From Aequorivita echinoideorum (lineage in GTDB: Bacteria; Bacteroidota; Bacteroidia; Flavobacteriales; Flavobacteriaceae): a stretch of DNA of 64,000 nucleotides. The notes under the pieces are model-generated. The model was not told where the DNA came from. It searched no databases and saw only the letters and a program-made list of their open reading frames with translations. How positions within the stretch are numbered: position 1 is the first letter of the stretch; each line of letters begins with the position of its first letter. The DNA is taken from contig NZ_JAHCTB010000004.1 in NCBI RefSeq assembly GCF_018476645.1, positions 1-64,000 of the forward strand, given 5' to 3'. The position numbers and the translations under genes are program-made. Positions 1 through 64,000 of this stretch are shown here, in pieces.

Positions 1-96
1 CTTATAGCTGTGGCAAATAAATTGTTGAAACAGGCATTTGCAATTGCAAAAAGTGGTTTGCCCTATGATGCGGAATTTGTATCTAAATTGGACTAA
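1..96 (+). CDS. C-terminal end of a putative IS110-type transposase (cut by window edge)
   Basis: The first 31 codons are open from the window edge and stop at TAA 94-96. The peptide runs through NKLLKQAFAIAKSG and ends in a short Tyr-Asp... Ser-Lys-Leu-Asp tail. This resembles the C-terminal helix after the transposase_20 domain of IS110-family transposases, which carry out site-specific insertion with a DEDD/serine chemistry. Only the tail is visible, so the assignment rests on memory of that family's C-terminus and the insertion-sequence end cannot be defined. A mobile element here would fit the accessory character of the next 3.8 kb. It could instead be another small helical protein. Confidence 0.45.
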   Translation, partial: LIAVANKLLKQAFAIAKSGLPYDAEFVSKLD

Positions 97-124
97 AAAG
101 ATTTGTTTTTTAACTCAGATCTTT

Positions 125-137
125 GTTGTGCGTAGGC
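125..137 (-). repeat. Left end inverted repeat flanking the GHKL ATPase gene
   Basis: Read on the minus strand this is GCCTACGCACAAC. It pairs with GCTTACACACAAC at 2118-2130, with 11 of 13 bases identical in inverted orientation, just outside the ATPase stop and start codons. The GCACAAC core recurs next to the barstar gene. Confidence 0.5.
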
Positions 138-142
138 TTTTT

Positions 143-2101
143 TTATTTAAATTCTTCTGGTAAATACTCTTTGTACTTATTTTTTAAATAATCAAGCCCT
201 TGTTCGTTATCTTTTAAGTTTAAATTCAGTTTATCTCTAATAAATTCGTGTCGTGTTCTTGCCTCCGAAAGAATATGTCCCCAAGGCAATACGTAAACAT
301 CAAAATTGTCACCTTCCGAAACGTGTCCATATCTTCTATTTTTCTGATTAAGCAACGGTTCTATTTCGGGTTTTATATCCTTTGTCACTAACAAAAATTT
401 CCATCTCGTTTTGTCTTTCGGAAATCTTGGGTCGTTGGAAACTTTGGTGGCATATGATTCAATCTGACTTTTTTCAGTAAAGCCAGCATCTTTATTCGGT
501 TTTTTAAGTTCGATGATAAGATTTTCTTTTCCAGCACTTCCCATACTGAATTGTTGCCATAGACAAACATCTGGAATAGTTCTCAATTCATCATTGTCTT
601 CCGAATCCACAACCTCTTGAAAATCATCACGTCCTATGGAATCTTTTAAATAAGCTTTTAAAACATTTTTCAAAGTTACATCGTCAGCACCATAGGTATA
701 TTTATCTCCAAAAATCCAAGTCTCATTGACTACAATTTTATGAAGATGTTTTCTCTCCTTTACTTGCTTGTTTAAATCTGTATCATAAATTAACTGTTCA
801 ATTCCATTGAGCAAATTCAATCTATTTTTGATTTCTGTCATTGCATCGATGATATTCGATAATGAAGTTTCATCTAAAATTTCGAATAAGTCATTTCTTT
901 TTTCTTCTGGTAATTCGATAACTTCCGTCAAGATTCTTTGTAATGATGTTGTATCATTTTCTAAAGATTCTTTAATAAGTGATAAGGTTAACTTTTTACT
1001 TTTATCATCTTGTGTTTCAAAATCTGGAAGATATTCGTTGACTTGTAGTGCAACTATATCAAAAACCTGTCTTTTACTTTCTTCAACTATTGTGTCTGGC
1101 TTGTCCTTATAAGGATATAAACCTTTTGCTTTTAGTTCATTTATGAATTTTCCAGAGTATTGATGAAGTCTTCTCCGAACATAATCTCGTGCAATTTTTT
1201 TAGAATCCTTAATTACACTATTTAAGATTTCGTCCAAGCTGTCTAGAGCAAGTCTATTTTCTCTATGCAATTTCTCTATGTAATTTGATTGGATAAAAAT
1301 TGAAATAGGTAGAGTTGTCCTTATTCCTAAATTGGTTTCTTGAAAAGGAATTCCTTTTGTGTTGCACAAGTATGTTTGCTTTTTGATATCGAAACTCCAT
1401 TCTATAATTTTAATTTTAAATCGATAATCAAATTCTCCATCATTTACTAGTATATCTTGTTCTTCGCTGTGTTTTATCAAAGAAGAGAATTCTAGTTTCT
1501 GACCATTGATGATAATTGAAAAGTCTGGATAATTAATCCAGTAAGAAGCAAATTTCTGTTCAAGTTCTTTCCTAGAACTTATATCAATAGCTTGAGAAGT
1601 ATTTTCTTGATTGACATTGTCAATCCTAACTTGGAAACCTGTTGAATAGTCACCTTTTGGTAATGTTTTTAAATCGCTAAAATCGGAATACGATAGGTGA
1701 TTTCTGTCAAGCGTTATTGTGTATTCTTTGAAAGATTCACCGTTTTTGTATCTACTCGTGAATTCTACTAAATCTCCGAGTGCTAATGATTTATACCTTC
1801 CTTTTCCTTCTTTTCCGTGATAATGTCGTCCATTAGGACTTATTCGGTTTAATTTTTTCTCTGAACCTCCAAGTTTACCGAATACATCTTGTGCTTTTTG
1901 GTAGTTCAAGCCGTGACCATTGTCTTTTATGAGCAAATAATTAATGCCTCCTAATTTGGTTTTTTCAAATTCGATATTGATTTCAGAAGCGTCAGCATCT
2001 AATGAGTTCCAAATTAGTTCTGAAATAGCTGTCTTTCCATTGGCTCTTGTCAAAGAATCAATGTGGTCTATTTCAACTCCAATATCTATTTGTTTTGGCA
2101 T
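143..2101 (-). CDS. GHKL-type ATPase fused to a PD-(D/E)XK-like domain, possible defence protein
   Basis: The protein has 652 residues. Residues 28-38 form the N-box (E28, N32, D35/D37), residues 60-65 are the DNGHGL G1 box, and about 91-110 hold the glycine-rich lid (HGKEGKGRYKS). Together these mark a Bergerat-fold ATPase of the Hsp90/MutL/MORC type. A helical middle follows. Near the C-terminus D511 in PDVCLW, then E531 and K533 in ENLIIELKKP, match the spacing of a PD-(D/E)XK nuclease core. The pairing of a GHKL ATPase with a nuclease-like domain is what one expects of a DNA-acting or anti-phage enzyme, but that role is inferred. The ATG start is followed by a clean N-box. The gene stands alone on the minus strand, bracketed by inverted GCYTACRCACAAC sequences at 125-137 and 2118-2130. 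Confidence 0.75.
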   Translation of the reverse strand: MPKQIDIGVEIDHIDSLTRANGKTAISELIWNSLDADASEINIEFEKTKLGGINYLLIKDNGHGLNYQKAQDVFGKLGGSEKKLNRISPNGRHYHGKEGKGRYKSLALGDLVEFTSRYKNGESFKEYTITLDRNHLSYSDFSDLKTLPKGDYSTGFQVRIDNVNQENTSQAIDISSRKELEQKFASYWINYPDFSIIINGQKLEFSSLIKHSEEQDILVNDGEFDYRFKIKIIEWSFDIKKQTYLCNTKGIPFQETNLGIRTTLPISIFIQSNYIEKLHRENRLALDSLDEILNSVIKDSKKIARDYVRRRLHQYSGKFINELKAKGLYPYKDKPDTIVEESKRQVFDIVALQVNEYLPDFETQDDKSKKLTLSLIKESLENDTTSLQRILTEVIELPEEKRNDLFEILDETSLSNIIDAMTEIKNRLNLLNGIEQLIYDTDLNKQVKERKHLHKIVVNETWIFGDKYTYGADDVTLKNVLKAYLKDSIGRDDFQEVVDSEDNDELRTIPDVCLWQQFSMGSAGKENLIIELKKPNKDAGFTEKSQIESYATKVSNDPRFPKDKTRWKFLLVTKDIKPEIEPLLNQKNRRYGHVSEGDNFDVYVLPWGHILSEARTRHEFIRDKLNLNLKDNEQGLDYLKNKYKEYLPEEFK

Positions 2102-2117
2102 ATGTTCTTTTTTTTCA

Positions 2118-2190
2118 GCTTACACACAACGGTCTTGTATATGGCTCGTAGCGTGCAAATTAGCGATTATTTTCGGTTGAGCCACAAGCC
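2118..2190 (+). repeat. Cassette-type boundary element, right of the ATPase gene
   Basis: It starts with GCTTACACACAAC, the inverted partner of 125-137, and continues through GGTCTTGTATATGGCTCG to a GCGTG motif. The same order (ACAA, GGT, TATGG, TCGT, GCGTG, AAAT) recurs at about 3120-3162. It separates two orphan minus-strand genes and has no ORF of its own. Confidence 0.45.
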
Positions 2191-2307
2191 AGATTTTTAA
2201 ATTTTACTATTTATTTTTATTGGAAATCGTCAAATTTAAAAATTTAGCGACTTTCCAAATGTACCTTAATTTCGTTTAAGCAACTGATTAGGCTTTCTAT
2301 TCAAGTT

Positions 2308-2955
2308 TTAACTATTGTTCTTACTTTTTTGAAAGTTCATATCGATAATTTTTTCAGTTTCATTTTCCAAATCAGAAGCGATTAAGCCAAAATATTCCGC
2401 TGGGCTGAAAAATATTCCAATTGCAAAAAATATAATAATAATTATCCGATGAGATAGAAGGACGCTGATTAGTTCAAAAGGTTGACTATAATTCACGAAA
2501 AAACCCAATATAATTACAAACAAAGCTAAAATTAAAACTTCAAAAACCCATCCAGAGACTTTATTCACAATCATATTAAATATTGTTCTATTTTTAATGT
2601 TAAGCTCTACCTGCATTGCGTAACCAGCTAATTCAACATCTGTCGTTTTCTCTATTTTAAAAGGTGCAATGATTTCTTGACCTTTAAATAAATCATTTAG
2701 CTCTTTTATTTTTTCCTCATAATCTTTTTCTAACTCGTTCAGTTCTTCAACTGATTTTTCAGATTTAGATTTATGTTCAATACGCTCAACTACGATATCT
2801 GTAATTATTTCTTTTCTATTATCCTTATAATCTTGATTGATTTCATTTAGTTGCTCTTGATAAGTATCATTATCATTACAAGCAGTTATGAAACAAAAAA
2901 GAAACATCAAAAGTGATATTTTTGAGAATGACTTAATCACTTTTTTTTCCACCAT
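2308..2955 (-). CDS. Uncharacterised lipoprotein with coiled coil and two membrane segments
   Basis: The 215-residue protein begins with a hydrophobic signal ending in a lipobox (FITAC, Cys about residue 26). A charged, Glu/Lys-rich stretch (about residues 30-95) with coiled-coil character follows. There is a hydrophobic segment near 135-155 and another near 168-185, then a short hydrophilic tail. A lipoprotein signal together with two internal transmembrane segments is unusual, so the N-terminal segment may be an ordinary membrane anchor. The start overlaps the stop of the upstream 51-aa ORF by 19 bases, so the two are probably co-expressed. I do not recognise a family. Confidence 0.6.
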   Translation of the reverse strand: MVEKKVIKSFSKISLLMFLFCFITACNDNDTYQEQLNEINQDYKDNRKEIITDIVVERIEHKSKSEKSVEELNELEKDYEEKIKELNDLFKGQEIIAPFKIEKTTDVELAGYAMQVELNIKNRTIFNMIVNKVSGWVFEVLILALFVIILGFFVNYSQPFELISVLLSHRIIIIIFFAIGIFFSPAEYFGLIASDLENETEKIIDMNFQKSKNNS

Positions 2956-3092
2956 ATAGTTCTGCCTTTTCTTCCGCTTGAGTCGCTTCCGTATTTCATA
3001 TAGGTTCCCGATTTTCCTTTGAAAATGTGAAATTTGTTTTTTCCGCGAGAGGTTTTTGCTAAAGCTTCGAATATTGATTCTAATAAACTCAT
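2937..3092 (-). CDS. Small basic hypothetical protein (51 aa)
   Basis: The frame is open further upstream, but that part reads through the GC-rich boundary sequence, so the ATG at 3092 (MSLLESIFEAL...) is the sensible start. The product has an amphipathic N-terminus followed by a Lys/Gly/Arg-rich tail ending in WWKKK. Its stop overlaps the start of the lipoprotein gene. No known family is recognised. The tail would suit binding to nucleic acid or membrane, but this is a guess. Confidence 0.45.
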   Translation of the reverse strand: MSLLESIFEALAKTSRGKNKFHIFKGKSGTYMKYGSDSSGRKGRTIWWKKK

Positions 3093-3114
3093 ATTTTGTA
3101 GTGTGATTGGTTTT

Positions 3115-3290
3115 TCATAATTGTGTACAAAGGTTTGGCTATGGTTTCGTTGCGTGAAAATCCGCGAGGATTTTCCGCCGTGAACCGAAGATAGCAAATT
3201 TACGAGGACTTTCCGCGAGGACACGAGCACGAAGTGCGAACTGGCCGTAGGCAAAGTCAGAAGCAATGAACTATAGCCGGTGTTGTGCTT
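3115..3290 (-). repeat. Cassette-type boundary element with inverted ends
   Basis: This 175-bp non-coding stretch is more GC-rich than its neighbours. Its right end has CTATAGCC...GTTGTGC (3271-3288) and its left end has TGTGTACAAAGG...CTATGG (3123-3143), an imperfect inverted pair. Inside it are several copies of a CGCGAGGA/TTTCCGCGAGGA motif. The left part resembles 2118-2160. The GTTGTGCTT at 3282-3290 is the inverted partner of AAGCACAAC at 3829-3837 across the barstar gene. Confidence 0.45.
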
Positions 3291-3293
3291 TCG

Positions 3294-3794
3294 TTATTTT
3301 TTTCTGTCGGCATCAAACCATTCCGCACTATTCCAACTTGGGCTTGTTCCACCAAGTTCAGGAAAATTCAAGTCAGGATTGTCCGATTGTATAAATCCGA
3401 TTAATTTTCGTCCAGTCAAAAGCCAAACCCGTGATTCTTTTGCTATAATGTCGAGAATCGCTTCTGCTAATCTGCCGTCCTCCTCTACAAAATTGTCATA
3501 TCGTCTAAAAACCAAAACCAGTCCTTTGTATTTTTCATCATACATATCAGTTAAACAATCAGCAAATGCATCTAGGTTCTCTCCGTAATAATCTGGAAAA
3601 TTCAGAGCAATTTTTAGATTCTGATGTGCATTTTTCCGATTCCAATTCCGACAATTCATTTCAATAATCTCGAAATTATTGTTATTAAACCAATTCAAAT
3701 CTTCGTCAAGAATTCCGTTTTTGAAGTACTTGCAAATTGGTCCGTCTTTCAGAATCTCAATGTCCTTTTCTATTTTCTCTTCGTTTATTTCCAT
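3294..3794 (-). CDS. Barstar-family RNase inhibitor (immunity protein)
   Basis: The protein has 166 residues with a barstar domain in its middle. The stretch FPDYYGENLDAFADCLTD (residues 66-83) aligns with the barnase-binding helix of barstar. D75 and D79 match barstar Asp35 and Asp39, which contact the barnase active site, and C80 matches Cys40. The aromatic residue before the second Asp is Ala here. Barstar family members bind and block barnase-type or related RNase toxins in the cytoplasm. There is no barnase, Rhs or CdiA gene beside it, so it is an orphan antitoxin or immunity gene. It lies in the cassette-like region with 9-bp inverted repeats at 3282-3290 and 3829-3837. Confidence 0.85.
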   Translation of the reverse strand: MEINEEKIEKDIEILKDGPICKYFKNGILDEDLNWFNNNNFEIIEMNCRNWNRKNAHQNLKIALNFPDYYGENLDAFADCLTDMYDEKYKGLVLVFRRYDNFVEEDGRLAEAILDIIAKESRVWLLTGRKLIGFIQSDNPDLNFPELGGTSPSWNSAEWFDADRKK

Positions 3795-3828
3795 TTATTA
3801 ATTCAATTCCGAGCGTTTTGTCATAATG

Positions 3829-3900
3829 AAGCACAACTTGCGCATATACAACATAAAAGGCACGTATACACCGCACTTGTACACCGCATTGTTTTAAGTT
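3829..3900 (+). repeat. Boundary sequence right of the barstar gene
   Basis: It begins AAGCACAAC, a perfect 9-bp inverted match to 3282-3290. It runs through several ACACCGCA/GTATACACC/GTACACCGC motifs and ends with ATTGTTTTAAG before the next gene group. No ORF is supported here. Confidence 0.4.
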
Positions 3901-3961
3901 ATTCCCAAATATAAACAAATCAATCACTTAAAAACACTCCCCATTTCCGCATTTGTAAAAC

Positions 3962-4927
3962 CTACAACCCGTAATTGAGGTTAATCCCAATCCTATAATT
4001 GGCCTCCACCCGGCCGCCTGTAAGGTTTTGGGTAATGGGGAGCATCGCGTTTAGCCCCAATGAAAACCGGTTGATTCCCATTTCCACGCCCACTTTTCCA
4101 AAAAAGATATCGCCCTCCGTAAGTGGCACGTCTTCATTAAAATCCTCATTGGCTGCATACAGCTCCCCGGCTAGACCAGCCTGTGGCACCACCGTAAATT
4201 TTTCGGAGCCCAGCGAGTAAAAGACCGTACCGCCGTAATTAAACTGGTTGCCAAACTTGTAATTTTTGTCGTTTTCGGTTTTTAGAATGTAATTCGCCAT
4301 CGCGTTAAAACCCAAATTCTTGCGCTTCACAATATATTCGCCCGCCACGGTATAGTCCCAACTCCCGGTCCCCAATTGAAAACTGGGGTTAACACTTCCG
4401 TTGTTCTCGCTATCATACCTTCCCGTGGGTGCCTTTATTCCCACGCCCACCTGCACTTTGTGCTGTGTGGGCAAGGTATCCATTTTCGGTTTTAAAAGTG
4501 TGTAAAATCCCATCACGGTAATATCCCCAAGGCCGTCGATGTTTTGGGTGCCGACCATATTTTCCCTATTGTTGAAATGGTAGGGCACCAGCGCCATTAC
4601 TTCAACTCTATCGGTAAGCGGCACGCGGCCCCAGGCTTGGAGGGTATTAAAATTCTCGTCCACCCATGGCGAATTATTAAAAACCCCATCGCGACTTTGG
4701 TAGCTTTGGTACATATAACGCAGCCCAACAAAGTTCTGGTCTATCATAGAGCTAAAGCCCATACTGCCACCATTCGCGGAACATCCACAGGCATCGCAAT
4801 CCTCAAAGTCGAAATTCTTGAAACTGTATTGCTGAAAATTGGGGTAGGGGTCTATGGGATTTTTGATTTTATTTGAAAAACCAATTTGAATGGTCAACAA
4901 CAAAATTATGAAAAGGTATTTGTGCAT
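3962..4927 (-). CDS. Outer-membrane beta-barrel protein of the MbnP/MbnH-type group
   Basis: The ATG at 4927 gives MHKYLFIILLL, a clean signal peptide, 10 bp after the peroxidase stop; earlier in-frame starts would overlap that gene. The mature N-terminus carries a DCDACGCS cluster, a possible metal-binding site. It is followed by alternating beta-strand segments such as GLGDITVMG and a C-terminal barrel end (YRIGINLNYGL). The pattern resembles the transporter-like barrels of the phenol meta-pathway type. It is the last gene of the MbnP, di-heme peroxidase, barrel group, so export or capture of a metal (probably copper) is plausible but inferred. Confidence 0.65.
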   Translation of the reverse strand: MHKYLFIILLLTIQIGFSNKIKNPIDPYPNFQQYSFKNFDFEDCDACGCSANGGSMGFSSMIDQNFVGLRYMYQSYQSRDGVFNNSPWVDENFNTLQAWGRVPLTDRVEVMALVPYHFNNRENMVGTQNIDGLGDITVMGFYTLLKPKMDTLPTQHKVQVGVGIKAPTGRYDSENNGSVNPSFQLGTGSWDYTVAGEYIVKRKNLGFNAMANYILKTENDKNYKFGNQFNYGGTVFYSLGSEKFTVVPQAGLAGELYAANEDFNEDVPLTEGDIFFGKVGVEMGINRFSLGLNAMLPITQNLTGGRVEANYRIGINLNYGL

Positions 4928-4937
4928 TTTAAGAAAG

Positions 4938-5999
4938 TTAGGTCTGTTCATAGAACAGCGGATTTGTGATGAAGGTTTCATCGGTCAATGTTTTTAGGAA
5001 GGCGATAAGCGCCTGTTTTTCTTCTTCGGAAAGCGGTATTCCCAGCGTGTTGTTCTGCTGAAGAATGGGATCCAGATTTTGGGTTTCCTGCACACCACTG
5101 GAATAGAAATCCAAAACAGATTCCAAGCTCCCAAAGCGGCCGTCGTGCATATATGGTTTTGTGAGCGCCACGTTTCGCAGGCTAGGCACTTTAAATTTGT
5201 ATTTGTCATTTTCAAAACCTGTAACCACGTGCCGACCCAAATCGTTTAGGTTTGGGTTGGGGGGTAGGCCATTGTTCCGAAATTTACTATCGGTAAACAA
5301 ATCGGTGGCGTGGCATACCGAGCATTTATTTTGAAAAAGGGAAAGTCCGTCCAATTCCTGTTGCGTCATATTTCCATCGGGCTCATTGCGCACATATTTA
5401 TCATATTTTGAATCTGCCGAAATCATAACCGTCATAAACTGCGCAAGGGCATTCAGCATATTGGAGGAACTAATTTCCCCATCATCAAACGCCGACTGAA
5501 ATAATTGGACGTAAGCATCATCTTCAGCCAATTTTGCCGCAATGCTCGGCAAACTTTCGTCCATTTCCACAGGATTGTGGATGGGAACTATGGAAAGCAG
5601 TTGGATCCCATTTGAAGCCCCGTCATAAAAATACTCACTTTGAAAAGTCATATTTTGAACAGCGGGCGCATTACGAATCCCCAACAAATTGTCAATTCCG
5701 TGGCTTAAGTCGTGGCCGTGGTGCGTAAATGCGTAGGCCTGTTCGTGGCAAAAGGAACAGGAAATAGTATTGTCCCGCGAAAGTTTGTTTTCGTAAAACA
5801 ATTTTCTGCCTAGCGCAACCCCATTTTCAGTGGGCATATTATTACCAATATCCTGTGCCATCGCTGGAAAGTTTGATGGAATTTCAAAATTGAAAGGCCT
5901 ATCTTCCGGAATTCCCGAATACCCATCATCTTTGCTACAGGAGGCAAACAGAAACATGGCGGCCGTGGCAGCGATAAAAAGTTGCTGTAGTTTTTTCAT
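4938..5999 (-). CDS. Di-heme cytochrome c peroxidase / MauG-MbnH-like protein
   Basis: The start is taken at 5999 (MKKLQQLF...), giving a 353-residue lipoprotein (lipobox FASC). Two c-type heme motifs are present: CSFCH at residues 81-85 and CSVCH at 226-230. The C-terminal KVPSLRNVALTKPYMHDG motif is typical of bacterial di-heme peroxidases and MauG. The family either reduces hydrogen peroxide in the periplasm or, as in MauG and MbnH, oxidises Trp residues of a partner protein. Since the next gene upstream encodes an MbnP-like protein, the MbnH role (Trp to kynurenine conversion) is the best inference. A hairpin terminator lies just upstream at 6012-6044. Confidence 0.88.
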   Translation of the reverse strand: MKKLQQLFIAATAAMFLFASCSKDDGYSGIPEDRPFNFEIPSNFPAMAQDIGNNMPTENGVALGRKLFYENKLSRDNTISCSFCHEQAYAFTHHGHDLSHGIDNLLGIRNAPAVQNMTFQSEYFYDGASNGIQLLSIVPIHNPVEMDESLPSIAAKLAEDDAYVQLFQSAFDDGEISSSNMLNALAQFMTVMISADSKYDKYVRNEPDGNMTQQELDGLSLFQNKCSVCHATDLFTDSKFRNNGLPPNPNLNDLGRHVVTGFENDKYKFKVPSLRNVALTKPYMHDGRFGSLESVLDFYSSGVQETQNLDPILQQNNTLGIPLSEEEKQALIAFLKTLTDETFITNPLFYEQT

Positions 6000-6011
6000 A
6001 CATATCAATTT

Positions 6012-6044
6012 TAAAAAATCAGCCCAAGACTTGCCTGGGCTGAT
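6012..6044 (-). terminator. Hairpin between the MbnP-like and peroxidase genes
   Basis: A perfect 9-bp stem (ATCAGCCCA at 6019-6027 with TGGGCTGAT at 6036-6044) is followed on the minus strand by a T-run. It sits inside the gene pair, so it probably lowers transcription of the peroxidase relative to the MbnP-like protein. Confidence 0.7.
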
Positions 6045-6053
6045 TTAAAATTT

Positions 6054-6878
6054 TTAGTGTTGGTGTGATCCACCACCGTTATGTACGTGATCTACGGTAA
6101 ACATTTGCTGGGTGTTTTCAGCAATCAATATCAAATTCTCTCCACCCATAATGCTGGCGTTTGTCCCTGCGGTATTCAGGTTTTCGGATAGAACGATTTT
6201 ATTGGTTCCATCAACAATGGTATTTGCATCAGCAATAATGTGGATGTTCGGCATTTCATCTACGCGCACTCTTGCGGTGGTGGGCAAATTCAATGTTACT
6301 TCACGATAGTTGTCCGTTGCGGAATTGCTTCCTTGGTGCACTTGAAACTGAAGCGGCTCGCTGTTATTTTCTGAAGTAAAAGTACCTTCAAAATTAATAA
6401 ATCTGTAGCCCGTGCTCCACGTCCAAGTCATATTATTGGCGGCAGCGTAATCCCAAAATTCCTGTTGGGCGGTTTCGCCTTCCAGATAACGGAGTTCATC
6501 AACACCTATCCCAAAACGCACTTGGGTATAATCTCCTGCCGGAATATTTTCCAAATGCACGGTGTGCATGTCGCCTTCCTGGCTAATGATAAAATATGAT
6601 TCGTTTTTTGGGTAAACATATTCAGTTCCATCTTCTTCAATGAGAACTACATTACTAATAATGTAATTGAGTCTATTAACGGTTAAAGTCTCATTGTTTG
6701 AGTTGGTCTTGCTTCCGCCCAAAATAAGTGCATCGCCAGCCATTCCGTTGTCAAAGAACAATTCGGCATCGCCAAATCCTTCAATCGTTTCTTGTTGCGT
6801 ATCGTCGTCGTTGCTGCACGATACTAGCAATCCGCTGAAAAGCGAGGCAATCAATATATTTCTAAAAGTTTTTTTCAT
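6054..6878 (-). CDS. MbnP-family copper-binding lipoprotein
   Basis: The start at 6878 gives MKKTFRNILIASLF with a lipobox at LLVSC (Cys21). The ORF is open further upstream but without signal-peptide character. The 274-residue product contains WTWSTGYRFINFEG, with W152 and W154. This is the conserved Trp-containing core of MbnP proteins, where a di-heme MbnH partner modifies a tryptophan to form a copper site. The C-terminus is His-rich (DHVHNGGGSHQH), another likely metal ligand. It is the first gene of a minus-strand group with the MauG/MbnH-like peroxidase. A copper-handling role in the periplasm is inferred from the family. Confidence 0.82.
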   Translation of the reverse strand: MKKTFRNILIASLFSGLLVSCSNDDDTQQETIEGFGDAELFFDNGMAGDALILGGSKTNSNNETLTVNRLNYIISNVVLIEEDGTEYVYPKNESYFIISQEGDMHTVHLENIPAGDYTQVRFGIGVDELRYLEGETAQQEFWDYAAANNMTWTWSTGYRFINFEGTFTSENNSEPLQFQVHQGSNSATDNYREVTLNLPTTARVRVDEMPNIHIIADANTIVDGTNKIVLSENLNTAGTNASIMGGENLILIAENTQQMFTVDHVHNGGGSHQH

Positions 6879-7048
6879 TTTTAAGATGTATAATTTTAAA
6901 ATAGTATATGTGAATATGTGGTTTCGTGCTAAGTGCAGAAACTTCTTTTTCCTGAATGAAAAGCATACCGAATGGTTATGATAATGCTGACTATCACATT
7001 CAGAAAAGGACAAATCAAATTTTGAATTGCCAGGAATTATAAAAAAAA

Positions 7049-7426
7049 TTATACGGTAGCGGGGGGATGGAAAATAGGCGAAATTACCAAATGCGAATAG
7101 AGATTGCTATAATGGTAATTCTGAAGAAGTCTTTGGTTGGAAAAATCCGTTCCGAAATAAATGGTATGTTTTATATCCTGAAAGAAAACAACGGTATTTT
7201 CAAAAGAGAATCGCTGTCCATCCTTCTTTTTTCCGTTTTCAGAACCTTCGGAAGACTTGGCAAGCTCTTTTTTAAGGAAGCATTTTCCGTTACATTGCAT
7301 TTCCACCTTATCCTTATTCACACAAAGGACTTCTTTTATGTAATCATAAAAAACGGCGTATTCCAAAACCGGAAGAACAGGTTTTAGAAATAGAAATAAT
7401 GCCAACGAAAAAGCCACTGTTTTCAC
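7049..7426 (-). CDS. Small membrane-associated protein with CNGKC motif
   Basis: The 125-residue protein starts with GTG at 7426. A hydrophobic N-terminal segment (residues 3-22) leads into a Tyr-rich YAVFYDYIKEVLCVN stretch and the motif MQCNGKCFL, with three cysteines in all. It ends in FHPPATV. Similar small proteins with CNGKC occur in flavobacteria near metal or TonB genes. Its position just upstream of the MbnP-like gene suggests a copper-related role, which is inferred. The biochemical function is unknown. Confidence 0.6.
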   Translation of the reverse strand: MKTVAFSLALFLFLKPVLPVLEYAVFYDYIKEVLCVNKDKVEMQCNGKCFLKKELAKSSEGSENGKKKDGQRFSFENTVVFFQDIKHTIYFGTDFSNQRLLQNYHYSNLYSHLVISPIFHPPATV

Positions 7427-7502
7427 GGCGCAAAGATACTCCCTGCAATTTAAAGAGAGAAGGATTTTACAGTGTTTATTGTTAAAAATTCAGCTGGAGA
7501 TT

Positions 7503-9755
7503 CTAAACGTTTGCTTCACTTTGCAAGTATTTGGATTCAATATCCATCATAAACGGCTGGTGATAATAACGTTTGCCTGTTTCCTTATAAAGTGCATTTG
7601 CGAGTGCCCCAATTGCGGGGGCAAATGGTGGCTCTCCCAATCCGGTGGGGTGTACGTCACTTTCCACAAAATGGACTTCTACATCGTGCGGCGCGTCATT
7701 ATTTCTGATAAGGTGATAATCGTTATAATTACGTTGCTGCGGAACACCACCTTTTAATGACAGCATACTGTAAAGTGCGTGACCAATGCCGTCAACGCTT
7801 CCGCCTTCAACCATATTTGCGGCCGCTACAGGATTTACTACAATTCCGCAGTCTACGGCGCAATGCACTTTTTCAATAATGGGTTTGCCATCAACCATTT
7901 TTAGATCCACAACATTCGCCACATAGCTATCGTGACAAAAATATGCTGCTACGCCACGACTCAGGCCATTTTTGGAAGTTCCCCAATTCGATTTTTCCTT
8001 AATTAATTTTAAAACCCCGGCATAGCGTTTGGCTTCGTAATCGTTTTTATTGCCTACAGGTTTTTTGATGGCATTGTCGAACAATTCCAATCTGAAATCA
8101 ATAGGGTCTTTTCCGGCCAATTCGGCCACTTCATCAAGAAATGCCTGTTCCACAGCGCCCATAAAATTGGAACGCGGGGCGCGGAAAGCAGCCGTGGTAA
8201 TGTTGCTATCAATTGTCCAAGATTCCGCCAAATAATTCGGCACGGCTCCCGCCGGAAATCTATTTGCGAAGAGCGGACTCTCAGGTATTCCGCCGGTTTT
8301 TACGTGAAATGCAACCATATTGTTATCCTTATCCAAAGCCGCCCGAAAGGTGGCTTGGTATGTGGGACGATAGGCGCCAAAGGTCATATCATCCTCGCGG
8401 GTATAGATAAGCTTTACTGGCTTTTTCAGTTTCTGGGAAATAAGGGCGGCCTCCACTAAATAATGCCCAAAGAGTTTTCTTCCAAAACCACCACCTATGC
8501 GCGTCATTTGAATATCAATTTGATCTAAGTTCATTCCCAAACGCTTCGCAACGGATTTTTCCATGAACTCGGGCGTTTGTATGGGGCCAATCAATTCTGC
8601 TTTATCTGCTGTAACATTCGCATAAAAATTGAGCGGCTCCAGCGGACTGTGTGCCAAATAGGGAGCGGTGTACGACCGCTCAATGACTTTAGCGGCTTCA
8701 GAAAATGCTTTCTCGGGATTGCCGTCCTTTCTAACTTGCTTTGCATTTTCCTTACTTTTTTTGATCATTTCAGTATAATGTGCTTCGGTATTTTCAGTTC
8801 CCGAGGGAACTTTTTCACCATTGGAATTGCCCTCCATCTTCACGGTATAGGCACTGAAAGGCACCCAATTAGCTTTGATAGTTTTTTTCGCCTTCATAAT
8901 TCGCCACGTAGAATCACCAGTAATTACAATCAATTGCGGAAATGCTGAAATGTCAAAACGGTTGCGCTCATAATCGTCTGGGTAAACGTCAATGGTGAAA
9001 ACCGAATCCACACCTTTCATTGAAAGTGCCTCTGAAGCATCATAAGATTCCAATTTCATACCAAATGCCGGAGGATGTACAATTGAAGCATAAACCATAT
9101 TTTCACCATAAACATCCAGACCAAAAACAGGTTTTCCAGTAGTTATTGAAGGCCCATCAACATTTAAATGCGACTTCCTGATTATTTTGAAATCCTTAAT
9201 ATCTTTTACATCTACTTCTTTGGGAACTTCAATATTTGAAGCTGCCGAGGCCATTTCACCAAATGTTGCTGTTTTACCATTGGCATTGTGCGTAAGTGTT
9301 CCGGCATTTACTTTTATTTCTGAAGCGGGAACGCCCCAAGATTTTGCTGCAGCCTGTACGAGCATGTGTCTCGCCGTGGCTCCGGCCATCCGCAAGGCAT
9401 TCCAACTTTCATTTATAGATCTGCTTCCGCCTGCCAATTGTCTGGTAAAAATTGCCGTATTCAACGGGGCTTGAACTACTTTCACATTTTTCCAGTCCAC
9501 GTCCAGTTCTTCAGCAACAATCATAGGCATGGATGTTTTTACATTTTGCCCAACTTCTGGGTTGGGTGATGCTATGGTAACGGTGCCATCTGTGGCGATT
9601 TTAATATATCCGTTTAAATCAAATGCTTCCTCAATTGTTGGATTTTCGGAAGCTAAACTTGAAAACCAGCTGAACTGTAACATCAATCCTGCACCTCCCG
9701 CTGCTGAGAGTTTCAGGAAGGAGCGTCTGTTTAAATGTGTTTTAATCTTTGTCAT
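7503..9755 (-). CDS. Molybdopterin-binding subunit of an isoquinoline 1-oxidoreductase-like hydroxylase
   Basis: The 750-residue protein begins with a twin-arginine signal (RRSFLKLSAAGGAG, residues about 11-24), so it is folded before export. The body is a xanthine-dehydrogenase-family Moco domain pair. Motifs include RIGGGFGRK in the middle and, near the C-terminus, GLGEPPFAPAIGAL, whose Glu is the catalytic base in this family. It would hydroxylate an N-heterocycle or aldehyde in the periplasm and pass electrons to the [2Fe-2S] subunit encoded just upstream (2-bp gap) and then to the cytochrome c encoded before that. The true substrate cannot be read from sequence. Confidence 0.88.
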   Translation of the reverse strand: MTKIKTHLNRRSFLKLSAAGGAGLMLQFSWFSSLASENPTIEEAFDLNGYIKIATDGTVTIASPNPEVGQNVKTSMPMIVAEELDVDWKNVKVVQAPLNTAIFTRQLAGGSRSINESWNALRMAGATARHMLVQAAAKSWGVPASEIKVNAGTLTHNANGKTATFGEMASAASNIEVPKEVDVKDIKDFKIIRKSHLNVDGPSITTGKPVFGLDVYGENMVYASIVHPPAFGMKLESYDASEALSMKGVDSVFTIDVYPDDYERNRFDISAFPQLIVITGDSTWRIMKAKKTIKANWVPFSAYTVKMEGNSNGEKVPSGTENTEAHYTEMIKKSKENAKQVRKDGNPEKAFSEAAKVIERSYTAPYLAHSPLEPLNFYANVTADKAELIGPIQTPEFMEKSVAKRLGMNLDQIDIQMTRIGGGFGRKLFGHYLVEAALISQKLKKPVKLIYTREDDMTFGAYRPTYQATFRAALDKDNNMVAFHVKTGGIPESPLFANRFPAGAVPNYLAESWTIDSNITTAAFRAPRSNFMGAVEQAFLDEVAELAGKDPIDFRLELFDNAIKKPVGNKNDYEAKRYAGVLKLIKEKSNWGTSKNGLSRGVAAYFCHDSYVANVVDLKMVDGKPIIEKVHCAVDCGIVVNPVAAANMVEGGSVDGIGHALYSMLSLKGGVPQQRNYNDYHLIRNNDAPHDVEVHFVESDVHPTGLGEPPFAPAIGALANALYKETGKRYYHQPFMMDIESKYLQSEANV

Positions 9756-9757
9756 GG

Positions 9758-10216
9758 TTACATTTCTTTTGAAGCGGTTTTTATTGCTTTATTGATTCGG
9801 GTGTAGGTTGCGCATCGGCACAAATTTCCATTCATTGCGCGGCGTATTTCCTCATCTGAAGGATTGGGATTTTGCGCCAAAAGTGAAGCTGCGCTCATAA
9901 TTTGTCCTGCTTGGCAATATCCGCACTGCGGTACATCGTGCTCAATCCAAGCCTTTTGGACGGGATGGTCACCATTTTCTGAAAGGCCCTCAATCGTTAC
10001 AATTTTTTTATTTTCAACAGAACTTATTGGGTAGGCGCAAGAGCGGATGGCTTCTCCATCCATATGGATGGTACAAACCCCACAGTGCGCAATTCCGCAT
10101 CCGTACTTTGTGCCGAGCAAACGAAGGTTATCCCTTAAAACCCAAAGAACCGGAGTATCTGAATCCACATCTACTTGATGGTTTTTGCCGTTGACATTGA
10201 TTGTATATAGTGCCAT
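9758..10216 (-). CDS. [2Fe-2S] subunit of the isoquinoline 1-oxidoreductase-like enzyme
   Basis: The 152-residue protein carries both iron-sulfur clusters of the xanthine dehydrogenase small subunit. The plant-ferredoxin type site is CGIAHCGVC with a later Cys (RSCAYP). The helical-domain site is [10 protein letters not shown] plus NLCRCATY. It has no signal peptide, consistent with co-export by hitch-hiking on the Tat signal of the large subunit. It lies between the cytochrome c gene (24-bp gap) and the Moco subunit gene. It relays electrons from the molybdenum centre. Confidence 0.92.
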
Positions 10217-10240
10217 ACTATTTTTTTTTGTGAATAGATA

Positions 10241-10885
10241 TTAATTGGACGGGGCGTATGCGCCGTTGTCTATCCAAGTGTACCAAACTTTTTTAAATTC
10301 TTCATAGGAGAGCGGTGGCAACTCACGGTCTCCGCCCATATTCCATCCGCTTTTTACAAGCGTATCTTCCGCGTGCTCTCGTAATGCCTGCATATCTTTG
10401 TGTCCGTTAAGCTCTGGATTTACCAATTGAAGTGCCAATTCGCGAGCAGATTTGCCTTGAAAAACCATTTTCATATCTGCAGGGGGTAAGTGCCATTTTG
10501 GATTTCCCGGAGGGGTGTGGTCCCCGGGTACGCCTTTCGGTGCGTGGCAATTGGCACACTTCATCGAGGCAATTCCTTTTCCGTCAGGCCCACGTTGTGG
10601 CAACATATTGTGCAGATGGCTGTCATCGCCCTGTAATGGAATATCGCCAATGGGGTGACAATTCATACATCTTGGGTGCATCAGTACGGAATAAACATCC
10701 TTAAATGCAGCGATAGAAGCAAGGCTATCCTGCTTTTTTGCTTCTGGCAGTGAAGTATACTCCCCGTTTGAACCAGTTTTTGCCTTGCACGCAAGCACGA
10801 AAGCCGAAAACAACGCTGCGGAAAATAAAAATATGACTGAATGTTTGCGAAATTTTAAAGAGGTAGTTCTAAAGTCCATCAGCAT
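10241..10885 (-). CDS. Di-heme cytochrome c of the oxidoreductase operon
   Basis: The 214-residue protein has a signal sequence ending in a lipobox-like LACKAK. Two heme-binding motifs follow, CMNCH and CANCH, about 38 residues apart, with a Pro/His-rich linker. An alternative start two codons later (10879) is equally possible. As the first gene of the three-gene operon it is the natural electron acceptor for the Mo-[2Fe-2S] enzyme. Proteins like it are often annotated as an isoquinoline 1-oxidoreductase subunit. Confidence 0.85.
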   Translation of the reverse strand: MLMDFRTTSLKFRKHSVIFLFSAALFSAFVLACKAKTGSNGEYTSLPEAKKQDSLASIAAFKDVYSVLMHPRCMNCHPIGDIPLQGDDSHLHNMLPQRGPDGKGIASMKCANCHAPKGVPGDHTPPGNPKWHLPPADMKMVFQGKSARELALQLVNPELNGHKDMQALREHAEDTLVKSGWNMGGDRELPPLSYEEFKKVWYTWIDNGAYAPSN

Positions 10886-11017
10886 TGATTTTGTTTTACA
10901 AGATAACCAATAAATCTGAAATTATAGATTCTTTGAAAATTGTATTTTCATTAAGGTTAAATGATTTTAAAGCCTAATATTCGCAATAATGTTTTCTGAA
11001 TTTGCCTTAAAAATGAA

Positions 11018-11068
11018 AGTGTTGCAATACGAATACTACTTAAATTAAAGCATTCACATTGCAACACT
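11018..11068. repeat. Perfect 11-bp inverted repeat
   Basis: AGTGTTGCAAT at 11018-11028 pairs perfectly with ATTGCAACACT at 11058-11068 across a 29-bp AT-rich loop. It lies between the VOC gene and the cytochrome c gene. It could be a dyad operator or a long hairpin downstream of the VOC gene; no T-run makes it a classical terminator. Confidence 0.45.
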
Positions 11069-11072
11069 ACAA

Positions 11073-11099
11073 AATTTCTGAAGTTATTGCTCAGAAATT
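11073..11099 (-). terminator. Weak terminator of the VOC gene
   Basis: AATTTCTGA (11073-11081) pairs with TCAGAAATT (11091-11099), overlapping the VOC stop codon. On the minus strand it is followed by only a short T-run. Confidence 0.4.
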
Positions 11100-11499
11100 A
11101 TTTTTTATAATTGATCATCCAGTTGATGCCATATTGGTCCGTACATCTTCCGTAATGCGCTCCCCAAGAAGTCTTCTGGAATCTTGCGTGCACTTTTCCA
11201 CCTTTTGAAAGATCTTCAAACACATTTTTCGCTTCTTCCTCACTGTCCATATCCACGCCCAGTTGCATATTTGTTCCATCAGTAAGTGGTGTATCTGGAG
11301 CAGCATCGTAACCAAGGATTACAAAACCCTTTCCGTGAAGTTCTGCGTGCTGCCATTTTTTTCTGAAACTTTCAGGAATATCCACATCTTTTCCTTCGTA
11401 TGTTTCCTTATTTTTTATTTCACCACCAAAAAGATCTTGATAATAGCTGAATGCTTCTTGGCAATTGCCTCTAAATGATAGGTATGGTTCAATTCTCAT
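11098..11499 (-). CDS. VOC (glyoxalase/PhnB-like) family protein
   Basis: The 133-residue protein has the paired beta-alpha-beta-beta-beta fold of the vicinal oxygen chelate family. It opens with RIEPYLSFRGNCQEAFSYYQDLFGG-like sequence typical of PhnB/3-demethylubiquinone-methyltransferase-like members, and ends with YGRCTDQYGINWMIN. The family binds a metal or small substrate, but PhnB-like members are usually of unknown function. It is a single gene. Confidence 0.85.
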   Translation of the reverse strand: MRIEPYLSFRGNCQEAFSYYQDLFGGEIKNKETYEGKDVDIPESFRKKWQHAELHGKGFVILGYDAAPDTPLTDGTNMQLGVDMDSEEEAKNVFEDLSKGGKVHARFQKTSWGAHYGRCTDQYGINWMINYKK

Positions 11500-11606
11500 A
11501 ATAATTTGTTTTTTTGAATGAATGTTAAAGTTAAAGATTGCGTTTTACGGTGAAAACTTTTTTTATTTAGTTTAACAGAAAAGCCAAAATTGAAGTCCAT
11601 TGAAAA

Positions 11607-11643
11607 CAAAAAAAACCGAAATATATAGTTGATACATTTCGGT
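11607..11643 (-). terminator. Rho-independent terminator of katE
   Basis: AACCGAAAT (11614-11622) and ATTTCGGTT (11635-11643) form a perfect stem followed on the minus strand by eight T residues, 27 bp after the catalase stop. Confidence 0.85.
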
Positions 11644-11669
11644 TTCTTCGGAAAAAAATGAGGTTGGTT

Positions 11670-13811
11670 TTATGCTGGCACTTGCTCGGCGATTTCCATT
11701 CTGTCCCAATTTCTATGTTGCTGAATGGCTTCCTTAAAAGCAGCAGCTTCTTCATTTACAAAAACTGCTTTATCATCGGTATGCTTCGCCGCATAGGTTT
11801 TCTTCAAAAATTCCTCGCCTTCGCCATCAACCGCAATGGCTTTGCAATGTTTAAATGCTTCGTTTACAAATTTTAAATATTTGGAATTTTCACCCAAAGC
11901 TTTAATGGATTTTTTCCCTCCAGGAATGTACACCGCATCAAAAAGTACACTTTCGGTTGTCATAATGGCGGCATCTACCTTGTGCTCCATATTCTCATCA
12001 CATTTTATGGTTCCTCCCATAGGTGCAACAATTTTTAGCATAGCGCCTTCTTTTTCCAGAACAGATTTCATTTTTTTGAAATTTTTCATACTGAATCCGT
12101 CCCCCGCCAATACAGCTATCTGTCTGGTAGCGATGCTGTCAAATTTGGTTTCGGCTTGGCTCAAGGCTGGCGATTTATCCAGATAATTCTTCTTGGCGCC
12201 GGGTTGGTGCTTTTTCACATCAGCATCCGCACCGATGGCTTGGTTGATTGGTCTTTCAATATTCTTTGGAATTTTCATTCCCAGACCTTTTGCAACTTTT
12301 TTGGCAAGATCGATGTCTATCTGACTGATTATCCAAAGCATCCGCTCCTTAATAGGTTGCTGGGTGCATTTGCCCAATTCAAAAGTGTACGCTCCTGCCA
12401 CGTGTTCCTGCTCCCAATTGCTGAGACTTCTATAGAAAAGTGCCGGTTGCGAAAAATGATCGTTAAAACTTTCGCTTCGGTTACGTATTTTACGGGCGTC
12501 AATGCGCTCTTCGTAATGTGTGAAACCACCTTCGGCCATTTTCGATAGATGTGGGCATCCGCCACTCAACGTGTTGGGGAAATAAGCCGTTTGTCCTTTC
12601 GGAATATCCATTTGCATATGACCGTCGCGCTGGTTGTTATGCCCTTCAGTAACGGGCCTGTTGATAGGAATTTGATGGAAATTGGGACTTCCCAAGCGCG
12701 AAAGTTGCGTGTCTCTATAAGAAAAAAGCCTTCCTTGCAACAGCGGGTCATTGGTAAAATCGATTCCGGGAACTATATGTCCAGGCAAAAAGGCAACCTG
12801 TTCGGTTTCGGCGAAGAAATTTTCAGGATTTCTATTGAGGGTCATTTTTCCAACGATTTTAACCCGAACCATTTCCTCGGGAATCAATTTAGTTGGATCC
12901 AGCAAATCAAAATCATATTTATGCTCATCTTTCTGCGGAATTAATTGCACGCCCAATTCCCATTCCGGGAAATGTCCCGCTTCAATTGCCTCCCAAAGAT
13001 CGCGACGGTGGAAATCTGCATCAGCACCGTTTATTTTCACGGCCTCATCCCAAGTTACCGAATGTACGCCCAATTTCGGTTTCCAGTGGAATTTCACAAA
13101 ATGCGATTCGCCTTCTTTATTGATGAAACGGAATGTATGGATTCCAAAACCTTCCATCATCCGCAAACTACGCGGTATGGCGCGGTCGCTCATCGCCCAA
13201 ATGTGGTTGTGAAGCGTTTCGGTGGTATGCGAAACAAAATCGTAAAAAGTATCGTGGGCAGAGGCTGCCTGCGGAATCTCATTATTGGGTTCTGGCTTTA
13301 CCGAATGGATGAGGTCTGGAAATTTCATCGCATCTTGAATGAAAAAGATAGGCATATTGTTGCCTACCAAATCCCAAGTGCCTTCCTCGGTATAAAATTT
13401 AGTTGCAAAACCGCGTACGTCCCGCGCAAGATCCGGTGAACCTTTGGAACCCGCTACTGTTGAAAATCTTACAAAAACCGGGGTGCGCCTCTTGGTGTCA
13501 TTGAAAATTCCAGCTTTGGTGTACTCGGGAATGGGTTTGTAAAGTTCAAAATATCCGTGAGCCCCGCTACCGCGCGCATGTACAATACGTTCTGGAATAC
13601 GTTCGTGGTCAAAATGGGAAATTTTTTCGCGAAGCAAAAAATCCTCGAGCAGCGTGGCACCGCGCTCTCCGGCTTTTAAGGAATTATTGGTGTCGTTCAC
13701 TTTTAATCCTTGATTGGTCTTCATCGTGGAACCTTCTACTTGCCAACTGTTTTTTTCCAGTTGCTCAATTTTTTTGGTTGGTTTTTCTGTGGCGTTCTTT
13801 TTCTGTTTCAT
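11670..13811 (-). CDS. katE: Large-subunit catalase, HPII type
   Basis: The 713-residue monofunctional heme catalase splits hydrogen peroxide into water and oxygen. The catalytic His is H78 in VHARGSGAHG, the distal Asn is N151 in VGNN, and the heme-ligand Tyr is Y365 in LFSYRDTQ. The length and the C-terminal flavodoxin/DJ-1-like domain (from about residue 565, RQIAVLAGDGFSM onward) place it in the clade 2 large-subunit group like E. coli HPII. It is monocistronic with its own terminator. OxyR is encoded in the same window but far away, and no OxyR site was identified. Confidence 0.95.
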   Translation of the reverse strand: MKQKKNATEKPTKKIEQLEKNSWQVEGSTMKTNQGLKVNDTNNSLKAGERGATLLEDFLLREKISHFDHERIPERIVHARGSGAHGYFELYKPIPEYTKAGIFNDTKRRTPVFVRFSTVAGSKGSPDLARDVRGFATKFYTEEGTWDLVGNNMPIFFIQDAMKFPDLIHSVKPEPNNEIPQAASAHDTFYDFVSHTTETLHNHIWAMSDRAIPRSLRMMEGFGIHTFRFINKEGESHFVKFHWKPKLGVHSVTWDEAVKINGADADFHRRDLWEAIEAGHFPEWELGVQLIPQKDEHKYDFDLLDPTKLIPEEMVRVKIVGKMTLNRNPENFFAETEQVAFLPGHIVPGIDFTNDPLLQGRLFSYRDTQLSRLGSPNFHQIPINRPVTEGHNNQRDGHMQMDIPKGQTAYFPNTLSGGCPHLSKMAEGGFTHYEERIDARKIRNRSESFNDHFSQPALFYRSLSNWEQEHVAGAYTFELGKCTQQPIKERMLWIISQIDIDLAKKVAKGLGMKIPKNIERPINQAIGADADVKKHQPGAKKNYLDKSPALSQAETKFDSIATRQIAVLAGDGFSMKNFKKMKSVLEKEGAMLKIVAPMGGTIKCDENMEHKVDAAIMTTESVLFDAVYIPGGKKSIKALGENSKYLKFVNEAFKHCKAIAVDGEGEEFLKKTYAAKHTDDKAVFVNEEAAAFKEAIQQHRNWDRMEIAEQVPA

Positions 13812-13942
13812 CGTTTTTTTTCTTTATGAAATTTTGTTTTTTCTAAAATTACAAGATTTGTTAAAGAAAAACGATAAAGTGAAGCCAATTTCCGAGAATT
13901 CATAAAATGAATAATCATGAAGATTTTTCTTAATGAGTTAAG

Positions 13943-14656
13943 TCATTTTAATTTATGTCTCTTTTTTATCCATAAATAAATTCCAAAAATAAATAAACTT
14001 ATAACTGAAACTATCAGTAGGCCAGTTTTAAGTGTTTGAAAATTTTCACCCATTATGGCCAAAAATAATATTAGCGGTGCAATTCCCGCGAGCGTGGCGG
14101 ATATAAACTTAAAATAATCCATTTTAAGGATACCAGCCACAAAACTGATGGCATCGTTTGAGAGAAAGGGATTAATACGTGTTATTACAACGGCCCAAAA
14201 ACCGTAATCATCCAAAAAGCGCGAAATAGTCCTTTCCTTTTTTTTGCCCAAAATTTGTGCGGCAAACCAAGGGCCTATATACCTACCAATAAAATAACCA
14301 ATGGTTGAAGCCAACACTACTGCGGTAACAGATATAATACTTCCCAAAATGGGACCATAAGCCAAAACGGACACAACAATTAACAGAATTGAAGGTATAA
14401 CTATAAGAAACATCTGCACCACCATTGCGGCTATAAGAACAAGTGGCCCCCACCATCCCAATCCGGTAACCCAATTATTAATTTTTTCTTCGTCATTACT
14501 GGTAAGGATTTGCCAAGCTTGTTGGCAAAAATCTTGAAAAGTGGGTTCTAAAAAATAGAGCAGAATTAATACAACTATAATAAATAATGAAAAAAATAGC
14601 GGTAGCTTACTTTTTTTTGAAGTTGGATTGCCGCTATTTCCATATTTATTTTTCAT
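13943..14656 (-). CDS. TVP38/TMEM64 (DedA-like) inner-membrane protein
   Basis: The 237-residue protein has about five or six membrane segments. It contains the VTT-domain core, a Gly-rich GYFIGRYIGPW stretch followed by RINPFLSNDAISFVAGI, which matches the conserved F/R...P..P....N...G pattern of the SNARE-associated/TVP38 family. Members act in membrane lipid handling or unknown transport. The start overlaps the stop of the upstream SdiA-regulated-like gene by 11 bases, so they are translationally coupled. Confidence 0.88.
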   Translation of the reverse strand: MKNKYGNSGNPTSKKSKLPLFFSLFIIVVLILLYFLEPTFQDFCQQAWQILTSNDEEKINNWVTGLGWWGPLVLIAAMVVQMFLIVIPSILLIVVSVLAYGPILGSIISVTAVVLASTIGYFIGRYIGPWFAAQILGKKKERTISRFLDDYGFWAVVITRINPFLSNDAISFVAGILKMDYFKFISATLAGIAPLILFLAIMGENFQTLKTGLLIVSVISLFIFGIYLWIKKRHKLK

Positions 14657-15524
14657 TTTCCAGTTTCACTTGCTGAATGGTTCCAGGCCCATTTTTGCCC
14701 TCACTGGCTATAAATAAATCCCCATTCGGTGAAAAAATGATACCTTCCGGTTGTGGAAAAGTTTCCTTTGATAAATGTTCAAATTGAAGTGGTTTTCCAT
14801 CGTTGTCCAAGATCAAGAGACTGGGGTTTTTTCCTTCCAAAATATATATGTTGTCATTTTTTGGATGTATACAAATATCAGACGGACGAATTGATTTTTT
14901 CTTTTTTTCTTCTTTATTTTTTTTAAATATAGCGTCCTCCATAGAAAATCTTATAAATGGGTCTTTGGAAACTTTTTTGGTTCCAATATTAAATGCGTAA
15001 ATGCTTTTTTTGCCGTCATCCTTTAAGTCCCTATCTTTTGCAGCAATCAGTAATCTATTGTTTGCAATGTCTGGGGTAAGGGACTCCATATTATTTATTC
15101 CTGAAAAAATTGTGTTATGCCTAGTCACATTGAAATTAGAATCCAAATAATTATTGATTTCAAAAATTTCTCCGTCACTTCTTAAAACGTAGGCAGTGTT
15201 TTCCATTACCGCGATACCTTCATAATCGCCGGCACTTCCAAAATTAATTGTTCTTTCGACCTGTGATGTTTTTAGGTCATAAATAAAAATAATTCCATCT
15301 TCATCCTCGACGGCTGCGATTTTATTTTCTGAAATCCAGGCAATCCCAGAAATTTCAACCAATTCTTTCGGCATTTCCCATTTTTGTACAATCGTATAAT
15401 TTTCTTTTAAAAGTTTTGGATTTATGCTTGGATTTTCAAAGGCGAACCACATAAGACTTACTACCAGCAACGCGCTAGCCACGATTATAAATGCAATTCT
15501 GTTTTCGTTGTTTTTTAGTTTCAT
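14646..15524 (-). CDS. SdiA-regulated-like beta-propeller protein, membrane anchored
   Basis: The 292-residue protein has an N-terminal membrane segment (residues about 10-27) and a periplasmic beta-propeller. Typical blades are EISGIAWISENKIAAVEDEDG, read in parts, and GDYEGIAVMENTAYVLRSDGEIFEI. The C-terminal PEGIIFSPNGDLFIASEG completes the SdiA-regulated/YjiK family signature. Its biochemical role is unknown. The start shares one base with the stop of the PepSY-like gene (TAATG). Confidence 0.82.
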   Translation of the reverse strand: MKLKNNENRIAFIIVASALLVVSLMWFAFENPSINPKLLKENYTIVQKWEMPKELVEISGIAWISENKIAAVEDEDGIIFIYDLKTSQVERTINFGSAGDYEGIAVMENTAYVLRSDGEIFEINNYLDSNFNVTRHNTIFSGINNMESLTPDIANNRLLIAAKDRDLKDDGKKSIYAFNIGTKKVSKDPFIRFSMEDAIFKKNKEEKKKKSIRPSDICIHPKNDNIYILEGKNPSLLILDNDGKPLQFEHLSKETFPQPEGIIFSPNGDLFIASEGKNGPGTIQQVKLENEK

Positions 15525-15982
15525 TAGTTCCAGTATTTTAAAGTTTCGACCAAATTCCCCTTGTTGTCCAAAATCAATTTGTCATTGGTAAAAAAATTTT
15601 CGATTTCCAGTTGATAGAAACTTTTGGAGTTTTCCACAACTACTTCGGCATCATCCCAATCGCTTATAGAATGTGTTAGGGAAAGTTTATCTGTGAGGGA
15701 TTGGGGCAGTGATTTTATGGATAAATCATATTTATATGCCAATAATTTCCCAGTGTTGTCAAGGCGTGCTGCATAATCGACACCGTCAACTTCAAAATCA
15801 ACCTCAAAAATGCTATTGCGCATTTCCCATTCCATTGAAACGGCATCGGGAAAATTGCTTTTGAAAGTATTTTTCACTACGGAGGGAATGGCAATAGGAG
15901 TAATAGTATTTTTGCAACCGCCTGTAAACATCAGTAGTAGGGAAGAAGTGAAGAATAGAAATATAAAGAGTATGCGTGTCAT
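15524..15982 (-). CDS. PepSY-like lipoprotein
   Basis: The start is taken at 15982 (MTRILFIFLFF...), giving a signal with lipobox FTGGC; an upstream ATG at 16015 only adds a charged extension. The 152-residue product contains two PepSY-like repeats. Each has the form hydrophobic-strand, F..D.A...WE..., a central DF.VDG..Y.A..D..GK, and again ...VVVE......LEIE. Secreted PepSY-like proteins often accompany two-component systems in Bacteroidota. It lies 73 bp after the histidine kinase gene and is homologous to the divergent gene at 18152. Confidence 0.78.
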   Translation of the reverse strand: MTRILFIFLFFTSSLLLMFTGGCKNTITPIAIPSVVKNTFKSNFPDAVSMEWEMRNSIFEVDFEVDGVDYAARLDNTGKLLAYKYDLSIKSLPQSLTDKLSLTHSISDWDDAEVVVENSKSFYQLEIENFFTNDKLILDNKGNLVETLKYWN

Positions 15983-16055
15983 ATCATTTTGAATATGACC
16001 AAAGATGCCTTTCAAATCTGTAAAGAATTGGGAAAAGCCCGTAAATACTGAATTT

Positions 16056-17324
16056 TTAATGGAATTTTAACGCAAAGGAATGCTGTCCTTCCCGAAAATA
16101 ATAAATCAAAGCAAACCCGTACTTCCTTGCTATAGAATTCGAAATGGCGAGTCCAAGACCGATTGAGGTCGCATCCATACTATTTTTGTGGAATCGTTTG
16201 AAAATCTGTTCACCGTTCAATGGTGCGCTAGAAGAATAGTTGTTTATTTTGAAAAATTCTTCGGTAAGGTTTATGGTTATTTCACTAGTTGAGATACCGT
16301 GCGTAATGGCATTTTTTATGAGATTCGAAAAAAGAAAATGAGCCAAGTCCGGATTCATGTAAAGCGATACGTTTTCAGAAGATGAAAATCCGAAGGTTAT
16401 ATTTTTATGGGAGGCCATTTCAGAAAAATTTGAAATAATCTCTTGAATCAACTGATTGATATTTACATTTGAAAGCTGCTGGAACTGGTCATTTTCTATT
16501 TTTGAAATAAGCAACAACGAGCGGTTGAGCCGTTTCAGTCGCTCCAGATTTTCTAGTGCTTGCTGCAATTGAAAAGCTTGATTTTCGGTCAAGTTATTTT
16601 CCTCAAACAATAATTCCAATTTATTAATTGCAATGGCCAGCGGGGTTTGCAACTCGTGACTTGCATTTTCAATGAATTGGCGTTGTGCGGAGTAGGTCTC
16701 GCGGGTTTTGGTAAGCAATTTTTCCACATTCTTATTTAGAAGTACAAACTCCTCAATATTTGTTTTTTTGTAATTGATAGGCTCATTGCTGTCAAGACTA
16801 AAATTTTTGAGTTGTGAAATAAGGTGGTAAAAGGGCTTCCAGACTTTTAATAGAAAAAAATTATTGAGTATTAAAATACTGATTATCAATGAAAAATAAA
16901 GTATTATGGTATAGATAAGTAGGTTTTCAATCTGGTCGTCCTCTTCAACCATGCTCGTAACTACCTTTATTTTATAATAATCATCATTGTTTCTGAAAAC
17001 ACTTTCCAAAACACGAACTGGCTCAAAATCATCCTCGTTCAGCATATACATCATCGTGTCACGATAGGTATCCTTAAAATTTTGGTATTTTTCAAAATTC
17101 ACTTTTTCAATGGTGTACAAATATTCATCCAGCTGCGGTTTTTGAAGCAACTCAATATCCTTGCTGGCGCGTTCAATCAATACCATTTTCCTATTATCCA
17201 GGCCATCATCAATACTATCATAAATTTCATCGAACATGGCGAAATAGAAAACCACGGCCCAAATGGAAATTAACACGAGGAGAATCCCGGAAAAATAGGT
17301 TGTGGTGTAGTTGAGAAGCTTCAT
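16056..17324 (-). CDS. Sensor histidine kinase with degenerate G1 box
   Basis: The 422-residue protein has membrane segments at about 10-30 and 137-157 with a periplasmic sensor between. The HisKA H-box is at H223 in FIENASHELQTPL. An N-box (LFSNLIKNAITHG) and a G2 box (SIGLGLAIS) follow. The usual DNGPGI G1 motif is replaced by a KINNYSSSAPL segment, a variant common in flavobacterial kinases of this type. Its ATG overlaps the response regulator stop by four bases. It presumably phosphorylates that regulator. Confidence 0.9.
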   Translation of the reverse strand: MKLLNYTTTYFSGILLVLISIWAVVFYFAMFDEIYDSIDDGLDNRKMVLIERASKDIELLQKPQLDEYLYTIEKVNFEKYQNFKDTYRDTMMYMLNEDDFEPVRVLESVFRNNDDYYKIKVVTSMVEEDDQIENLLIYTIILYFSLIISILILNNFFLLKVWKPFYHLISQLKNFSLDSNEPINYKKTNIEEFVLLNKNVEKLLTKTRETYSAQRQFIENASHELQTPLAIAINKLELLFEENNLTENQAFQLQQALENLERLKRLNRSLLLISKIENDQFQQLSNVNINQLIQEIISNFSEMASHKNITFGFSSSENVSLYMNPDLAHFLFSNLIKNAITHGISTSEITINLTEEFFKINNYSSSAPLNGEQIFKRFHKNSMDATSIGLGLAISNSIARKYGFALIYYFREGQHSFALKFH

Positions 17325-17998
17325 TTTTTCTGAAGTTTATACCCAATTCCATACACGGCTTTTATTTGAATTTTTGCTCCGTAGCTATCCAGTTTTTTCC
17401 GAAGATTCTTTATTTGGGAATAAATAAAATCGAAACTGTCCGTTTGGTCTATGTTATCGCCCCAAACGTGTTCCGCAAGTGCGGTTTTATTTACCAATCT
17501 ATCTTTATTTGAAAGAAAATAAAGCAGCACATCGTATTCTTTTCTGTTCAGTTCTACTGCATTATCATTTATAAAAAGAATTCGATCCGGTATATTGAGG
17601 CGCACGTTTTCAATTTCGATGGTATTTTGTCCCTCAAAATTGCGCCTTCGCAATATGGCCTTTACGCGTGCCCGTAGTTCTGCCATGTGGAAAGGCTTCG
17701 GCAGGTAATCATCAGCACCAAGATTGAGCCCCATGAGCTTATCATCCAGGGAATCTTTTGCTGAAACTATAATTACTCCATCTTCCAGTCCCTTTGCCTT
17801 AATGGTTTTGAGAAGTTCGAGGCCGTTGCCGTCCGGGAGGCCAATATCCAGCAAAATACAATCATAATCATAAATTCCGATACGATCATTTGCCTCGTGA
17901 AAAGTTGTGGCACTTTCAATTAAATACGCTTCAGCTTTCAGCGTCTGCCTCATATTTTCCAGCATTTGCGGTTCATCTTCTACTATAAGAATTTTCAT
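17321..17998 (-). CDS. OmpR/PhoB-type response regulator
   Basis: The 225-residue protein has a receiver domain with acidic residues E7/D8, phospho-acceptor D51 (ILLDIGLPDG) and the SAKD Lys. A winged-helix DNA-binding domain follows, with VELNRKEYDVLLYFLSN and the C-terminal YGIGYKL. It is transcribed before the kinase. Its start lies 153 bp from the divergent PepSY-like gene at 18152, so it may control both directions. Confidence 0.93.
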   Translation of the reverse strand: MKILIVEDEPQMLENMRQTLKAEAYLIESATTFHEANDRIGIYDYDCILLDIGLPDGNGLELLKTIKAKGLEDGVIIVSAKDSLDDKLMGLNLGADDYLPKPFHMAELRARVKAILRRRNFEGQNTIEIENVRLNIPDRILFINDNAVELNRKEYDVLLYFLSNKDRLVNKTALAEHVWGDNIDQTDSFDFIYSQIKNLRKKLDSYGAKIQIKAVYGIGYKLQKK

Positions 17999-18151
17999 TT
18001 CGGCTTTTATTTCATATAAAAATACGGTGCATTGCTGGAATGATTTTGGATTTTTCGGCTTTTCTTTAATATGAAGTTTTTGAAATTTTTTAATTCCAAA
18101 TTGTTTACAGATTTGTGCTTTTTCTTTGCCTTAAACTTTAAAAGAAATATT

Positions 18152-18589
18152 ATGAAAAATGTAAAAATTTTATCCGCATTATTTTTAATGACCAATATTG
18201 CTCTGGCACAAGATATTGCCATGGATGCCGTACATACAAACGTAAAAGTGAGCTTTAATAAAGAATATGCCAATGCCACGGCTGTGGAGTGGGAGCGAGA
18301 CATGGAAAATTATAAGGTGGAATTTGATTTGAATCAAATTGATACCGAAGTTTGGTATAGTGATGCTGGTAACGTTATCAGAAAAGAACAGGATATTGCT
18401 GAAAATGAATTGCCTCAAGCAGTTCGTAATGCCATAAAATCAAAATATGCATCCTACAGAGTGGATGAAATTGAAAAAATTTGGCAAAACAATTTGACTA
18501 GTTATGAAGTGGAGTTAGAAAAAAACGGAAAGGAGATGCATATCAACTTTGATGATAATGCGAAAGTACTGAATGAGCGAATGGATTAA
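18152..18589 (+). CDS. Secreted PepSY-like protein
   Basis: The start is at 18152 (MKNVKILSALFLMTNIALAQ), giving a normal signal peptidase I site; the open frame extends upstream without signal character. The mature part has two PepSY-like units, the first with ATAVEWERDMENYKVEFDL and the second with VDEIEKIWQNNLTSYEVELE. It is homologous to the PepSY-like lipoprotein at 15524. It is divergent from the two-component operon and is a likely target of the regulator. It has its own strong terminator. Confidence 0.8.
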   Translation: MKNVKILSALFLMTNIALAQDIAMDAVHTNVKVSFNKEYANATAVEWERDMENYKVEFDLNQIDTEVWYSDAGNVIRKEQDIAENELPQAVRNAIKSKYASYRVDEIEKIWQNNLTSYEVELEKNGKEMHINFDDNAKVLNERMD

Positions 18590-18606
18590 ATAAAATGTAT
18601 CAAATG

Positions 18607-18645
18607 AAAAAGCCATCTTCTTGTAACTGAAGATGGCTTTTTTTA
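18607..18645 (+). terminator. Bidirectional terminator
   Basis: AGCCATCTTC (18611-18620) and GAAGATGGCT (18629-18638) form a perfect 10-bp stem with A-run before and T-run after. It serves the PepSY-like gene on the plus strand and the convergent lipoprotein gene on the minus strand. Confidence 0.88.
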
Positions 18646-18661
18646 TGTGAAGATTTTAAAA

Positions 18662-19216
18662 CTACTCTACAGTAACTTCAAAAGTCGCGGTAACATCCGT
18701 TTCACCGCCAGCATCGCTCAACCCGCTGTTTGGCTTGGTAGGTTCGTGGCGTAGGGTAAATGTAATTGTGCCAGAGCTTGCCTCGCCGGTAGTTAGTGTG
18801 AACTCAGTTCCCAACGGATTTCCATCCACATCAAAATCCAAATATGCCGTTGTTACATTTAATCCAGCGGATGTGGTATAGAAAAACTGGTGTTCTTCGG
18901 CTTCTTCTATAACCTCGAGTGTTATATTTTCTGCCGGATCCTCTGTTTCATTCAATAAAACAATCTGTCCAGAATAGCTTGCATTCGCAGCAAGGTTTCC
19001 AGAAACTGTTACAATGGGAGGATTGGGCCCATCACCGTCCAAGTCCTGCGTGCGCAAAATTACGGGAGTTCCCTGTGTTGTTGGGTTAAGCGTAACAGTC
19101 ATGGTTGTTATTACCTCTTCTTCATTTACTTCTACGGGAGCATCATCATCGCTAGAGCACGAAGCAAAAAGTACAGTTGCGAAAAGTGCGGTTGCTAAAA
19201 ATTTCATTTTTTTCAT
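18662..19216 (-). CDS. Lipoprotein of the putative metal TonB operon
   Basis: The 184-residue lipoprotein has the flavobacterial lipobox FASCSSDDD. The rest is beta-rich with acidic DLDGDGPNPP and FDVDGNPLGTEF segments that could bind divalent cations. A C-terminal RHEPTKPNSGLSDAGGETD stretch is conserved in proteins encoded next to TonB receptors in flavobacteria. It starts 18 bp after the receptor stop. I infer a surface or periplasmic accessory role for the receptor; no enzymatic motif is seen. Confidence 0.65.
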   Translation of the reverse strand: MKKMKFLATALFATVLFASCSSDDDAPVEVNEEEVITTMTVTLNPTTQGTPVILRTQDLDGDGPNPPIVTVSGNLAANASYSGQIVLLNETEDPAENITLEVIEEAEEHQFFYTTSAGLNVTTAYLDFDVDGNPLGTEFTLTTGEASSGTITFTLRHEPTKPNSGLSDAGGETDVTATFEVTVE

Positions 19217-19235
19217 TTTGAATTGATTTAAATAA

Positions 19236-21635
19236 TTAATAATTGATTTTAAGATTTAATAAAAAATTTCTGCCCAAATCGTCCGCGTAATAGCGTAATC
19301 GATTTAGGTAATTTCGGTACGATGTGTCCAATAAATTGGTCACTCCAAAACCAACCGTCAATGTTGATTTCTGATTCACTTTAAAGTCAATGCTCGAGTC
19401 AAAATTCAAAAGATGGTAGGCATCTGGCGGGGTGCTTACATCAACAATTTCTGTGGTTTGGGTTTCGGGTATAAAAACTTCAAAATTGGTATCTGGGAAT
19501 TCATTTTGCTCAAATACGTATTGACTCTGCAAATTTATTCGAAGATTTTTCCATTGTGGATTTTGATAGGTAATTCCATTTTTGGTATTTACCGGTGGCA
19601 TATTTATGAGCGGCTCATCGCGCGCTCGGTCATATCCTTTAACCAATGAAAACTGGTGGTTGAAGGATAGGTTTTTTGCGAAAGCATACCGCGCATCCAC
19701 ATCCACTCCCAGCAATTGGGCATTGGTCTGCCTATATTCCCACACCTGAAAATTACCGCGAACTGTCTGCTGTATGCTCGTGGGCTCAATTACAATAAAA
19801 TCCTTTATAGAGTTGATGTAAGGATTTATGGAAAAACTGAAAATGGCACTTTCCTTCTGAAAAGTAAGCGCGAATTTGTGTCCTATTTCAGAATTAAACC
19901 GAAGATCACCAAGCTCTATTCGTGAGGCAGAATGGTGCAATCCTTCGCTGAAAAGCTCTGAAGGATTTGGCGCCCGGGATGCCAATGAATAATTGAACAG
20001 CAATGAATAGGAATCATTAAACGAATAGCTGGCACCCGCAGTGGCCGAAGCGTTGTAAAAATCCAATTGCGGATTGGTAAGAATTTGACTTCCCAAATCC
20101 TCTACAACCAATTGCGGAAACAATTCATCGTAATTTCGGCTTTCCCAAAATGATGTTCTATAAAATTTAAAAACATCCATAAAAGTATAGTCAAAGCGGG
20201 CCCCAGCTTCAAGCAACAGATTATCGGTTACATTCTTATCAATAATTGCGTAAGCGCCGAGATCGTATTTTTCATAATCTGGAATTAACCGCCTTACACC
20301 CGTGTCCGGATTGGCAAAATTCTTTTGGTAGCCCGCCATAGCTCCAGTTTTAAAACGGGAGGTTTCAGAAAAACGCGAATCCAAATCAAGTAAAACAGTG
20401 TGCGTGCTCAACTGCAAATCCAAGGATGCCTTATTCCTATCGTCCCCACGGCGGATGTCAAATTCTAACCTATTGTTCTGCTGAAAATCATACTGTAGAC
20501 TTAATTTTCCCAAACCGTCAATTCTTTTAAAAGCCTTCAAACGTGCCAATTGGTGCATCACATCCTGCTTTGGCGCATCAATGGAATAGGTGAAATCGTT
20601 AATAACGAGCGGTCTATCACTGCCGATGGCGCGAATTTGATCCAGAGCTCCACCCAAGTGGGAAGCGCGAAGAATTCCTATTTCATTATTGAAAATGGAA
20701 TAGTATGCTTCAAACCCATAATCGAAACGATTTAAGCCGATGTTCACGGAAGCATTTCTTTCAAAAGCACCCGTATTGCTGAGTATGTAATCGGGTGCTT
20801 CAAAATCTCCAAAACGTTTCAACGTGCCCTGAACCATACCAAACCAACCAGAACGATATGTTTTTGTAAGCTGTGATGTGAACGACGTACCACGCCCGTT
20901 GCTCACCGCCGTAAATAAAGATTTGCCATAAAGACTATCTATTATGGGAGCTTTCGCGGCTTCGGCAACAATTACACCGCCCACGGCATCGCCACCGTAC
21001 TGTAAAGCACCCGCACCTTTTATAACCGTAAGATTTCCAACAGAATTGATATCGATATTGGGCGCATGTTCCGCGCCCCATTCCTGATCTTCCATCCGCA
21101 CACCATTGTTGATGATAACCACGCGGCTACTGTGAAGTCCATTGATTAGTGGTTTTACAACAGTGTTCCCAGTATTTAGTGACGAAACCCCACTCAAACT
21201 ATTGAGGGCATCCCCAAGGGAAGCATTGCTATACCGCTCCAATTCTTGGGTTGCCATCTTTTTTTCCGCCAAGGTTTTGGATTTATCAACAATAGAATTC
21301 CCCTCCACCAAAACCTGGTTGAGCTCTTCCAAATGATGTTCCAAACGGAAGATTTTTTCAGTATTGCCAGAAATTTTGAAGGTATAACCCTGCGTCAAAC
21401 AATTGGGGTGCGAAACTTGAACGGAATAGGTACCATCACACAAATTACCAATGGAAAAATTACCGTCAAAATCGGTAATGGTAGCTTGTTCCGTGCCAGC
21501 AATAATGAGAGTTGCACCCACTAAAACTGAGCCATCATGTTGATCAACTACGGAGCCGGAAAGGGTATTGTCGCAATTTTGTGAAATAGCAGTAATACTG
21601 CATAAAAGCAATATCAATAATGCTTGAAAATGCAT
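19236..21635 (-). CDS. TonB-dependent receptor, putative metal uptake
   Basis: The 799-residue outer-membrane receptor has a signal peptide (MHFQALLILLLCSITAIS). A carboxypeptidase-regulatory-like domain spans about residues 25-95 (LSGSVVDQHDGSVLVGATL). The plug domain has the VINNGVRMEDQEWGAEHAPNID and VIKGAGALQYGGDAVGG motifs. A 22-strand barrel ends in FLLNLKINY. This plug signature resembles ZnuD-like metal receptors rather than SusC sugar receptors. Neighbours are a His/Cys-rich small protein and a lipoprotein, supporting metal, but the ion is not determined. Confidence 0.85.
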   Translation of the reverse strand: MHFQALLILLLCSITAISQNCDNTLSGSVVDQHDGSVLVGATLIIAGTEQATITDFDGNFSIGNLCDGTYSVQVSHPNCLTQGYTFKISGNTEKIFRLEHHLEELNQVLVEGNSIVDKSKTLAEKKMATQELERYSNASLGDALNSLSGVSSLNTGNTVVKPLINGLHSSRVVIINNGVRMEDQEWGAEHAPNIDINSVGNLTVIKGAGALQYGGDAVGGVIVAEAAKAPIIDSLYGKSLFTAVSNGRGTSFTSQLTKTYRSGWFGMVQGTLKRFGDFEAPDYILSNTGAFERNASVNIGLNRFDYGFEAYYSIFNNEIGILRASHLGGALDQIRAIGSDRPLVINDFTYSIDAPKQDVMHQLARLKAFKRIDGLGKLSLQYDFQQNNRLEFDIRRGDDRNKASLDLQLSTHTVLLDLDSRFSETSRFKTGAMAGYQKNFANPDTGVRRLIPDYEKYDLGAYAIIDKNVTDNLLLEAGARFDYTFMDVFKFYRTSFWESRNYDELFPQLVVEDLGSQILTNPQLDFYNASATAGASYSFNDSYSLLFNYSLASRAPNPSELFSEGLHHSASRIELGDLRFNSEIGHKFALTFQKESAIFSFSINPYINSIKDFIVIEPTSIQQTVRGNFQVWEYRQTNAQLLGVDVDARYAFAKNLSFNHQFSLVKGYDRARDEPLINMPPVNTKNGITYQNPQWKNLRINLQSQYVFEQNEFPDTNFEVFIPETQTTEIVDVSTPPDAYHLLNFDSSIDFKVNQKSTLTVGFGVTNLLDTSYRNYLNRLRYYADDLGRNFLLNLKINY

Positions 21636-21669
21636 AAAATTCTTAGTTATAAAATAAAACGGAAAAAGT

Positions 21670-22005
21670 TTACTTAACTAAGAAAAAAGGGGGTGCCCGA
21701 AGTTGGGTATTGGTTATGGTAAAAATGTAGAATAGTTCAGAATATAGCGATTGATTTTTTTCAGAAGGCAAAACTGCCATTATGAAATCGGGATATTCTG
21801 AAATTGTGTAATTGTACGTTGCTAAATGGAAATCGCAAATGCCACATTTGGAAATGGTTTCGTGGAGATGCGTAGTCTGGTCACTGCATACTTCGTGCTT
21901 ATGTTCATCAAACGCGTGGGCAAACTGAACGGCAGCAGGCAGCAATAAAGCTATTGCCAGCAAGAGCGCAGTTATATTTTTCCCAAACCAGTTTTTGTTT
22001 TCCAT
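21670..22005 (-). CDS. Small His/Cys-rich exported protein upstream of the TonB receptor
   Basis: The 111-residue protein has an N-terminal membrane or signal segment (residues 10-30, LLLAIALLLPAAVQFAHA). A metal-ligand-rich stretch DEHKHEVCSDQTTHLHE and KCGICDFHLA follows, with four His and three Cys in about 40 residues. The C-terminal half has another hydrophobic part ending APPFFLVK. The gene is 34 bp upstream of the receptor in the same direction. A role in sensing or binding the transported metal is inferred. It may correspond to the short DUF-type proteins common before ZnuD-like receptors. Confidence 0.65.
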   Translation of the reverse strand: MENKNWFGKNITALLLAIALLLPAAVQFAHAFDEHKHEVCSDQTTHLHETISKCGICDFHLATYNYTISEYPDFIMAVLPSEKNQSLYSELFYIFTITNTQLRAPPFFLVK

Positions 22006-22108
22006 TTTGTAAAAGCAACCGCAAAAGTAAAGGTTTCTTATGAAAATGGCTTCATAAGATTTTGTTAAGGATGGCGATTATATTTCAAACCTGCTTACAA
22101 TTCAAAAG

Positions 22109-22327
22109 TTAATTATTCCTTTTGTATGGAGCTTCTTTAGTATTTCCTGATTCTCCATATCCTGCGGGATCATTGCTTTCAGGGACTTTATCTGGATTCT
22201 CTTTTTCGGGTTCGGAATCATTTGGTTTTGAATTAGGTTCCCCGGTATAATCCTGTTCCTCTATTTTTTGCTCATTTTCTTTTTTGGGGTCGAGCATCGG
22301 TGCTTTTTTATCTTTGTTCTTATTCAT
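22109..22327 (-). CDS. Small hydrophilic acidic protein
   Basis: The 72-residue protein is almost entirely Lys, Glu, Asp, Asn, Pro and Gly, with no hydrophobic core, and is probably disordered. It contains EPNSKPNDSEPEKENPDK and ends in Lys-Arg-Asn-Asn. Such proteins in flavobacteria are uncharacterised. It is followed on the opposite side by a similar 42-aa ORF (22372-22500), so the two may be related. No function is assigned. Confidence 0.55.
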   Translation of the reverse strand: MNKNKDKKAPMLDPKKENEQKIEEQDYTGEPNSKPNDSEPEKENPDKVPESNDPAGYGESGNTKEAPYKRNN

Positions 22328-22371
22328 AGCGTAAGACTTTAAAGTTTTTAATTTAGATGAAAAAGAAGAAT

Positions 22372-22500
22372 TTATTCCTCTTCATTTTTACTATTTCTAT
22401 TAGGTATATCCCTACCACCATATCCTGCCTTCTGAATATCCTTTTCGTTTTTCACTACGGGATTCAGGTCTTCTTGATTTTTCTTTTTATCGCTTTTCAT
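22372..22500 (-). CDS. Tiny hydrophilic protein (42 aa)
   Basis: Reading the minus strand from ATG at 22498-22500 gives MKSDKKKNQEDLNP..., with GYGGRDIPNRN near the end and a TAA stop at 22372-22374. Like the 72-aa neighbour it is charged and Gly/Asn-rich. The GYGxxx segment resembles the GYGESGN segment of that neighbour. Coding status is supported only by composition and by the paired arrangement. Confidence 0.4.
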   Translation of the reverse strand: MKSDKKKNQEDLNPVVKNEKDIQKAGYGGRDIPNRNSKNEEE

Positions 22501-22635
22501 ATATCTTGGATTTTAAATTTCATTTAAAGCTATTCCAAAATTTAAAAATAAAACTACAAGGTAGCAATGTTTAACACAAGTATGTTAAAATATACTTTAC
22601 AAGAATTAGGAAAACTCCAAAGTATATAGTTTTAA

Positions 22636-23805
22636 TTATTCTTTTACAAAGACTACCTCTATGCTATCTATATAATATTGTATACATCCATTCTGGTCTT
22701 TACCATCTAAAACATAGAGTCCGGGTTCATTGGTTGATGAATAACTTTGTGTTGTGGTAAATGTTTTTACTAATTTACCTTGTTGGTAATGATGCCAAAT
22801 AAATAATTCGGGAGCAGCCCCCATTCCAAAGGGTGTATATAGCAATTGAACTGTTTCTCCCATTTTTGGCAATGGTGAACTTAGGGACAATTGCCCGTTC
22901 ATTTCAAAATCATAATTTTCAATAAACACCTGCTTTTTTAATGTACATCCATTTGCATTGGTAATAGTTAGCTCAACAGTTGAAGATCTACTTACGGATG
23001 CATCAAAATTTCTAACGGGATTGGGCAACGTGCTAGTGGCTCTATCATTAAAATCCCAATAATAAGTATATGAAGGATGGGGGGGCTCAACGGAAAATTG
23101 AACCGCGCTGCCTGAGCAGTTTTTCTTTTTTGCAATAATTTCTAGTGACGGAATTTCAAATTCACAACTATCACCCAAATCAAATTCCTTCTTTTCCAAA
23201 GTAGACGAATTCTCATTGGTTATTAAAATAGATGTAGCAGTATAAAATCTCCTACTACATTTTTGAATCCTTACATGTATTTCAGCTTCGGCTTTTTCAG
23301 TTACGTTATGCCAAAGAATCTCTACTTGATGGCCTTGCGGATAATTGACAATGCTTCCAGCGTGGGGCGGAATAATTTTCCACTCATATTTTTCCCCTTC
23401 AGAATAATTGATGCTGTATTGTTGGAAGGTATTGGAAAAGACTTCTAATGAGCCGGAAATTATAGGGCTTATATCTATTTCTTTTACTTTCAGTGAAATG
23501 TTATTGGTTTTGCTTTTTCTGTTCTCAATAGTTGCCGTAATCTCGAATATTGGATTTTTCTGTCTTTGGATATTTGTCCAAATTACATTTACTTTATTAC
23601 CAGTTGCCGTAAAGGCCATCATCTCCGGAAATATGCCATTACTGATTGTCCAATTAACCGATTCATCGCTTTTTGGTACCGGATGGATTTTATAAGTAAG
23701 CTGAGTGCCCAAACAAACCTCGGTTGCGCCAACAATGGTGTACCGTAATTCATTTTTTTCACTAGCAAATTTCGCCGAATCCATAGCCCCCACCTTAAAA
23801 AGCAT
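22636..23805 (-). pseudogene. Truncated PKD/Ig-like surface protein, remnant of a longer T9SS protein
   Basis: The 389-residue ORF consists of Ig/PKD-like domains similar to the 1638-aa protein at 28726. For example, the EGEKYEWKIIPPHAGSI segment parallels EGDKYEWKILTPDLGSI there, and YVLDGKDQNGCIQYYIDSI parallels YILDGVDNNGCVQYGISRI. Unlike that protein it has no signal peptide and no C-terminal sorting domain. An in-frame TAG lies five codons upstream of the ATG. It is best read as a 5'- and 3'-truncated copy. It may still be translated as a short cytoplasmic fragment. Confidence 0.6.
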
Positions 23806-23844
23806 AAAGGCTGAAATCTATATGTTCAAATAAAACATCTTATA

Positions 23845-24340
23845 ATCAATCAACAATCAACAATCAACAATCAACAATTAGCAATTAGCAATTAGCAATG
23901 AACAATTAGCAATGAACAATTAGCATTTAGCAATCAACAATAAACAGAAAAAATCGTGCCTCCAATCACCAATCGTACATCGTATATCGTACATCATAAA
24001 TCAATAATAGACAATTAGCAATCAACAATAAACAGAAAAAATCGTGCCTCCAATCACCAATCGTACATCGTAAATCGTGCATCCTAAATCAATAATAGAC
24101 AATTAGCAATCAACAATAAACAGAAAAAATCGTGCCTCCAATCACCAATCGTACATCGTACATCATAAATCAACAATCAACAATCAACAACCAGCAATGA
24201 ATAATTAATAATGATTGATTAGCAATATCAATAAAACATATTAAATCACACATCACACATCACACATCACACATCACCCATTCCACAACTTAAAACTTAA
24301 AACTGAAAACCGAGAACCGACAACCCACAACCAACAACCC
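23845..24340 (-). repeat. Heptamer-periodic repeat region with an 88-bp triplicate
   Basis: This 496-bp stretch has no gene. It is built from imperfect 7-bp units such as AACAATC, AGCAATT, ACACATC and AAAACTT. Within it an 88-bp block carrying AACAGAAAAAATCGTGCC occurs three times (starting 23943, 24031 and 24119). The array ends exactly at the stop codon of the minus-strand T9SS gene (24341). Confidence 0.85.
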
Positions 24341-26407
24341 TCATTCCCGCACCACCTTCACGGTGGCCACCGCCCCGGCACCGTTCTTCAGGCGCAGCAT
24401 ATAGAAGCCGCTTTGCAGGGCGGAGGTGTCGAGGGTATTGTTGCCCTGTTGCAGGCGGCCCTCCATCAGCCGCTTCCCGCCCAGGTCGTAGAGCACGTAG
24501 TCCATCGGCTCTTGGGCATCTATGTTCAGGGCCCCGCCCACCGGGTTGGGGTAGAGGCTGAAGCTGCCTTTTTCCAGCACGTCCGTTGCAAGACCAAAGG
24601 GGTCTATCAGGCTGCACCAGGTGTCGTGGCCGCAGGCGTTGTATGCGGTCACGCACACCCAGTGTTCCCGTGCCTCGGTAAAGGTGTGGTTAATAGTGTT
24701 TGTGGTGGTGGTCTGCACCGTCCCGTCGTCAAAGCCCCATTCAAGGGTATCGTAGTCCATCGTACCGGTATAGGCAAAGTCCACCGTCCCGCCGGTGCCG
24801 GTGTGCGCGTAGGCCGCCTCTGGCAGGGCGCAGCCGCAGTTGTCCGCCCCGGCCTTTACCAGGAAGTAGTCGGTGCCAACCCCGTAGTGCACGTTGGTCA
24901 GGGTATCGCCGCCGGCGAACATCCTGCCCTGGAACTCCCCGCCAATGTAGGTATTGCCGCGCCTGTCGGTGGCAATGGCGGTGGGGTACTCGGCGAAGCC
25001 TCGGTTGCTGGCGATGCTGTCCATGCTGATGATGGCGCCCGTGCGGGCGTCAAAGCGCGCGAGGTAGGCATCGTAGCCGCTGTTGGGGTCAAGGGGAAAG
25101 GAAAAGCCGCCCCAAGTAATGCCGGCATGGCTATTAGCAAATTCAATGATATTGCCGTTGAGCGCTATGGATTGCTTTAGGGAAACACTGTTGTCCGCAA
25201 CGGCGTGCGTGCCGGTAATCAAATTCCCGTAACTGTCCATTTTTAACAGGACGGGAAAAGTACTATAATTAAGCCCATGCCCAGTATAGCCGTTAAAAAT
25301 TACACTTGGATAAGTAGGGCTGTTATCAAAGATGCCTGCCAGATAGATATTACCTTGGCTGTCTATTTGGGGCTTCTCATCAAACCTATTGGATATTGGG
25401 GAAATACCTGCATTTCCCTGCTTCAGCCACGTACTGTTCCCCAGGCTGTCGAACTTGGCAACGAACAGGTGGCTGTTCACCAGTTGCCCGCCTATCCACA
25501 GGCTGTCCTCATAACTACCTCTTGGAGTCGTGTTGTACCCAGACATATAGTAGGATTTGCGCACGGGGTCGTGGTTTATCTTGGGCGCGAAGCCCCCCCC
25601 GAAATCGTTCTCCAGTTCCATGTCCAGCTTGATATTGCCCAGATAATTGTCCTGTGCGTCATACCTCAGGATATAGTCCCCGGGGGAAAGCGTGTCCCCC
25701 TCCGCCACGGGAAAATAGTCAGTCCCCTGGGCCGTGTAGTTCCTTGCCTGTATATAGAGGTGCTGGTCGCCATTGGGGTCTACCATAAAGTCGAACAAAT
25801 TTGTTGTCCAGGAAGTCTCCATTATATGTATGCTGTCCTGCTGATAGGTCCTAAGGTTTTTCATCGTTCCCAGGGTATCGTATTTTACGAGATAGGCCCT
25901 TTGCTTGTATTTCCGTTCGTTGGCGGAATACGGGATGATGGTATCGGTGTCAAAACGGGCCCGGTACTCGGTTCCAAAGACATCCTTGGTGGCCGGAAAT
26001 ACTCCCGCCGTAATATATACATGGCCCAGGGTATCGGTCTCCACTCCCAGGATGCGCCCATCCAGGCTGCCGCTCACCAGCTTGCTCCAGCGGAAGTTGC
26101 CCTCGCAGTCGTAGCTCATCAGCAGCCCGCCGGTGGCGTCCCGCCGCACGTTGCCAAAATTGTCGCCCGGGAAGTGGAAGTCCAGCGTGGTGCCGTCCAC
26201 GCTTAGGTTGTCCCCGCCAATGTTGGACACCATATATACGTTGCCGTTGGGGTCTGTGGCCATGTCCACTACCTCCTCCCTAAAGGCGGTGCCGTTCTGT
26301 TGGGTCGATGCGCTGCCGCCGCGCTTGGCCCACTGCCAGGGCTGTTGGGCAAGGGTCAAGAAGGGCAATGATAGCAATACTATAAATAGGCTTAATTTTG
26401 TTTTCAT
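24341..26407 (-). CDS. T9SS-sorted surface protein, tandem paralogue A
   Basis: The start at 26407 (MKTKLSLFIVLLSLPFLTLAQ) gives a standard signal peptide. The 688-residue protein has an SBBP/propeller-like body with repeated DPNGNVY, DTLGHVYITAGV, DSQGNIYLAGIF and DRRGNTYIGGEF units. A PKD-like WGFDDGT domain and a C-terminal type A sorting domain follow, with YPNPVGGALNID, YDLGGKRL and LQSGFYMLRLK. T9SS would export it and anchor it or release it at the surface. It is visibly GC-rich against its AT-rich surroundings. The N- and C-terminal parts are almost identical to the next gene while the centre differs. Confidence 0.85.
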   Translation of the reverse strand: MKTKLSLFIVLLSLPFLTLAQQPWQWAKRGGSASTQQNGTAFREEVVDMATDPNGNVYMVSNIGGDNLSVDGTTLDFHFPGDNFGNVRRDATGGLLMSYDCEGNFRWSKLVSGSLDGRILGVETDTLGHVYITAGVFPATKDVFGTEYRARFDTDTIIPYSANERKYKQRAYLVKYDTLGTMKNLRTYQQDSIHIMETSWTTNLFDFMVDPNGDQHLYIQARNYTAQGTDYFPVAEGDTLSPGDYILRYDAQDNYLGNIKLDMELENDFGGGFAPKINHDPVRKSYYMSGYNTTPRGSYEDSLWIGGQLVNSHLFVAKFDSLGNSTWLKQGNAGISPISNRFDEKPQIDSQGNIYLAGIFDNSPTYPSVIFNGYTGHGLNYSTFPVLLKMDSYGNLITGTHAVADNSVSLKQSIALNGNIIEFANSHAGITWGGFSFPLDPNSGYDAYLARFDARTGAIISMDSIASNRGFAEYPTAIATDRRGNTYIGGEFQGRMFAGGDTLTNVHYGVGTDYFLVKAGADNCGCALPEAAYAHTGTGGTVDFAYTGTMDYDTLEWGFDDGTVQTTTTNTINHTFTEAREHWVCVTAYNACGHDTWCSLIDPFGLATDVLEKGSFSLYPNPVGGALNIDAQEPMDYVLYDLGGKRLMEGRLQQGNNTLDTSALQSGFYMLRLKNGAGAVATVKVVRE

Positions 26408-26419
26408 AAGCAATAACAA

Positions 26420-26631
26420 TATTCAATCAACAATTAACAATTAACAATTAGCAATCAGCAATGAATAATTAATAATGATGATTAGCAATATCAATAAAAC
26501 ATAGTAAATTACACATTACACATTACACATTACACATTACACATTACGCATTACGCATTACAAATCACACATTCCACAACTTAAAACTTAAAACTTAAAA
26601 CTGAGAACTGACAACCAACAACCGACAACCC
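26420..26631 (-). repeat. Heptamer-periodic repeat between the T9SS paralogues
   Basis: This is non-coding sequence of imperfect 7-bp units: AACAATT and AGCAATC types on the left, about five ACATTAC copies in the middle, and AAAACTT and GACAACC types on the right. It ends at the stop codon of the next minus-strand gene (26632). The order of unit types parallels 24190-24340, so it was duplicated along with the gene. Confidence 0.85.
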
Positions 26632-28692
26632 TCACTCCCGCACCACCTTCACGGTGGCCACCGCCCCGGCACCGTTCTTCAGGCGCAGCATATAGAAGCC
26701 GCTTTGCAGGGTGGAGGTGTCCAGCACGTTTGCGCCGCGCCCTAGGCCGCCCTCCATCAGCCGCTTCCCGCCAAGGTCGTACAGCACGTAGTCCATCGGC
26801 TCTTGGGCATCTATGTTCAGGGCCCCGCCCACCGGGTTGGGGTAGAGGCTAAAGCTGCCTTTTTCCAGCGCGCCCGTTGCAAGACTAAAGGGATCTATCA
26901 GGCTGCACCAGGTGTCGTGGCCGCAGGCGTTGTATGCGGTCACGCACACCCAGTGCTCGCGCGCCTCGGTAAATGTGTGGGCAATGGTATTTGCGGTGCT
27001 GGTAAGCACCGTGCCGTCGTCGAAGCCCCATTCCAGGGTATCGTAGTCCATCGTGCCGGTATAGGCAAAGTCCACCGTCCCGCCGGTGCCGGTGTACGCG
27101 TATGCCCCCTGTGGCAGGGCGCAGCCGCAGTTGTCCGCCCCGGCCTTCACCAGGAAGTAGTCGGTGCCCACGCCGTAGTGCACGTTGGTCAGGGTATCGC
27201 CGCCGGCGAACATCCTGCCCTGGAACCTTCCGCCCACATAGGTGTTGCCGCGCCTGTCGGTGGCAATGGCGGTGGGGTACTCGGCGAAGCCTCGGTTGCT
27301 GGCGATGCTGTCCATGCTTAGGATGGCGCCCGTGCGGGCGTCAAAGCGCGCGAGATAGGCATCGTAGCCGCTGTTGGGGTCAAAAGGAAAGGAAAAGCCG
27401 CCCCAGGTGATGCCGCCGTGGCTGCCCGTAAAGGATATCCTGTCACCCGCCAAGCTTAGGGAGGGGGTCGGGGATTCAGAACTGGTACTCGATGCGTTGA
27501 CACCATAAATCAGGTTGCCGTCGGCATCCATCTTGACGATGACCGGAAAACTTCTATTGGTCGGGACCTGGGGCGTAAACCCATTGAATGTTGTCTGTTG
27601 GCTATTGGTTTGGTTAAATATCCCTGCCAGATAGATATTTCCTTGGTGGTCAATCTGTGGCTTGCTGTCAAACCTATTGGATTGCACTATACCTGGACTT
27701 CCCTGCTTCAGCCAGGTGCTGTTGCCCAGGCTGTCGAACTTGGCCACGAACAGCGGGCTGTCCACCAGTTGCCCGCCTACCCAAAGGCTGTCCTGGTAGG
27801 TGCCGGTGTATGGGGTGCTGTTGTAACCGGACATATAGTAAGCCTTGCGCACGGGGTCGTGGTTTATCTTGAGGTTGGACCCTCCGTAGTCTATCTCCAG
27901 TTCCATGTCCAGTTTGATATTGCCAAGATAATTGCCCTGCACGTCATATTTTATGATGTAATCCCCCACGGGGAGGGTATCGTTTTCCACTATGGGAAAA
28001 TAGGAGTTTCCGCTCCTCGCATCGTCATAGGCGTGGATAAGTAGATGCTGGGTTCCATTTGGATCCACGGCCATATCGGGAACAAGGATGGTCCTGGATG
28101 CCTCGGTCAGTGTAATGCTGTCGGGCTGGAAGGTATGGAATCTTTCCATATTTCCCAGGGTATCATAGCGAACCATATATATTTGCTGTTTGTATTTCCG
28201 TTCGTTGGCGGAATAGGGGACGATGGTATCGGTATCAAAACGGGCACGGTGCTCGTTGCCAAAGCCGTCCTTGGTGGCGGGAAACACTCCCGCCGTAATA
28301 TATACATGGCCAAGGGTATCGGTTTCCAAGGCTACGATGCGCCCATCCAGGCTGCCGCTCACCAGCTTGCTCCAGCGGAAGTTGCCCTCGCAGTCATAGC
28401 TCATCAACAGCCCGCCGGTGGCGTCCCTCCGCACGTTGCCAAAAAAATCGGACGGGAAGTGGAAGTCCAGCGTGGCGCCGTCCACTTCCAGGTTGTCCCC
28501 GCCAATGTTGGACACCATATATACGTTGCCGTTGGGGTCTGTGGCCATGTCCACCACCTCCTCCCTAAAGGCGGTGCCGTTCTGCTGGGTCGATGCACTG
28601 CCGCCGCGCTTGGCCCACTGCCACGGTTGCTGCGCAAGTGCCAAGAAGGGCAATGATAGCAGCACTATAAATAGGTTTAGTCTTGTTTTCAT
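26632..28692 (-). CDS. T9SS-sorted surface protein, tandem paralogue B
   Basis: The 686-residue paralogue of the preceding gene starts MKTRLNLFIVLLSLPFLALAQ. It has the same layout: signal peptide, SBBP/propeller-like body with DxxGNxY units, PKD-like WGFDDGT domain and a sorting domain (YPNPVGGALNID ... LQSGFYMLRLK). Residues 1-150 and about 430-686 are near-identical to the paralogue. The centre (about 180-430) is diverged, for example APRIVIG-type versus NYTAQGT regions. It is GC-rich and codes on the minus strand. Its function is unknown; surface exposure is inferred from the sorting domain. Confidence 0.85.
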   Translation of the reverse strand: MKTRLNLFIVLLSLPFLALAQQPWQWAKRGGSASTQQNGTAFREEVVDMATDPNGNVYMVSNIGGDNLEVDGATLDFHFPSDFFGNVRRDATGGLLMSYDCEGNFRWSKLVSGSLDGRIVALETDTLGHVYITAGVFPATKDGFGNEHRARFDTDTIVPYSANERKYKQQIYMVRYDTLGNMERFHTFQPDSITLTEASRTILVPDMAVDPNGTQHLLIHAYDDARSGNSYFPIVENDTLPVGDYIIKYDVQGNYLGNIKLDMELEIDYGGSNLKINHDPVRKAYYMSGYNSTPYTGTYQDSLWVGGQLVDSPLFVAKFDSLGNSTWLKQGSPGIVQSNRFDSKPQIDHQGNIYLAGIFNQTNSQQTTFNGFTPQVPTNRSFPVIVKMDADGNLIYGVNASSTSSESPTPSLSLAGDRISFTGSHGGITWGGFSFPFDPNSGYDAYLARFDARTGAILSMDSIASNRGFAEYPTAIATDRRGNTYVGGRFQGRMFAGGDTLTNVHYGVGTDYFLVKAGADNCGCALPQGAYAYTGTGGTVDFAYTGTMDYDTLEWGFDDGTVLTSTANTIAHTFTEAREHWVCVTAYNACGHDTWCSLIDPFSLATGALEKGSFSLYPNPVGGALNIDAQEPMDYVLYDLGGKRLMEGGLGRGANVLDTSTLQSGFYMLRLKNGAGAVATVKVVRE

Positions 28693-28725
28693 GGGTATAT
28701 GTATTTATTATTTATTTAAAATAAT

Positions 28726-31700
28726 TCATTGGTAAAAGACCGTACGTGTTTCCTCCCGTAGTACCAGCAGGTAGGTGCCATTGGCAAAAGGAGACAGATC
28801 CAGTGGGGTGCTTGCGCTATTTAAGTTCAAGCGCTCCCTTTTTATTTCCCTTCCATAGAGATCATAAATATACACTATAGCATTGGTTCCCTGAATAGCT
28901 TCGGCAGTATGGCTAAGCTGTACCACGCCGGTGGTGGGGTTGGGTGCTACCGTATATTTTTGCGCTCCTCCGGTTTCCGTTTCTTCACCATTCGTTGGTC
29001 TATGGGATCCGGTAGGGCAAGCTGGAAAATTGATGGAAAAATCATTAAGGCAGGTAATCCCTTGATCCGGTCCAGTAGAAGTTAGGGCAAAAGATACCAT
29101 TCCGCCAGCAAAACCAGCTGGGGGATAAAATTCCATATTAGCCACGGTTACCCCTGGGGGTAAGTATCCACCTCCCGGAACCATCACCCCGCTATTGGTT
29201 AAATTATTGATGGTATATGAAATGGAGCTATGGTTGCTTATATCCAGGGTAAGGGTATAATAACAGTTTCCAAACCCATCTATCATGGGCTGTAGGTTCA
29301 ATACACGTAGTATAATGTCGCAATCCTGGCAACGTTCGGCGAGTTCCCAAGAAAACCCTTGGCTCAAGGTATTGCAATAACCATTATCCAATTGCAATTG
29401 GTATAGGCCATCCCCACTCCAAAATTGGTTTGGCATAATCCCCATCCCTGAATTGATGTTGTTGCTATCCACTTGCCATTCCCAAGTAAAAGGAATAATG
29501 GGCCCCGTAACATAATAATCACTTACATTTTGTTCGCATACTTCATAACAGCCTTGAGGATAGGCCCAGATATAGGCCTCCGGATTTTGGGGTACATCTA
29601 TTTCTTTACTGCTGCTGCACCCTTGGTCGTTTATAAAGGTTACTCGGTAAGGACCTCCATGGGTTACTTGAATAATATTCCCCGTTTGCCCATCGCTCCA
29701 TAAATAGATGCCCGGTTCATTGGCTCTTGCATCTAATTCTACGGTATAGGGCTCGCATTCCAAAATGGCAATGCTTACCTCAGGGGCATCGGGCAATGGG
29801 TTCACCGTAATATCATAGCTGGTGGTAGCACTGCAGCCTGCAAGTGTGGTTACTGTCAAGTCATAGGTATAATTTCCGGGAGTGATAAGGGTCTGGTCTA
29901 TTACCGCTATATCATCCCATTGGGGCAAGGGTTGCCCGTCCAGTTCCCAACTGTATTGGTAGTTGTTTTCAAAAACAGGATTGGCGTGCAACTGGAAGGG
30001 TGTTTCGGCACACACTTCAAGGGGTCCATTTATTACGGCATCCGGCGTTTCCAAAAATGCTACTGAAATTCGGCTGATGCCGTACTGTACACAACCATTG
30101 TTATCCACCCCATCCAGTATATAAATACCGGGTTGGGTGACGGTTATGTTATTTACTGTTACTGGAGTTTGTTGCATACTGACTATTACACCATTGACTT
30201 CCCGTTTCCATATATGTGTTGTCACATTACTTGATTGACCAAGCGGTGGACTATATGTAATGGTTATTGGATTCCCCGCACACGCACTAGGTGGGCTGAG
30301 GTCCAAAGAACCATCCATATTGGGGGCGTCAATAGTAATGGCATGGCTTACTGTGGTACTGCAGCCAAGGGCGTTGGTTACTGTTAATATAACATCCTTT
30401 TGCCCTACAGAGAAGTTGCGTATAGGATTTAGTAAGGAATTTAATGCTCCATCGTCAAAATCCCATTCATAGATAAGGTTGGGGTCATTAACGGTAGCCG
30501 CAAAGGGCACTGGCTCCCCTGCGCAGGCCTGCAACGGCGCAACGATAGTGGCGGTGGGAAAATCGGGCAAGGTTATGGTTAGGCTCGTGGAGCAAGCGGC
30601 GTACCCAGAACCAGAGATATCCAGCCCCAGGGTATGGTTCCCGGGCGTTAAGTTGGGTACTGTTATTTGTGGTAAGCCTTGGGGCGTACCGCTCCCTACG
30701 TTTACCCCATCCACAAAATAGGTAAGGCTTTGTATGGGGGTGGTGGGAAAATAATCGGAGGCTTCATAAATGGTTACATTATAGCCATTCCCGGCAGTAT
30801 TGCATATAATACTGTAGTCTAGGTTTGCTTCATAGGGGACAATGAATTCTTCCACAGCTACAACGGCATCGCTACAAGGGTTTCCGTATATGTCTATTGT
30901 TGCATAGACTTCACTATAATATATCCTATGTATTCCTACTCCACTCACCGTAAAGTTTGCAGTAGTGGCGGTTTGTCCCGTAAGTTGGTTTCCGTCCACT
31001 TGCCAGTGGTAGGATAAGGGGGTAGTACCAGAATTATTTACAGCAGTAGCGGTATAGGCGTTACATCCGGTATTGGCTAAGGGAGTATTTATGGTGGGTG
31101 GTAGTTCGTTTACCATACAATCATCATCAATATTGCAATTCTCCTCCCTTACGTAGACTATATTCGTGGTATCCGTACAGCCATTGGCACTTTCAACCAC
31201 GGCATAATATTGCCCAAACTGGGTAGCGGTATAGGAGGTAGTCATAGGGGGTAGGGCTGGGGAAATCGAGGATCCGTTATAAAACCATTCAATTGCTATA
31301 GCGGTGGCATAATTGCTGTCCAATATTAGGTTTAGGGTAGGTGGATCTGTTGCCAATGCTCCAGCACTGCAATAGTTGTGGTTGAGTGCGGGCGTTAAGT
31401 GTGCCAACGGTGCAGGCTGCACTTGTAAACTAAAAGTTGCAATAGCATTGTTTAGGCAACCATTGGGTTCTGTTACCGTTACCTGTACTATATAATTGGT
31501 GCCAATGGGGCTTAAATTATCGTAAATATGGGATGTATTCGGACCAGTGGCGGTACCGCCATCCCCAAAATTCCATGTGATGGTGTTCCAAGAGGTCAGG
31601 CCATTAATACTGAAATTAACAACCTCGTCCCGGCACACGGTATTGGGCGCGTTGATGCTTATGGGTACGCTAGGCTCGATGACCACTGGAAACTGTTTGA

Positions 31701-33642
31701 TGGTCTTTGCACCACATTTTTCTATGGAAAGTTCCAGTAGGGCAGTGGTGGTGGTAGCTACATTGTTCCACAATACCTCAACTTCATGGTTTTGTGGGTT
31801 TTCGGCTATACTTCCCAAATCTGGCGTAAGTATTTTCCATTCGTATTTGTCACCCTCCAGATAATCTACGGTATAACTGGCATAACTACTGGAACATACA
31901 TTTTGAGGCCCCGCAAAATCATAGTCTATTTGTAGCCCTGTGGGGTTTATTACTATTACATCTTGGCTTACGCATCCCTCATTTTCAAAAAAGAGCCTTA
32001 ATTGATAGGTGCCTGTATAGTTTGGGTTCCAGATTACGGAAACCTCATCCCCAATGGCCTCATCGGTATTGGTACTGCTGAATACCCCAGAACCTGGCGC
32101 TATATTCCAGACTGCTTGATGGGTGCCGGGCGGCTCTGGTACGGCACTATAGGCTATGGGCATACCAAAACATACTTCCAGTGGGCCGTCAATGGCAATG
32201 GGCGATTCTGCTGGTGGCTTTACATATACGGTAAAAGGTGTTATACAATCAATATCTCCTATATAGATAGTATAAAGGCCCGGTTCGGTAAAAATGGCAT
32301 TTATTGTGCTTCCAGAATAAGAGCTGGCGCCAGTGGGCCCATCAATGATCCAATCATACTGTATTCCGGAAGTAGTGGTATAAAAGTTTTCACTTTCATT
32401 TATGCAGGTAGTGGTATTGCCTAAAATCTTTATATCGTTCTCTATTGTCAGCTCTTTAAAGGCAACGCCCCCACAGCCTTTTAAAGTATTTGTATATATG
32501 GCTTCCAGTATATAATTTCCTCCGGTAATTCCCTCAAGCACAATTTCATTGGGTTGGTCACTCGGTATTATGTCGATTCCTGCTGAAGGTGTTATTTGCC
32601 ATTCAACTTCCGTAGAGGGCCATTGGGGTATGGCATATCGCGCTTGCGCTCCCTCACAAAGGGTAGTGGGACCGGAAATAAGTACATCATCCTTTATAAC
32701 GGGTACTTTTATGGTTACGGGTTCTTGGCAGGTTACATCGCAGGAGAATGGATTATAGGTCAAATATCCAAAACCATCTTGGTCTACGCGGTCCCATTGT
32801 ACCTGTACCTCGTTCACAGTGTCATAAATAATCGTACCACCGTCTGCTATCCATTGATAATCAAAACATTCAACAGATTCTCCTTCCAAATTTGTAACAG
32901 TGTAGGTTTCCACTTCGTTTTCACAGGCTATGCTATTGCAACTTATTTGCATCCCTTCATCCCCTACGTGTACTTCAATTTTTTCTGAGGAACTACAATT
33001 ACAGTCATTTGTAACGGTAAGGATTACATAATAGACACCATTTTGCGTAAAAATGTGGGAAGGTTCAAAGGTTTCTACTGTGGTATCATCGTCAGAAAAA
33101 TACCAACTGTGAAAAATTATTTGTGAATTCCCATCGTTGGTGGTTAGATTTTCAAAGTACACCACCTCATCCTTACATACATTAATTACAGTGGGTCTGG
33201 GTCCGTTGGGGTACACCGTAAAATCTACAATTGGCTTGGGTATTAATTCCACACATACTCTACGTGTAAAAATTTCTTCATTGGTTTCCACACGTACGGT
33301 GATTTCTCCATAAAGTCCGTTCCCCCATGCTATGGTAACATCGCTAGCAGAGGAGTTTTGTATGGTTCCGCCCACCACATACCATTGTACATCAATCCAA
33401 GGGGTAGGGTCGCCGGTCAACGTATAGGTAACCGTACTGCCTTCACATACTTTAATGCACTCTTGGGGTCCCTCTACATTAAAGCCTACATCCGTAGCAT
33501 CCTCACACCCCACGGCAATGTCCCAATAAAGTCCGGTAGGGGCTTGGGCTATGCCGGTTATTGAAAAGAGAAAAAATAAGCCTATTGCCAAAAACCTAAT
33601 AAAAGGTTGTAAGGAGAATGAATGGTAATTGTTAATTTTCAT
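28726..33642 (-). CDS. Giant PKD/Ig-like T9SS surface protein
   Basis: The start at 33642 (MKINNYHSFSLQPF...) gives a signal peptide ending at SITGIAQA; upstream in-frame codons have no signal character. The 1638-residue protein is a string of roughly a dozen PKD/Ig-like domains. Clear PKD motifs are ITWNFGDGG and YEWDFDDGA, and each repeat starts with a GP..VC.G or INGPLEVC type motif. The C-terminus carries a type A T9SS domain (VAPNPTTGVVQL ... YDLYGREI ... FANGTYLLVL). Such proteins act as adhesins or surface-layer components in gliding flavobacteria. The truncated ORF at 22636 is a relative. It is followed directly by the GC-rich T9SS pair on the same strand. Confidence 0.85.
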   Translation of the reverse strand: MKINNYHSFSLQPFIRFLAIGLFFLFSITGIAQAPTGLYWDIAVGCEDATDVGFNVEGPQECIKVCEGSTVTYTLTGDPTPWIDVQWYVVGGTIQNSSASDVTIAWGNGLYGEITVRVETNEEIFTRRVCVELIPKPIVDFTVYPNGPRPTVINVCKDEVVYFENLTTNDGNSQIIFHSWYFSDDDTTVETFEPSHIFTQNGVYYVILTVTNDCNCSSSEKIEVHVGDEGMQISCNSIACENEVETYTVTNLEGESVECFDYQWIADGGTIIYDTVNEVQVQWDRVDQDGFGYLTYNPFSCDVTCQEPVTIKVPVIKDDVLISGPTTLCEGAQARYAIPQWPSTEVEWQITPSAGIDIIPSDQPNEIVLEGITGGNYILEAIYTNTLKGCGGVAFKELTIENDIKILGNTTTCINESENFYTTTSGIQYDWIIDGPTGASSYSGSTINAIFTEPGLYTIYIGDIDCITPFTVYVKPPAESPIAIDGPLEVCFGMPIAYSAVPEPPGTHQAVWNIAPGSGVFSSTNTDEAIGDEVSVIWNPNYTGTYQLRLFFENEGCVSQDVIVINPTGLQIDYDFAGPQNVCSSSYASYTVDYLEGDKYEWKILTPDLGSIAENPQNHEVEVLWNNVATTTTALLELSIEKCGAKTIKQFPVVIEPSVPISINAPNTVCRDEVVNFSINGLTSWNTITWNFGDGGTATGPNTSHIYDNLSPIGTNYIVQVTVTEPNGCLNNAIATFSLQVQPAPLAHLTPALNHNYCSAGALATDPPTLNLILDSNYATAIAIEWFYNGSSISPALPPMTTSYTATQFGQYYAVVESANGCTDTTNIVYVREENCNIDDDCMVNELPPTINTPLANTGCNAYTATAVNNSGTTPLSYHWQVDGNQLTGQTATTANFTVSGVGIHRIYYSEVYATIDIYGNPCSDAVVAVEEFIVPYEANLDYSIICNTAGNGYNVTIYEASDYFPTTPIQSLTYFVDGVNVGSGTPQGLPQITVPNLTPGNHTLGLDISGSGYAACSTSLTITLPDFPTATIVAPLQACAGEPVPFAATVNDPNLIYEWDFDDGALNSLLNPIRNFSVGQKDVILTVTNALGCSTTVSHAITIDAPNMDGSLDLSPPSACAGNPITITYSPPLGQSSNVTTHIWKREVNGVIVSMQQTPVTVNNITVTQPGIYILDGVDNNGCVQYGISRISVAFLETPDAVINGPLEVCAETPFQLHANPVFENNYQYSWELDGQPLPQWDDIAVIDQTLITPGNYTYDLTVTTLAGCSATTSYDITVNPLPDAPEVSIAILECEPYTVELDARANEPGIYLWSDGQTGNIIQVTHGGPYRVTFINDQGCSSSKEIDVPQNPEAYIWAYPQGCYEVCEQNVSDYYVTGPIIPFTWEWQVDSNNINSGMGIMPNQFWSGDGLYQLQLDNGYCNTLSQGFSWELAERCQDCDIILRVLNLQPMIDGFGNCYYTLTLDISNHSSISYTINNLTNSGVMVPGGGYLPPGVTVANMEFYPPAGFAGGMVSFALTSTGPDQGITCLNDFSINFPACPTGSHRPTNGEETETGGAQKYTVAPNPTTGVVQLSHTAEAIQGTNAIVYIYDLYGREIKRERLNLNSASTPLDLSPFANGTYLLVLREETRTVFYQ

Positions 33643-33749
33643 TGTTTGATTGGCTAGTGTTGATAATAGTTGAAAATTTTTTGTAATATATGAAATATAA
33701 TTAAATATCATAAATATTTGTTAACGCCCTAATCCAACCCCAATCATGT

Positions 33750-34020
33750 CAGTTCGAGTGTTTTTCACGAAGCGGAGCAAGTGAAAAATGTATCGAGAAC
33801 CGAAGTGTTTTCACGAAGCGAAATCAACTATTAAAAAAGCCTGTGCTGAGCTTGTCGAAGCATATCGAGAACCGAAGTGTTTTTCACGAAGCGAAATCAA
33901 CTATTAAAAAAGCATGTGTTGAGCTTGTCGAAGCATATCGAGAACCGGAGTGCTTTTCACGAAGAGACAGCAACTACTAAAAAGGGCTGTGTTGAGCTTG
34001 TCGAAGCATATCAAGACCCT
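33750..34020. repeat. 72-73-bp tandem repeat (about 3.5 copies)
   Basis: The unit contains CACGAAGCGAAATCAACTA, then a GAGCTTGTCGAAGCATATC segment and AGAACCGAAGTG. The TATCGAGA motif starts at 33791, 33863 and 33936 and, with one change, at 34009, giving spacing of 72-73 bp. The GAGCTTGTCGAAG core is a common dispersed Bacteroidota repeat. Open frames through it are not genes. Confidence 0.8.
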
Positions 34021-34039
34021 GATGATCCCAATTTAATCA

Positions 34040-34194
34040 AAAGCCAACAGCCATCAGCTAAAAGCCAAAGGCTAACAGCCAAAAGCAAAGGCCAAAAGCC
34101 ATCAGACAACCAATAACTTACAACCAAGAACTAAAAAAAGAACCCACAACCGACAACCGACAACTGACAACCGACAACCGACAACTGAAAATCA
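34040..34194 (-). repeat. Heptamer-periodic repeat ending at a stop codon
   Basis: The array starts with imperfect 7-mers (AAAAGCC, AACAGCC, ATCAGCT types), then runs of AACCGAC/AACTGAC from 34141. It ends at the stop codon of the minus-strand gene at 34195. It is non-coding and continues the 7-bp phase for about 150 bp. Confidence 0.8.
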
Positions 34195-34857
34195 TCAACC
34201 AAAAACCCCCAATACCTCAACTCCAACTCCGTCCTTACCTAAAGAAGGATATTCCTCTTTCCCCAAAACCTCCATAAATCGGATGCTGATAAGGGGCAAA
34301 TAAAAACAATACTCTTCCCGCCTTATTGCGGATTCCAGATGTATGTGAACATGCTGGATTACATCTCTTTTCGAGAATCGTAAAGGTGCGCTATCGTAAG
34401 TAACAAAACTATTTTCCTGCACATTGTAAACCACTAAAATGTATTGGAGGTCAAAATGCGTAGCGCCCTTGGGAAATTTTGCCTTACTTGGAGCAAGAGC
34501 TTTCCACTCCAGCGAAAAATCTGCATCATGAATCAGTGGATTCCCAAATTGTTGACGGATACCCACTTTTGGGGTAAATACAAATTCCCTTAAAAGTTGT
34601 TTGCCTTTTAAGGTTTTAAGGCCTTTTCCCACTAGCCTATGTTCTGTCGCCCCACCGCTGTCCAAACTTTTAATTTTCATAAACAATGCCATCAAGCGTT
34701 GATGCAGAGTCCCATCATTTACAAACTGTAATATTGGATAAAGAGCAATTTTAAATTCTTTTACAAACTTGCTACAAAGTGATAATTCATCACTGTGCTT
34801 GTAAATTCTGGGATTATTTTTATTATTTTCGTAGTTGAATCCTCCCATAGTACACAC
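34195..34857 (-). CDS. Uncharacterised Bacteroidota protein
   Basis: The 220-residue protein starts MCTMGGFNYENN; the second Met (34848) is an equally good start and better matches relatives that open M..IGGF. It contains RENNAEFGR-family-like parts (ENNKNNPRIYKHSDELSL...) and a long mixed C-terminal half, with no signal peptide, membrane segment or catalytic motif that I can see. Similar proteins are common in Bacteroidota without assigned function. It is flanked by two repeat arrays, with the 11-bp phased repeat 55-110 bp upstream. Confidence 0.6.
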   Translation of the reverse strand: MCTMGGFNYENNKNNPRIYKHSDELSLCSKFVKEFKIALYPILQFVNDGTLHQRLMALFMKIKSLDSGGATEHRLVGKGLKTLKGKQLLREFVFTPKVGIRQQFGNPLIHDADFSLEWKALAPSKAKFPKGATHFDLQYILVVYNVQENSFVTYDSAPLRFSKRDVIQHVHIHLESAIRREEYCFYLPLISIRFMEVLGKEEYPSLGKDGVGVEVLGVFG

Positions 34858-34911
34858 TATTTAGTTTTTAATAAAGATAGAAACTATTGTCAGAACAAAC
34901 AAACACTCTAA

Positions 34912-34972
34912 GCTGACTCCATGCCGACGCTAAGCCGACATTAAGCCGACCTCATGGCGATTCCATGCCGAC
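34912..34972. repeat. 11-bp phased repeat (six copies)
   Basis: GCTGAC, GCCGAC, GCCGAC, GCCGAC, GGCGAT and GCCGAC start at 34912, 34923, 34934, 34945, 34956 and 34967, exactly 11 bp apart, near one helical turn. It lies 55-115 bp upstream of the minus-strand gene start at 34857. The rest of 34973-35180 is otherwise unstructured non-coding sequence. Confidence 0.75.
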
Positions 34973-35180
34973 TCAACTCCTAGGATACTCTCACGATGCT
35001 ATATAGATACTGTCACAATCAAAGAACCCGGCCATAGCTCTAAAGCTGAATGGCCAATGGAGAACCTCAAACAGAAAACAGATAATCGCCAACCACCCTA
35101 AATTATTGAAAACGAACAATTGGGAATGCCCTGTCATTTCGAGCGTTTTTCAAGAAACGGGGCAAGTAAAGAATGTTGAT

Positions 35181-35260
35181 AACAGACAACAGACAACAGA
35201 CAACAGAGAACAGGCAACAACTAACCCACAACAGATAACTGATAACCATCAACCACCCTC
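35181..35260. repeat. AACNNNN heptamer array
   Basis: About eleven consecutive 7-mers each start with AAC (AACAGAC three times, then AACAGAG, AACAGGC, AACAACT, AACCCAC, AACAGAT, AACTGAT, AACCATC, AACCACC). No gene is supported. From 35261 to 35565 only AT-rich sequence with no recognisable element is seen. Confidence 0.8.
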
Positions 35261-35565
35261 ATTAATGAGCCTCTTTCCAGACGAATCCATTTTTCCGTCA
35301 TTGCGAGCGCAATCTCATAAATTTGCGGCTTAGATAATCGTTCATTGATCACTGTTAATCACTAGTTACCATCTAATTTAGTGTATGGCCGGGCTTGTAG
35401 GCATAAAGACGGATAAAATACTCTTTGCTTTGAAGCATAAATCTGAACATAACTGAAAACCGAACAATCTGGATGACCAATAAACTTACTACAATGTTTT
35501 CTTAAAGCTAATACAGAATATTTACCCTATTTGTAACTTAGCGAAAAAAACAAAAACAACTGATC

Positions 35566-36024
35566 ATGAAAAACTTAATAATGATAGGCTTCATGGCAAC
35601 TCTAATGGCCTGCGGTGGAACACAAAGCACACCTACAGAAGTTCAATCAAAAGATCGTGGAAGAAGCAATAAGCAATCCAATACGTCAAACCAATCAAGA
35701 AACAACGCAGCTATTGAATCCAGGGAAGCCATGCTTGAAAAAAATAATAACGATGAGGCACAGGCAATGCGAGAAGAAATGCAGGCAGAGATGATGCATA
35801 AAATGTTTACTGATATAAAAATGGATGAGGAACAAATTGCTAATTTTCAAGAGCAATGGAACTCTGAAATTGACATGCGAAACAGCAATCCAGATGTTCA
35901 GCCTATCACTACTTTTGAACGCATAGAAATCCAAGATAGAATTATGAAAGAAATGCTCCGAGATGAACAATTTGAACAGTACCAGCTATGGGTACGCGAA
36001 AATGCTGATTATTTCAATGATTAG
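35566..36024 (+). CDS. Uncharacterised lipoprotein
   Basis: The 152-residue lipoprotein has a lipobox at TLMAC (Cys16). After an Asn/Ser-rich linker it has a helical, Met/Glu/Gln-rich part (REEMQAEMMHKMFTDIKMDEEQ) and a C-terminal helix FEQYQLWVRENADYF. The helical part looks like a small periplasmic Spy/CpxP-like or structural domain, but this is not certain. It is a single gene between the repeat region and tRNA-Pro. Confidence 0.65.
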   Translation: MKNLIMIGFMATLMACGGTQSTPTEVQSKDRGRSNKQSNTSNQSRNNAAIESREAMLEKNNNDEAQAMREEMQAEMMHKMFTDIKMDEEQIANFQEQWNSEIDMRNSNPDVQPITTFERIEIQDRIMKEMLRDEQFEQYQLWVRENADYFND

Positions 36025-36034
36025 TATATTATTC

Positions 36035-36064
36035 TTGCAGGCTTTGGGATTTTGATTATTTTTG
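36035..36064 (+). promoter_or_regulatory. Bacteroidota-type promoter of tRNA-Pro
   Basis: A TTG at 36035-36037 and TATTTTTG at 36057-36064 are separated by 19 bp. This matches the -33 TTG / -7 TAnnTTTG consensus of Bacteroidota. The tRNA begins 13 bp downstream. Confidence 0.6.
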
Positions 36065-36076
36065 CCATTCCTATTT

Positions 36077-36150
36077 CGGGATGTAGCGCAGCCTGGTAGC
36101 GTACACGTCTGGGGGGCGTGGGGTCGCAGGTTCAAATCCTGTCATCCCGA
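36077..36150 (+). tRNA. tRNA-Pro (anticodon GGG)
   Basis: The acceptor stem CGGGATG pairs with CATCCCG and the discriminator is A. The anticodon loop CTGGGGG puts GGG at positions 34-36. The T-arm is present with GCAGG TTCAAAT CCTGT. The CCA is not encoded. A TAnnTTTG promoter lies just upstream and a terminator just downstream. Confidence 0.95.
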
Positions 36151-36159
36151 CATAACATA

Positions 36160-36186
36160 AAAGACATCTTCGGATGTCTTTTTTTG
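36160..36186 (+). terminator. Terminator after tRNA-Pro
   Basis: AAGACATC (36161-36168), a TTCG tetraloop and GATGTCTT (36173-36180) are followed by a T-run. Confidence 0.88.
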
Positions 36187-36427
36187 TTGGTTTACGCTTC
36201 ACTGGTTTTCAAAAAGTTGATGCATCATTACGAGGCCGGTCGTATAGCTCAAACAAATTTTGAAAGAAATTCTGGGATGTCCACTTCAATTATGTAATCA
36301 TTTTAAATAAAGAACAGCAACTTTAGCTAAGTTCAGTAGCATTCTTACCACATATTAATTTGAAATAGGACAGATAACCCCAAAATAAAAATAAATTTGC
36401 TACTTTGAAATCATATTAGAGCAATCC

Positions 36428-36991
36428 GTGGAGCACCTGCAGCACATCCCAAAACAACCGAGAACTTTAGTTTCTTACTGGAATGTCAACAAATTGTTGT
36501 ACAGTGCCCTATTGCTTTTTATAGTTGAGACGGTTTACTATTATTATGGTCTATACGATGCCTATCAGCATGCTCCCGTTGAAATAATTCTCTTTTGGGT
36601 ATGGTGCCTTCTTTTTTCCTTTGTACATATTTTCTTAGTGTTGATGGACGGTTGGTCACGGTTTCAGAATTATAAACGCATCAAGGACCATCTTTTTCAA
36701 CACGGTTTTACGCCAAAAATTGCAAAACACTATAGTGGAAGCAAATGCCAACGAATGGCGGTAATAGCCGCAGCGAAAGAATTGGGAATGGAGGATAGCT
36801 TAAAAAGATATTATTACAAAATGGGGATACGTTGGTACAATTTTATTCCCCAATTTATGCTTCGGGATCCCCTGTTTCTATTTAAAAAATACTTTTGGTC
36901 GCGTACCTTTTTGGAAAAATACTACGAGCCAAAATTCGATTTTAAACAATACCAAAACAAACTTTCAGAATGTTACATGCCAAGGGACTGA
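36428..36991 (+). CDS. Uncharacterised membrane protein of the ABC exporter operon
   Basis: The 187-residue protein starts with GTG at 36428. It has two membrane segments (about 25-45 and 55-78), then a cytoplasmic part with CQRMAVIAAAKELGMEDSLKRYYYKMGIRWY. No catalytic motif is recognised. Its stop lies inside the next gene's first codons (22-bp overlap), so it is translated with the ABC ATPase. The family is conserved in flavobacteria, with unknown function. Confidence 0.65.
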   Translation: MEHLQHIPKQPRTLVSYWNVNKLLYSALLLFIVETVYYYYGLYDAYQHAPVEIILFWVWCLLFSFVHIFLVLMDGWSRFQNYKRIKDHLFQHGFTPKIAKHYSGSKCQRMAVIAAAKELGMEDSLKRYYYKMGIRWYNFIPQFMLRDPLFLFKKYFWSRTFLEKYYEPKFDFKQYQNKLSECYMPRD

Positions 36992-37818
36992 CTAAAATCT
37001 ACAGTTCGGGCAAGGCTTTGGATTCCGTTTCCATTTCTTTGAAGGCTGGTAGCATCAGCGGACTGTTGGGAAAGAATGGTGCAGGAAAATCTACACTTTT
37101 CAAAATTCTTTGCAATTTAGTAACGGCAGATGAAGGAAAAGTTGAAATCAATTCCAATAGAAAAAAACCCATTGGCGCTGTCATCGAACATCCCGGGCTA
37201 TATTCCTACTTGAATGCTTATGATAATCTGAAGATCTTCGCTTCCATGCAGAATGCGCCCTCCGATAGAAATTCACTGGAAAACTACCTGCGGATGGTGG
37301 GCCTGCCACTTGACCGAAAAGATCCTGTCCAAAACTTTTCAATGGGCATGAAACAGCGGCTGGGCATTGCTATTGCACTATTGAACGATCCGGAAATATT
37401 GATATTGGATGAGCCTTTTTCAGGTCTCGATCCTATCGGGGTGGCTTCGCTAATAACCCTCATCAAGAAATTTGCCTCACAGGGTATAGCCATTTTTATT
37501 TCTTCACATTTAATGGCAGAGCTTCACAAATGTTGCGATTATCTTTATATAATTGACAACGGAGCGATTGTAAACCACGGACCAACTTTTCAGCTTATTA
37601 ATAATTTGGTTTCAATCTATACGCTTACCGCTGAAAACATTTCAAATTCCTCCGTAGTAAAAAAATATGCAATCCATTTTGAAAAAAATAACGTCACGGT
37701 AAATTGCGTAAGCGGGGAGATGCCCATTTTGTTAAAGGAGTTGCTGGAAGAGGGTTTTCAAGTAACAGCGTGTGTTCCCAATATAACCCTTGAACAACTT
37801 TTGAAGAACGATTTATGA
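36970..37818 (+). CDS. ABC transporter ATP-binding protein
   Basis: The 282-residue NBD has Walker A GLLGKNGAGKST at residues 31-42, the signature NFSMGMKQRLGIA, Walker B ILILDEPFSGLDP and the switch His (SSHLMAEL). It pairs with the permease encoded next (4-bp overlap) to form an ABC-2 type exporter. The order ATPase, permease, secreted LolA-like protein is typical of bacitracin/lantibiotic-type or Gld-like exporters, but the substrate is not evident. Residues after about 210 are a C-terminal extension. Confidence 0.93.
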   Translation: MLHAKGLTKIYSSGKALDSVSISLKAGSISGLLGKNGAGKSTLFKILCNLVTADEGKVEINSNRKKPIGAVIEHPGLYSYLNAYDNLKIFASMQNAPSDRNSLENYLRMVGLPLDRKDPVQNFSMGMKQRLGIAIALLNDPEILILDEPFSGLDPIGVASLITLIKKFASQGIAIFISSHLMAELHKCCDYLYIIDNGAIVNHGPTFQLINNLVSIYTLTAENISNSSVVKKYAIHFEKNNVTVNCVSGEMPILLKELLEEGFQVTACVPNITLEQLLKNDL

Positions 37819-38645
37819 TAGCACTCTTACAATGCGAACTCTTCAAACTTTGGAAACAGGGAAAGACTTGGTATGCCCTGGGGGCTGTGTTGCTCATAGA
37901 AATTATTATTTTGATAAGTGCCTATCTGCAAGGGGCAACGGTTTTGGAACTATTATTAGACAACCTTCGGCAATCCTTTTATTTTGAAGGAAATCTGCTC
38001 AACGGAAATCTTATTTTGTACTTAGTACTCAATTCGCTATGGTTCAATGTGCCATTGATCCTGATGATAATCACCTCCGCGATGATCACCGAGGAATATA
38101 AAAATGGGACACTCCAAACCAATTTATTGCAGGCAATAAGTAAGGTGCGCTTAATCATTGCAAAATATCTGGCGGGGGTCATATTTACCGTTTTTGTGCT
38201 GATGGTGTTAATGCTGAGCACCTTTGGCTTGGCCTATTCCATTTTTGGGGATGGCGATTTGGTGGTCTATCTGGACACGCTCAATTTTTTTGAAAGTGGA
38301 GAGGCTTTCAAACGAATCTGTTTTGCCTTTTGTTCCGGCGCATTGAGTATGCTATTTTATAGTACGGTAAGTATCACGCTCGGAATATTGCTGAAAGAAC
38401 CCGCAAAAACTTGGATTGCCTCTGCATTTTTCTTGATATTATGTTCCCTTCTTTTAAAAGCGGATTTTGGATTGGGAGCTGTTGAAGCGTTTTTATTTCC
38501 GAAGCTCATAAACTCTTGGCAACAATTTTTTCAATACGAATTGGATTGGACACAAATTATAACAAACAACCTATTGCTTGCGGTTTATACCATTTTATTC
38601 GCTGCGCTGGGTTGCTATTTTTTCAATAAAAAGGATATAGGATGA
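37815..38645 (+). CDS. ABC-2 type transporter permease
   Basis: The 276-residue integral membrane protein has six hydrophobic segments, the first at residues 20-40. An ITEEYKNGTLQTNLLQAISKV motif after the second segment is typical of ABC-2 permeases and marks the coupling helix. The start overlaps the ATPase stop by four bases, and the LolA-like gene overlaps its own stop by four. Confidence 0.9.
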   Translation: MIALLQCELFKLWKQGKTWYALGAVLLIEIIILISAYLQGATVLELLLDNLRQSFYFEGNLLNGNLILYLVLNSLWFNVPLILMIITSAMITEEYKNGTLQTNLLQAISKVRLIIAKYLAGVIFTVFVLMVLMLSTFGLAYSIFGDGDLVVYLDTLNFFESGEAFKRICFAFCSGALSMLFYSTVSITLGILLKEPAKTWIASAFFLILCSLLLKADFGLGAVEAFLFPKLINSWQQFFQYELDWTQIITNNLLLAVYTILFAALGCYFFNKKDIG

Positions 38646-39295
38646 TTAAAGGAATTTTATACACCATAGTGGCATTAATGATGCAAACAGCCATTGGACA
38701 AACTGTTGATGATGATTTGCTATATATCAAAAAGCGGATGGATAGCATTTCGCAATTTTCAGCGCAATTAAGGCTGGATCTTGATGTGCCTTTTATACAG
38801 ATGCCCACCAAAAATGCTTCCGTAACGTATAAAAAAGGGGAGGAGATGGCTTTTTCGAGTGAGGATTTTGTGATGCTACCAAAGCGGGGACTGGATTTTT
38901 CACTCAACGAAATTTTTAAATATCCGTTTATAACCGTAAATAGAGGCACCGAGGTTTTGAATGGAAAAAAGGTAAAGGTGCTGAAAATAATTCCCGATGA
39001 TGCCAAGTCTTCACTCGCGCTTGCCACGCTGTATTTGGATGTAAAGAACAAACGGATTTTGGCTTCCAATATCATTTCAAAAAAAGATGGATCCTATGAT
39101 CTTCAGATGAAATATAAAACGGTACAGGATATTTTGCCGAGCCATGTTGAAGTTTCCTTTGCTATAGAAAAACTTAAAATCCCACTGAATTTTATGGGAA
39201 GCGATACCAAAATTGATAGAAAGCAGCTGCGTGATGCGGAAGTAAAAACCGGGAAAATATTGATGGCTATTTCAGAATATAAAATTGTTAAGTGA
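38642..39295 (+). CDS. Exported LolA-like protein
   Basis: The 217-residue protein has a signal peptide (MIKGILYTIVALMMQTAIGQ). A mature half-barrel-like domain follows, with DGSYDLQMKYKTVQDILPSHVEVSF and KTGKILMAISEYKIVK. This suggests an outer-membrane lipoprotein carrier-like fold. It is the last gene of the ABC exporter operon and may act as its periplasmic partner. Sequence similarity to true LolA is weak, so the fold call is tentative. Confidence 0.6.
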   Translation: MIKGILYTIVALMMQTAIGQTVDDDLLYIKKRMDSISQFSAQLRLDLDVPFIQMPTKNASVTYKKGEEMAFSSEDFVMLPKRGLDFSLNEIFKYPFITVNRGTEVLNGKKVKVLKIIPDDAKSSLALATLYLDVKNKRILASNIISKKDGSYDLQMKYKTVQDILPSHVEVSFAIEKLKIPLNFMGSDTKIDRKQLRDAEVKTGKILMAISEYKIVK

Positions 39296-39457
39296 TAGCA
39301 TTAGAAATAAATTTTATATCTGATTGATTTCAGAATTTTTGTTTTTTGAAATAGCAAATAGTAATTAAGGAATAACAAATCTTCATAACTTTTAGAGTTT
39401 CGTTCCTTTGAAAGTTATTATTTTTACAATTCGAAAATTTTCTTGAAGAATTATATC

Positions 39458-40420
39458 ATGAGCGAAACAATGGAAAGAATAAAATGCCTCATTATAGGCT
39501 CCGGACCTGCGGGTTACACGGCCGCAATTTATGCTGCACGTGCAGATATGAAACCCGTAATGTACACTGGTATGGAACCTGGCGGGCAGCTTACCACAAC
39601 TACCGAAGTTGATAATTTTCCCGGATACCCCGAGGGAATCGACGGCCCCACGATGATGGTGCAATTACAACAGCAGGCTGAACGTTTTGGAACTCAAGTG
39701 AGAATTGGGATGGTGACCAATGTAGAATTCAGTGACGAGATTGGCGGAACGCACAAAATTACAGTGGACAATTCTACAAAACTGGAGGCCGAGACGGTGA
39801 TTATTTCAACCGGGGCTACTGCCAAGTATTTGGGACTCCCCAGTGAACAGCGCTTGCGCGGTGGCGGGGTTTCTGCCTGTGCGGTGTGTGATGGTTTCTT
39901 CTATAAAAATCAGGATGTGGCCATAGTGGGCGCTGGAGATACAGCGGCCGAGGAGGCAACATACCTTGCAAATATCTGCAATAAAGTTACAATGCTTGTA
40001 CGAAAAGATTATATGAAGGCGAGCAAAGCCATGCAGCATAGGGTAAACAATACCAAAAATCTGGAAGTGCGCTACAACAGTGAAGTTGATGAAGTCTTAG
40101 GTGACCAAGTAGTGGAAGGTTTGCGGATAGTGAACAATGAAACAGGTGAAAAAGAAGAAATTGCCATCACTGGTCTTTTTATCGCAATAGGCCACAAGCC
40201 CAATACCGAAATCTTTAAGGGCCAGTTGGATATGGATGAAACCGGCTATTTAATAACCAAAGGAAAAACCACAAAAACGAATAAGCCTGGTGTTTTTGCC
40301 AGCGGCGATGTACAGGATAAGGAATATCGCCAAGCGATAACCGCAGCAGGAACCGGATGTATGGCCGCCCTCGATGCTGAACGCTACCTTGCTACGATAG
40401 AGACCGAGGTGGAGGCGTAG
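39458..40420 (+). CDS. trxB: Thioredoxin-disulfide reductase
   Basis: The ATG at 39458 gives MSETMERIKCLIIGSGPAGYT; the further upstream start would be a TTG with no support. The 320-residue flavoprotein transfers electrons from NADPH through FAD to thioredoxin. The FAD fold is GSGPAG, the redox disulfide is CAVC at residues 141-144, and the NADPH fold is GAGDTAAEEA. The FASGDVQDKEYRQAITAAG C-terminal FAD motif is present. It is monocistronic with a strong bidirectional terminator. Confidence 0.96.
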   Translation: MSETMERIKCLIIGSGPAGYTAAIYAARADMKPVMYTGMEPGGQLTTTTEVDNFPGYPEGIDGPTMMVQLQQQAERFGTQVRIGMVTNVEFSDEIGGTHKITVDNSTKLEAETVIISTGATAKYLGLPSEQRLRGGGVSACAVCDGFFYKNQDVAIVGAGDTAAEEATYLANICNKVTMLVRKDYMKASKAMQHRVNNTKNLEVRYNSEVDEVLGDQVVEGLRIVNNETGEKEEIAITGLFIAIGHKPNTEIFKGQLDMDETGYLITKGKTTKTNKPGVFASGDVQDKEYRQAITAAGTGCMAALDAERYLATIETEVEA

Positions 40421-40442
40421 AGCGGTAAAAAGATTTAAAATA

Positions 40443-40478
40443 AAAACCCTTTCAAGCAATTTTGAAAGGGTTTTTTAT
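40443..40478 (+). terminator. Bidirectional terminator after trxB
   Basis: AACCCTTTCAA (40445-40455) pairs with TTGAAAGGGTT (40462-40472), with A and T runs on the two sides. It serves trxB and the convergent lipoprotein gene. Confidence 0.88.
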
Positions 40479-40497
40479 TGGCTTTAAAATGAATCTT

Positions 40498-40947
40498 TTA
40501 AATCTTCGTGAAGGTAAGTAGCTCCGTGCTGGCGCTTGTGCTGTCCTTATCATCAGAAAGTTCAATGGTAGTAGTACTTATAGATACAATGTCATAATCT
40601 TCTGAAATTTCGCTGAAAGGGGTTGTTTGTGTAAACTGAAGCACTAGTTCCTCATCATTATCATCATCACTATTGTTTGCGCTGCTTTCATAGCGCCACG
40701 TTCCTTCTTCGCTGAACAAATCATTCACGGCAGTAACGGTTCCATCCGCATTAAAATTGAAAACAAAACTTTCAAAAGAAGAAGTTTGGTCGCCACCGTC
40801 GTTCGCAAAATAGCTAACGCGCCATTGTCCTTGAGGTAAAATATTGACAATAGTATCAAATTCATCATTGATCACGTCGCCAGAATCATCATCTGAACTG
40901 CAAGAAAACATCACGGCAAGAGATAAAATTAAGAGTAGCTTTTTCAT
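40498..40947 (-). CDS. Lipocalin-like lipoprotein
   Basis: The start at 40947 (MKKLLLILSLAVMFSC) gives a lipobox with CSSDDDSG; the upstream extension to 40986 is hydrophilic. The 149-residue product contains GQWRVSYFANDG, FVFNFNADGTVTAV and GTWRYESS, the pattern of flavobacterial lipocalin-like lipoproteins with a small beta-barrel. Ligand unknown. Confidence 0.75.
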   Translation of the reverse strand: MKKLLLILSLAVMFSCSSDDDSGDVINDEFDTIVNILPQGQWRVSYFANDGGDQTSSFESFVFNFNADGTVTAVNDLFSEEGTWRYESSANNSDDDNDEELVLQFTQTTPFSEISEDYDIVSISTTTIELSDDKDSTSASTELLTFTKI

Positions 40948-41016
40948 ATCATTTAGTTTTTTGTTTTTGAAAAGGTAACAATTCACTTAAATGACCCACG
41001 TTAATAATTGTTTAAA

Positions 41017-41057
41017 ATGAAAAAAACCTAACAAAAGTTTAGCTTCTATTAGGTTTT
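41017..41057 (-). terminator. Terminator after the head-GIN gene
   Basis: AAAACCTAA (41023-41031) pairs with TTAGGTTTT (41049-41057), with a T-run on the minus strand. Confidence 0.75.
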
Positions 41058-41090
41058 GCCAGTAAAGGATGTGCCATGCAATCGATAGCT

Positions 41091-41810
41091 TTACATTTTA
41101 TTCACACTGCCTGACCGGCTTTTATCTGAATTGACCGCACTTGGATTTCCATAATAATTAATTTCCCCACCGCTACTGGCGCGTGTTTCCAATCGTTCCT
41201 TTACGTTAACGGTAACCGTTGCACCGCTGGAGGCTTCCGCATCGCAATCGATAACCAAAAGCTGTTTTGCATCCAGTTTGCTTCCGCTTGAAGCATCGGC
41301 AACCAACGCTGAGGATTTTCCGCGAAGCAAAAGTTGGGAGCCACTACTTGATTTTGCCGTTGATTTTTTTGCGAAAATCTCAACGTCTAGATTTGCGCCA
41401 CTGCTGCTGTTCAATGAAAGATTTTCACTTTTCACCACATTTTTTGAAATTAGCTCCGCGCCACTGCTGGCTTCAAGTGTATTTACTTGCTTAAATGTTA
41501 CATAAACATTTTTTGCGGTTGCGCGGCCGATGTTTTCTGAGGTGCCGATTTTTAGTTTACCGCTTTCAACTTCAGTTTCAATGTATTGCAAAAGATTTTC
41601 ATCTGCTTCCACAGTGATTTTATTTTCATCTCCCTGTGTAATTTCTACGTTCAATCCTTCGCTTCCGCGAATTTCCGTGAAATTTTCACTGACCGTTCTT
41701 TCTTCGGTGACAACATTTCCGTTACCATCCTCGCCAAAAGAGACATTGAAATTGCAACTTATAAATAAGAAGGTTGCTGCAATTGCTGAAATTTTAAATA
41801 TTGTTTTCAT
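41091..41810 (-). CDS. Head-GIN (DUF2807) domain lipoprotein
   Basis: The start at 41810 (MKTIFKISAIAATFLFISC) gives a lipobox. The 239-residue product has a right-handed beta-helix built from repeated short strands ending in ASSGA, SSGS and DASSGSKLDA, typical of the DUF2807 head-GIN domain found at the cell envelope. It follows the PspC gene with a 16-bp gap. Members sit downstream of PspC/PadR genes in Bacteroidota and may act in envelope stress or surface structure; the biochemical role is unknown. Confidence 0.85.
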   Translation of the reverse strand: MKTIFKISAIAATFLFISCNFNVSFGEDGNGNVVTEERTVSENFTEIRGSEGLNVEITQGDENKITVEADENLLQYIETEVESGKLKIGTSENIGRATAKNVYVTFKQVNTLEASSGAELISKNVVKSENLSLNSSSGANLDVEIFAKKSTAKSSSGSQLLLRGKSSALVADASSGSKLDAKQLLVIDCDAEASSGATVTVNVKERLETRASSGGEINYYGNPSAVNSDKSRSGSVNKM

Positions 41811-41826
41811 AAAGATTGGTTTTAGG

Positions 41827-43581
41827 TTAATCAATTGTTATTGTGGTTGTTACTTTTCTTTTTGAATTTGAAGTTTTTGAATTTCTGAAATCTTCCCTTA
41901 CTTCCCTTTCCCAATTATTTTCATCTTTGGGCGATTCATATTTTATTGAATCCGTTTTTTGAAGCGAATCCCCTTCTTCCCAAGTTTCCATTTCTTCCTC
42001 GCAATCCAAACATTCATTTTCATTTTTCAGAATGCGGAAGTAGTGCGAATCATTGTTCCATTCCACGCGGCTGTCATAAGGCGAACGATCCAAATAATAG
42101 GAAGAGATGGTTTCATCCGCATTCAATACCGCGCCTTCTGGCAGATACAGTGTGATTTCAATCTGCTGGTCGCGATATTTGTTTTTGGTTTCGGTGATAA
42201 AAAATCCGTCCAAGGTCAAGGTTCCATTCGCAAGATTGAATTTGTATTCAATAGCCTCGGCACGTTCCCTTGCATCCAGGGAGTTATTGCCCTGCGCCAT
42301 TTTTTCAATCACCATTTTACCAATGGAATCTTTTGTGGATTTAACTTCGACCAAAATATCATTGGAGAAAATAATTCGCTCTTTTTCAGAATTTATTTTA
42401 ATTTCCAAACCATTGTCGCGGCGCATATTGTAACCGTACTGTTTATCTGAACGCATTTCCACTTTTAAGGTGTCGCCCGTACGTACGGGAATGGAAGTTT
42501 CCTCAATAAAGTTTCCATCGTACGCCTGTTCCGTGGCCTGTTTTATACCAAGAATTGCCAACCCAATTACGGACAGTGCCCAAAGAACTATGAGCGAGAT
42601 TTTGACAGTGGTACCCATAGGTTTTAGGTTGCTTATCAACAATTTTAAGCCGAGGATGAACAGGACAAAAAATGGGATTCCAATTGCAAAGAAAAAGAGT
42701 AGGGCAATGAGCCACATGGGGAAATTGGTGGTATCTATCATTGCGATGGTTTCGGTAATTTCGTTATTTCCCCAAAAGTCAATGGAACCAAAGGTAAAAA
42801 ATCCGATTACCAAACTGATGAGCGTCAAGAGCGAAACCAAGATAATGAGCACGCCCAAAAACTTCACAAATACCCGAAACAGTGTAACTATTAAAGTACC
42901 CAAGCTATCAAAAAAACCACCGGCTTCTTTTTTTACGCGGCGACCATATTTATCATAATCCGCATTTTTGAACTTATCCGCCACATTGTCAAAACCCTCC
43001 TTGAATTTTTTTTCAATATTTGAAATATTGATGGGCTCGCCGGTCATCTTCAGTTTATCTGAAGTGGTAATCGCCGGCGGAACCAAGATCCAAAGAAGAA
43101 TATAAACTACAACGGGTGAGCCGAAACCAGCTACTATCAATAGCACCCAAAGCAAACGTATCCAAATAGCGTCGATGCCAAAATAATGCCCCAAGCCAGA
43201 GGAAACCCCAGAAATATATTTGTTGTCAATATCCCGGAATAACTGTTTGTGCGTTGCGTTGCCACGAGATTTGGCATAGGAATTTCCGGTAGGGGGCGTA
43301 TCTTCAAAAATTTCATCGTCCACCTCATAATCCTCGGGTTGGCCCATTACCGCGATTACTTCATCCAGAATCTTCAATGTGACCACTTGTGTGGAATTTT
43401 CAAGTTTTTCAGAAAAAAGTTCTGCAATACGGGTTTCAATATCCTGCATAATCTCTTCACTTCCATCAGCACCTTTTAGCGATCTCTTAATGGCGTCCAG
43501 GTAGCGTGAAAGTTTCCCAAAGGCATCTTCATCTATATGAAAGGAAGTGCCCGCCAAATTTATGTTTACTGTTTTGTTCAT
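41827..43581 (-). CDS. PspC-domain membrane protein
   Basis: The start at 43581 (MNKTVNINLAGTSFHID) follows the PadR stop with a 4-bp overlap. The 584-residue protein begins with the HIDEDAF/LSRYLDAIKRSL segment typical of these flavobacterial proteins. The PspC domain follows (RDIDNKYISGVSSGLGHYFG then DAIWIRLLWVLLIVAGFG, a membrane pair), then several further membrane segments and a large C-terminal periplasmic domain rich in Glu/Asp. PspC-like proteins sense or respond to envelope stress; PadR control is likely. Confidence 0.85.
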   Translation of the reverse strand: MNKTVNINLAGTSFHIDEDAFGKLSRYLDAIKRSLKGADGSEEIMQDIETRIAELFSEKLENSTQVVTLKILDEVIAVMGQPEDYEVDDEIFEDTPPTGNSYAKSRGNATHKQLFRDIDNKYISGVSSGLGHYFGIDAIWIRLLWVLLIVAGFGSPVVVYILLWILVPPAITTSDKLKMTGEPINISNIEKKFKEGFDNVADKFKNADYDKYGRRVKKEAGGFFDSLGTLIVTLFRVFVKFLGVLIILVSLLTLISLVIGFFTFGSIDFWGNNEITETIAMIDTTNFPMWLIALLFFFAIGIPFFVLFILGLKLLISNLKPMGTTVKISLIVLWALSVIGLAILGIKQATEQAYDGNFIEETSIPVRTGDTLKVEMRSDKQYGYNMRRDNGLEIKINSEKERIIFSNDILVEVKSTKDSIGKMVIEKMAQGNNSLDARERAEAIEYKFNLANGTLTLDGFFITETKNKYRDQQIEITLYLPEGAVLNADETISSYYLDRSPYDSRVEWNNDSHYFRILKNENECLDCEEEMETWEEGDSLQKTDSIKYESPKDENNWEREVREDFRNSKTSNSKRKVTTTITID

Positions 43582-43916
43582 TTTGTGTTTTTTTCGCTGG
43601 TTACTTTGTTTACGGCCTGTTGCAATTCTGCCCAAGTCTCGTTCAATTCGGTTAAAAATACCTTTCCGGTATCTGTAAGTTCATAATACTTTCGTGGCGG
43701 CCCACTTGTGGATTCCTCCCAACGGTAGGAAAGCAAACCTGCATTTTTAAGGCGGGTAAGCAACGGGTAAATGGTTCCTTCCACCACCAGCATTTTTGCG
43801 TCCTTCAAGGTTTCCAGAATGTCTGATGTATATGCCTCGCCGTCCTTTAGGACAGAAAGTATACAGAATTCCAGAACTCCCTTCCGCATCTGCGCTTTTG
43901 TGTTTTCAATTTTCAT
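43578..43916 (-). CDS. PadR-family transcriptional regulator
   Basis: The 112-residue winged-helix repressor has an opening KGVLEFCILSVLKDGEAYTSDI and a core EGTIYPLLTRLKNAGLLSYRWEES, followed by the PRKYYELTDTGK wing. It lies in a four-gene minus-strand group with 4-bp overlaps on both sides, so it probably autoregulates the PspC/GIN operon in response to an unknown ligand. Confidence 0.93.
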   Translation of the reverse strand: MKIENTKAQMRKGVLEFCILSVLKDGEAYTSDILETLKDAKMLVVEGTIYPLLTRLKNAGLLSYRWEESTSGPPRKYYELTDTGKVFLTELNETWAELQQAVNKVTSEKNTK

Positions 43917-44098
43917 TTTGTGTAATTAATTGTTCGTAAATCCTGTTCGTTTTTGATGGTTGGCAAACTTGCAATGGTTGTTACAACTTCTTCGCATTGA
44001 TTAGGTGCGAAGTGCAATTTTGCTTCAGTTTTTACTGGTGTTACCACGCTCAAAAACTGAAGAATTAATGCCAGTATGTAATTAACTATGGTGCTCAT
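43913..44098 (-). CDS. Small protein in the PadR/PspC operon (61 aa)
   Basis: The 61-residue protein has a hydrophobic N-terminal segment (residues 4-21, possibly a signal) and a short polar C-terminal part. It overlaps the DUF4870-like gene by 17 bases and the PadR gene by 4. No family is recognised; coding support comes mainly from the overlapping operon context. Confidence 0.5.
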   Translation of the reverse strand: MSTIVNYILALILQFLSVVTPVKTEAKLHFAPNQCEEVVTTIASLPTIKNEQDLRTINYTK

Positions 44099-44582
44099 TT
44101 TCTGGTTGTGTTAAATAGTTCGTTTTTATAAAAGGAATGCTCAACGGATACTTATAAACTGAACCTTTTGCGGCATGCATGGTTGCATTTACTACAGCGT
44201 AGAGTTCAAATATGAATAGTGCCAGAAGCAATAGAATTGCCAAACCGAAAAGAATTAAATATCCTGAAAGGTTTTTAAAATTCTGAAGTGAGATATGGGT
44301 TGAAGTACTATTTATGGTTTCCATCAACGAGACGAAATCTGTCGCAAAAATGATGAAGAACGGAACACACAATAGCCCTATGGATAGAGTATAAATTAAA
44401 ATACTCAACTGAAAATTGATGGCTTGCCTACCGTGCTCATCCACAAAAGCCTTTTCTTTATTGAAAGTCCAAATCAATAATGGCGCAAAGAAATTTGCGA
44501 AGGGAAAAAAGTATTTCAAAAATGTAGACAAGTGAATGAAAGCGCTTGTATTTTTCTCGGTTTCTGATAATGTAGTGTACAT
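44082..44582 (-). CDS. DUF4870-family membrane protein
   Basis: The 166-residue protein has four membrane segments and the motif PLLIWTFNKEKAFVDEHGRQAINFQLS, which identifies the DUF4870/TIC20-like family. It is the first gene of the PadR/PspC/GIN operon. Function unknown. Confidence 0.85.
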   Translation of the reverse strand: MYTTLSETEKNTSAFIHLSTFLKYFFPFANFFAPLLIWTFNKEKAFVDEHGRQAINFQLSILIYTLSIGLLCVPFFIIFATDFVSLMETINSTSTHISLQNFKNLSGYLILFGLAILLLLALFIFELYAVVNATMHAAKGSVYKYPLSIPFIKTNYLTQPENEHHS

Positions 44583-44713
44583 AGCTTGTTATTTTCTTAT
44601 GCAAATATATGTCCTAAAGACAGTATTATGTTACGCATAGTACAAAATATTAACTTTTTTTTAACTTTTTGATTGTAGTTGAATTATTGAATATCTTCGT
44701 GAAAAGCAAATCG

Positions 44714-45169
44714 ATGAAACTCAATCCCAGTAAAATCAACACCTTTCTTTTTTTCAAACTGCCCTCAGCGTATCTAACGGGAGTCCGGGTAAAATCCATT
44801 TCAGAAAAAACGTGTATAACAACGGTCAAACATCGCTGGATAAACCAAAATCCATTTAATTCAATATTTTGGGCGGTGCAGGGTATGGCGGCAGAACTTA
44901 GTACCGGGGCTATGGTAATGGCCGCTATTCAGCAGAGTGATAGAAAGATTTCGATGCTGGTAGCGAATAATAGAGCAAGCTTTTCAAAAAAGGCGAAAGG
45001 GCGAATTCACTTTACGTGCAACGATGGACTTTTGATCAGGGAAGCAATTGAAAAAGCCGTAGCAACAGGGGAAGGGGAAACGTGCTGGATGAAAGCTGTA
45101 GGAAGAGATTCTTCTGGGGATCAAGTTTCCATTTTTGAATTTGAATGGACTGTAAAAGTGAAGGACTGA
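44714..45169 (+). CDS. DUF4442 (hot-dog fold) protein
   Basis: The start at 44714 (MKLNPSKINTFLF) is an ATG; upstream in-frame positions offer only TTG. The 151-residue protein has the VKHRWINQNPFNSIFWAVQGMAAELSTG core of the YiiD/DUF4442 hot-dog group, related to acyl-CoA thioesterases. Catalytic function is not proven for this family. It is a single gene divergent from the DUF4870 operon. Confidence 0.82.
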   Translation: MKLNPSKINTFLFFKLPSAYLTGVRVKSISEKTCITTVKHRWINQNPFNSIFWAVQGMAAELSTGAMVMAAIQQSDRKISMLVANNRASFSKKAKGRIHFTCNDGLLIREAIEKAVATGEGETCWMKAVGRDSSGDQVSIFEFEWTVKVKD

Positions 45170-45245
45170 GAATATATTCCTTTGAAAATTTGTAACAAAA
45201 AAATCCTATCTACAACCAATTAAAATAACAAAATCTAAAATTACT

Positions 45246-46046
45246 ATGAATGCACACGAAATAGATTATACCATTTATGGTGAGGAAATGCAATATGTGG
45301 AGATAGAGTTGGACCCGCAAGAGGGCGTAATTGCCGAGGCAGGCAGTTTTATGATGATGGAAAACGGAATAAAAATGGAAACCATTTTTGGTGATGGCTC
45401 CGCACAGGACAATAGCGTGATGGGCAAGATTTTCGGTGCCGGAAAACGGTTGCTTACAGGTGAAAGTTTGTTTATGACTGCATTTTACAATACGGTTCCG
45501 GGCAAGAAGAAAGTAAGTTTCGCTTCTCCATACCCCGGCAAAATAATGGCTTTGGATTTATTGAATTTCAACGGGAAATTTATTTGCCAAAAAGATGCGT
45601 TTTTATGCGCGGCGAAAGGTGTGTCCATTGGCGTGGAATTTTCCAGAAGATTGGGTCGCGGCCTTTTTGGCGGAGAAGGTTTTATCATGCAAAAACTAGA
45701 GGGAGATGGGATGGCATTTGTGCACGCTGGTGGAACCACCGCCGTGAAGCATCTTGGAGCAGGGGAGCGTCTCAAGGTGGATACGGGATGTATTATAGGC
45801 TTTGAGCATACAGTGGATTATGACATAGAATTTGTGGGTGGAATAAAGAATACGATTTTTGGTGGTGAGGGATTGTTCTTTGCAACTTTAACAGGTCCTG
45901 GAAAAGTCTATGTGCAATCCTTGCCTTTTAGCCGATTGGCAAAGCGTGTTTGGATGGCCGCACCGCAAGGTGGCGGAAAGGATAAGGGAGAAGGAAGTAT
46001 ATTGGGCGGTTTGGGCAGCCTGCTTGATGGTGACAATCGATTTTAA
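45246..46046 (+). CDS. TIGR00266 / AIM24-like protein
   Basis: The 266-residue protein has the beta-helix-like AIM24 domain. Motifs are EIDYTIYGEEMQYVEIELDP, GEGLFFATLTGPG and GxxGxxG-rich strands, with a final Gly-rich GGGKDKGEGSILGGLGSLLDG. Family members in bacteria have unknown role; yeast AIM24 affects mitochondrial inner-membrane structure. It is a single gene. Confidence 0.88.
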   Translation: MNAHEIDYTIYGEEMQYVEIELDPQEGVIAEAGSFMMMENGIKMETIFGDGSAQDNSVMGKIFGAGKRLLTGESLFMTAFYNTVPGKKKVSFASPYPGKIMALDLLNFNGKFICQKDAFLCAAKGVSIGVEFSRRLGRGLFGGEGFIMQKLEGDGMAFVHAGGTTAVKHLGAGERLKVDTGCIIGFEHTVDYDIEFVGGIKNTIFGGEGLFFATLTGPGKVYVQSLPFSRLAKRVWMAAPQGGGKDKGEGSILGGLGSLLDGDNRF

Positions 46047-46176
46047 CACATTAGAATATGTTGTGAAAATATAAAAATCCATAAATAATGAGTATATTTA
46101 AAACAGTTTTAAATTAAAATATTTGCCTATTGCATAAAGCTACTTTACTCTAATTTATTTAAAACCTCAATTAGCT

Positions 46177-46374
46177 ATGGCAAGAGCAATGTTTGATTAC
46201 ACAAAAGCTGTGCTTGCAAAAGTAAGCTTTGACGCAAATCTGTTTTGCAAAGAGTTAAAAAAAGCGTTGACCAGATTATTACCTTACGAAATAGAGGAGC
46301 TTAAAATCTGGGTAGATTCGCTTATAAAACAAAACCCACAATTAAATCATTGTTTAGTTTATTTAAATCCATAA
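46177..46374 (+). CDS. Small conserved hypothetical protein (65 aa)
   Basis: The 65-residue all-helical protein (MARAMFDYTKAVLAKVSFDAN... IEELKIWVDSLIKQNPQL) is conserved in flavobacteria. It has a strong terminator 3 bases after its stop, supporting expression as a monocistron. No motif is recognised. Confidence 0.7.
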   Translation: MARAMFDYTKAVLAKVSFDANLFCKELKKALTRLLPYEIEELKIWVDSLIKQNPQLNHCLVYLNP

Positions 46375-46376
46375 AC

Positions 46377-46411
46377 AAAAATCCCTCTGATCCACAGAGG
46401 GATTTTTATTT
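46377..46411 (+). terminator. Terminator after the 65-aa gene
   Basis: ATCCCTCTG (46381-46389) pairs with CAGAGGGAT (46395-46403), then a T-run. Confidence 0.88.
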
Positions 46412-46449
46412 TAGAAGCATAGATATCGAAGAATTTTAATTTCTCGAAA

Positions 46450-47391
46450 TCACTTCTTTTTTACAGGACTTATAATTTTTACGTTATGAAAGGCGATTGC
46501 GCCACGGATTACTCCAGAAATTACCTCGTACAAAGCATTAATTACCTGCAATTTAAGTTCATTTACGCTGTATATTAGGCTTACCTCTCGCGCCGGGGAT
46601 GGCTCTGAAAAGTATTTAATATTCTTCTGAAGTTTTTCTGAAATATCTAGCGTGTGTAAATAGGGTAGAAGTGTCATGCCCAACCCTTCATTGGACAATT
46701 TGATTAGCGTTTCAAAACTACCGCTTTCCAGTTGGAATTTATCCTCTCCAGCAGCCTTTGAAGTTTTGCATAAATTGATAATTCCATCACGGAAACAATG
46801 CCCATCTTCCAAAAGTAAAATGTCATCTATATCCAAATCTGGAACCTCCAGTTTCATCTTTGACGAGAGCCGGTGGTTTTCTGGTATATACCCTACAAAT
46901 GGTTCATAATATAGCGGCCTTTCCTTTATTTTAGTGTGTTTTAAAGGTGTTGCGGCGATAGCGGCATCCAGATATCCGTCGTTTATCTTAGTGATAATTT
47001 CATCCGTATTCAATTCTTCAATCTTTAACCTTACTTTCGGGTATTTGTTTGAAAAATTCCTTAAAAACATTGGCAGAAGCGTAGGCATAACGGTGGGGAT
47101 TATTCCCAATTTGAAAACCCCGCCAATAAACCCCTTTTCAATATCAACAACATCCTGTAATCGCTCACTTTCCACAACAATATTTCTAGCTTGATTTATC
47201 AATTTTTCTCCGATTGCGGTTAATTGAACCGGCTTTTTGGAACGGTTAAAAATTAAAATATCCAATTCCTCCTCCAATTTTTGGATCTGCATACTAAGCG
47301 TAGGCTGGGTAACAAAAATTTGGTCTGCAGCTTTTGTAAAACTTTGATGTTCGGCTACGGCAAGAATATAGCGTAATTGTGTAATGGTCAT
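46450..47391 (-). CDS. oxyR: OxyR, hydrogen peroxide-responsive LysR regulator
   Basis: The 313-residue LysR protein has an N-terminal HTH (residues 4-60; SFTKAADQIFVTQPTLSMQIQKLE). The C-terminal sensor holds C199 and C208 in EDGHCFRDG and INLC, the same spacing and numbering as the redox pair of E. coli OxyR. Peroxide would form the disulfide and activate transcription of antioxidant genes. The katE gene in this window is a plausible target, though no site was seen. A TATTTTTG -7 element at 47409-47416 lies just upstream on the minus strand. Confidence 0.93.
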   Translation of the reverse strand: MTITQLRYILAVAEHQSFTKAADQIFVTQPTLSMQIQKLEEELDILIFNRSKKPVQLTAIGEKLINQARNIVVESERLQDVVDIEKGFIGGVFKLGIIPTVMPTLLPMFLRNFSNKYPKVRLKIEELNTDEIITKINDGYLDAAIAATPLKHTKIKERPLYYEPFVGYIPENHRLSSKMKLEVPDLDIDDILLLEDGHCFRDGIINLCKTSKAAGEDKFQLESGSFETLIKLSNEGLGMTLLPYLHTLDISEKLQKNIKYFSEPSPAREVSLIYSVNELKLQVINALYEVISGVIRGAIAFHNVKIISPVKKK

Positions 47392-47451
47392 AGTAGAAAA
47401 AATTTATACAAAAATAACATAATATAAATAAAGTTTATGGTATAAAAATAA

Positions 47452-47480
47452 AAAACCCGATGCTCGAGCATCGGGTTTTT
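47452..47480 (-). terminator. Terminator between the DUF2141 gene and oxyR
   Basis: AAAACCCGATGCT and AGCATCGGGTTTT (47452-47478) are perfectly self-complementary, with a T-run on either side, so it can act in both directions. Confidence 0.88.
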
Positions 47481-47499
47481 TATTTTTTTTAGCGTAAGC

Positions 47500-47928
47500 C
47501 TACATTCTTATCTCCATTTCAATGGGTTCATTTTTCACTTCAAATTTAGCTTCATTCCAAGCAGGAGGACCGTAGGACATAGCATTATTGGAAACACCGT
47601 AAGGTTCTTTGGGCATTCCATTAATTTCAAAATCCATTTGATTATTGTTATTCTTATCGTGGAAAAGAAGAATGGCGTAAGTCCCGGGCTGCACTCCGGT
47701 AAAAGTCATTACCGCCTTGCCGTTTTCAATTGTTCCCATTTTGCTCTGAATACCTTTTTGCATAAAGGTTTCTTCAGTTTGTAGCGTGGCAAGAATAGTT
47801 CCTTCAGAAACTGAAACCGGTACGGTGACCGTAATTGTGGTGCCACCTTCCGTTTGGGCGATGGTTTTTTCAGTTGGGAAAATTCCTAATGTGATTGCGA
47901 GTACGATGCTTGTGATGATTGTTTTCAT
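47500..47928 (-). CDS. DUF2141 secreted protein
   Basis: The 142-residue protein has a signal peptide (MKTIITSIVLAITLGIF). The DUF2141 core follows: beta-strand TITVTVPVSVSEGTIL..., VQPGTYAILLFHDKNNNNQMDF with the FHD...N..D motif, then PKEPYGVSNNAM. The function of this family is unknown; it is likely exported or periplasmic. A single gene. Confidence 0.85.
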   Translation of the reverse strand: MKTIITSIVLAITLGIFPTEKTIAQTEGGTTITVTVPVSVSEGTILATLQTEETFMQKGIQSKMGTIENGKAVMTFTGVQPGTYAILLFHDKNNNNQMDFEINGMPKEPYGVSNNAMSYGPPAWNEAKFEVKNEPIEMEIRM

Positions 47929-48029
47929 AATTTAGTTTTTAAGGTTTTTATTTCTGAGACAAATTTTTAAAAATTGTTCCAGTTACTCTAAAAACATTTT
48001 CCCAATTGTAGAATTTCGCAGATGAAATG

Positions 48030-49364
48030 TTATAACAAACCTCTCGCCTTAATTTCCAGATACTTATTTATGGTATTTACTGTCAAATTTTCCGGGGCGG
48101 TCAATATTGTCTGTATGCCGTATTTATGAAGCTCGTTTACAATTAATTTCTTTTCAAATATAAATTTTTCAGCAATGGTTTTTTCAAACACTTGATGCGT
48201 GGTCGTGGCTTTTTTTGACATAAATGACTTCAATTCGGTATTTTCAAAAAAGATGACCACCAGCAAATGCGTTTTGTTGATAGCCTGCAAGTAGGGTAGC
48301 TGCCTGTGGAGCGCGTCCATTGTTTCAAAGTTGGTATACAACAACAACAAACTACGTTGTTTTATATGTCTTTTTACATCAACGTAAAGACGGGAAAAAT
48401 CACTCTCGGCAAAGTCCGTTTCCACATTGTAGAGTGTTTCCAGAATCAGGTGCATTTGTGCCTTTCTACGCTGTGCAACCACCCTGTCCATTACTTTTCT
48501 GGAAAAGGTAAACATACCGGCCTTATCGTGTTTTCTTAGAACAATATTTGAAATTACCAGTGTAGCGTTAATGGCATAATCCAGCAAACTCAGATTGTTG
48601 AAAGGCATTTTCATGACTCGGCCTTTATCGATGACCGAATAGACAGGTTGCGATTTTTCATCCTGAAATTGATTTACCATTAGGCTGTTTCGCTTTGCGG
48701 TAGCTTTCCAGTTAAGGTTTCGCACGTCGTCACCTGTGGTATAATCCTTTATTTGTTCGAATTCCATCGTGTGGCCAATTCTTCTAATTTTTTTAAGACC
48801 AAAAAGTTTCAATTGGTTTGAAAAAGCCAGAAAATCATATTTTTTAAGCTGAAGAAAAGACGGATAATTGGGCACAATTGCTTCCGCTGAAAATTGCTGC
48901 CTGCGTGAAACAAGGCCTAGAATTGAAGAAGAAAAGACATTTAAATTACCAAAATGATATTCCCCACGTTCTGTGGGGCGCACGTGATATGTAAATTTCT
49001 TTTCTTCGGAAGTATTTAGAATCGCTTCAATCTTAAAATCCCGAAGTTGCCACTGCACCGGCAATTCATCAATAATTTTCAGCGAAACCTTAAATTTGAA
49101 TCTATTTACGATCCGTATTTCTATAGCGTTTTCATCTCCATTTGAAAGCTTATCGGGTAAAATACGCGAGGCTTGTATTCCCGTTTTGTTACGGTACAAA
49201 AGCAAAATATCGAAAATAAAAAGTGCGATGAAAATGTAAAAAAGCAGTTTGACGGCTCCAAACAATTCCTGGAAAAAATATGAAAGCACAAAAAACCCAA
49301 CAATCGTAAAAAGCACGGCAAAAAACCGTTTAGTTAGATATAAACTTTTGAGAAATTTTTTCAA
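48030..49364 (-). CDS. DUF58-domain protein of the MoxR operon
   Basis: The 444-residue protein has two N-terminal membrane segments, a central beta-rich part and a DUF58 domain with YTTGDDVRNLNWKATAKRN, then a vWA-like C-terminus. DUF58 proteins work with MoxR AAA ATPases in macromolecular assembly. It is the last gene of a five-gene minus-strand operon, separated from moxR by the (CATCAAC)n array. Confidence 0.9.
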   Translation of the reverse strand: MKKFLKSLYLTKRFFAVLFTIVGFFVLSYFFQELFGAVKLLFYIFIALFIFDILLLYRNKTGIQASRILPDKLSNGDENAIEIRIVNRFKFKVSLKIIDELPVQWQLRDFKIEAILNTSEEKKFTYHVRPTERGEYHFGNLNVFSSSILGLVSRRQQFSAEAIVPNYPSFLQLKKYDFLAFSNQLKLFGLKKIRRIGHTMEFEQIKDYTTGDDVRNLNWKATAKRNSLMVNQFQDEKSQPVYSVIDKGRVMKMPFNNLSLLDYAINATLVISNIVLRKHDKAGMFTFSRKVMDRVVAQRRKAQMHLILETLYNVETDFAESDFSRLYVDVKRHIKQRSLLLLYTNFETMDALHRQLPYLQAINKTHLLVVIFFENTELKSFMSKKATTTHQVFEKTIAEKFIFEKKLIVNELHKYGIQTILTAPENLTVNTINKYLEIKARGLL

Positions 49365-49425
49365 ACTTTTTTATTTCAATTTTAAAACTTTTGACTGCCC
49401 AGGGTAACATAAAAACTTTAATTTT

Positions 49426-49516
49426 CATCAACCATCAACCATCAACCATCAACCATCAACCATCAACCATCAACCATCAACCATCAACCATCAACCATCA
49501 ACCATCAACCATCAAT
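49426..49516 (-). repeat. Twelve perfect CATCAAC heptamers plus one imperfect
   Basis: Unit starts run from 49426 to 49503 in steps of 7, twelve perfect copies. A thirteenth, CATCAAT, at 49510-49516 touches the moxR stop codon (49516-49518). On the moxR transcript the units read GTTGATG. The array fills most of the gap between moxR and the DUF58 gene. Confidence 0.93.
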
Positions 49517-50508
49517 TATCTGGGTATCTCGATGGTTTCCAGAATCTGTTGCACCACTTTATCTGCCGTTGTTCCTTCCATTTCTCGTTCTGGCGTGAGC
49601 ATAATCCGGTGTCTTAGAACAGAGGGCGCAATTTTTTTGATGTCATCTGGCGTTACAAAATCCCTACCGTTCATAGCCGCGAGCGCCTTTGAAGCGTTCA
49701 TGATGGCAAGCGAGGCGCGGGGCGAGGCACCTAAAAATAGGTTGGCGTTTGATCTGGTATTGTCCACGATTGCGGCAATATATTTCATCAGATTTGACTC
49801 AATTATTATCTGCTTGATGGTGTGCTGGTATTCTGCAATTTGTTTGGCATCAAGCACTTGTTTCACATTGTCTAGCATTAGCGCATCCTTGCGATTGTGC
49901 GCATTCTCCAAAATGCTAATTTCCTCTTCAAGGCTGGGGTAGGGAACATTAATTTTGAAGAGAAAACGGTCGAGTTGCGCTTCGGGCAGCGCATAGGTAC
50001 CTTCCTGTTCAACAGGATTTTGCGTTGCGAAAACCAAAAATGGCGGTTCCATTTTATATTCCGTACCGTCCATTGTTACTTGGCGTTCTTCCATAATTTC
50101 AAAGAGTGCGGCCTGCGTTTTTGCCGGTGCCCGGTTTATCTCGTCAATTAAAACGATGTTTGAGAAAACAGGTCCTTTTTTGAATTCAAACTCACTGTTT
50201 TTAACATTGAAAATTGATGTTCCCAAAATATCGCTCGGCATCAAATCTGGTGTAAACTGGATTCTACTGAAATCCACGGCCAGGGTTTTGGCGAGCAACT
50301 TAGCGGTCAAAGTTTTGGCGACTCCCGGAACACCTTCAATCAAGGAATGCCCGTCCGTAAGTATTGAAATGAGCAACATCTCAAGCATATCGTGCTGACC
50401 TACAATTACTTTACCCAATTCGATTTTAATTGCATTTACAGCTTCTTGCAGGTTTTTCAAATCAATTCTTGAATTGAATTCCAGGGGGTCGTTTTGTATT
50501 TCTTCCAT
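49516..50508 (-). CDS. MoxR-family AAA ATPase
   Basis: The 330-residue AAA+ protein has Walker A EGVPGVAKTLTAK, Walker B LIDEINRAPAKTQAAL and the sensor region FATQNPVEQEGTYALPEAQLD. It works with the DUF58/vWA partners of the operon as a chaperone-like remodeller. Its start lies 3 bp after the DUF4350 stop. Confidence 0.95.
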   Translation of the reverse strand: MEEIQNDPLEFNSRIDLKNLQEAVNAIKIELGKVIVGQHDMLEMLLISILTDGHSLIEGVPGVAKTLTAKLLAKTLAVDFSRIQFTPDLMPSDILGTSIFNVKNSEFEFKKGPVFSNIVLIDEINRAPAKTQAALFEIMEERQVTMDGTEYKMEPPFLVFATQNPVEQEGTYALPEAQLDRFLFKINVPYPSLEEEISILENAHNRKDALMLDNVKQVLDAKQIAEYQHTIKQIIIESNLMKYIAAIVDNTRSNANLFLGASPRASLAIMNASKALAAMNGRDFVTPDDIKKIAPSVLRHRIMLTPEREMEGTTADKVVQQILETIEIPR

Positions 50509-50511
50509 AAT

Positions 50512-51699
50512 TTATAACCTAAAGTCTTCTATTTTTTTGTTCAGTTCCAACAAATCTGCTTCAGAATGAACCGATCTGCCTTTTAAAATTCGTATTAAAT
50601 TGAATAATTTTTGTGTCTTTTCAATTGAATTACCGCTTTTTGTGGCCAATTTATTTATGAATTCCTCCGAGATTTCATTGGTATTCAAATAATATCGGGA
50701 GCGGATGGTTTCAAGGAAATATGTGATTTTTTTTGAAATAATGTTGCTGTAATCCTTATGCTGAAAATAAAGATCGCCAACGGTCTTTGTAAATTCCACT
50801 GAAGTATTCTCGAGCGGAGTTATTACTTCCACAATGCGCTGTTCACGTTTTCCTTTGAAAAGCATAAAAATCAAAAGCCCGCCAGCCAACACATAGTACG
50901 CCCAAGTGAGCGGTGCCTGATCCAGCACAAAACGCATGGGCGAGGTCACCACTTTTCGGCCGGTTTTTAAATATTCATCCCAATAGATTTTATCTGAAGC
51001 AATGTATGAAAGCACATTTGCAGCGTATTGGCCATTGTTTTTAAGCAAATAATAATTTGAAAAGGCCTCCGGTAAATTGTGCAGCAGAAATTTACCTTTC
51101 CCATAATTTACTTCGATGAAATTAAGCTCATCCAACTTTTTTTCTTCCGAAGCATAAAAACCCAATGCTTTGGTATTCAATGTATCAATATCTTCAAAAA
51201 CCGATTTGAAGACTCCTTTTTTATACTTTGGCAACGAATCCATTTGCAAGCGGGAATTGAAAAAAGTAGGTTTTATTTCATTCTCAAGGATGTTATAATT
51301 GGTGTATGTTGAAATTCCTAAGCTATCGCGGAGCACATAGCCAACGGAACGGGAAGAAATAAAAACCGTGTTCCCAGCTTCGGTGTATTTCAGGATTTCT
51401 TCCAGTTGGCGCTCATCAAATGATATATTATCATTAATGAAAACATAAGCTGAATTGGCCTCATATTCATTTTTCACCAAAAATTCGTAGGGATCTTCAT
51501 CAATTTTAGAAATTTCGGCATTTTTAAAAAGGGAATTTAATTCTTCAAAAAGAACAAAACCTCCAAAGGGAATTTTATCAAATGAAGTATAGCTCGTGCG
51601 CCAGTCTATGGGCTTTGGTCGCACAAGCTCTGTAATTACGATGGTAAGCAACGCGATACCAAAAACCCAAAGCACCCTTTTTGAACGTTTATCCAGCAT
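50512..51699 (-). CDS. DUF4350-domain protein
   Basis: The 395-residue protein has a membrane segment near the N-terminus, and the DUF4350 domain with YTSFDKIPFGGFVLFEEL and GKGKFLLHNLPEAFSNYYLL. A further membrane segment and a C-terminal helical part follow. It overlaps the DUF4129 gene by 11 bases and belongs to the MoxR operon. Role unknown; members may assemble an envelope complex with MoxR. Confidence 0.85.
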   Translation of the reverse strand: MLDKRSKRVLWVFGIALLTIVITELVRPKPIDWRTSYTSFDKIPFGGFVLFEELNSLFKNAEISKIDEDPYEFLVKNEYEANSAYVFINDNISFDERQLEEILKYTEAGNTVFISSRSVGYVLRDSLGISTYTNYNILENEIKPTFFNSRLQMDSLPKYKKGVFKSVFEDIDTLNTKALGFYASEEKKLDELNFIEVNYGKGKFLLHNLPEAFSNYYLLKNNGQYAANVLSYIASDKIYWDEYLKTGRKVVTSPMRFVLDQAPLTWAYYVLAGGLLIFMLFKGKREQRIVEVITPLENTSVEFTKTVGDLYFQHKDYSNIISKKITYFLETIRSRYYLNTNEISEEFINKLATKSGNSIEKTQKLFNLIRILKGRSVHSEADLLELNKKIEDFRL

Positions 51700-52435
51700 A
51701 TTTCATCTTTTGGTTTAAACGTTCAAAATCCTTACGGGCGTTTTGGAAACCGATTTTATCCAGCGCAAATTCACCATACCAAATGTTATCGTATAGATAA
51801 GAGATTTTTTTGAAATTTGATTTTAACTCCCCATCTTCAATTTCACGGTAATAGTCATTGTTGGTTTTTTCAAAATGCCAATGGATTATATTATTGAGCG
51901 AGAGCATTTTAAGCGATTTCAAATACATATACCTAATGGCCAAACGATAATTTTCCTCTTTCAAGGCGTTGTTGATATAGGCATCCAAATCTATATTTTC
52001 AATGTGTTCTTCTTCGATATTAAGTGGCGCCATTTCAGCACTTTTTCTGCTGAAAAACGACGAAGCGCTGTCGCCCACAAGCAATTTCACAATAATATAA
52101 GTGGCAAAAATAATGAGGATGGCGTAAACCAAAATTTCAATGATTTGGTACATTCCCGGCGAAAGCGTAAACCCAAAAAATTCGCCCATTTTATTGAAGA
52201 ACCAAGATATAGCGCGGCCTATAAAATTTTCGGCTTCGCCTTCCATACTGTCATAATCGTATTCGCTGCCGGAATATTTTTTCGAAAAATCTTTGGAAAA
52301 ACTTTTTTGTTCAACTGCGCTGCTATCAATTTTAACGGAAAGGCTGTCATGCACCGCGGCCATTACGGTGTTTAATTTCAAAAGAAATATAAATGTTATA
52401 AAAAGAAATCTATTCACCAGCGCCAATTTCATCAA
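51689..52435 (-). CDS. DUF4129-domain protein
   Basis: The 248-residue protein has a signal or membrane segment, two membrane segments around 90-130 and the C-terminal DUF4129 motif (NYRLAIRYMYLKSLKML then IIHWHFEKTNNDYYRE). It belongs to the MoxR operon. A start at the second Met is also possible. Confidence 0.82.
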   Translation of the reverse strand: MMKLALVNRFLFITFIFLLKLNTVMAAVHDSLSVKIDSSAVEQKSFSKDFSKKYSGSEYDYDSMEGEAENFIGRAISWFFNKMGEFFGFTLSPGMYQIIEILVYAILIIFATYIIVKLLVGDSASSFFSRKSAEMAPLNIEEEHIENIDLDAYINNALKEENYRLAIRYMYLKSLKMLSLNNIIHWHFEKTNNDYYREIEDGELKSNFKKISYLYDNIWYGEFALDKIGFQNARKDFERLNQKMKYAG

Positions 52436-53339
52436 TACGTTTGCGGGTCAATTCATTATAGTTTTCCTCGTGAATGGAATAATAAAGAATTCCGTTTACA
52501 AATTGCGCCATGGATTGATTGAGTGTGTACAGTACTAATAGCAATGCCAAAGCGAGTGTCCAAATAACGTTGGCAACGGGCGAATTTACCAAATCCACAC
52601 CGGAATCCAGCGAATGGAAAGCATAGATGCCAATGAGGATACCGGGAATCATTAAAACAACCATCATTAGGATTCCCAATAAGAGACCGATGACCAAATT
52701 GGTCAAAATACTTTTCCAGAAAAATGCCTTTAGCAAGGTCATCCCTTCGCTGAAAGAATCGGTTACATCCAGATTTTTATCAATCATTGCCATAAACGAA
52801 AGCCCCGCCCACGCGGTAAAAGCCAGTATCATTAAATAATAGGCAAACGTTCCCAGAACAGGAATAATGGAGACAATAATACCTACAACCATTAAAACTA
52901 TATATGCCACAATCATAATTACGATGAAAAGGACAATCTTGCCCAAATTAGCCTTCACCATTTGCAGCACCTGTTTTTTATCCACGGTGCTTTTTTCGCC
53001 ATTTTGATATTGAATGACGTATACAGCGGCCAAACTGTAATTAAGTACGGCAGTGATAATTATTAAAATGAAAAGTCCAATAAAGCCCGCGACCAAATAC
53101 ATTTGAGACGAAGAAATATCATTAGCTATACTGAAATTATTTGAGGTTTCGGCGAACGTTCCCACAAATCCAGTGACCAAAAGGTAGCTTACGCCTAAAA
53201 ATCCAAGAATAAAAAGTCCGTTGTAACTGATAAAAATATTAAGGAAGGGCTTAAAATTCTTTTTGAAAAATTCGAAATAGGTAGAAATCATATCGCCAAC
53301 GTCGCGGCGCTGTTTCAACTCAATTTTTTTGTGGAGCAT
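52410..53339 (-). CDS. Integral membrane protein of the MoxR operon
   Basis: The 309-residue protein has six or more membrane segments with long hydrophobic runs (VLFIVIMIVAYIVLMVVGIIVSII) and a short cytoplasmic N-terminus. It resembles the DUF975/GDPD-membrane type proteins found in MoxR clusters. It overlaps its neighbours by 20-26 bases; an internal Met at 53291 would avoid the overlap with SpoIIM. Function unknown. Confidence 0.75.
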   Translation of the reverse strand: MLHKKIELKQRRDVGDMISTYFEFFKKNFKPFLNIFISYNGLFILGFLGVSYLLVTGFVGTFAETSNNFSIANDISSSQMYLVAGFIGLFILIIITAVLNYSLAAVYVIQYQNGEKSTVDKKQVLQMVKANLGKIVLFIVIMIVAYIVLMVVGIIVSIIPVLGTFAYYLMILAFTAWAGLSFMAMIDKNLDVTDSFSEGMTLLKAFFWKSILTNLVIGLLLGILMMVVLMIPGILIGIYAFHSLDSGVDLVNSPVANVIWTLALALLLVLYTLNQSMAQFVNGILYYSIHEENYNELTRKRIDEIGAGE

Positions 53340-54288
53340 GTCTTTTGTTAAGGGTAATAGGATAAATAATGTAATAGAAAATAATTAATGCGAAAGAACT
53401 AAAAATAATACTCATAGCCAACCATGTGGGCATATTACTGTAACGCGTTATGAAGCCTTCAATAAAACCGGCAATAATAAAAAATGGAATTGTACTTACT
53501 ACAATTTTAAGTCCGTCCTTGGCGCCTTTTAAAAACGAAACACGCCGTGAATAGGTTTTAGGGAAAAGAATACTGTTACCCATCACCAATCCTGCGCAGC
53601 CTGCAACCACAATCACTGAAATCTCGATAGCGCCGTGCAACCAAATATTTTTTGAAGCCACGAAAAGGAGATCGCGGTTGTAAAAAAACGTAAAAAATGC
53701 ACCCAGCATCACGCCATTGCTAAATAGAATATACGCCGTGCCCACCGAGGTGATAACACCAAACGCAAATGCCAAAAACGCCACGCGTATGTTATTTATA
53801 GTGATGCCCAAAAAAGTACCTATTTCGCTTCCGCTCTTGTAAATGGCGGTGGGATCGCCTTTGTCAATGTTGTTCAACGTTTTGTTTACATATTCATCAC
53901 CCATAATCAACCGAACAAACGAATCATCATTCAACGCTGAAATGGAACCGACTGCGGTTGCAACAGCAAAAATCAAAAAAGCAAAAAATAAGGTTTTTTG
54001 GTATCTATAAAAGAAAGTGGGGAATTCGTATTTCCAAAAACTTACAATTCGGTTTTTGGTTTCCTTTCTATTCTTGTAAATTTTCTGGTGCGTTTGCGAG
54101 GCCAAGGAATTTAGATACTGAAGCGTCTTGCTTTCGGGATAGTACGTTTGGGCGTACGCCAGATCGTTGGTAAGCTGTATATAGTGGTCTGCGAGGTGGT
54201 CCGGACTTATTTCGGAATTTAATGTAATTGCCTTTTCAAAAGCAATCCATTTTTCCTTATTTTGCTTCACGAATGCTGCTTCCCGCAT
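53320..54288 (-). CDS. Stage II sporulation protein M-like membrane protein
   Basis: The 322-residue protein has the SpoIIM-like core with five membrane segments; the segment FFYNRDLLFVASKNIWLHGAIEISVIVVAGCAGLVMG matches the family in parts. In non-spore-formers SpoIIM-like proteins sit in MoxR operons. It is the first gene of the operon and lies 39 bp from the divergent RDD gene. Confidence 0.9.
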   Translation of the reverse strand: MREAAFVKQNKEKWIAFEKAITLNSEISPDHLADHYIQLTNDLAYAQTYYPESKTLQYLNSLASQTHQKIYKNRKETKNRIVSFWKYEFPTFFYRYQKTLFFAFLIFAVATAVGSISALNDDSFVRLIMGDEYVNKTLNNIDKGDPTAIYKSGSEIGTFLGITINNIRVAFLAFAFGVITSVGTAYILFSNGVMLGAFFTFFYNRDLLFVASKNIWLHGAIEISVIVVAGCAGLVMGNSILFPKTYSRRVSFLKGAKDGLKIVVSTIPFFIIAGFIEGFITRYSNMPTWLAMSIIFSSFALIIFYYIIYPITLNKRHAPQKN

Positions 54289-54327
54289 GTTCCAAAAATT
54301 TCGATAAATATAAAGACTTGCATTTAC

Positions 54328-55053
54328 ATGGCAAACTTAGCAATCAATACTACACAAAACGTAAATCTGGACTACAAAATAGTAAGTGTTGGCGAGCGCA
54401 TTCTTGCTTTTTTGATTGATGTTTTTCTTTTTTCAATATACTTCTATATTGTGGAACTTGCCACCGCGGCAATGAACGTGGCCTTTAGCGATAATTGGAC
54501 GGTTTTCGGCATTCAGCAATTGCTATTGTTGCCCGTCATGTTTTATTCACTGTATATGCACATACTTTTCAATGGAAGAACGGTTGGCAAGATGGCAATG
54601 AAAACCCGAGTGGTGAAAATGGACGGCAGCCCAGCACGCTGGAGCGATTATTTGATTTTATGGATGCTCCGCTTGGTTGATATTTGGATTTTTCTGGGGT
54701 CAATTGGTTTGCTTTCCATTATTTTTTCTGAAAGAGGACAACGGGTGGGCGATCACGCTGCGGGAACTGTAGTAATTTCCACGAAAAATAAAGTGAGCAT
54801 CAACCATACAATTTTGGAAGAAATAGCCGAAGACTACCAGCCCAAATTCAACACGGTTACCACATTGACAGATAAGGATGTGCGGCTGATAAAAGAAACG
54901 TATTTAATAGCCAGAAAAACGAATGATTTTAAAACGTTGCATATGCTTCGGAAGAAAGTGGAAACTCTTTTAGGCACTTCATCAGATTTGTACGACGTTC
55001 AATACATTGATACCGTTTTGCGGGATTATAACCATTTTACCCAAAACATGTGA
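54328..55053 (+). CDS. RDD-family membrane protein
   Basis: The start at 54328 (MANLAINTTQNVNLDYKIVSVGERILAFLIDVFLF) begins with the family's R...D motif (GERILAFLIDV). The 241-residue protein has RDD membrane segments followed by a helical C-terminal part of about 80 residues. The family is linked to ion or small-solute transport. It is divergent from the MoxR operon and overlaps the TRIC-type gene by 4 bases (GTGA). Confidence 0.9.
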   Translation: MANLAINTTQNVNLDYKIVSVGERILAFLIDVFLFSIYFYIVELATAAMNVAFSDNWTVFGIQQLLLLPVMFYSLYMHILFNGRTVGKMAMKTRVVKMDGSPARWSDYLILWMLRLVDIWIFLGSIGLLSIIFSERGQRVGDHAAGTVVISTKNKVSINHTILEEIAEDYQPKFNTVTTLTDKDVRLIKETYLIARKTNDFKTLHMLRKKVETLLGTSSDLYDVQYIDTVLRDYNHFTQNM

Positions 55054-55673
55054 ATTTAATTTTAGCCATTGACGTTTTAGGGACGATCGCCTTCGCAATT
55101 TCTGGTGTGCTCACAGCGCTTCACAAACGGTTGGATCCTTTTGGTATTTTAATAATTGCCTTTGTGACCGCAGTAGGCGGTGGCACATTGCGCGATATTT
55201 TGATAAATGCACCCGTAGCGTGGATGCGAAATCTCACGTATGTTTATGTAATTTTTGGTGCAGCGATTTTTGCTGTAATTTTCAGAAAAAGATTGGGTTA
55301 TATTCGGCGATCACTGTTTCTGTTTGATACCATTGGGATAGCACTTTATACAATTGTGGGCGTTGAAAAAGGATTGGCCGCAGATTTTCCACCGGTAATT
55401 TGTGCCGCGCTGGGAACGATGACGGCGTGTTTTGGCGGAGTAATTAGGGATATACTCTGTAATGAAATCCCCATTATTTTTAGAAAGGAAATTTACGCAA
55501 CAGCCTGTATTCTTGGGGCCACGGCTTATCTTTTTTTACTGAAAACGAATTTGACGGAAGATATTATTTTGATTATTTCGGGATCAATTGTGATAACGGT
55601 CCGTTTGTGCGCGGTGTATTTTAAACTTTCGTTGCCCAGTATTTATAGGAAGGATGAGCTGGAGGGTCCGTGA
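55050..55673 (+). CDS. TRIC-type cation channel family protein (UPF0126)
   Basis: The 207-residue protein starts with GTG overlapping the RDD stop. It has two copies of the UPF0126/TRIC unit: AISGVLTALHKRLDPFGILI... with VGGGTLRDIL, and GTMTACFGGVIRDILCNEIP. Each has three membrane segments and a Gly-rich break. Family members form trimeric potassium channels; the physiological substrate here is not known. Confidence 0.93.
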   Translation: MNLILAIDVLGTIAFAISGVLTALHKRLDPFGILIIAFVTAVGGGTLRDILINAPVAWMRNLTYVYVIFGAAIFAVIFRKRLGYIRRSLFLFDTIGIALYTIVGVEKGLAADFPPVICAALGTMTACFGGVIRDILCNEIPIIFRKEIYATACILGATAYLFLLKTNLTEDIILIISGSIVITVRLCAVYFKLSLPSIYRKDELEGP

Positions 55674-55874
55674 ATTTGAGAGTTTATGCACTTAAGAGTT
55701 TAAAAATTTAATTGTTTATAGGTTTAGAAGAAAATAACCTTTATAAAAAGAATACTAAAAAGTATCAAAGCCAACCCCAATCCTGTTATCCTTTTGGAGT
55801 TTTTATTAAAAAGTGGCTCCATATAATTTTTAATTTTTTGAAATTGAAATTTGCCATTTTAAAATTGGGGCTCT

Positions 55875-56603
55875 CTATTTCAAAACCTTTGCGGTAATAT
55901 ATATATTTTGAAGTGGCCAATCGCCATCATCGGTTTTTACTTTTGAAATTTTCTTTACCACATCCATTCCCTTACTTACTTTTCCGAAAACGGTGTAATT
56001 TCCATTGAGATGGCTGGTGGAAGTTTGCGGGCCCAAAAAGATGAAAAATTCATACGGAGCGGTTTTTTTATCAGGATTTTCACGGTATTCCTTGGCACCG
56101 CTAATCGTGCCGTATTGATGGATTCTACCGGGAATTATTTCGGCGGGAAGCAAATAATCTGCTCCCAATTTTGCACGTTTTCGCGGGGTTGAAACAAGGT
56201 CACTGTTGCCGGCCTGAATGATAAAGTTTGGTACCACGCGGTGGAAAAATGTTTCGTTGAAATAATTCTGTTTTACCAAATAAATGAAATTGGCACGGTG
56301 AAGTGGCGTATTGGTAAAAAGTTCCAATTCAATATTTCCGAAACGGGTTTCAATCAAAACGTTGGTTTCGGGATTTTTTTCACCGTATTCGGTTAAAAAT
56401 GAAACGACATTGTCATTGGTTATTTCAGGAAAATTTTCAGTTTCGTTTATTTTTTCGGAATTTTCATCAGTTTCAATTTCATCTTCCACATCTTTTTTTA
56501 TTTCAGATTTGGTTTCAACCGTAGTTTCGGGGCGCTTTTTAGTATCTTCACAACTTCCGAAGAAAAGAATGCACGCACATAAATAAATTAACCCTTGCCT
56601 CAT
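55875..56603 (-). CDS. Cyclophilin-type peptidyl-prolyl isomerase lipoprotein
   Basis: The start at 56603 (MRQGLIYLCACILFFGSC) gives a lipobox; the upstream open part has no signal character. After an acidic linker (residues 25-70), the cyclophilin domain contains FIYLVKQNYFNETFFHRVVP and NFIIQAGN, then GNYTVFGKVSKGMDVV. It folds proteins in the periplasm. It is encoded opposite the Nudix gene. Confidence 0.9.
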   Translation of the reverse strand: MRQGLIYLCACILFFGSCEDTKKRPETTVETKSEIKKDVEDEIETDENSEKINETENFPEITNDNVVSFLTEYGEKNPETNVLIETRFGNIELELFTNTPLHRANFIYLVKQNYFNETFFHRVVPNFIIQAGNSDLVSTPRKRAKLGADYLLPAEIIPGRIHQYGTISGAKEYRENPDKKTAPYEFFIFLGPQTSTSHLNGNYTVFGKVSKGMDVVKKISKVKTDDGDWPLQNIYITAKVLK

Positions 56604-56608
56604 AATTA

Positions 56609-57250
56609 ATGGATTTTCGCGAATTTGAAAAAAGAATTGTAAAAGTAACAAAATTGGAACTTCCCGGGGAAGAGGTTCACTTTAAAATGGCGCCCATTGA
56701 GCGTTTGGAAGAATTAAAAAGGGCTGCCGAGAAGCAAAATACTGCCAAGCGTGCCGCGGTTATGGCATTATTTTATCCTTCGGAAGATGGACAGACCCGC
56801 TTGATATTAATTCTTCGTAAAACGTATAAAGGCGTACACTCCGCACAGGTAGGTTTCCCGGGTGGCAAAGTGGAGGATGAAGATGAAAACCTTGCAGAGA
56901 CGGCGCTGCGCGAAACTGAGGAAGAAGTTGGAATAAGTCGAAAAGCAATTTCAATATTAAAAAAACTGACCGAAATTTATATTCCGCCCAGTAATTTTTT
57001 TGTGCAACCATTTTTGGGAATAACCATGGAAACACCCCAATTTATCCCACAGGAAGACGAAGTTGAAGCTTTGATTGAAGTAGATTTGGCAGATTTTATG
57101 GAAGATGCAAATATTACCACGCAAACCTTGACTACTAGCTATGCCAAAAACATAGAAGTGCCGGCCTTCAAACTCAATGACCATATAGTTTGGGGTGCTA
57201 CGGCAATGATGCTCAACGAAGTGCGGGAATTACTGAAATTGCTACTCTAA
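56609..57250 (+). CDS. Nudix hydrolase, CoA pyrophosphatase type
   Basis: The 213-residue protein has the Nudix box GGKVEDEDENLAETALRETEEEVG and, before it, the NuCoA motif (LRKTYKGVHSAQVGFPGG). This combination marks CoA and CoA-derivative pyrophosphatases related to NudL. It is divergent from the cyclophilin gene by 5 bases. Confidence 0.88.
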   Translation: MDFREFEKRIVKVTKLELPGEEVHFKMAPIERLEELKRAAEKQNTAKRAAVMALFYPSEDGQTRLILILRKTYKGVHSAQVGFPGGKVEDEDENLAETALRETEEEVGISRKAISILKKLTEIYIPPSNFFVQPFLGITMETPQFIPQEDEVEALIEVDLADFMEDANITTQTLTTSYAKNIEVPAFKLNDHIVWGATAMMLNEVRELLKLLL

Positions 57251-57317
57251 TTGCAGATTTTAGTATATTTGTTTCTTCGCAATTGTTTTGAAAAAGTTGA
57301 ATTATGACTATTAATAC

Positions 57318-58121
57318 ATGAGCCTATTCAAAAAAAATCCATTTGGACATTATCTTTTTTTAAAACTGTGGTTAATACGCATTGCCGGACTTTTAACGCA
57401 CCGACGCTTTAAAGGCTTTAACGATTTACAGATCCACGGTAGCGAAATAATTAAAGTGCTGCCAGAGAAAAATGTATTATTCGTAAGCAATCATCAAACT
57501 TATTTTGCTGATGTTGCGGCCATGCTGCACGTGTTCAACGCCAGTTTGAGTGGGAGGGAAGATAGTATTAAAAATGTGGGCTATCTGTGGCAGCCCAAGT
57601 TGAATATTTACTTCGTTGCCGCAAAAGAAACAATGAAAGCCGGATTGCTTCCCAAAATCCTAGCATACGCCGGTTCGGTGAGTATTGAGCGCACTTGGCG
57701 GGAAAAAGGCAAAGATGTAAATAAACAGGTGAGGATGAGCGATGTAAGCAATATTTCAAAAGCTCTGGATGATGGATGGGTAATTACGTTTCCACAGGGA
57801 ACTACAAAACCTTGGAAACCTATAAGACGCGGCACGGCGCATATCATCAAAAAGAACAAACCCGTTGTTGTTCCTATCGTTATTGACGGTTTCAGAAGAT
57901 CATTCGATAAAAAGGGAATACGCATTAAAAAACGCGGTATTCTGCAGTCTATGGAGATTAAGCCCCCATTGCAAATTGATTATGAAAACGAGACCATGGA
58001 ACAAATTGTGGAAAAACTGGAATTTGCCATTGAACAGCATCCGTCATTTTTAAAAGTGATTCCCGCAGCTGAAATTCAAAACGAAGAGGAATTGAACAAA
58101 GAGCGTCAGTGGCGCTATTGA
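57318..58121 (+). CDS. 1-acyl-sn-glycerol-3-phosphate acyltransferase-like protein
   Basis: The 267-residue protein has the acyltransferase motif I region VSNHQTYFADVAAM, with the His and Asp of NHX4D-type spacing (the first Asn-His pair plus Asp). A later PQGTTKPWKPIRRGTAH motif is typical of PlsC-family enzymes. It would acylate lysophospholipids at the membrane. A single gene. Confidence 0.85.
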   Translation: MSLFKKNPFGHYLFLKLWLIRIAGLLTHRRFKGFNDLQIHGSEIIKVLPEKNVLFVSNHQTYFADVAAMLHVFNASLSGREDSIKNVGYLWQPKLNIYFVAAKETMKAGLLPKILAYAGSVSIERTWREKGKDVNKQVRMSDVSNISKALDDGWVITFPQGTTKPWKPIRRGTAHIIKKNKPVVVPIVIDGFRRSFDKKGIRIKKRGILQSMEIKPPLQIDYENETMEQIVEKLEFAIEQHPSFLKVIPAAEIQNEEELNKERQWRY

Positions 58122-58130
58122 TTTTTGAAC

Positions 58131-58778
58131 TTACATTTCGATTTTTTCCAGTTCCTTGTAATTGTTGTGCAATCTTCTCAGTAAAATTCCATACACAATC
58201 CTGTAGAAAAGCAGCATAATTCCTATTACAATCAATCCCAAAACAACTTGTATTATAAAGAATATCTGAAGAAATTCTTCTTCAGTCATATTCGGGTTTT
58301 GCTGAAGGTATTTATCGATTAAAGTAAAAAGTTGATGTTGATTGAAATAGTAATAGATATTTGTCCCAATCAATAAAAGCGCAGAAGTACTTACGCTATA
58401 TATCACAAAATATTTTACCGTTTTGCGGGTCTTTATAATATTTTGCATCAATTCTTTAATAGAATCCGTGACCTTGATTTTGATGTAATTTCTGTAAAAT
58501 AGAATGATAAAACCTATAAAGATCAAATAATTGATAATATTGAATGCCAAAAACACGCCATCCAATCCCATTTTTTCATTGATTTGTTTGCTTGATTCCG
58601 GTACAAAGAAAGATAGAACAGTCCACAGCACAATTTCGGCTATGCTTATGTAGAAAATCCACTTCACGATGGAAGAAGACTTTTTCAGAATCATTTTGTA
58701 AATGTCCTTATAGGAAAGCTGCGGGAGCGTTTCCTCTTGCTGCTGCCATTTTTTCTTTAATATATCTAATTCATCCAT
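58131..58778 (-). CDS. Membrane protein encoded with an ECF sigma factor
   Basis: The 215-residue protein has a short N-terminal helix (MDELDILKKKWQQQEE), then four membrane segments. Proteins of this kind follow ECF sigma genes in flavobacteria and may act as anti-sigma or sensor components, although no known anti-sigma domain is visible. It starts 6 bp after the sigma stop. Confidence 0.7.
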   Translation of the reverse strand: MDELDILKKKWQQQEETLPQLSYKDIYKMILKKSSSIVKWIFYISIAEIVLWTVLSFFVPESSKQINEKMGLDGVFLAFNIINYLIFIGFIILFYRNYIKIKVTDSIKELMQNIIKTRKTVKYFVIYSVSTSALLLIGTNIYYYFNQHQLFTLIDKYLQQNPNMTEEEFLQIFFIIQVVLGLIVIGIMLLFYRIVYGILLRRLHNNYKELEKIEM

Positions 58779-58784
58779 AGTGGG

Positions 58785-59279
58785 TTACGGATTTAAAACA
58801 GTTCGTAATTTTTCCTTGATCCTATTCATTTTCACGCGTGCGTTTACTTCGGTTATACCTAGTGTTTCTGAAATTTCCCGATAATTTTTATCTTCCAAAT
58901 AGAGAAAAACCAAAGCCTTATCAATGTCATTCAAATCTTTTACGGCACTGTACATTAATTTCAATTGTTTTTCTTCGGTATCGTCATACGGTTCCGAAGC
59001 TATTTTGAAACTTACGCCTTCATAATCCTGGGTGTTTATGGTACGTTTTGATTTTCTATAGAGTGTAATAGCGGTATTCAGTGCCACACGGTACATCCAC
59101 GTACTAAATTTTGAATCTCCCCTAAACTTGGGAAAGGCTTTCCATAATTGAATGGTAATTTCCTGAAAAAGATCATTGTGGGAATCTGAATCGTTAGTAT
59201 ATAAACGGCAGATTTTATGCACAATGTTTTGGTTCTCTTGCAGTTGGGTTACAAAACTATGTTCCAGCTCTTTGTTCAA
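58785..59279 (-). CDS. ECF RNA polymerase sigma factor
   Basis: The 164-residue protein has region 2 (FQEITIQLWKAFPKFRGD then FSTWMYRVALNTAITLYR) and region 4 (LVFLYLEDKNYREISETLG then INARVKMNRIKEKLR-like helix). It is co-transcribed with the four-TM protein gene downstream. Regulon unknown. Confidence 0.93.
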   Translation of the reverse strand: MNKELEHSFVTQLQENQNIVHKICRLYTNDSDSHNDLFQEITIQLWKAFPKFRGDSKFSTWMYRVALNTAITLYRKSKRTINTQDYEGVSFKIASEPYDDTEEKQLKLMYSAVKDLNDIDKALVFLYLEDKNYREISETLGITEVNARVKMNRIKEKLRTVLNP

Positions 59280-59366
59280 TGGTTGTTTGTTGGCTTTCTA
59301 TTAGTGTTTAAAAAAATACTTTGTTACAAAATTCAAAAAAATAAACAAAGACCCATCCACATACTG

Positions 59367-59374
59367 TAATTTTG
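59367..59374 (+). promoter_or_regulatory. Putative -7 element of the NADH dehydrogenase gene
   Basis: TAATTTTG matches the TAnnTTTG consensus 20 bp before the ATG at 59394. No good -33 TTG was seen at the expected spacing. Confidence 0.4.
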
Positions 59375-59393
59375 TAATCTACAATTAAAACCC

Positions 59394-60671
59394 ATGAACA
59401 TTCCCAACACCAAAAATCCGCGAATTATTGTAATTGGCGGTGGTTTTGCAGGCATCAACTTCATAAAAAAACTTAAAAAACTAAAGGCGCAGATTGTATT
59501 GTTTGATCGCCATAACTACCACACATTTCAGCCATTGCTGTATCAGGTTTCAACGGCCGGGCTGGAGGCGGATTCCATTGCATATCCACTTCGGAAAATT
59601 TTCAGAAAGCATACGGATTTTCATTTTAGATTGGCAGAAGTCAATAGAATTGATGCGGAACACAAGGAGATTGTTACATCTATAGGAAATCTAACTTATG
59701 ACTATCTGGTAATCGCTACCGGAACGCGTACCAATTATTTTGGAAATGAAAATATTGAAAATAATTGTATGCCAATGAAAACCGTTCCGCAGGCTTTAAA
59801 TATTCGAAGTTTAATGCTTCAGAATATTGAAAAGGCTGATATTACGGATGATGAAACGGAACGCAAAAGGCTGCTCAATTTTGTGATTGCCGGTGCTGGA
59901 CCCACAGGGGTGGAGCTTGCGGGTGCTTTGGCAGAATTCCGAAAAGGAATTTTAGAAAATGATTACCCTGAACTCGATGAGGATGAAATGAATGTCCACA
60001 TAATTGAAGGATTGGATAGAGTGCTGCCGCCCATGAGCGAAACGGTTTCAAAAAAGGCACAGAAATATCTTGAAAACCTGGGCGTACAAGTCCATTTAAA
60101 AACCTTTATTAAAGATTATGATGGCAAGACGGTAACCACAAAGGATGGCAAAAAGTTTGAAACCGCAACATTTATTTGGGCAGCGGGCGTTACGGGAGCA
60201 TTGGTAAAAGGTATAGATGGGAAGGCTTTGGTTGAAAAAGCAAATCGTTATAAGGTTGATAAATTTAATCGAATTATAGGTTTTGATGCTATTTATGCGC
60301 TAGGCGATATTGCCTTAATGGAAAGCGATGCATACCCGAAAGGGCACCCACAGGTGGCGCAACCGGCTATTCAGCAAGGTAAAAATTTGGGTGAGAACTT
60401 TAAACGAATGTTTTCAAACAAAAAAATGGAGCCTTTTGAATATTTTGATAAAGGTACGATGGCAACGGTAGGTAGAAATAAAGCTGTCGTAGATATTAAG
60501 AAACTACACTTTGGAGGCGCCGTGGCTTGGTTTTTATGGATGTTTGTACACCTTTGGTTTTTGGTTGGTTTTAGAAACCGGGTCATTACATTCTTTAATT
60601 GGACATATAGTTATATCAATTATGATCGTGCCGCACGATTGATTATCAGGCCGTTTAAAAAGGGAATTTAG
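59394..60671 (+). CDS. ndh: NADH dehydrogenase type 2 / NAD(P)-FAD oxidoreductase
   Basis: The 425-residue protein has an N-terminal FAD-binding GGGFAG motif and a central NADH fold IAGAGPTGVELAGALAEF. The C-terminal amphipathic or hydrophobic part (AWFLWMFVHLWFLVGFRNRV) binds the membrane. It oxidises NADH and reduces quinone without proton pumping. A single gene. Confidence 0.88.
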   Translation: MNIPNTKNPRIIVIGGGFAGINFIKKLKKLKAQIVLFDRHNYHTFQPLLYQVSTAGLEADSIAYPLRKIFRKHTDFHFRLAEVNRIDAEHKEIVTSIGNLTYDYLVIATGTRTNYFGNENIENNCMPMKTVPQALNIRSLMLQNIEKADITDDETERKRLLNFVIAGAGPTGVELAGALAEFRKGILENDYPELDEDEMNVHIIEGLDRVLPPMSETVSKKAQKYLENLGVQVHLKTFIKDYDGKTVTTKDGKKFETATFIWAAGVTGALVKGIDGKALVEKANRYKVDKFNRIIGFDAIYALGDIALMESDAYPKGHPQVAQPAIQQGKNLGENFKRMFSNKKMEPFEYFDKGTMATVGRNKAVVDIKKLHFGGAVAWFLWMFVHLWFLVGFRNRVITFFNWTYSYINYDRAARLIIRPFKKGI

Positions 60672-60747
60672 TTTTAGTTGACCTGATAATTAAATGACAA
60701 AAGGGTAACAAGACAGTTAAGACTAAAAGATTATACGAATAATTCAA

Positions 60748-61104
60748 CTATTGAACCTTAACCGGAACTGGTCCACCGTTGGAAACCCAGCCACCGCCAA
60801 TTTCGTCAAGATTTACGTCCAATTCATCCGTAGTTTCAATTTTCTTTAAATTCACGCGTACTTCATCATACGTGCTCACCTTTTTTAGGTTCACGTTCAA
60901 TTCATCGTACGTATTAATATCAACTAACCGAACATCAAGCACATCTGTTGCAGGCACTAGTTTATATCCCTTTGGTATAGCGTTCGCAGGTTCTGGAACC
61001 GTTGCGTAGGCTGAGGGAATTACATTGAATTCCTTCACTACATTTATGGTAAGACAAATGGCTATTACTGTTAAAATAATTTTAGTGTAATTATCTGTTT
61101 TCAT
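60748..61104 (-). CDS. Membrane-anchored protein with three short repeats
   Basis: The 118-residue protein has one N-terminal membrane segment (residues 8-25). From about residue 55 it has three tandem copies of a roughly 15-residue unit, (T/S)YDE(L/V)xVNLKK(I/V) and a last DELDVNLDEI variant. It ends in GGGWVSNGGPVPVKVQ. No family is recognised. It lies upstream of the cyclase gene but in the opposite direction order, so co-transcription is uncertain. Confidence 0.6.
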   Translation of the reverse strand: MKTDNYTKIILTVIAICLTINVVKEFNVIPSAYATVPEPANAIPKGYKLVPATDVLDVRLVDINTYDELNVNLKKVSTYDEVRVNLKKIETTDELDVNLDEIGGGWVSNGGPVPVKVQ

Positions 61105-61131
61105 AAGTAAAAAATTTAAAATCTTGAATCA

Positions 61132-62250
61132 CTAATCATTCCTCAAATATGTGACTAAACTAATTTCTTCGCTTTTTCCCCGTAGTTTTTCCTTTCCCAA
61201 ATCTTTTTTGGTCACACCCTTTGGAAGTTTGTATGCTATATCGGCAAATTCCTTTGAAGCCAAAATTTCAACACCAAGTTCATTGCACATACTTTGAATC
61301 CTTGAGGTAGTATTCAGCACATCCCCTGAAAAAGCGATGTCACGCTTTATTTGCCCTATTTCTCCAACCATCACGGTCCCAAAATGGTATCCCACTTTGA
61401 AATTTGGAACCACACCATATTTTTTTAAATATTTTGGTGCTTTGTACGCAATAATTTGTTTCATGCTGTAAAAACATTGAATGGCATTTCCACGCTTCAG
61501 GCCCCATTTCATTTTCCAGGATACCACCACTTCATCGCCTACATATTGGTAAACTTCAGCGTGTGTTTGCACGATGGCGGGTGCTATGTGCCTAAAAAAA
61601 TCCTTCAAAAAATTGAAATATTTTTCTTCGCCCAAACTCTCGGCTATTCCAGTGGCATTTTTAATATCGGCAAACATAAAAATGCGGCGTTCGTGCTTTG
61701 GCCTAAAATATTTTCCCCTCAAATAATCAGGAAATACACCGGGGCCATATTTATCATTCACCATTAAAACAATTAAGGTGATTAGTACAATCAACAACCA
61801 AATGAAATAATTTTTTATGAAAAGCCATGTAGCGAAAAACACGGGAACTTGCGATAAAACTTCCCAGCTGTAATAGGGGAGTCCTATTTCTTCACTATTC
61901 AAGTAAAGTGCACCAATAGTACCCACAAGCAATGCCGTGGCAGTGTATGCCAGAATCAAATAAATAAGGGCTTTCCAAAAAACCAATCGCCGAAGCCACC
62001 GTTCCATTAAATTTACGGTGAAAATGCCGCCGATAATTCCGGCAGAAATGGCAACTATAAGATTTGCGGTAAAAGCCGAATGAAAATCATAAGCCGAACT
62101 AAGCACGCCGTTGCTTTTAAGCGTGATAAACTCGTAAAAGAACATGATGTTGCTAATAATTGTCCACGCAACCAAAATCCAAAAGGCCCTTCTGGCATAA
62201 AACCAGATTTGCCGGCTGTTGTATCGTTCAAAATTAGGTTTTATGGCCAT
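61132..62250 (-). CDS. Membrane-bound class III nucleotide cyclase
   Basis: The 372-residue protein has membrane segments across residues 20-165 and a C-terminal class III cyclase domain. The metal Asps are D195 (FADIKNATG) and D239 (YQYVGDE); N313 and R317 (VLNTTSRIQ) match the transition-state residues. The base-selecting Lys, usually four residues before the second Asp, is Gln here (Q235), so cAMP versus cGMP preference is open. It shares one base with the YdeI-like gene stop (TAATG). Confidence 0.87.
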   Translation of the reverse strand: MAIKPNFERYNSRQIWFYARRAFWILVAWTIISNIMFFYEFITLKSNGVLSSAYDFHSAFTANLIVAISAGIIGGIFTVNLMERWLRRLVFWKALIYLILAYTATALLVGTIGALYLNSEEIGLPYYSWEVLSQVPVFFATWLFIKNYFIWLLIVLITLIVLMVNDKYGPGVFPDYLRGKYFRPKHERRIFMFADIKNATGIAESLGEEKYFNFLKDFFRHIAPAIVQTHAEVYQYVGDEVVVSWKMKWGLKRGNAIQCFYSMKQIIAYKAPKYLKKYGVVPNFKVGYHFGTVMVGEIGQIKRDIAFSGDVLNTTSRIQSMCNELGVEILASKEFADIAYKLPKGVTKKDLGKEKLRGKSEEISLVTYLRND

Positions 62251-62870
62251 TACGCTTTTTTATATTTATCGTGAAGACCTTTTTTCTCCATTATAAGCGG
62301 AAGTATTTTTGCCAATCGTCGTATTTTGGTGCTTTCCTGTTTTGCTTCCGCAATATATTCTGAATATTCGCGGCGGCAACTGGGAGCTAAGGCCTGGAAA
62401 TTTTTTTGGAGCAATTTATCTTTTTCAAGCGCCTCCCGTAAAAGCTGAGGTATTTCAATTGGCTTTTTCGCCGTTTTTTTCAATTCTTTGCCGGCTTTGG
62501 TATTTTCAATTGCTTCATTAATATATTCTGCGACCAAATTTTCATCAATTTCATCCTCTTTTGTAAAGCGCCACTGCCGCAACGCTTTTGTCACACCTTC
62601 TTGCGCATTCACCAATTTTTCCTTTTTATCCTGTAAAAAAACGCCTTGATGAAACCAGAGCGCTATGTGGTTTTTGAAATCTGAAATGGCCGCGACCATT
62701 TTCCCTTTATAGGTATATGTGGGCTTGCCCCATTTCACTTCTTCCTTGAGTTCGGTTTTTTTGAATATTTCGCGCAGTTGCGTTAGCTTGGTTTTCCATT
62801 GCGTTTGCTTTTCAAGAAAGGCATCCACTTTATCGGAATCGGTCATGGCTTTTTGTTTCGAAGATACCAT
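62250..62870 (-). CDS. YdeI/OmpD-associated family protein
   Basis: The 206-residue protein has an N-terminal DUF1801 domain (FKKTELKEEVKWGKPTYTYKGK) and a C-terminal YdeI-type helix pair (REYSEYIAEAKQESTKIRRL). The family may confer resistance to small toxic peptides, but the mechanism is unknown. The start at 62870 is an in-frame ATG; MTDSDKV slightly downstream is an alternative start. It overlaps the cyclase start. Confidence 0.85.
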   Translation of the reverse strand: MVSSKQKAMTDSDKVDAFLEKQTQWKTKLTQLREIFKKTELKEEVKWGKPTYTYKGKMVAAISDFKNHIALWFHQGVFLQDKKEKLVNAQEGVTKALRQWRFTKEDEIDENLVAEYINEAIENTKAGKELKKTAKKPIEIPQLLREALEKDKLLQKNFQALAPSCRREYSEYIAEAKQESTKIRRLAKILPLIMEKKGLHDKYKKA

Positions 62871-63072
62871 TTTTGATAGTTTTACATTGCAATAAAAATT
62901 ATTAATTGAAATGCTTCATTACGGTTCAGAACTTATTTTTTACAGTTCGGTAAATTCTCTTTTGAATTTTTTAGATTGTAGTGCAATTTTGAAATGTGAA
63001 ATTTAAAAATAGAAATCAGAAAGAATTTTCTAGTTGTAAAATCAATCTATTTTCATCCCAATAAAACCACAA

Positions 63073-64000
63073 ATGAAATTTATAAAAGATATCGGAAAAG
63101 CATTTTTTATAGGCACGCTGGTATTTATAATTATTAGTGTTCTTGAATATATCAATGGATATACCTACTCGAGTGGCAAGCAATTGCTTATTGCTTTTCT
63201 CTACAACCAATTATATTCCGTAGTGTTGTATTTGGTGAATGCGCATTATTTCGGTTTTTTATTGAAGCAATTTCCGAACTCCGTTTTTAAGGTCAAAAAT
63301 CTTGTGAAGGGACTTGTTGGCGGAATCATCATTACCGTTTTAAGTTTATTTTTATTACGAATCTTCACCGAATTAGCTATAAAGGGAAGGACTTTTACTG
63401 AATTCATTACCTACGAAAATATCCGCTTCTATTACATTTCGTTTATAATTTCAATTGTTGTCACCTCTATTTTTTATGCCGTCTATTACTACCGAAACAA
63501 ACAGGAAAAACGTGTTACGGAGCAAAAAATAATAGCAGGAACGGCTTCCGCAAAATTTGATGCGCTTAAAAATCAGTTGGATCCTCATTTTCTTTTCAAT
63601 AGTTTAAATGTTTTGACAAGCTTGATTGAGGAAAATCCGCGGGCAGCCACACGTTTTACTACTTCACTATCCAAAGTTTACCGTTATGTTTTGGAACAGA
63701 AAAATAAGGAATTGGTGACGCTTGAAGAAGAATTGAATTTTGCGAAATTATATATGTCTCTTTTAGCGGTTCGTTTCGAGGACAGCATCGTTTTTGAGGC
63801 TCCCGAAATTTTGATAGATCCGCAAGCCAAAGTGGTACCGCTTTCGCTTCAGCTCTTGCTTGAAAATGCGGTAAAGCACAATCAGGTGATGCCTTCAAAG
63901 AAACTTCACATAACTATTAGGGAAGAAAATGGCAATCTGGTCGTGGCCAACAATGTGCAACCCAAACAGGTTTTGAGGGAAAGTACGGGGGTTGGGCTTC
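63073..64000 (+). CDS. LytS-type sensor histidine kinase (cut by window end)
   Basis: Open from ATG 63073 to the window end, this gives 309 residues. It has four membrane segments over residues 10-145, then a His_kinase (LytS/HATPase) domain. The phosphoacceptor H-box is LDPHFLFNSLNVL, and an N-box-like LLLENAVKHNQ follows. Such kinases usually pair with a LytTR regulator, which would lie beyond the window. Confidence 0.9.
   Translation, partial: MKFIKDIGKAFFIGTLVFIIISVLEYINGYTYSSGKQLLIAFLYNQLYSVVLYLVNAHYFGFLLKQFPNSVFKVKNLVKGLVGGIIITVLSLFLLRIFTELAIKGRTFTEFITYENIRFYYISFIISIVVTSIFYAVYYYRNKQEKRVTEQKIIAGTASAKFDALKNQLDPHFLFNSLNVLTSLIEENPRAATRFTTSLSKVYRYVLEQKNKELVTLEEELNFAKLYMSLLAVRFEDSIVFEAPEILIDPQAKVVPLSLQLLLENAVKHNQVMPSKKLHITIREENGNLVVANNVQPKQVLRESTGVGL

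Follow-up and report, generated by a model that had tools for sequence, protein, structure and literature searches.

The window, that is, the whole 64-kb stretch of DNA analysed, carries five arrays of tandem heptamers. Its host belongs to Aequorivita or lies very close to that genus. The arrays and the genes beside them are as follows.

23842..24339, minus strand: compound heptamer array (TRF period-7 segment 23847-24339)
24341..26419, minus strand: gene with a T9SS C-terminal sorting domain (PF18962) and SBBP repeats
26417..26630, minus strand: compound heptamer array (TRF period-7 segment 26424-26629)
26632..28692, minus strand: gene with PF18962 and SBBP, the same domains as in gene 24341..26419
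34038..34191, minus strand: heptamer array of AACAGCC-like, then AACCGAC types (TRF period-7 segment 34038-34200)
34195..34857, minus strand: gene without a Pfam match
35178..35246, no strand assigned: heptamer array of AACAGAC (TRF period 7) in a divergent gap, flush with neither gene
48030..49364, minus strand: DUF58 gene, downstream of the moxR-type gene
49426..49515, minus strand: pure array of 12.9 copies of CATCAAC (reading TTGATGG on the strand that encodes the flanking genes; TRF period 7)
49516..50508, minus strand: MoxR-type AAA ATPase gene

The five arrays and their units, as described in the original prediction, were borne out by TRF, which gives a single row for the array at 49426-49515 and several rows for each of the other four. 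The first array combines the unit types AATCAAC, AATTAGC, ATCGTAC, ATCACAC, AACTTAA, and AACCGAC, contains an 88-bp higher-order repeat, and ends at 24339, 1 nt from the TGA (24341-24343) of the minus-strand gene 24341-26419. The second, composed of CAATTAA, ATTACAC, AACTTAA, and AACCGAC types, lies 1 nt from the TGA (26632-26634) of the minus-strand gene 26632-28692. Since these arrays at 24 and 26 kb resemble each other in sequence and follow similar genes, they are not independent cases. Gene 24341..26419 belongs to the highest-GC stretch of the window. The third array lies 3 nt from the TGA (34195-34197) of minus-strand gene 34195-34857, in which an array-like GGTTGA supplies the last codon and stop; six further genomes of the genus carry relatives of this gene at 54-63% identity, whose last residues vary. 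The array at 49426-49515 directly follows the TAA (49516-49518) of the moxR-type gene, which ends in IPR-stop in the window and in 13 named loci, and the sequence past the stop differs among them. An AACCTGA-type array precedes the start codon of the DUF58 gene in several relatives. As had been claimed, four of the five arrays end at a minus-strand stop, at distances of 0-3 nt; the fifth lies between two divergent genes, with 373 and 329 nt separating its detected segment (35178-35219) from their starts.

The 7-bp periodicity is likewise found in a host-genome sample comprising the window and 51 stretches (1,084,000 bases, 37% of the genome). At a threshold of at least 75% self-similarity, 42-nt windows numbered 1805 at shift 7, compared with 77 at shift 8, 29 at shift 9, and 7 at shift 6. 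Five AACs at a spacing of 7 occurred 121 times, counted at a looser array threshold, versus zero occurrences at spacings of 5, 6, 8, 9, or 10. The heptamer periodicity of the host genome is not due to chance, and period 7 dominates the short tandem repeats of the 37% sample. The dominant heptamers of the host arrays are of 50 different kinds. Of the 157 arrays in the four data sets described below, 139 are located in gaps between genes. In loci of other genera, also at the looser threshold, period 7 is no more than the commonest among several, with 92 arrays versus 66 for period 8 and 63 for period 6.

Which end of an array meets a gene was assessed in the 139 gap arrays, drawn from four data sets (the host's own genome, G016, G018, and the named moxR loci), with "flush" meaning within 5 nt of a gene edge. 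On the C/A-rich strand, 51 arrays were flush only at the 3' end and 11 only at the 5' end; 12 were flush at both ends and 65 at neither. Of the 51, here called polar, 25 abut the stop of an opposed gene with that 3' end and 26 the start of a co-oriented gene. Removal of 14 orthologous or paralogous rows left 44 versus 11 (n=125), distributed as 20 versus 0 in the host genome, 11 versus 2 in G016, 10 versus 5 in G018, where polarity is weak and 7 versus 0 is reached only among strongly skewed arrays, and 3 versus 4 in the named moxR loci, where polarity was not seen. The polarity survives four detection settings and three tolerances; at the strictest setting flush arrays prefer stops (17 stops versus 4 starts), and long arrays favor stops. 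At the looser array threshold, 20 gap arrays of another family of the same order gave 9 versus 0 with a skew filter and 9 versus 1 without it, and other genera gave 28 versus 2 (n=58), or 9 versus 1 (n=19) after crude de-duplication.

Expected counts were obtained by uniform placement within the same gaps. Among the 53 arrays with the C/A-strand 3' end facing a stop, that end lay within 5 nt of it in 28, where 6.0 were expected (maximum of 12 in 2000 runs), upholding the earlier claim that array ends coincide with stops above chance. The same end was flush with starts in 28 of 72 arrays (13.1 expected). Genes were called by a hexamer-based caller without annotation, and the positions of starts carry more uncertainty than those of stops. 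Stops are thus enriched, but starts are enriched too, and stops form only half of the rule; stop-specific anchoring as the full rule was rejected. At starts, where this end is flush as often as at stops, the C/A-rich strand is on the transcript; the proposed 3' UTR element is not supported. The C/A-strand 3' end tends to lie flush with a gene edge, and it is towards that edge that the arrays are polarized, regardless of gene direction. A neutral expansion of microsatellites arising anywhere in spacers, with only an orientation-dependent tolerance that purges arrays adding start codons before a gene or lacking stops after it, would fit both the preponderance of spacer locations and the changes by whole units described below. 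Such purging predicts a deficit at the wrong end, whereas the 5' end stands at chance level (stops, 20 of 70 with 16.0 expected; starts, 3 of 55 with 3.1 expected) and it is the C/A-strand 3' end that is in excess at gene edges, which makes this explanation distinctly unlikely.

Arrays were flush with a start in 27 of 50 cases in tandem gaps and in 1 of 22 in divergent gaps (p = 4.7e-5); when free space was limited to 20-300 nt, the counts were 15 of 34 and 1 of 15 (p = 0.018), with median free space of 73.5 nt in tandem and 123 nt in divergent gaps. At 12 of 29 flush stops the array extends into or past the stop codon. Terminator-like hairpins were found 10 nt or less from the array end in five cases at the 3' end and none at the 5' end (n=139); promoter-like elements received no support as stopping points (0 at the 3' end versus 2 at the 5' end), and the 25 tRNAs checked were without any array within 80 nt.

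These positions could reflect a function in RNA, with an unstructured C/A-rich leader aiding initiation and a G/U-rich tail acting in termination, RNA stability, or protein binding, and with selection holding arrays flush both before starts and after stops. The C/A orientation before starts and the G/T orientation after stops are indeed both enriched, the array before the ATGAGTCTC gene keeps its position across the named loci, with start-proximal TACTGAAA beside that gene in 8 of 13 of them, and translational regulation has been proposed for TAACTGA repeats just before starts (MacGregor, 2015; PMC4679880, in the portions drawn on here). Yet flush starts are nearly absent from divergent gaps, even though both genes there need leaders, a single rule at both edges would require two separate functions, and neither the 50 dominant heptamers nor the variation of arrays at the same gene among close species favors such a role, so that both the proposed functions and the selection on position appear rather unlikely.

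This variation extends to unit, copy number, and the presence of an array. Between orthologous arrays the number of whole units differs and unit variants are swapped, with length differences of 14 nt between L086 and L090 and of 14 and 28 nt in further orthologous gaps; elsewhere the entire spacer is different, as with an array in G005 versus an unrelated palindrome in G023. Turnover of the arrays thus occurs within the genus and often involves whole units. Overwriting of a spacer was not caught among the close-species gaps, in which the resolved differences are whole-unit changes.

Arrays of opposite orientation that share one gap were G/T-rich on the left and C/A-rich on the right in 8 of 8 cases, and 20 further neighboring pairs had one orientation, both counted at the looser array threshold. 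Some paired arrays look like inverted copies of one unit (L186, L180, L033, and, by eye, L266) and others do not. For a replication-strand rule, the GC skew of the one-contig genome G016 is too noisy. The geometry, with the G/T-rich strand running 5' to 3' away from each edge, matches that of two head-to-head telomeres. It would result if a broken spacer were chewed back to the gene edge, its 3' ends were extended with G/T-rich heptamers, and the two ends were then rejoined. The slightly greater purity of arrays away from the gene would also fit. Such addition is nevertheless very improbable, given the unit-wise changes in resolved orthologous gaps and the failure to find Ku (PF02735), present in 12 of 39 genomes, in the host's own genome or in the array-rich G012 and G024. 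Ku-dependent end joining as a requirement was rejected on the basis of these three array-rich genomes.

The best explanation, which we hold tentatively and which falls a little short of being probable, is a directional repeat process acting on DNA, combined with purifying selection at functional sequence, rather than a signal that recognizes stops. Selection sees a coding edge and DNA enzymes do not, so a rule that applies at both gene ends and on both strands favors this combination. Non-coding heptamer arrays throughout the genome expand, contract, and change unit, often by 7-nt steps, as close species show when compared. The leading end, 3' on the C/A-rich strand and 5' on the G/T-rich strand, would advance over non-functional spacer and would halt where more spread destroys function, be it at a stop, a start, or perhaps a terminator. 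In a candidate step, a nascent C/A-rich strand may slip back at its 3' end and re-copy one unit, again and again, by which the adjacent spacer would be replaced by array. An advancing front predicts that the 3' end should be purest, and the 44 arrays of at least 56 nt count against it, their 3' end being less uniform in 26 and more uniform in 12 (p = 0.034).

A polarity that applies to many units and to either end of a gene sets a DNA-level process apart from regulatory readings based on a single unit. If fronts are halted by selection, the arrays would naturally map the beginnings of functional sequence and could provide genes with stop codons and terminal residues; otherwise, spacer repeats would have to play some orientation-specific part in gene expression. 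A broader claim, which is conceivable though doubtful, is that bacterial heptamer arrays of any unit spread one way, with the C/A-strand 3' end overwriting spacer up to indispensable sequence. If so, flush ends would mark the border of functional sequence, a single strand-asymmetric process of replication or repair would cover the repeats of Flavobacteriia, Xanthomonas, and Nostoc, and quadruplex or regulatory accounts of heptamer position would become unnecessary.

Among known systems, the cyanobacterial STRR sequences are short tandem heptamers located in spacers. A bacterial excess of heptamers has been noted before, and in the portions of PMC4679880 and PMC4692102 drawn on here neither settles what determines array length and position. 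For long simple sequence repeats, the excess of unit length 7 was attributed to polymerase slippage (Mrazek et al., 2007, as described in PMC4679880 and PMC4692102), and those descriptions give no rule of position or polarity. An excess of 7-nt units is likewise seen in the genus, more weakly in loci of other genera, and the whole-unit length changes between close genomes agree with that class. The TAACTGA direct repeats of Beggiatoaceae, Cyanobacteria, and five Bacteroidetes including Aequorivita sublithincola (MacGregor, 2015; PMC4679880) resemble the host arrays, in the portions of that paper used, in being heptamers found mainly in spacers and mixed with other heptamers, and in indels between two close strains that are mostly 7-nt steps. 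Those repeats often lie immediately 5' of starts, where 26 of the 51 polar arrays are located here, the other 25 being at stops. That system has one unit, placed in its main genome mostly before starts, whereas a family of units occurs here and stops are as frequent as starts; one rotated-TAACTGA array (C20:95764-95836) was present among the 100 matches listed for the host's own genome, amid many other units.

The closest counterpart is the GGGAATC / GGGGA(T/C)T heptamer repeats of Xanthomonas and Nostoc (Rehm et al., 2015; PMC4692102). According to the portions of that report consulted, most are transcribed, and their G-rich units form quadruplexes and occupy locations said to be more stable. 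Shared with the host arrays are the heptameric unit, intergenic location, variation in length and sequence among close species, scarcity between divergent genes, overlap with stop codons, and an ORF lying closer on the repeat's 5' side irrespective of gene direction (PMC4692102); the G-rich strand's 5' end near an ORF corresponds to the 51 versus 11 found here. The host arrays differ in having many units that are rarely quadruplex-like: a quadruplex motif occurs in 3 of 139 gap arrays and in 0 of 51 polar arrays, and a quadruplex cause of these arrays was rejected on the latter count. The original prediction had regarded a stop-anchored Bacteroidota version as not known; this holds only in part: polarity including stop overlap (PMC4692102) and TAACTGA heptamers in Bacteroidetes, an Aequorivita among them (PMC4679880), had been published. 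Because the Xanthomonas and Nostoc heptamer follows the same polarity rule, as far as the cited portions of that report describe it, the host arrays belong to a kind already known.

All five heptamer arrays noted in the window are present with a period of 7 (23842-24339, 26417-26630, 34038-34191, 35178-35246 and 49426-49515). As originally proposed, four of them finish 0-3 nt from the stop codon of a minus-strand gene, while the fifth sits in a divergent gap. The first array includes an 88-bp higher-order repeat (3.2 copies, 23927-24205). Two similar genes for secreted proteins with T9SS sorting domains occupy 24341-28692, where the GC content of the window is highest (52-55%). A 73-bp repeat, which we take to be REP-like, is present in three copies at 33791-34016, carries GAGCTTGTCGAAGCA and CACGAAGCGAA motifs and has a related piece near 35140-35175.

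A systematic sample of the genome of Aequorivita echinoideorum (2.93 Mb, 27 contigs) took in the window plus 51 stretches, each of 20 kb, on five contigs and covers 1,084,000 bases, or 37% of the genome. Self-identity of 75% was reached by 1805 windows of 42 nt at a shift of 7, by 77 at a shift of 8, and by 0 to 45 at each other shift up to 30 that is not a multiple of 7. Five AACs occur 121 times at a spacing of 7 and never at spacings of 5, 6, 8, 9 or 10. Unit sequence varies widely, and the A. echinoideorum arrays alone have 50 different dominant heptamers. This AAC pattern occurs in all 23 of the other genomes of the genus that were searched and in 76 of 148 genomes (50 of 83 genera) drawn from the phylum, A. 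echinoideorum included; the control in that draw was the reversed pattern rather than another period, and it also matches many genomes because the arrays contain CAA too. In a single-contig genome of the genus (G016), the pattern has 571 minus-strand and 38 plus-strand matches.

Arrays were oriented by reading the A+C-rich strand 5' to 3' in four data sets: the systematic sample, 20 stretches (400 kb) of a second Aequorivita genome (G018), 40 stretches (799 kb) taken from the one contig of G016, and 13 loci (257 kb) around a moxR-type gene whose products are 90-94% identical to that of window gene 49516-50508. Twelve of these loci are labelled Aequorivita and one (L089) Flavobacteriaceae only; the next-nearest products (loci L094 and L096) are 82% identical, which puts the host in Aequorivita or very close to it. 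By the gene calls, 139 of the 157 arrays are intergenic, even though coding sequence makes up about 90% of the total. Counting an end as flush when it is within 5 nt of a gene edge, 51 of these 139 arrays are flush with the 3' end only (25 at stops and 26 at starts) and 11 with the 5' end only (9 at stops and 2 at starts); 12 are flush at both ends and 65 at neither. Removal of 14 rows (the second of the two similar arrays in the window, and the named-locus arrays adjoining the ATGAGTCTC gene that those loci share) left 125 arrays, with 44 flush at the 3' end alone and 11 at the 5' end alone (p = 8.7e-6). The effect is carried by the A. echinoideorum genome (20 to 0; 14 to 0 among strong-skew arrays) and G016 (11 to 2; 5 to 1), with partial support from G018 (10 to 5; 7 to 0) and none from the named loci (3 to 4; 1 to 2).

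When each of the 125 arrays was placed at random inside its own gap, the predicted excess of array ends at stop codons was borne out for the 3' end (28 of 53 flush, 6.0 expected), but it is not confined to stops, since starts are also far above chance (28 of 72, 13.1 expected). Flush 5' ends are about as frequent as chance predicts, at stops (20 of 70, 16.0 expected) and starts (3 of 55, 3.1 expected) alike. The 3'-end excess holds under four detection settings and three tolerances; at the strictest setting with 5 nt, 21 of 63 arrays are flush at the 3' end (17 stops, 4 starts) and 4 at the 5' end, which shows long arrays favouring stops. Arrays of period 6, 8 and 9 (30 in all; 2 to 3, 3 to 1 and 1 to 0) are too few for comparison. 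Where oppositely oriented arrays neighbour each other in one gap, the G/T-rich array is on the left and the C/A-rich one on the right in 8 of 8 cases, so that both C/A-strand 3' ends face outwards to the genes.

In a genome of another family of the same order (G024), 16 stretches picked around AAC matches irrespective of genes gave 9 versus 0 among 20 gap arrays with the skew filter and 9 versus 1 without it; nine more arrays lay within called genes or at contig edges. Sixty-six loci of other genera, mostly Chryseobacterium and orthologous to one another, gave 28 versus 2 of 58, or 9 versus 1 of 19 after crude de-duplication, and period 7 leads by a smaller margin in these loci (92 arrays, with 66 of period 8 and 63 of period 6).

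We know of no DNA or RNA enzyme that meets stop and start in mirror image. From established knowledge we infer that gene edges are equivalent borders on both sides to selection only, and finding the polarity at stops and starts alike is therefore an argument for a directional repeat process that purifying selection brings to a halt, in which units would overwrite spacer in some presumed way. Several observations count for such a process. Of the arrays facing a start, 1 of 22 is flush in divergent gaps, where promoters should lie, versus 27 of 50 in tandem gaps; five arrays finish at terminator-like hairpins with the 3' end and none with the 5' end; and 12 of 29 arrays flush at stops extend into the stop codon or past it. 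In window gene 34195-34857, the last codon and stop are given by array-like letters, and the last residues of its relatives differ. Counted against the process are a flush end that is slightly less uniform, not more, a comparison of four close genomes that resolved no overwriting of spacer, and a test of promoter-like elements as halting points that yielded no support.

Between species, the content from the moxR stop to the start of the downstream DUF58 gene is peculiar to each, while the last moxR codons specify the same residues (by eye).

Content of the moxR-DUF58 gap (by eye except for the window)
Window: 12.9 copies of TTGATGG
L089 and L095: AACCTGA-type arrays ahead of the DUF58 start
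L083, L088 and L091: short G/T-type repeats past the moxR stop
L084: no repeat visible
L096 (Ulvibacter): TAGTGAG repeats

In L086 (10993-11404) and L092, the same gap is filled past the moxR stop by another repeat, which has a longer period and is of ATTCTTGAAGTGAAAGATG and GTGCAAGACCCAATTCCGAAG types. The comparison of the four close genomes started from 45 array gaps, some listed twice, of which 23 were comparable in at least two genomes; a few were identical, several differed by 14 or 28 nt or in unit variant and number (17 GTTAAGT versus 3 GTTAAGG and 1 GTTAAGC), and others were wholly different. The array ahead of the ATGAGTCTC gene varies in copy number but not in position among the named loci, and in 8 of the 13 it has TACTGAAA proximal to the start. 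At locus L266, the gaps at 2770-2846 and 3771-3847 pair a G/T-rich arm with a C/A-rich one that is nearly complementary, by eye a possible long hairpin.

The titles and abstract openings searched, mostly from outside subscription journals, included no further paper that treats polarity as general to heptamer arrays or that describes arrays of this kind throughout Flavobacteriia. In one report, TAACTGA repeats lie mostly ahead of starts in its main genome and occur also in five Bacteroidetes, one of them an Aequorivita (PMC4679880). GGGAATC-type heptamers of Xanthomonas and Nostoc are described as nearer to the next ORF on the 5' side of the repeat, whatever the orientation of that ORF, and as overlapping stop codons in some cases; quadruplex-based gene regulation is considered there and the role left open (PMC4692102). 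The present arrays share that position rule, and none of the 51 that are flush with the 3' end only has a quadruplex motif, against 3 of all 139.
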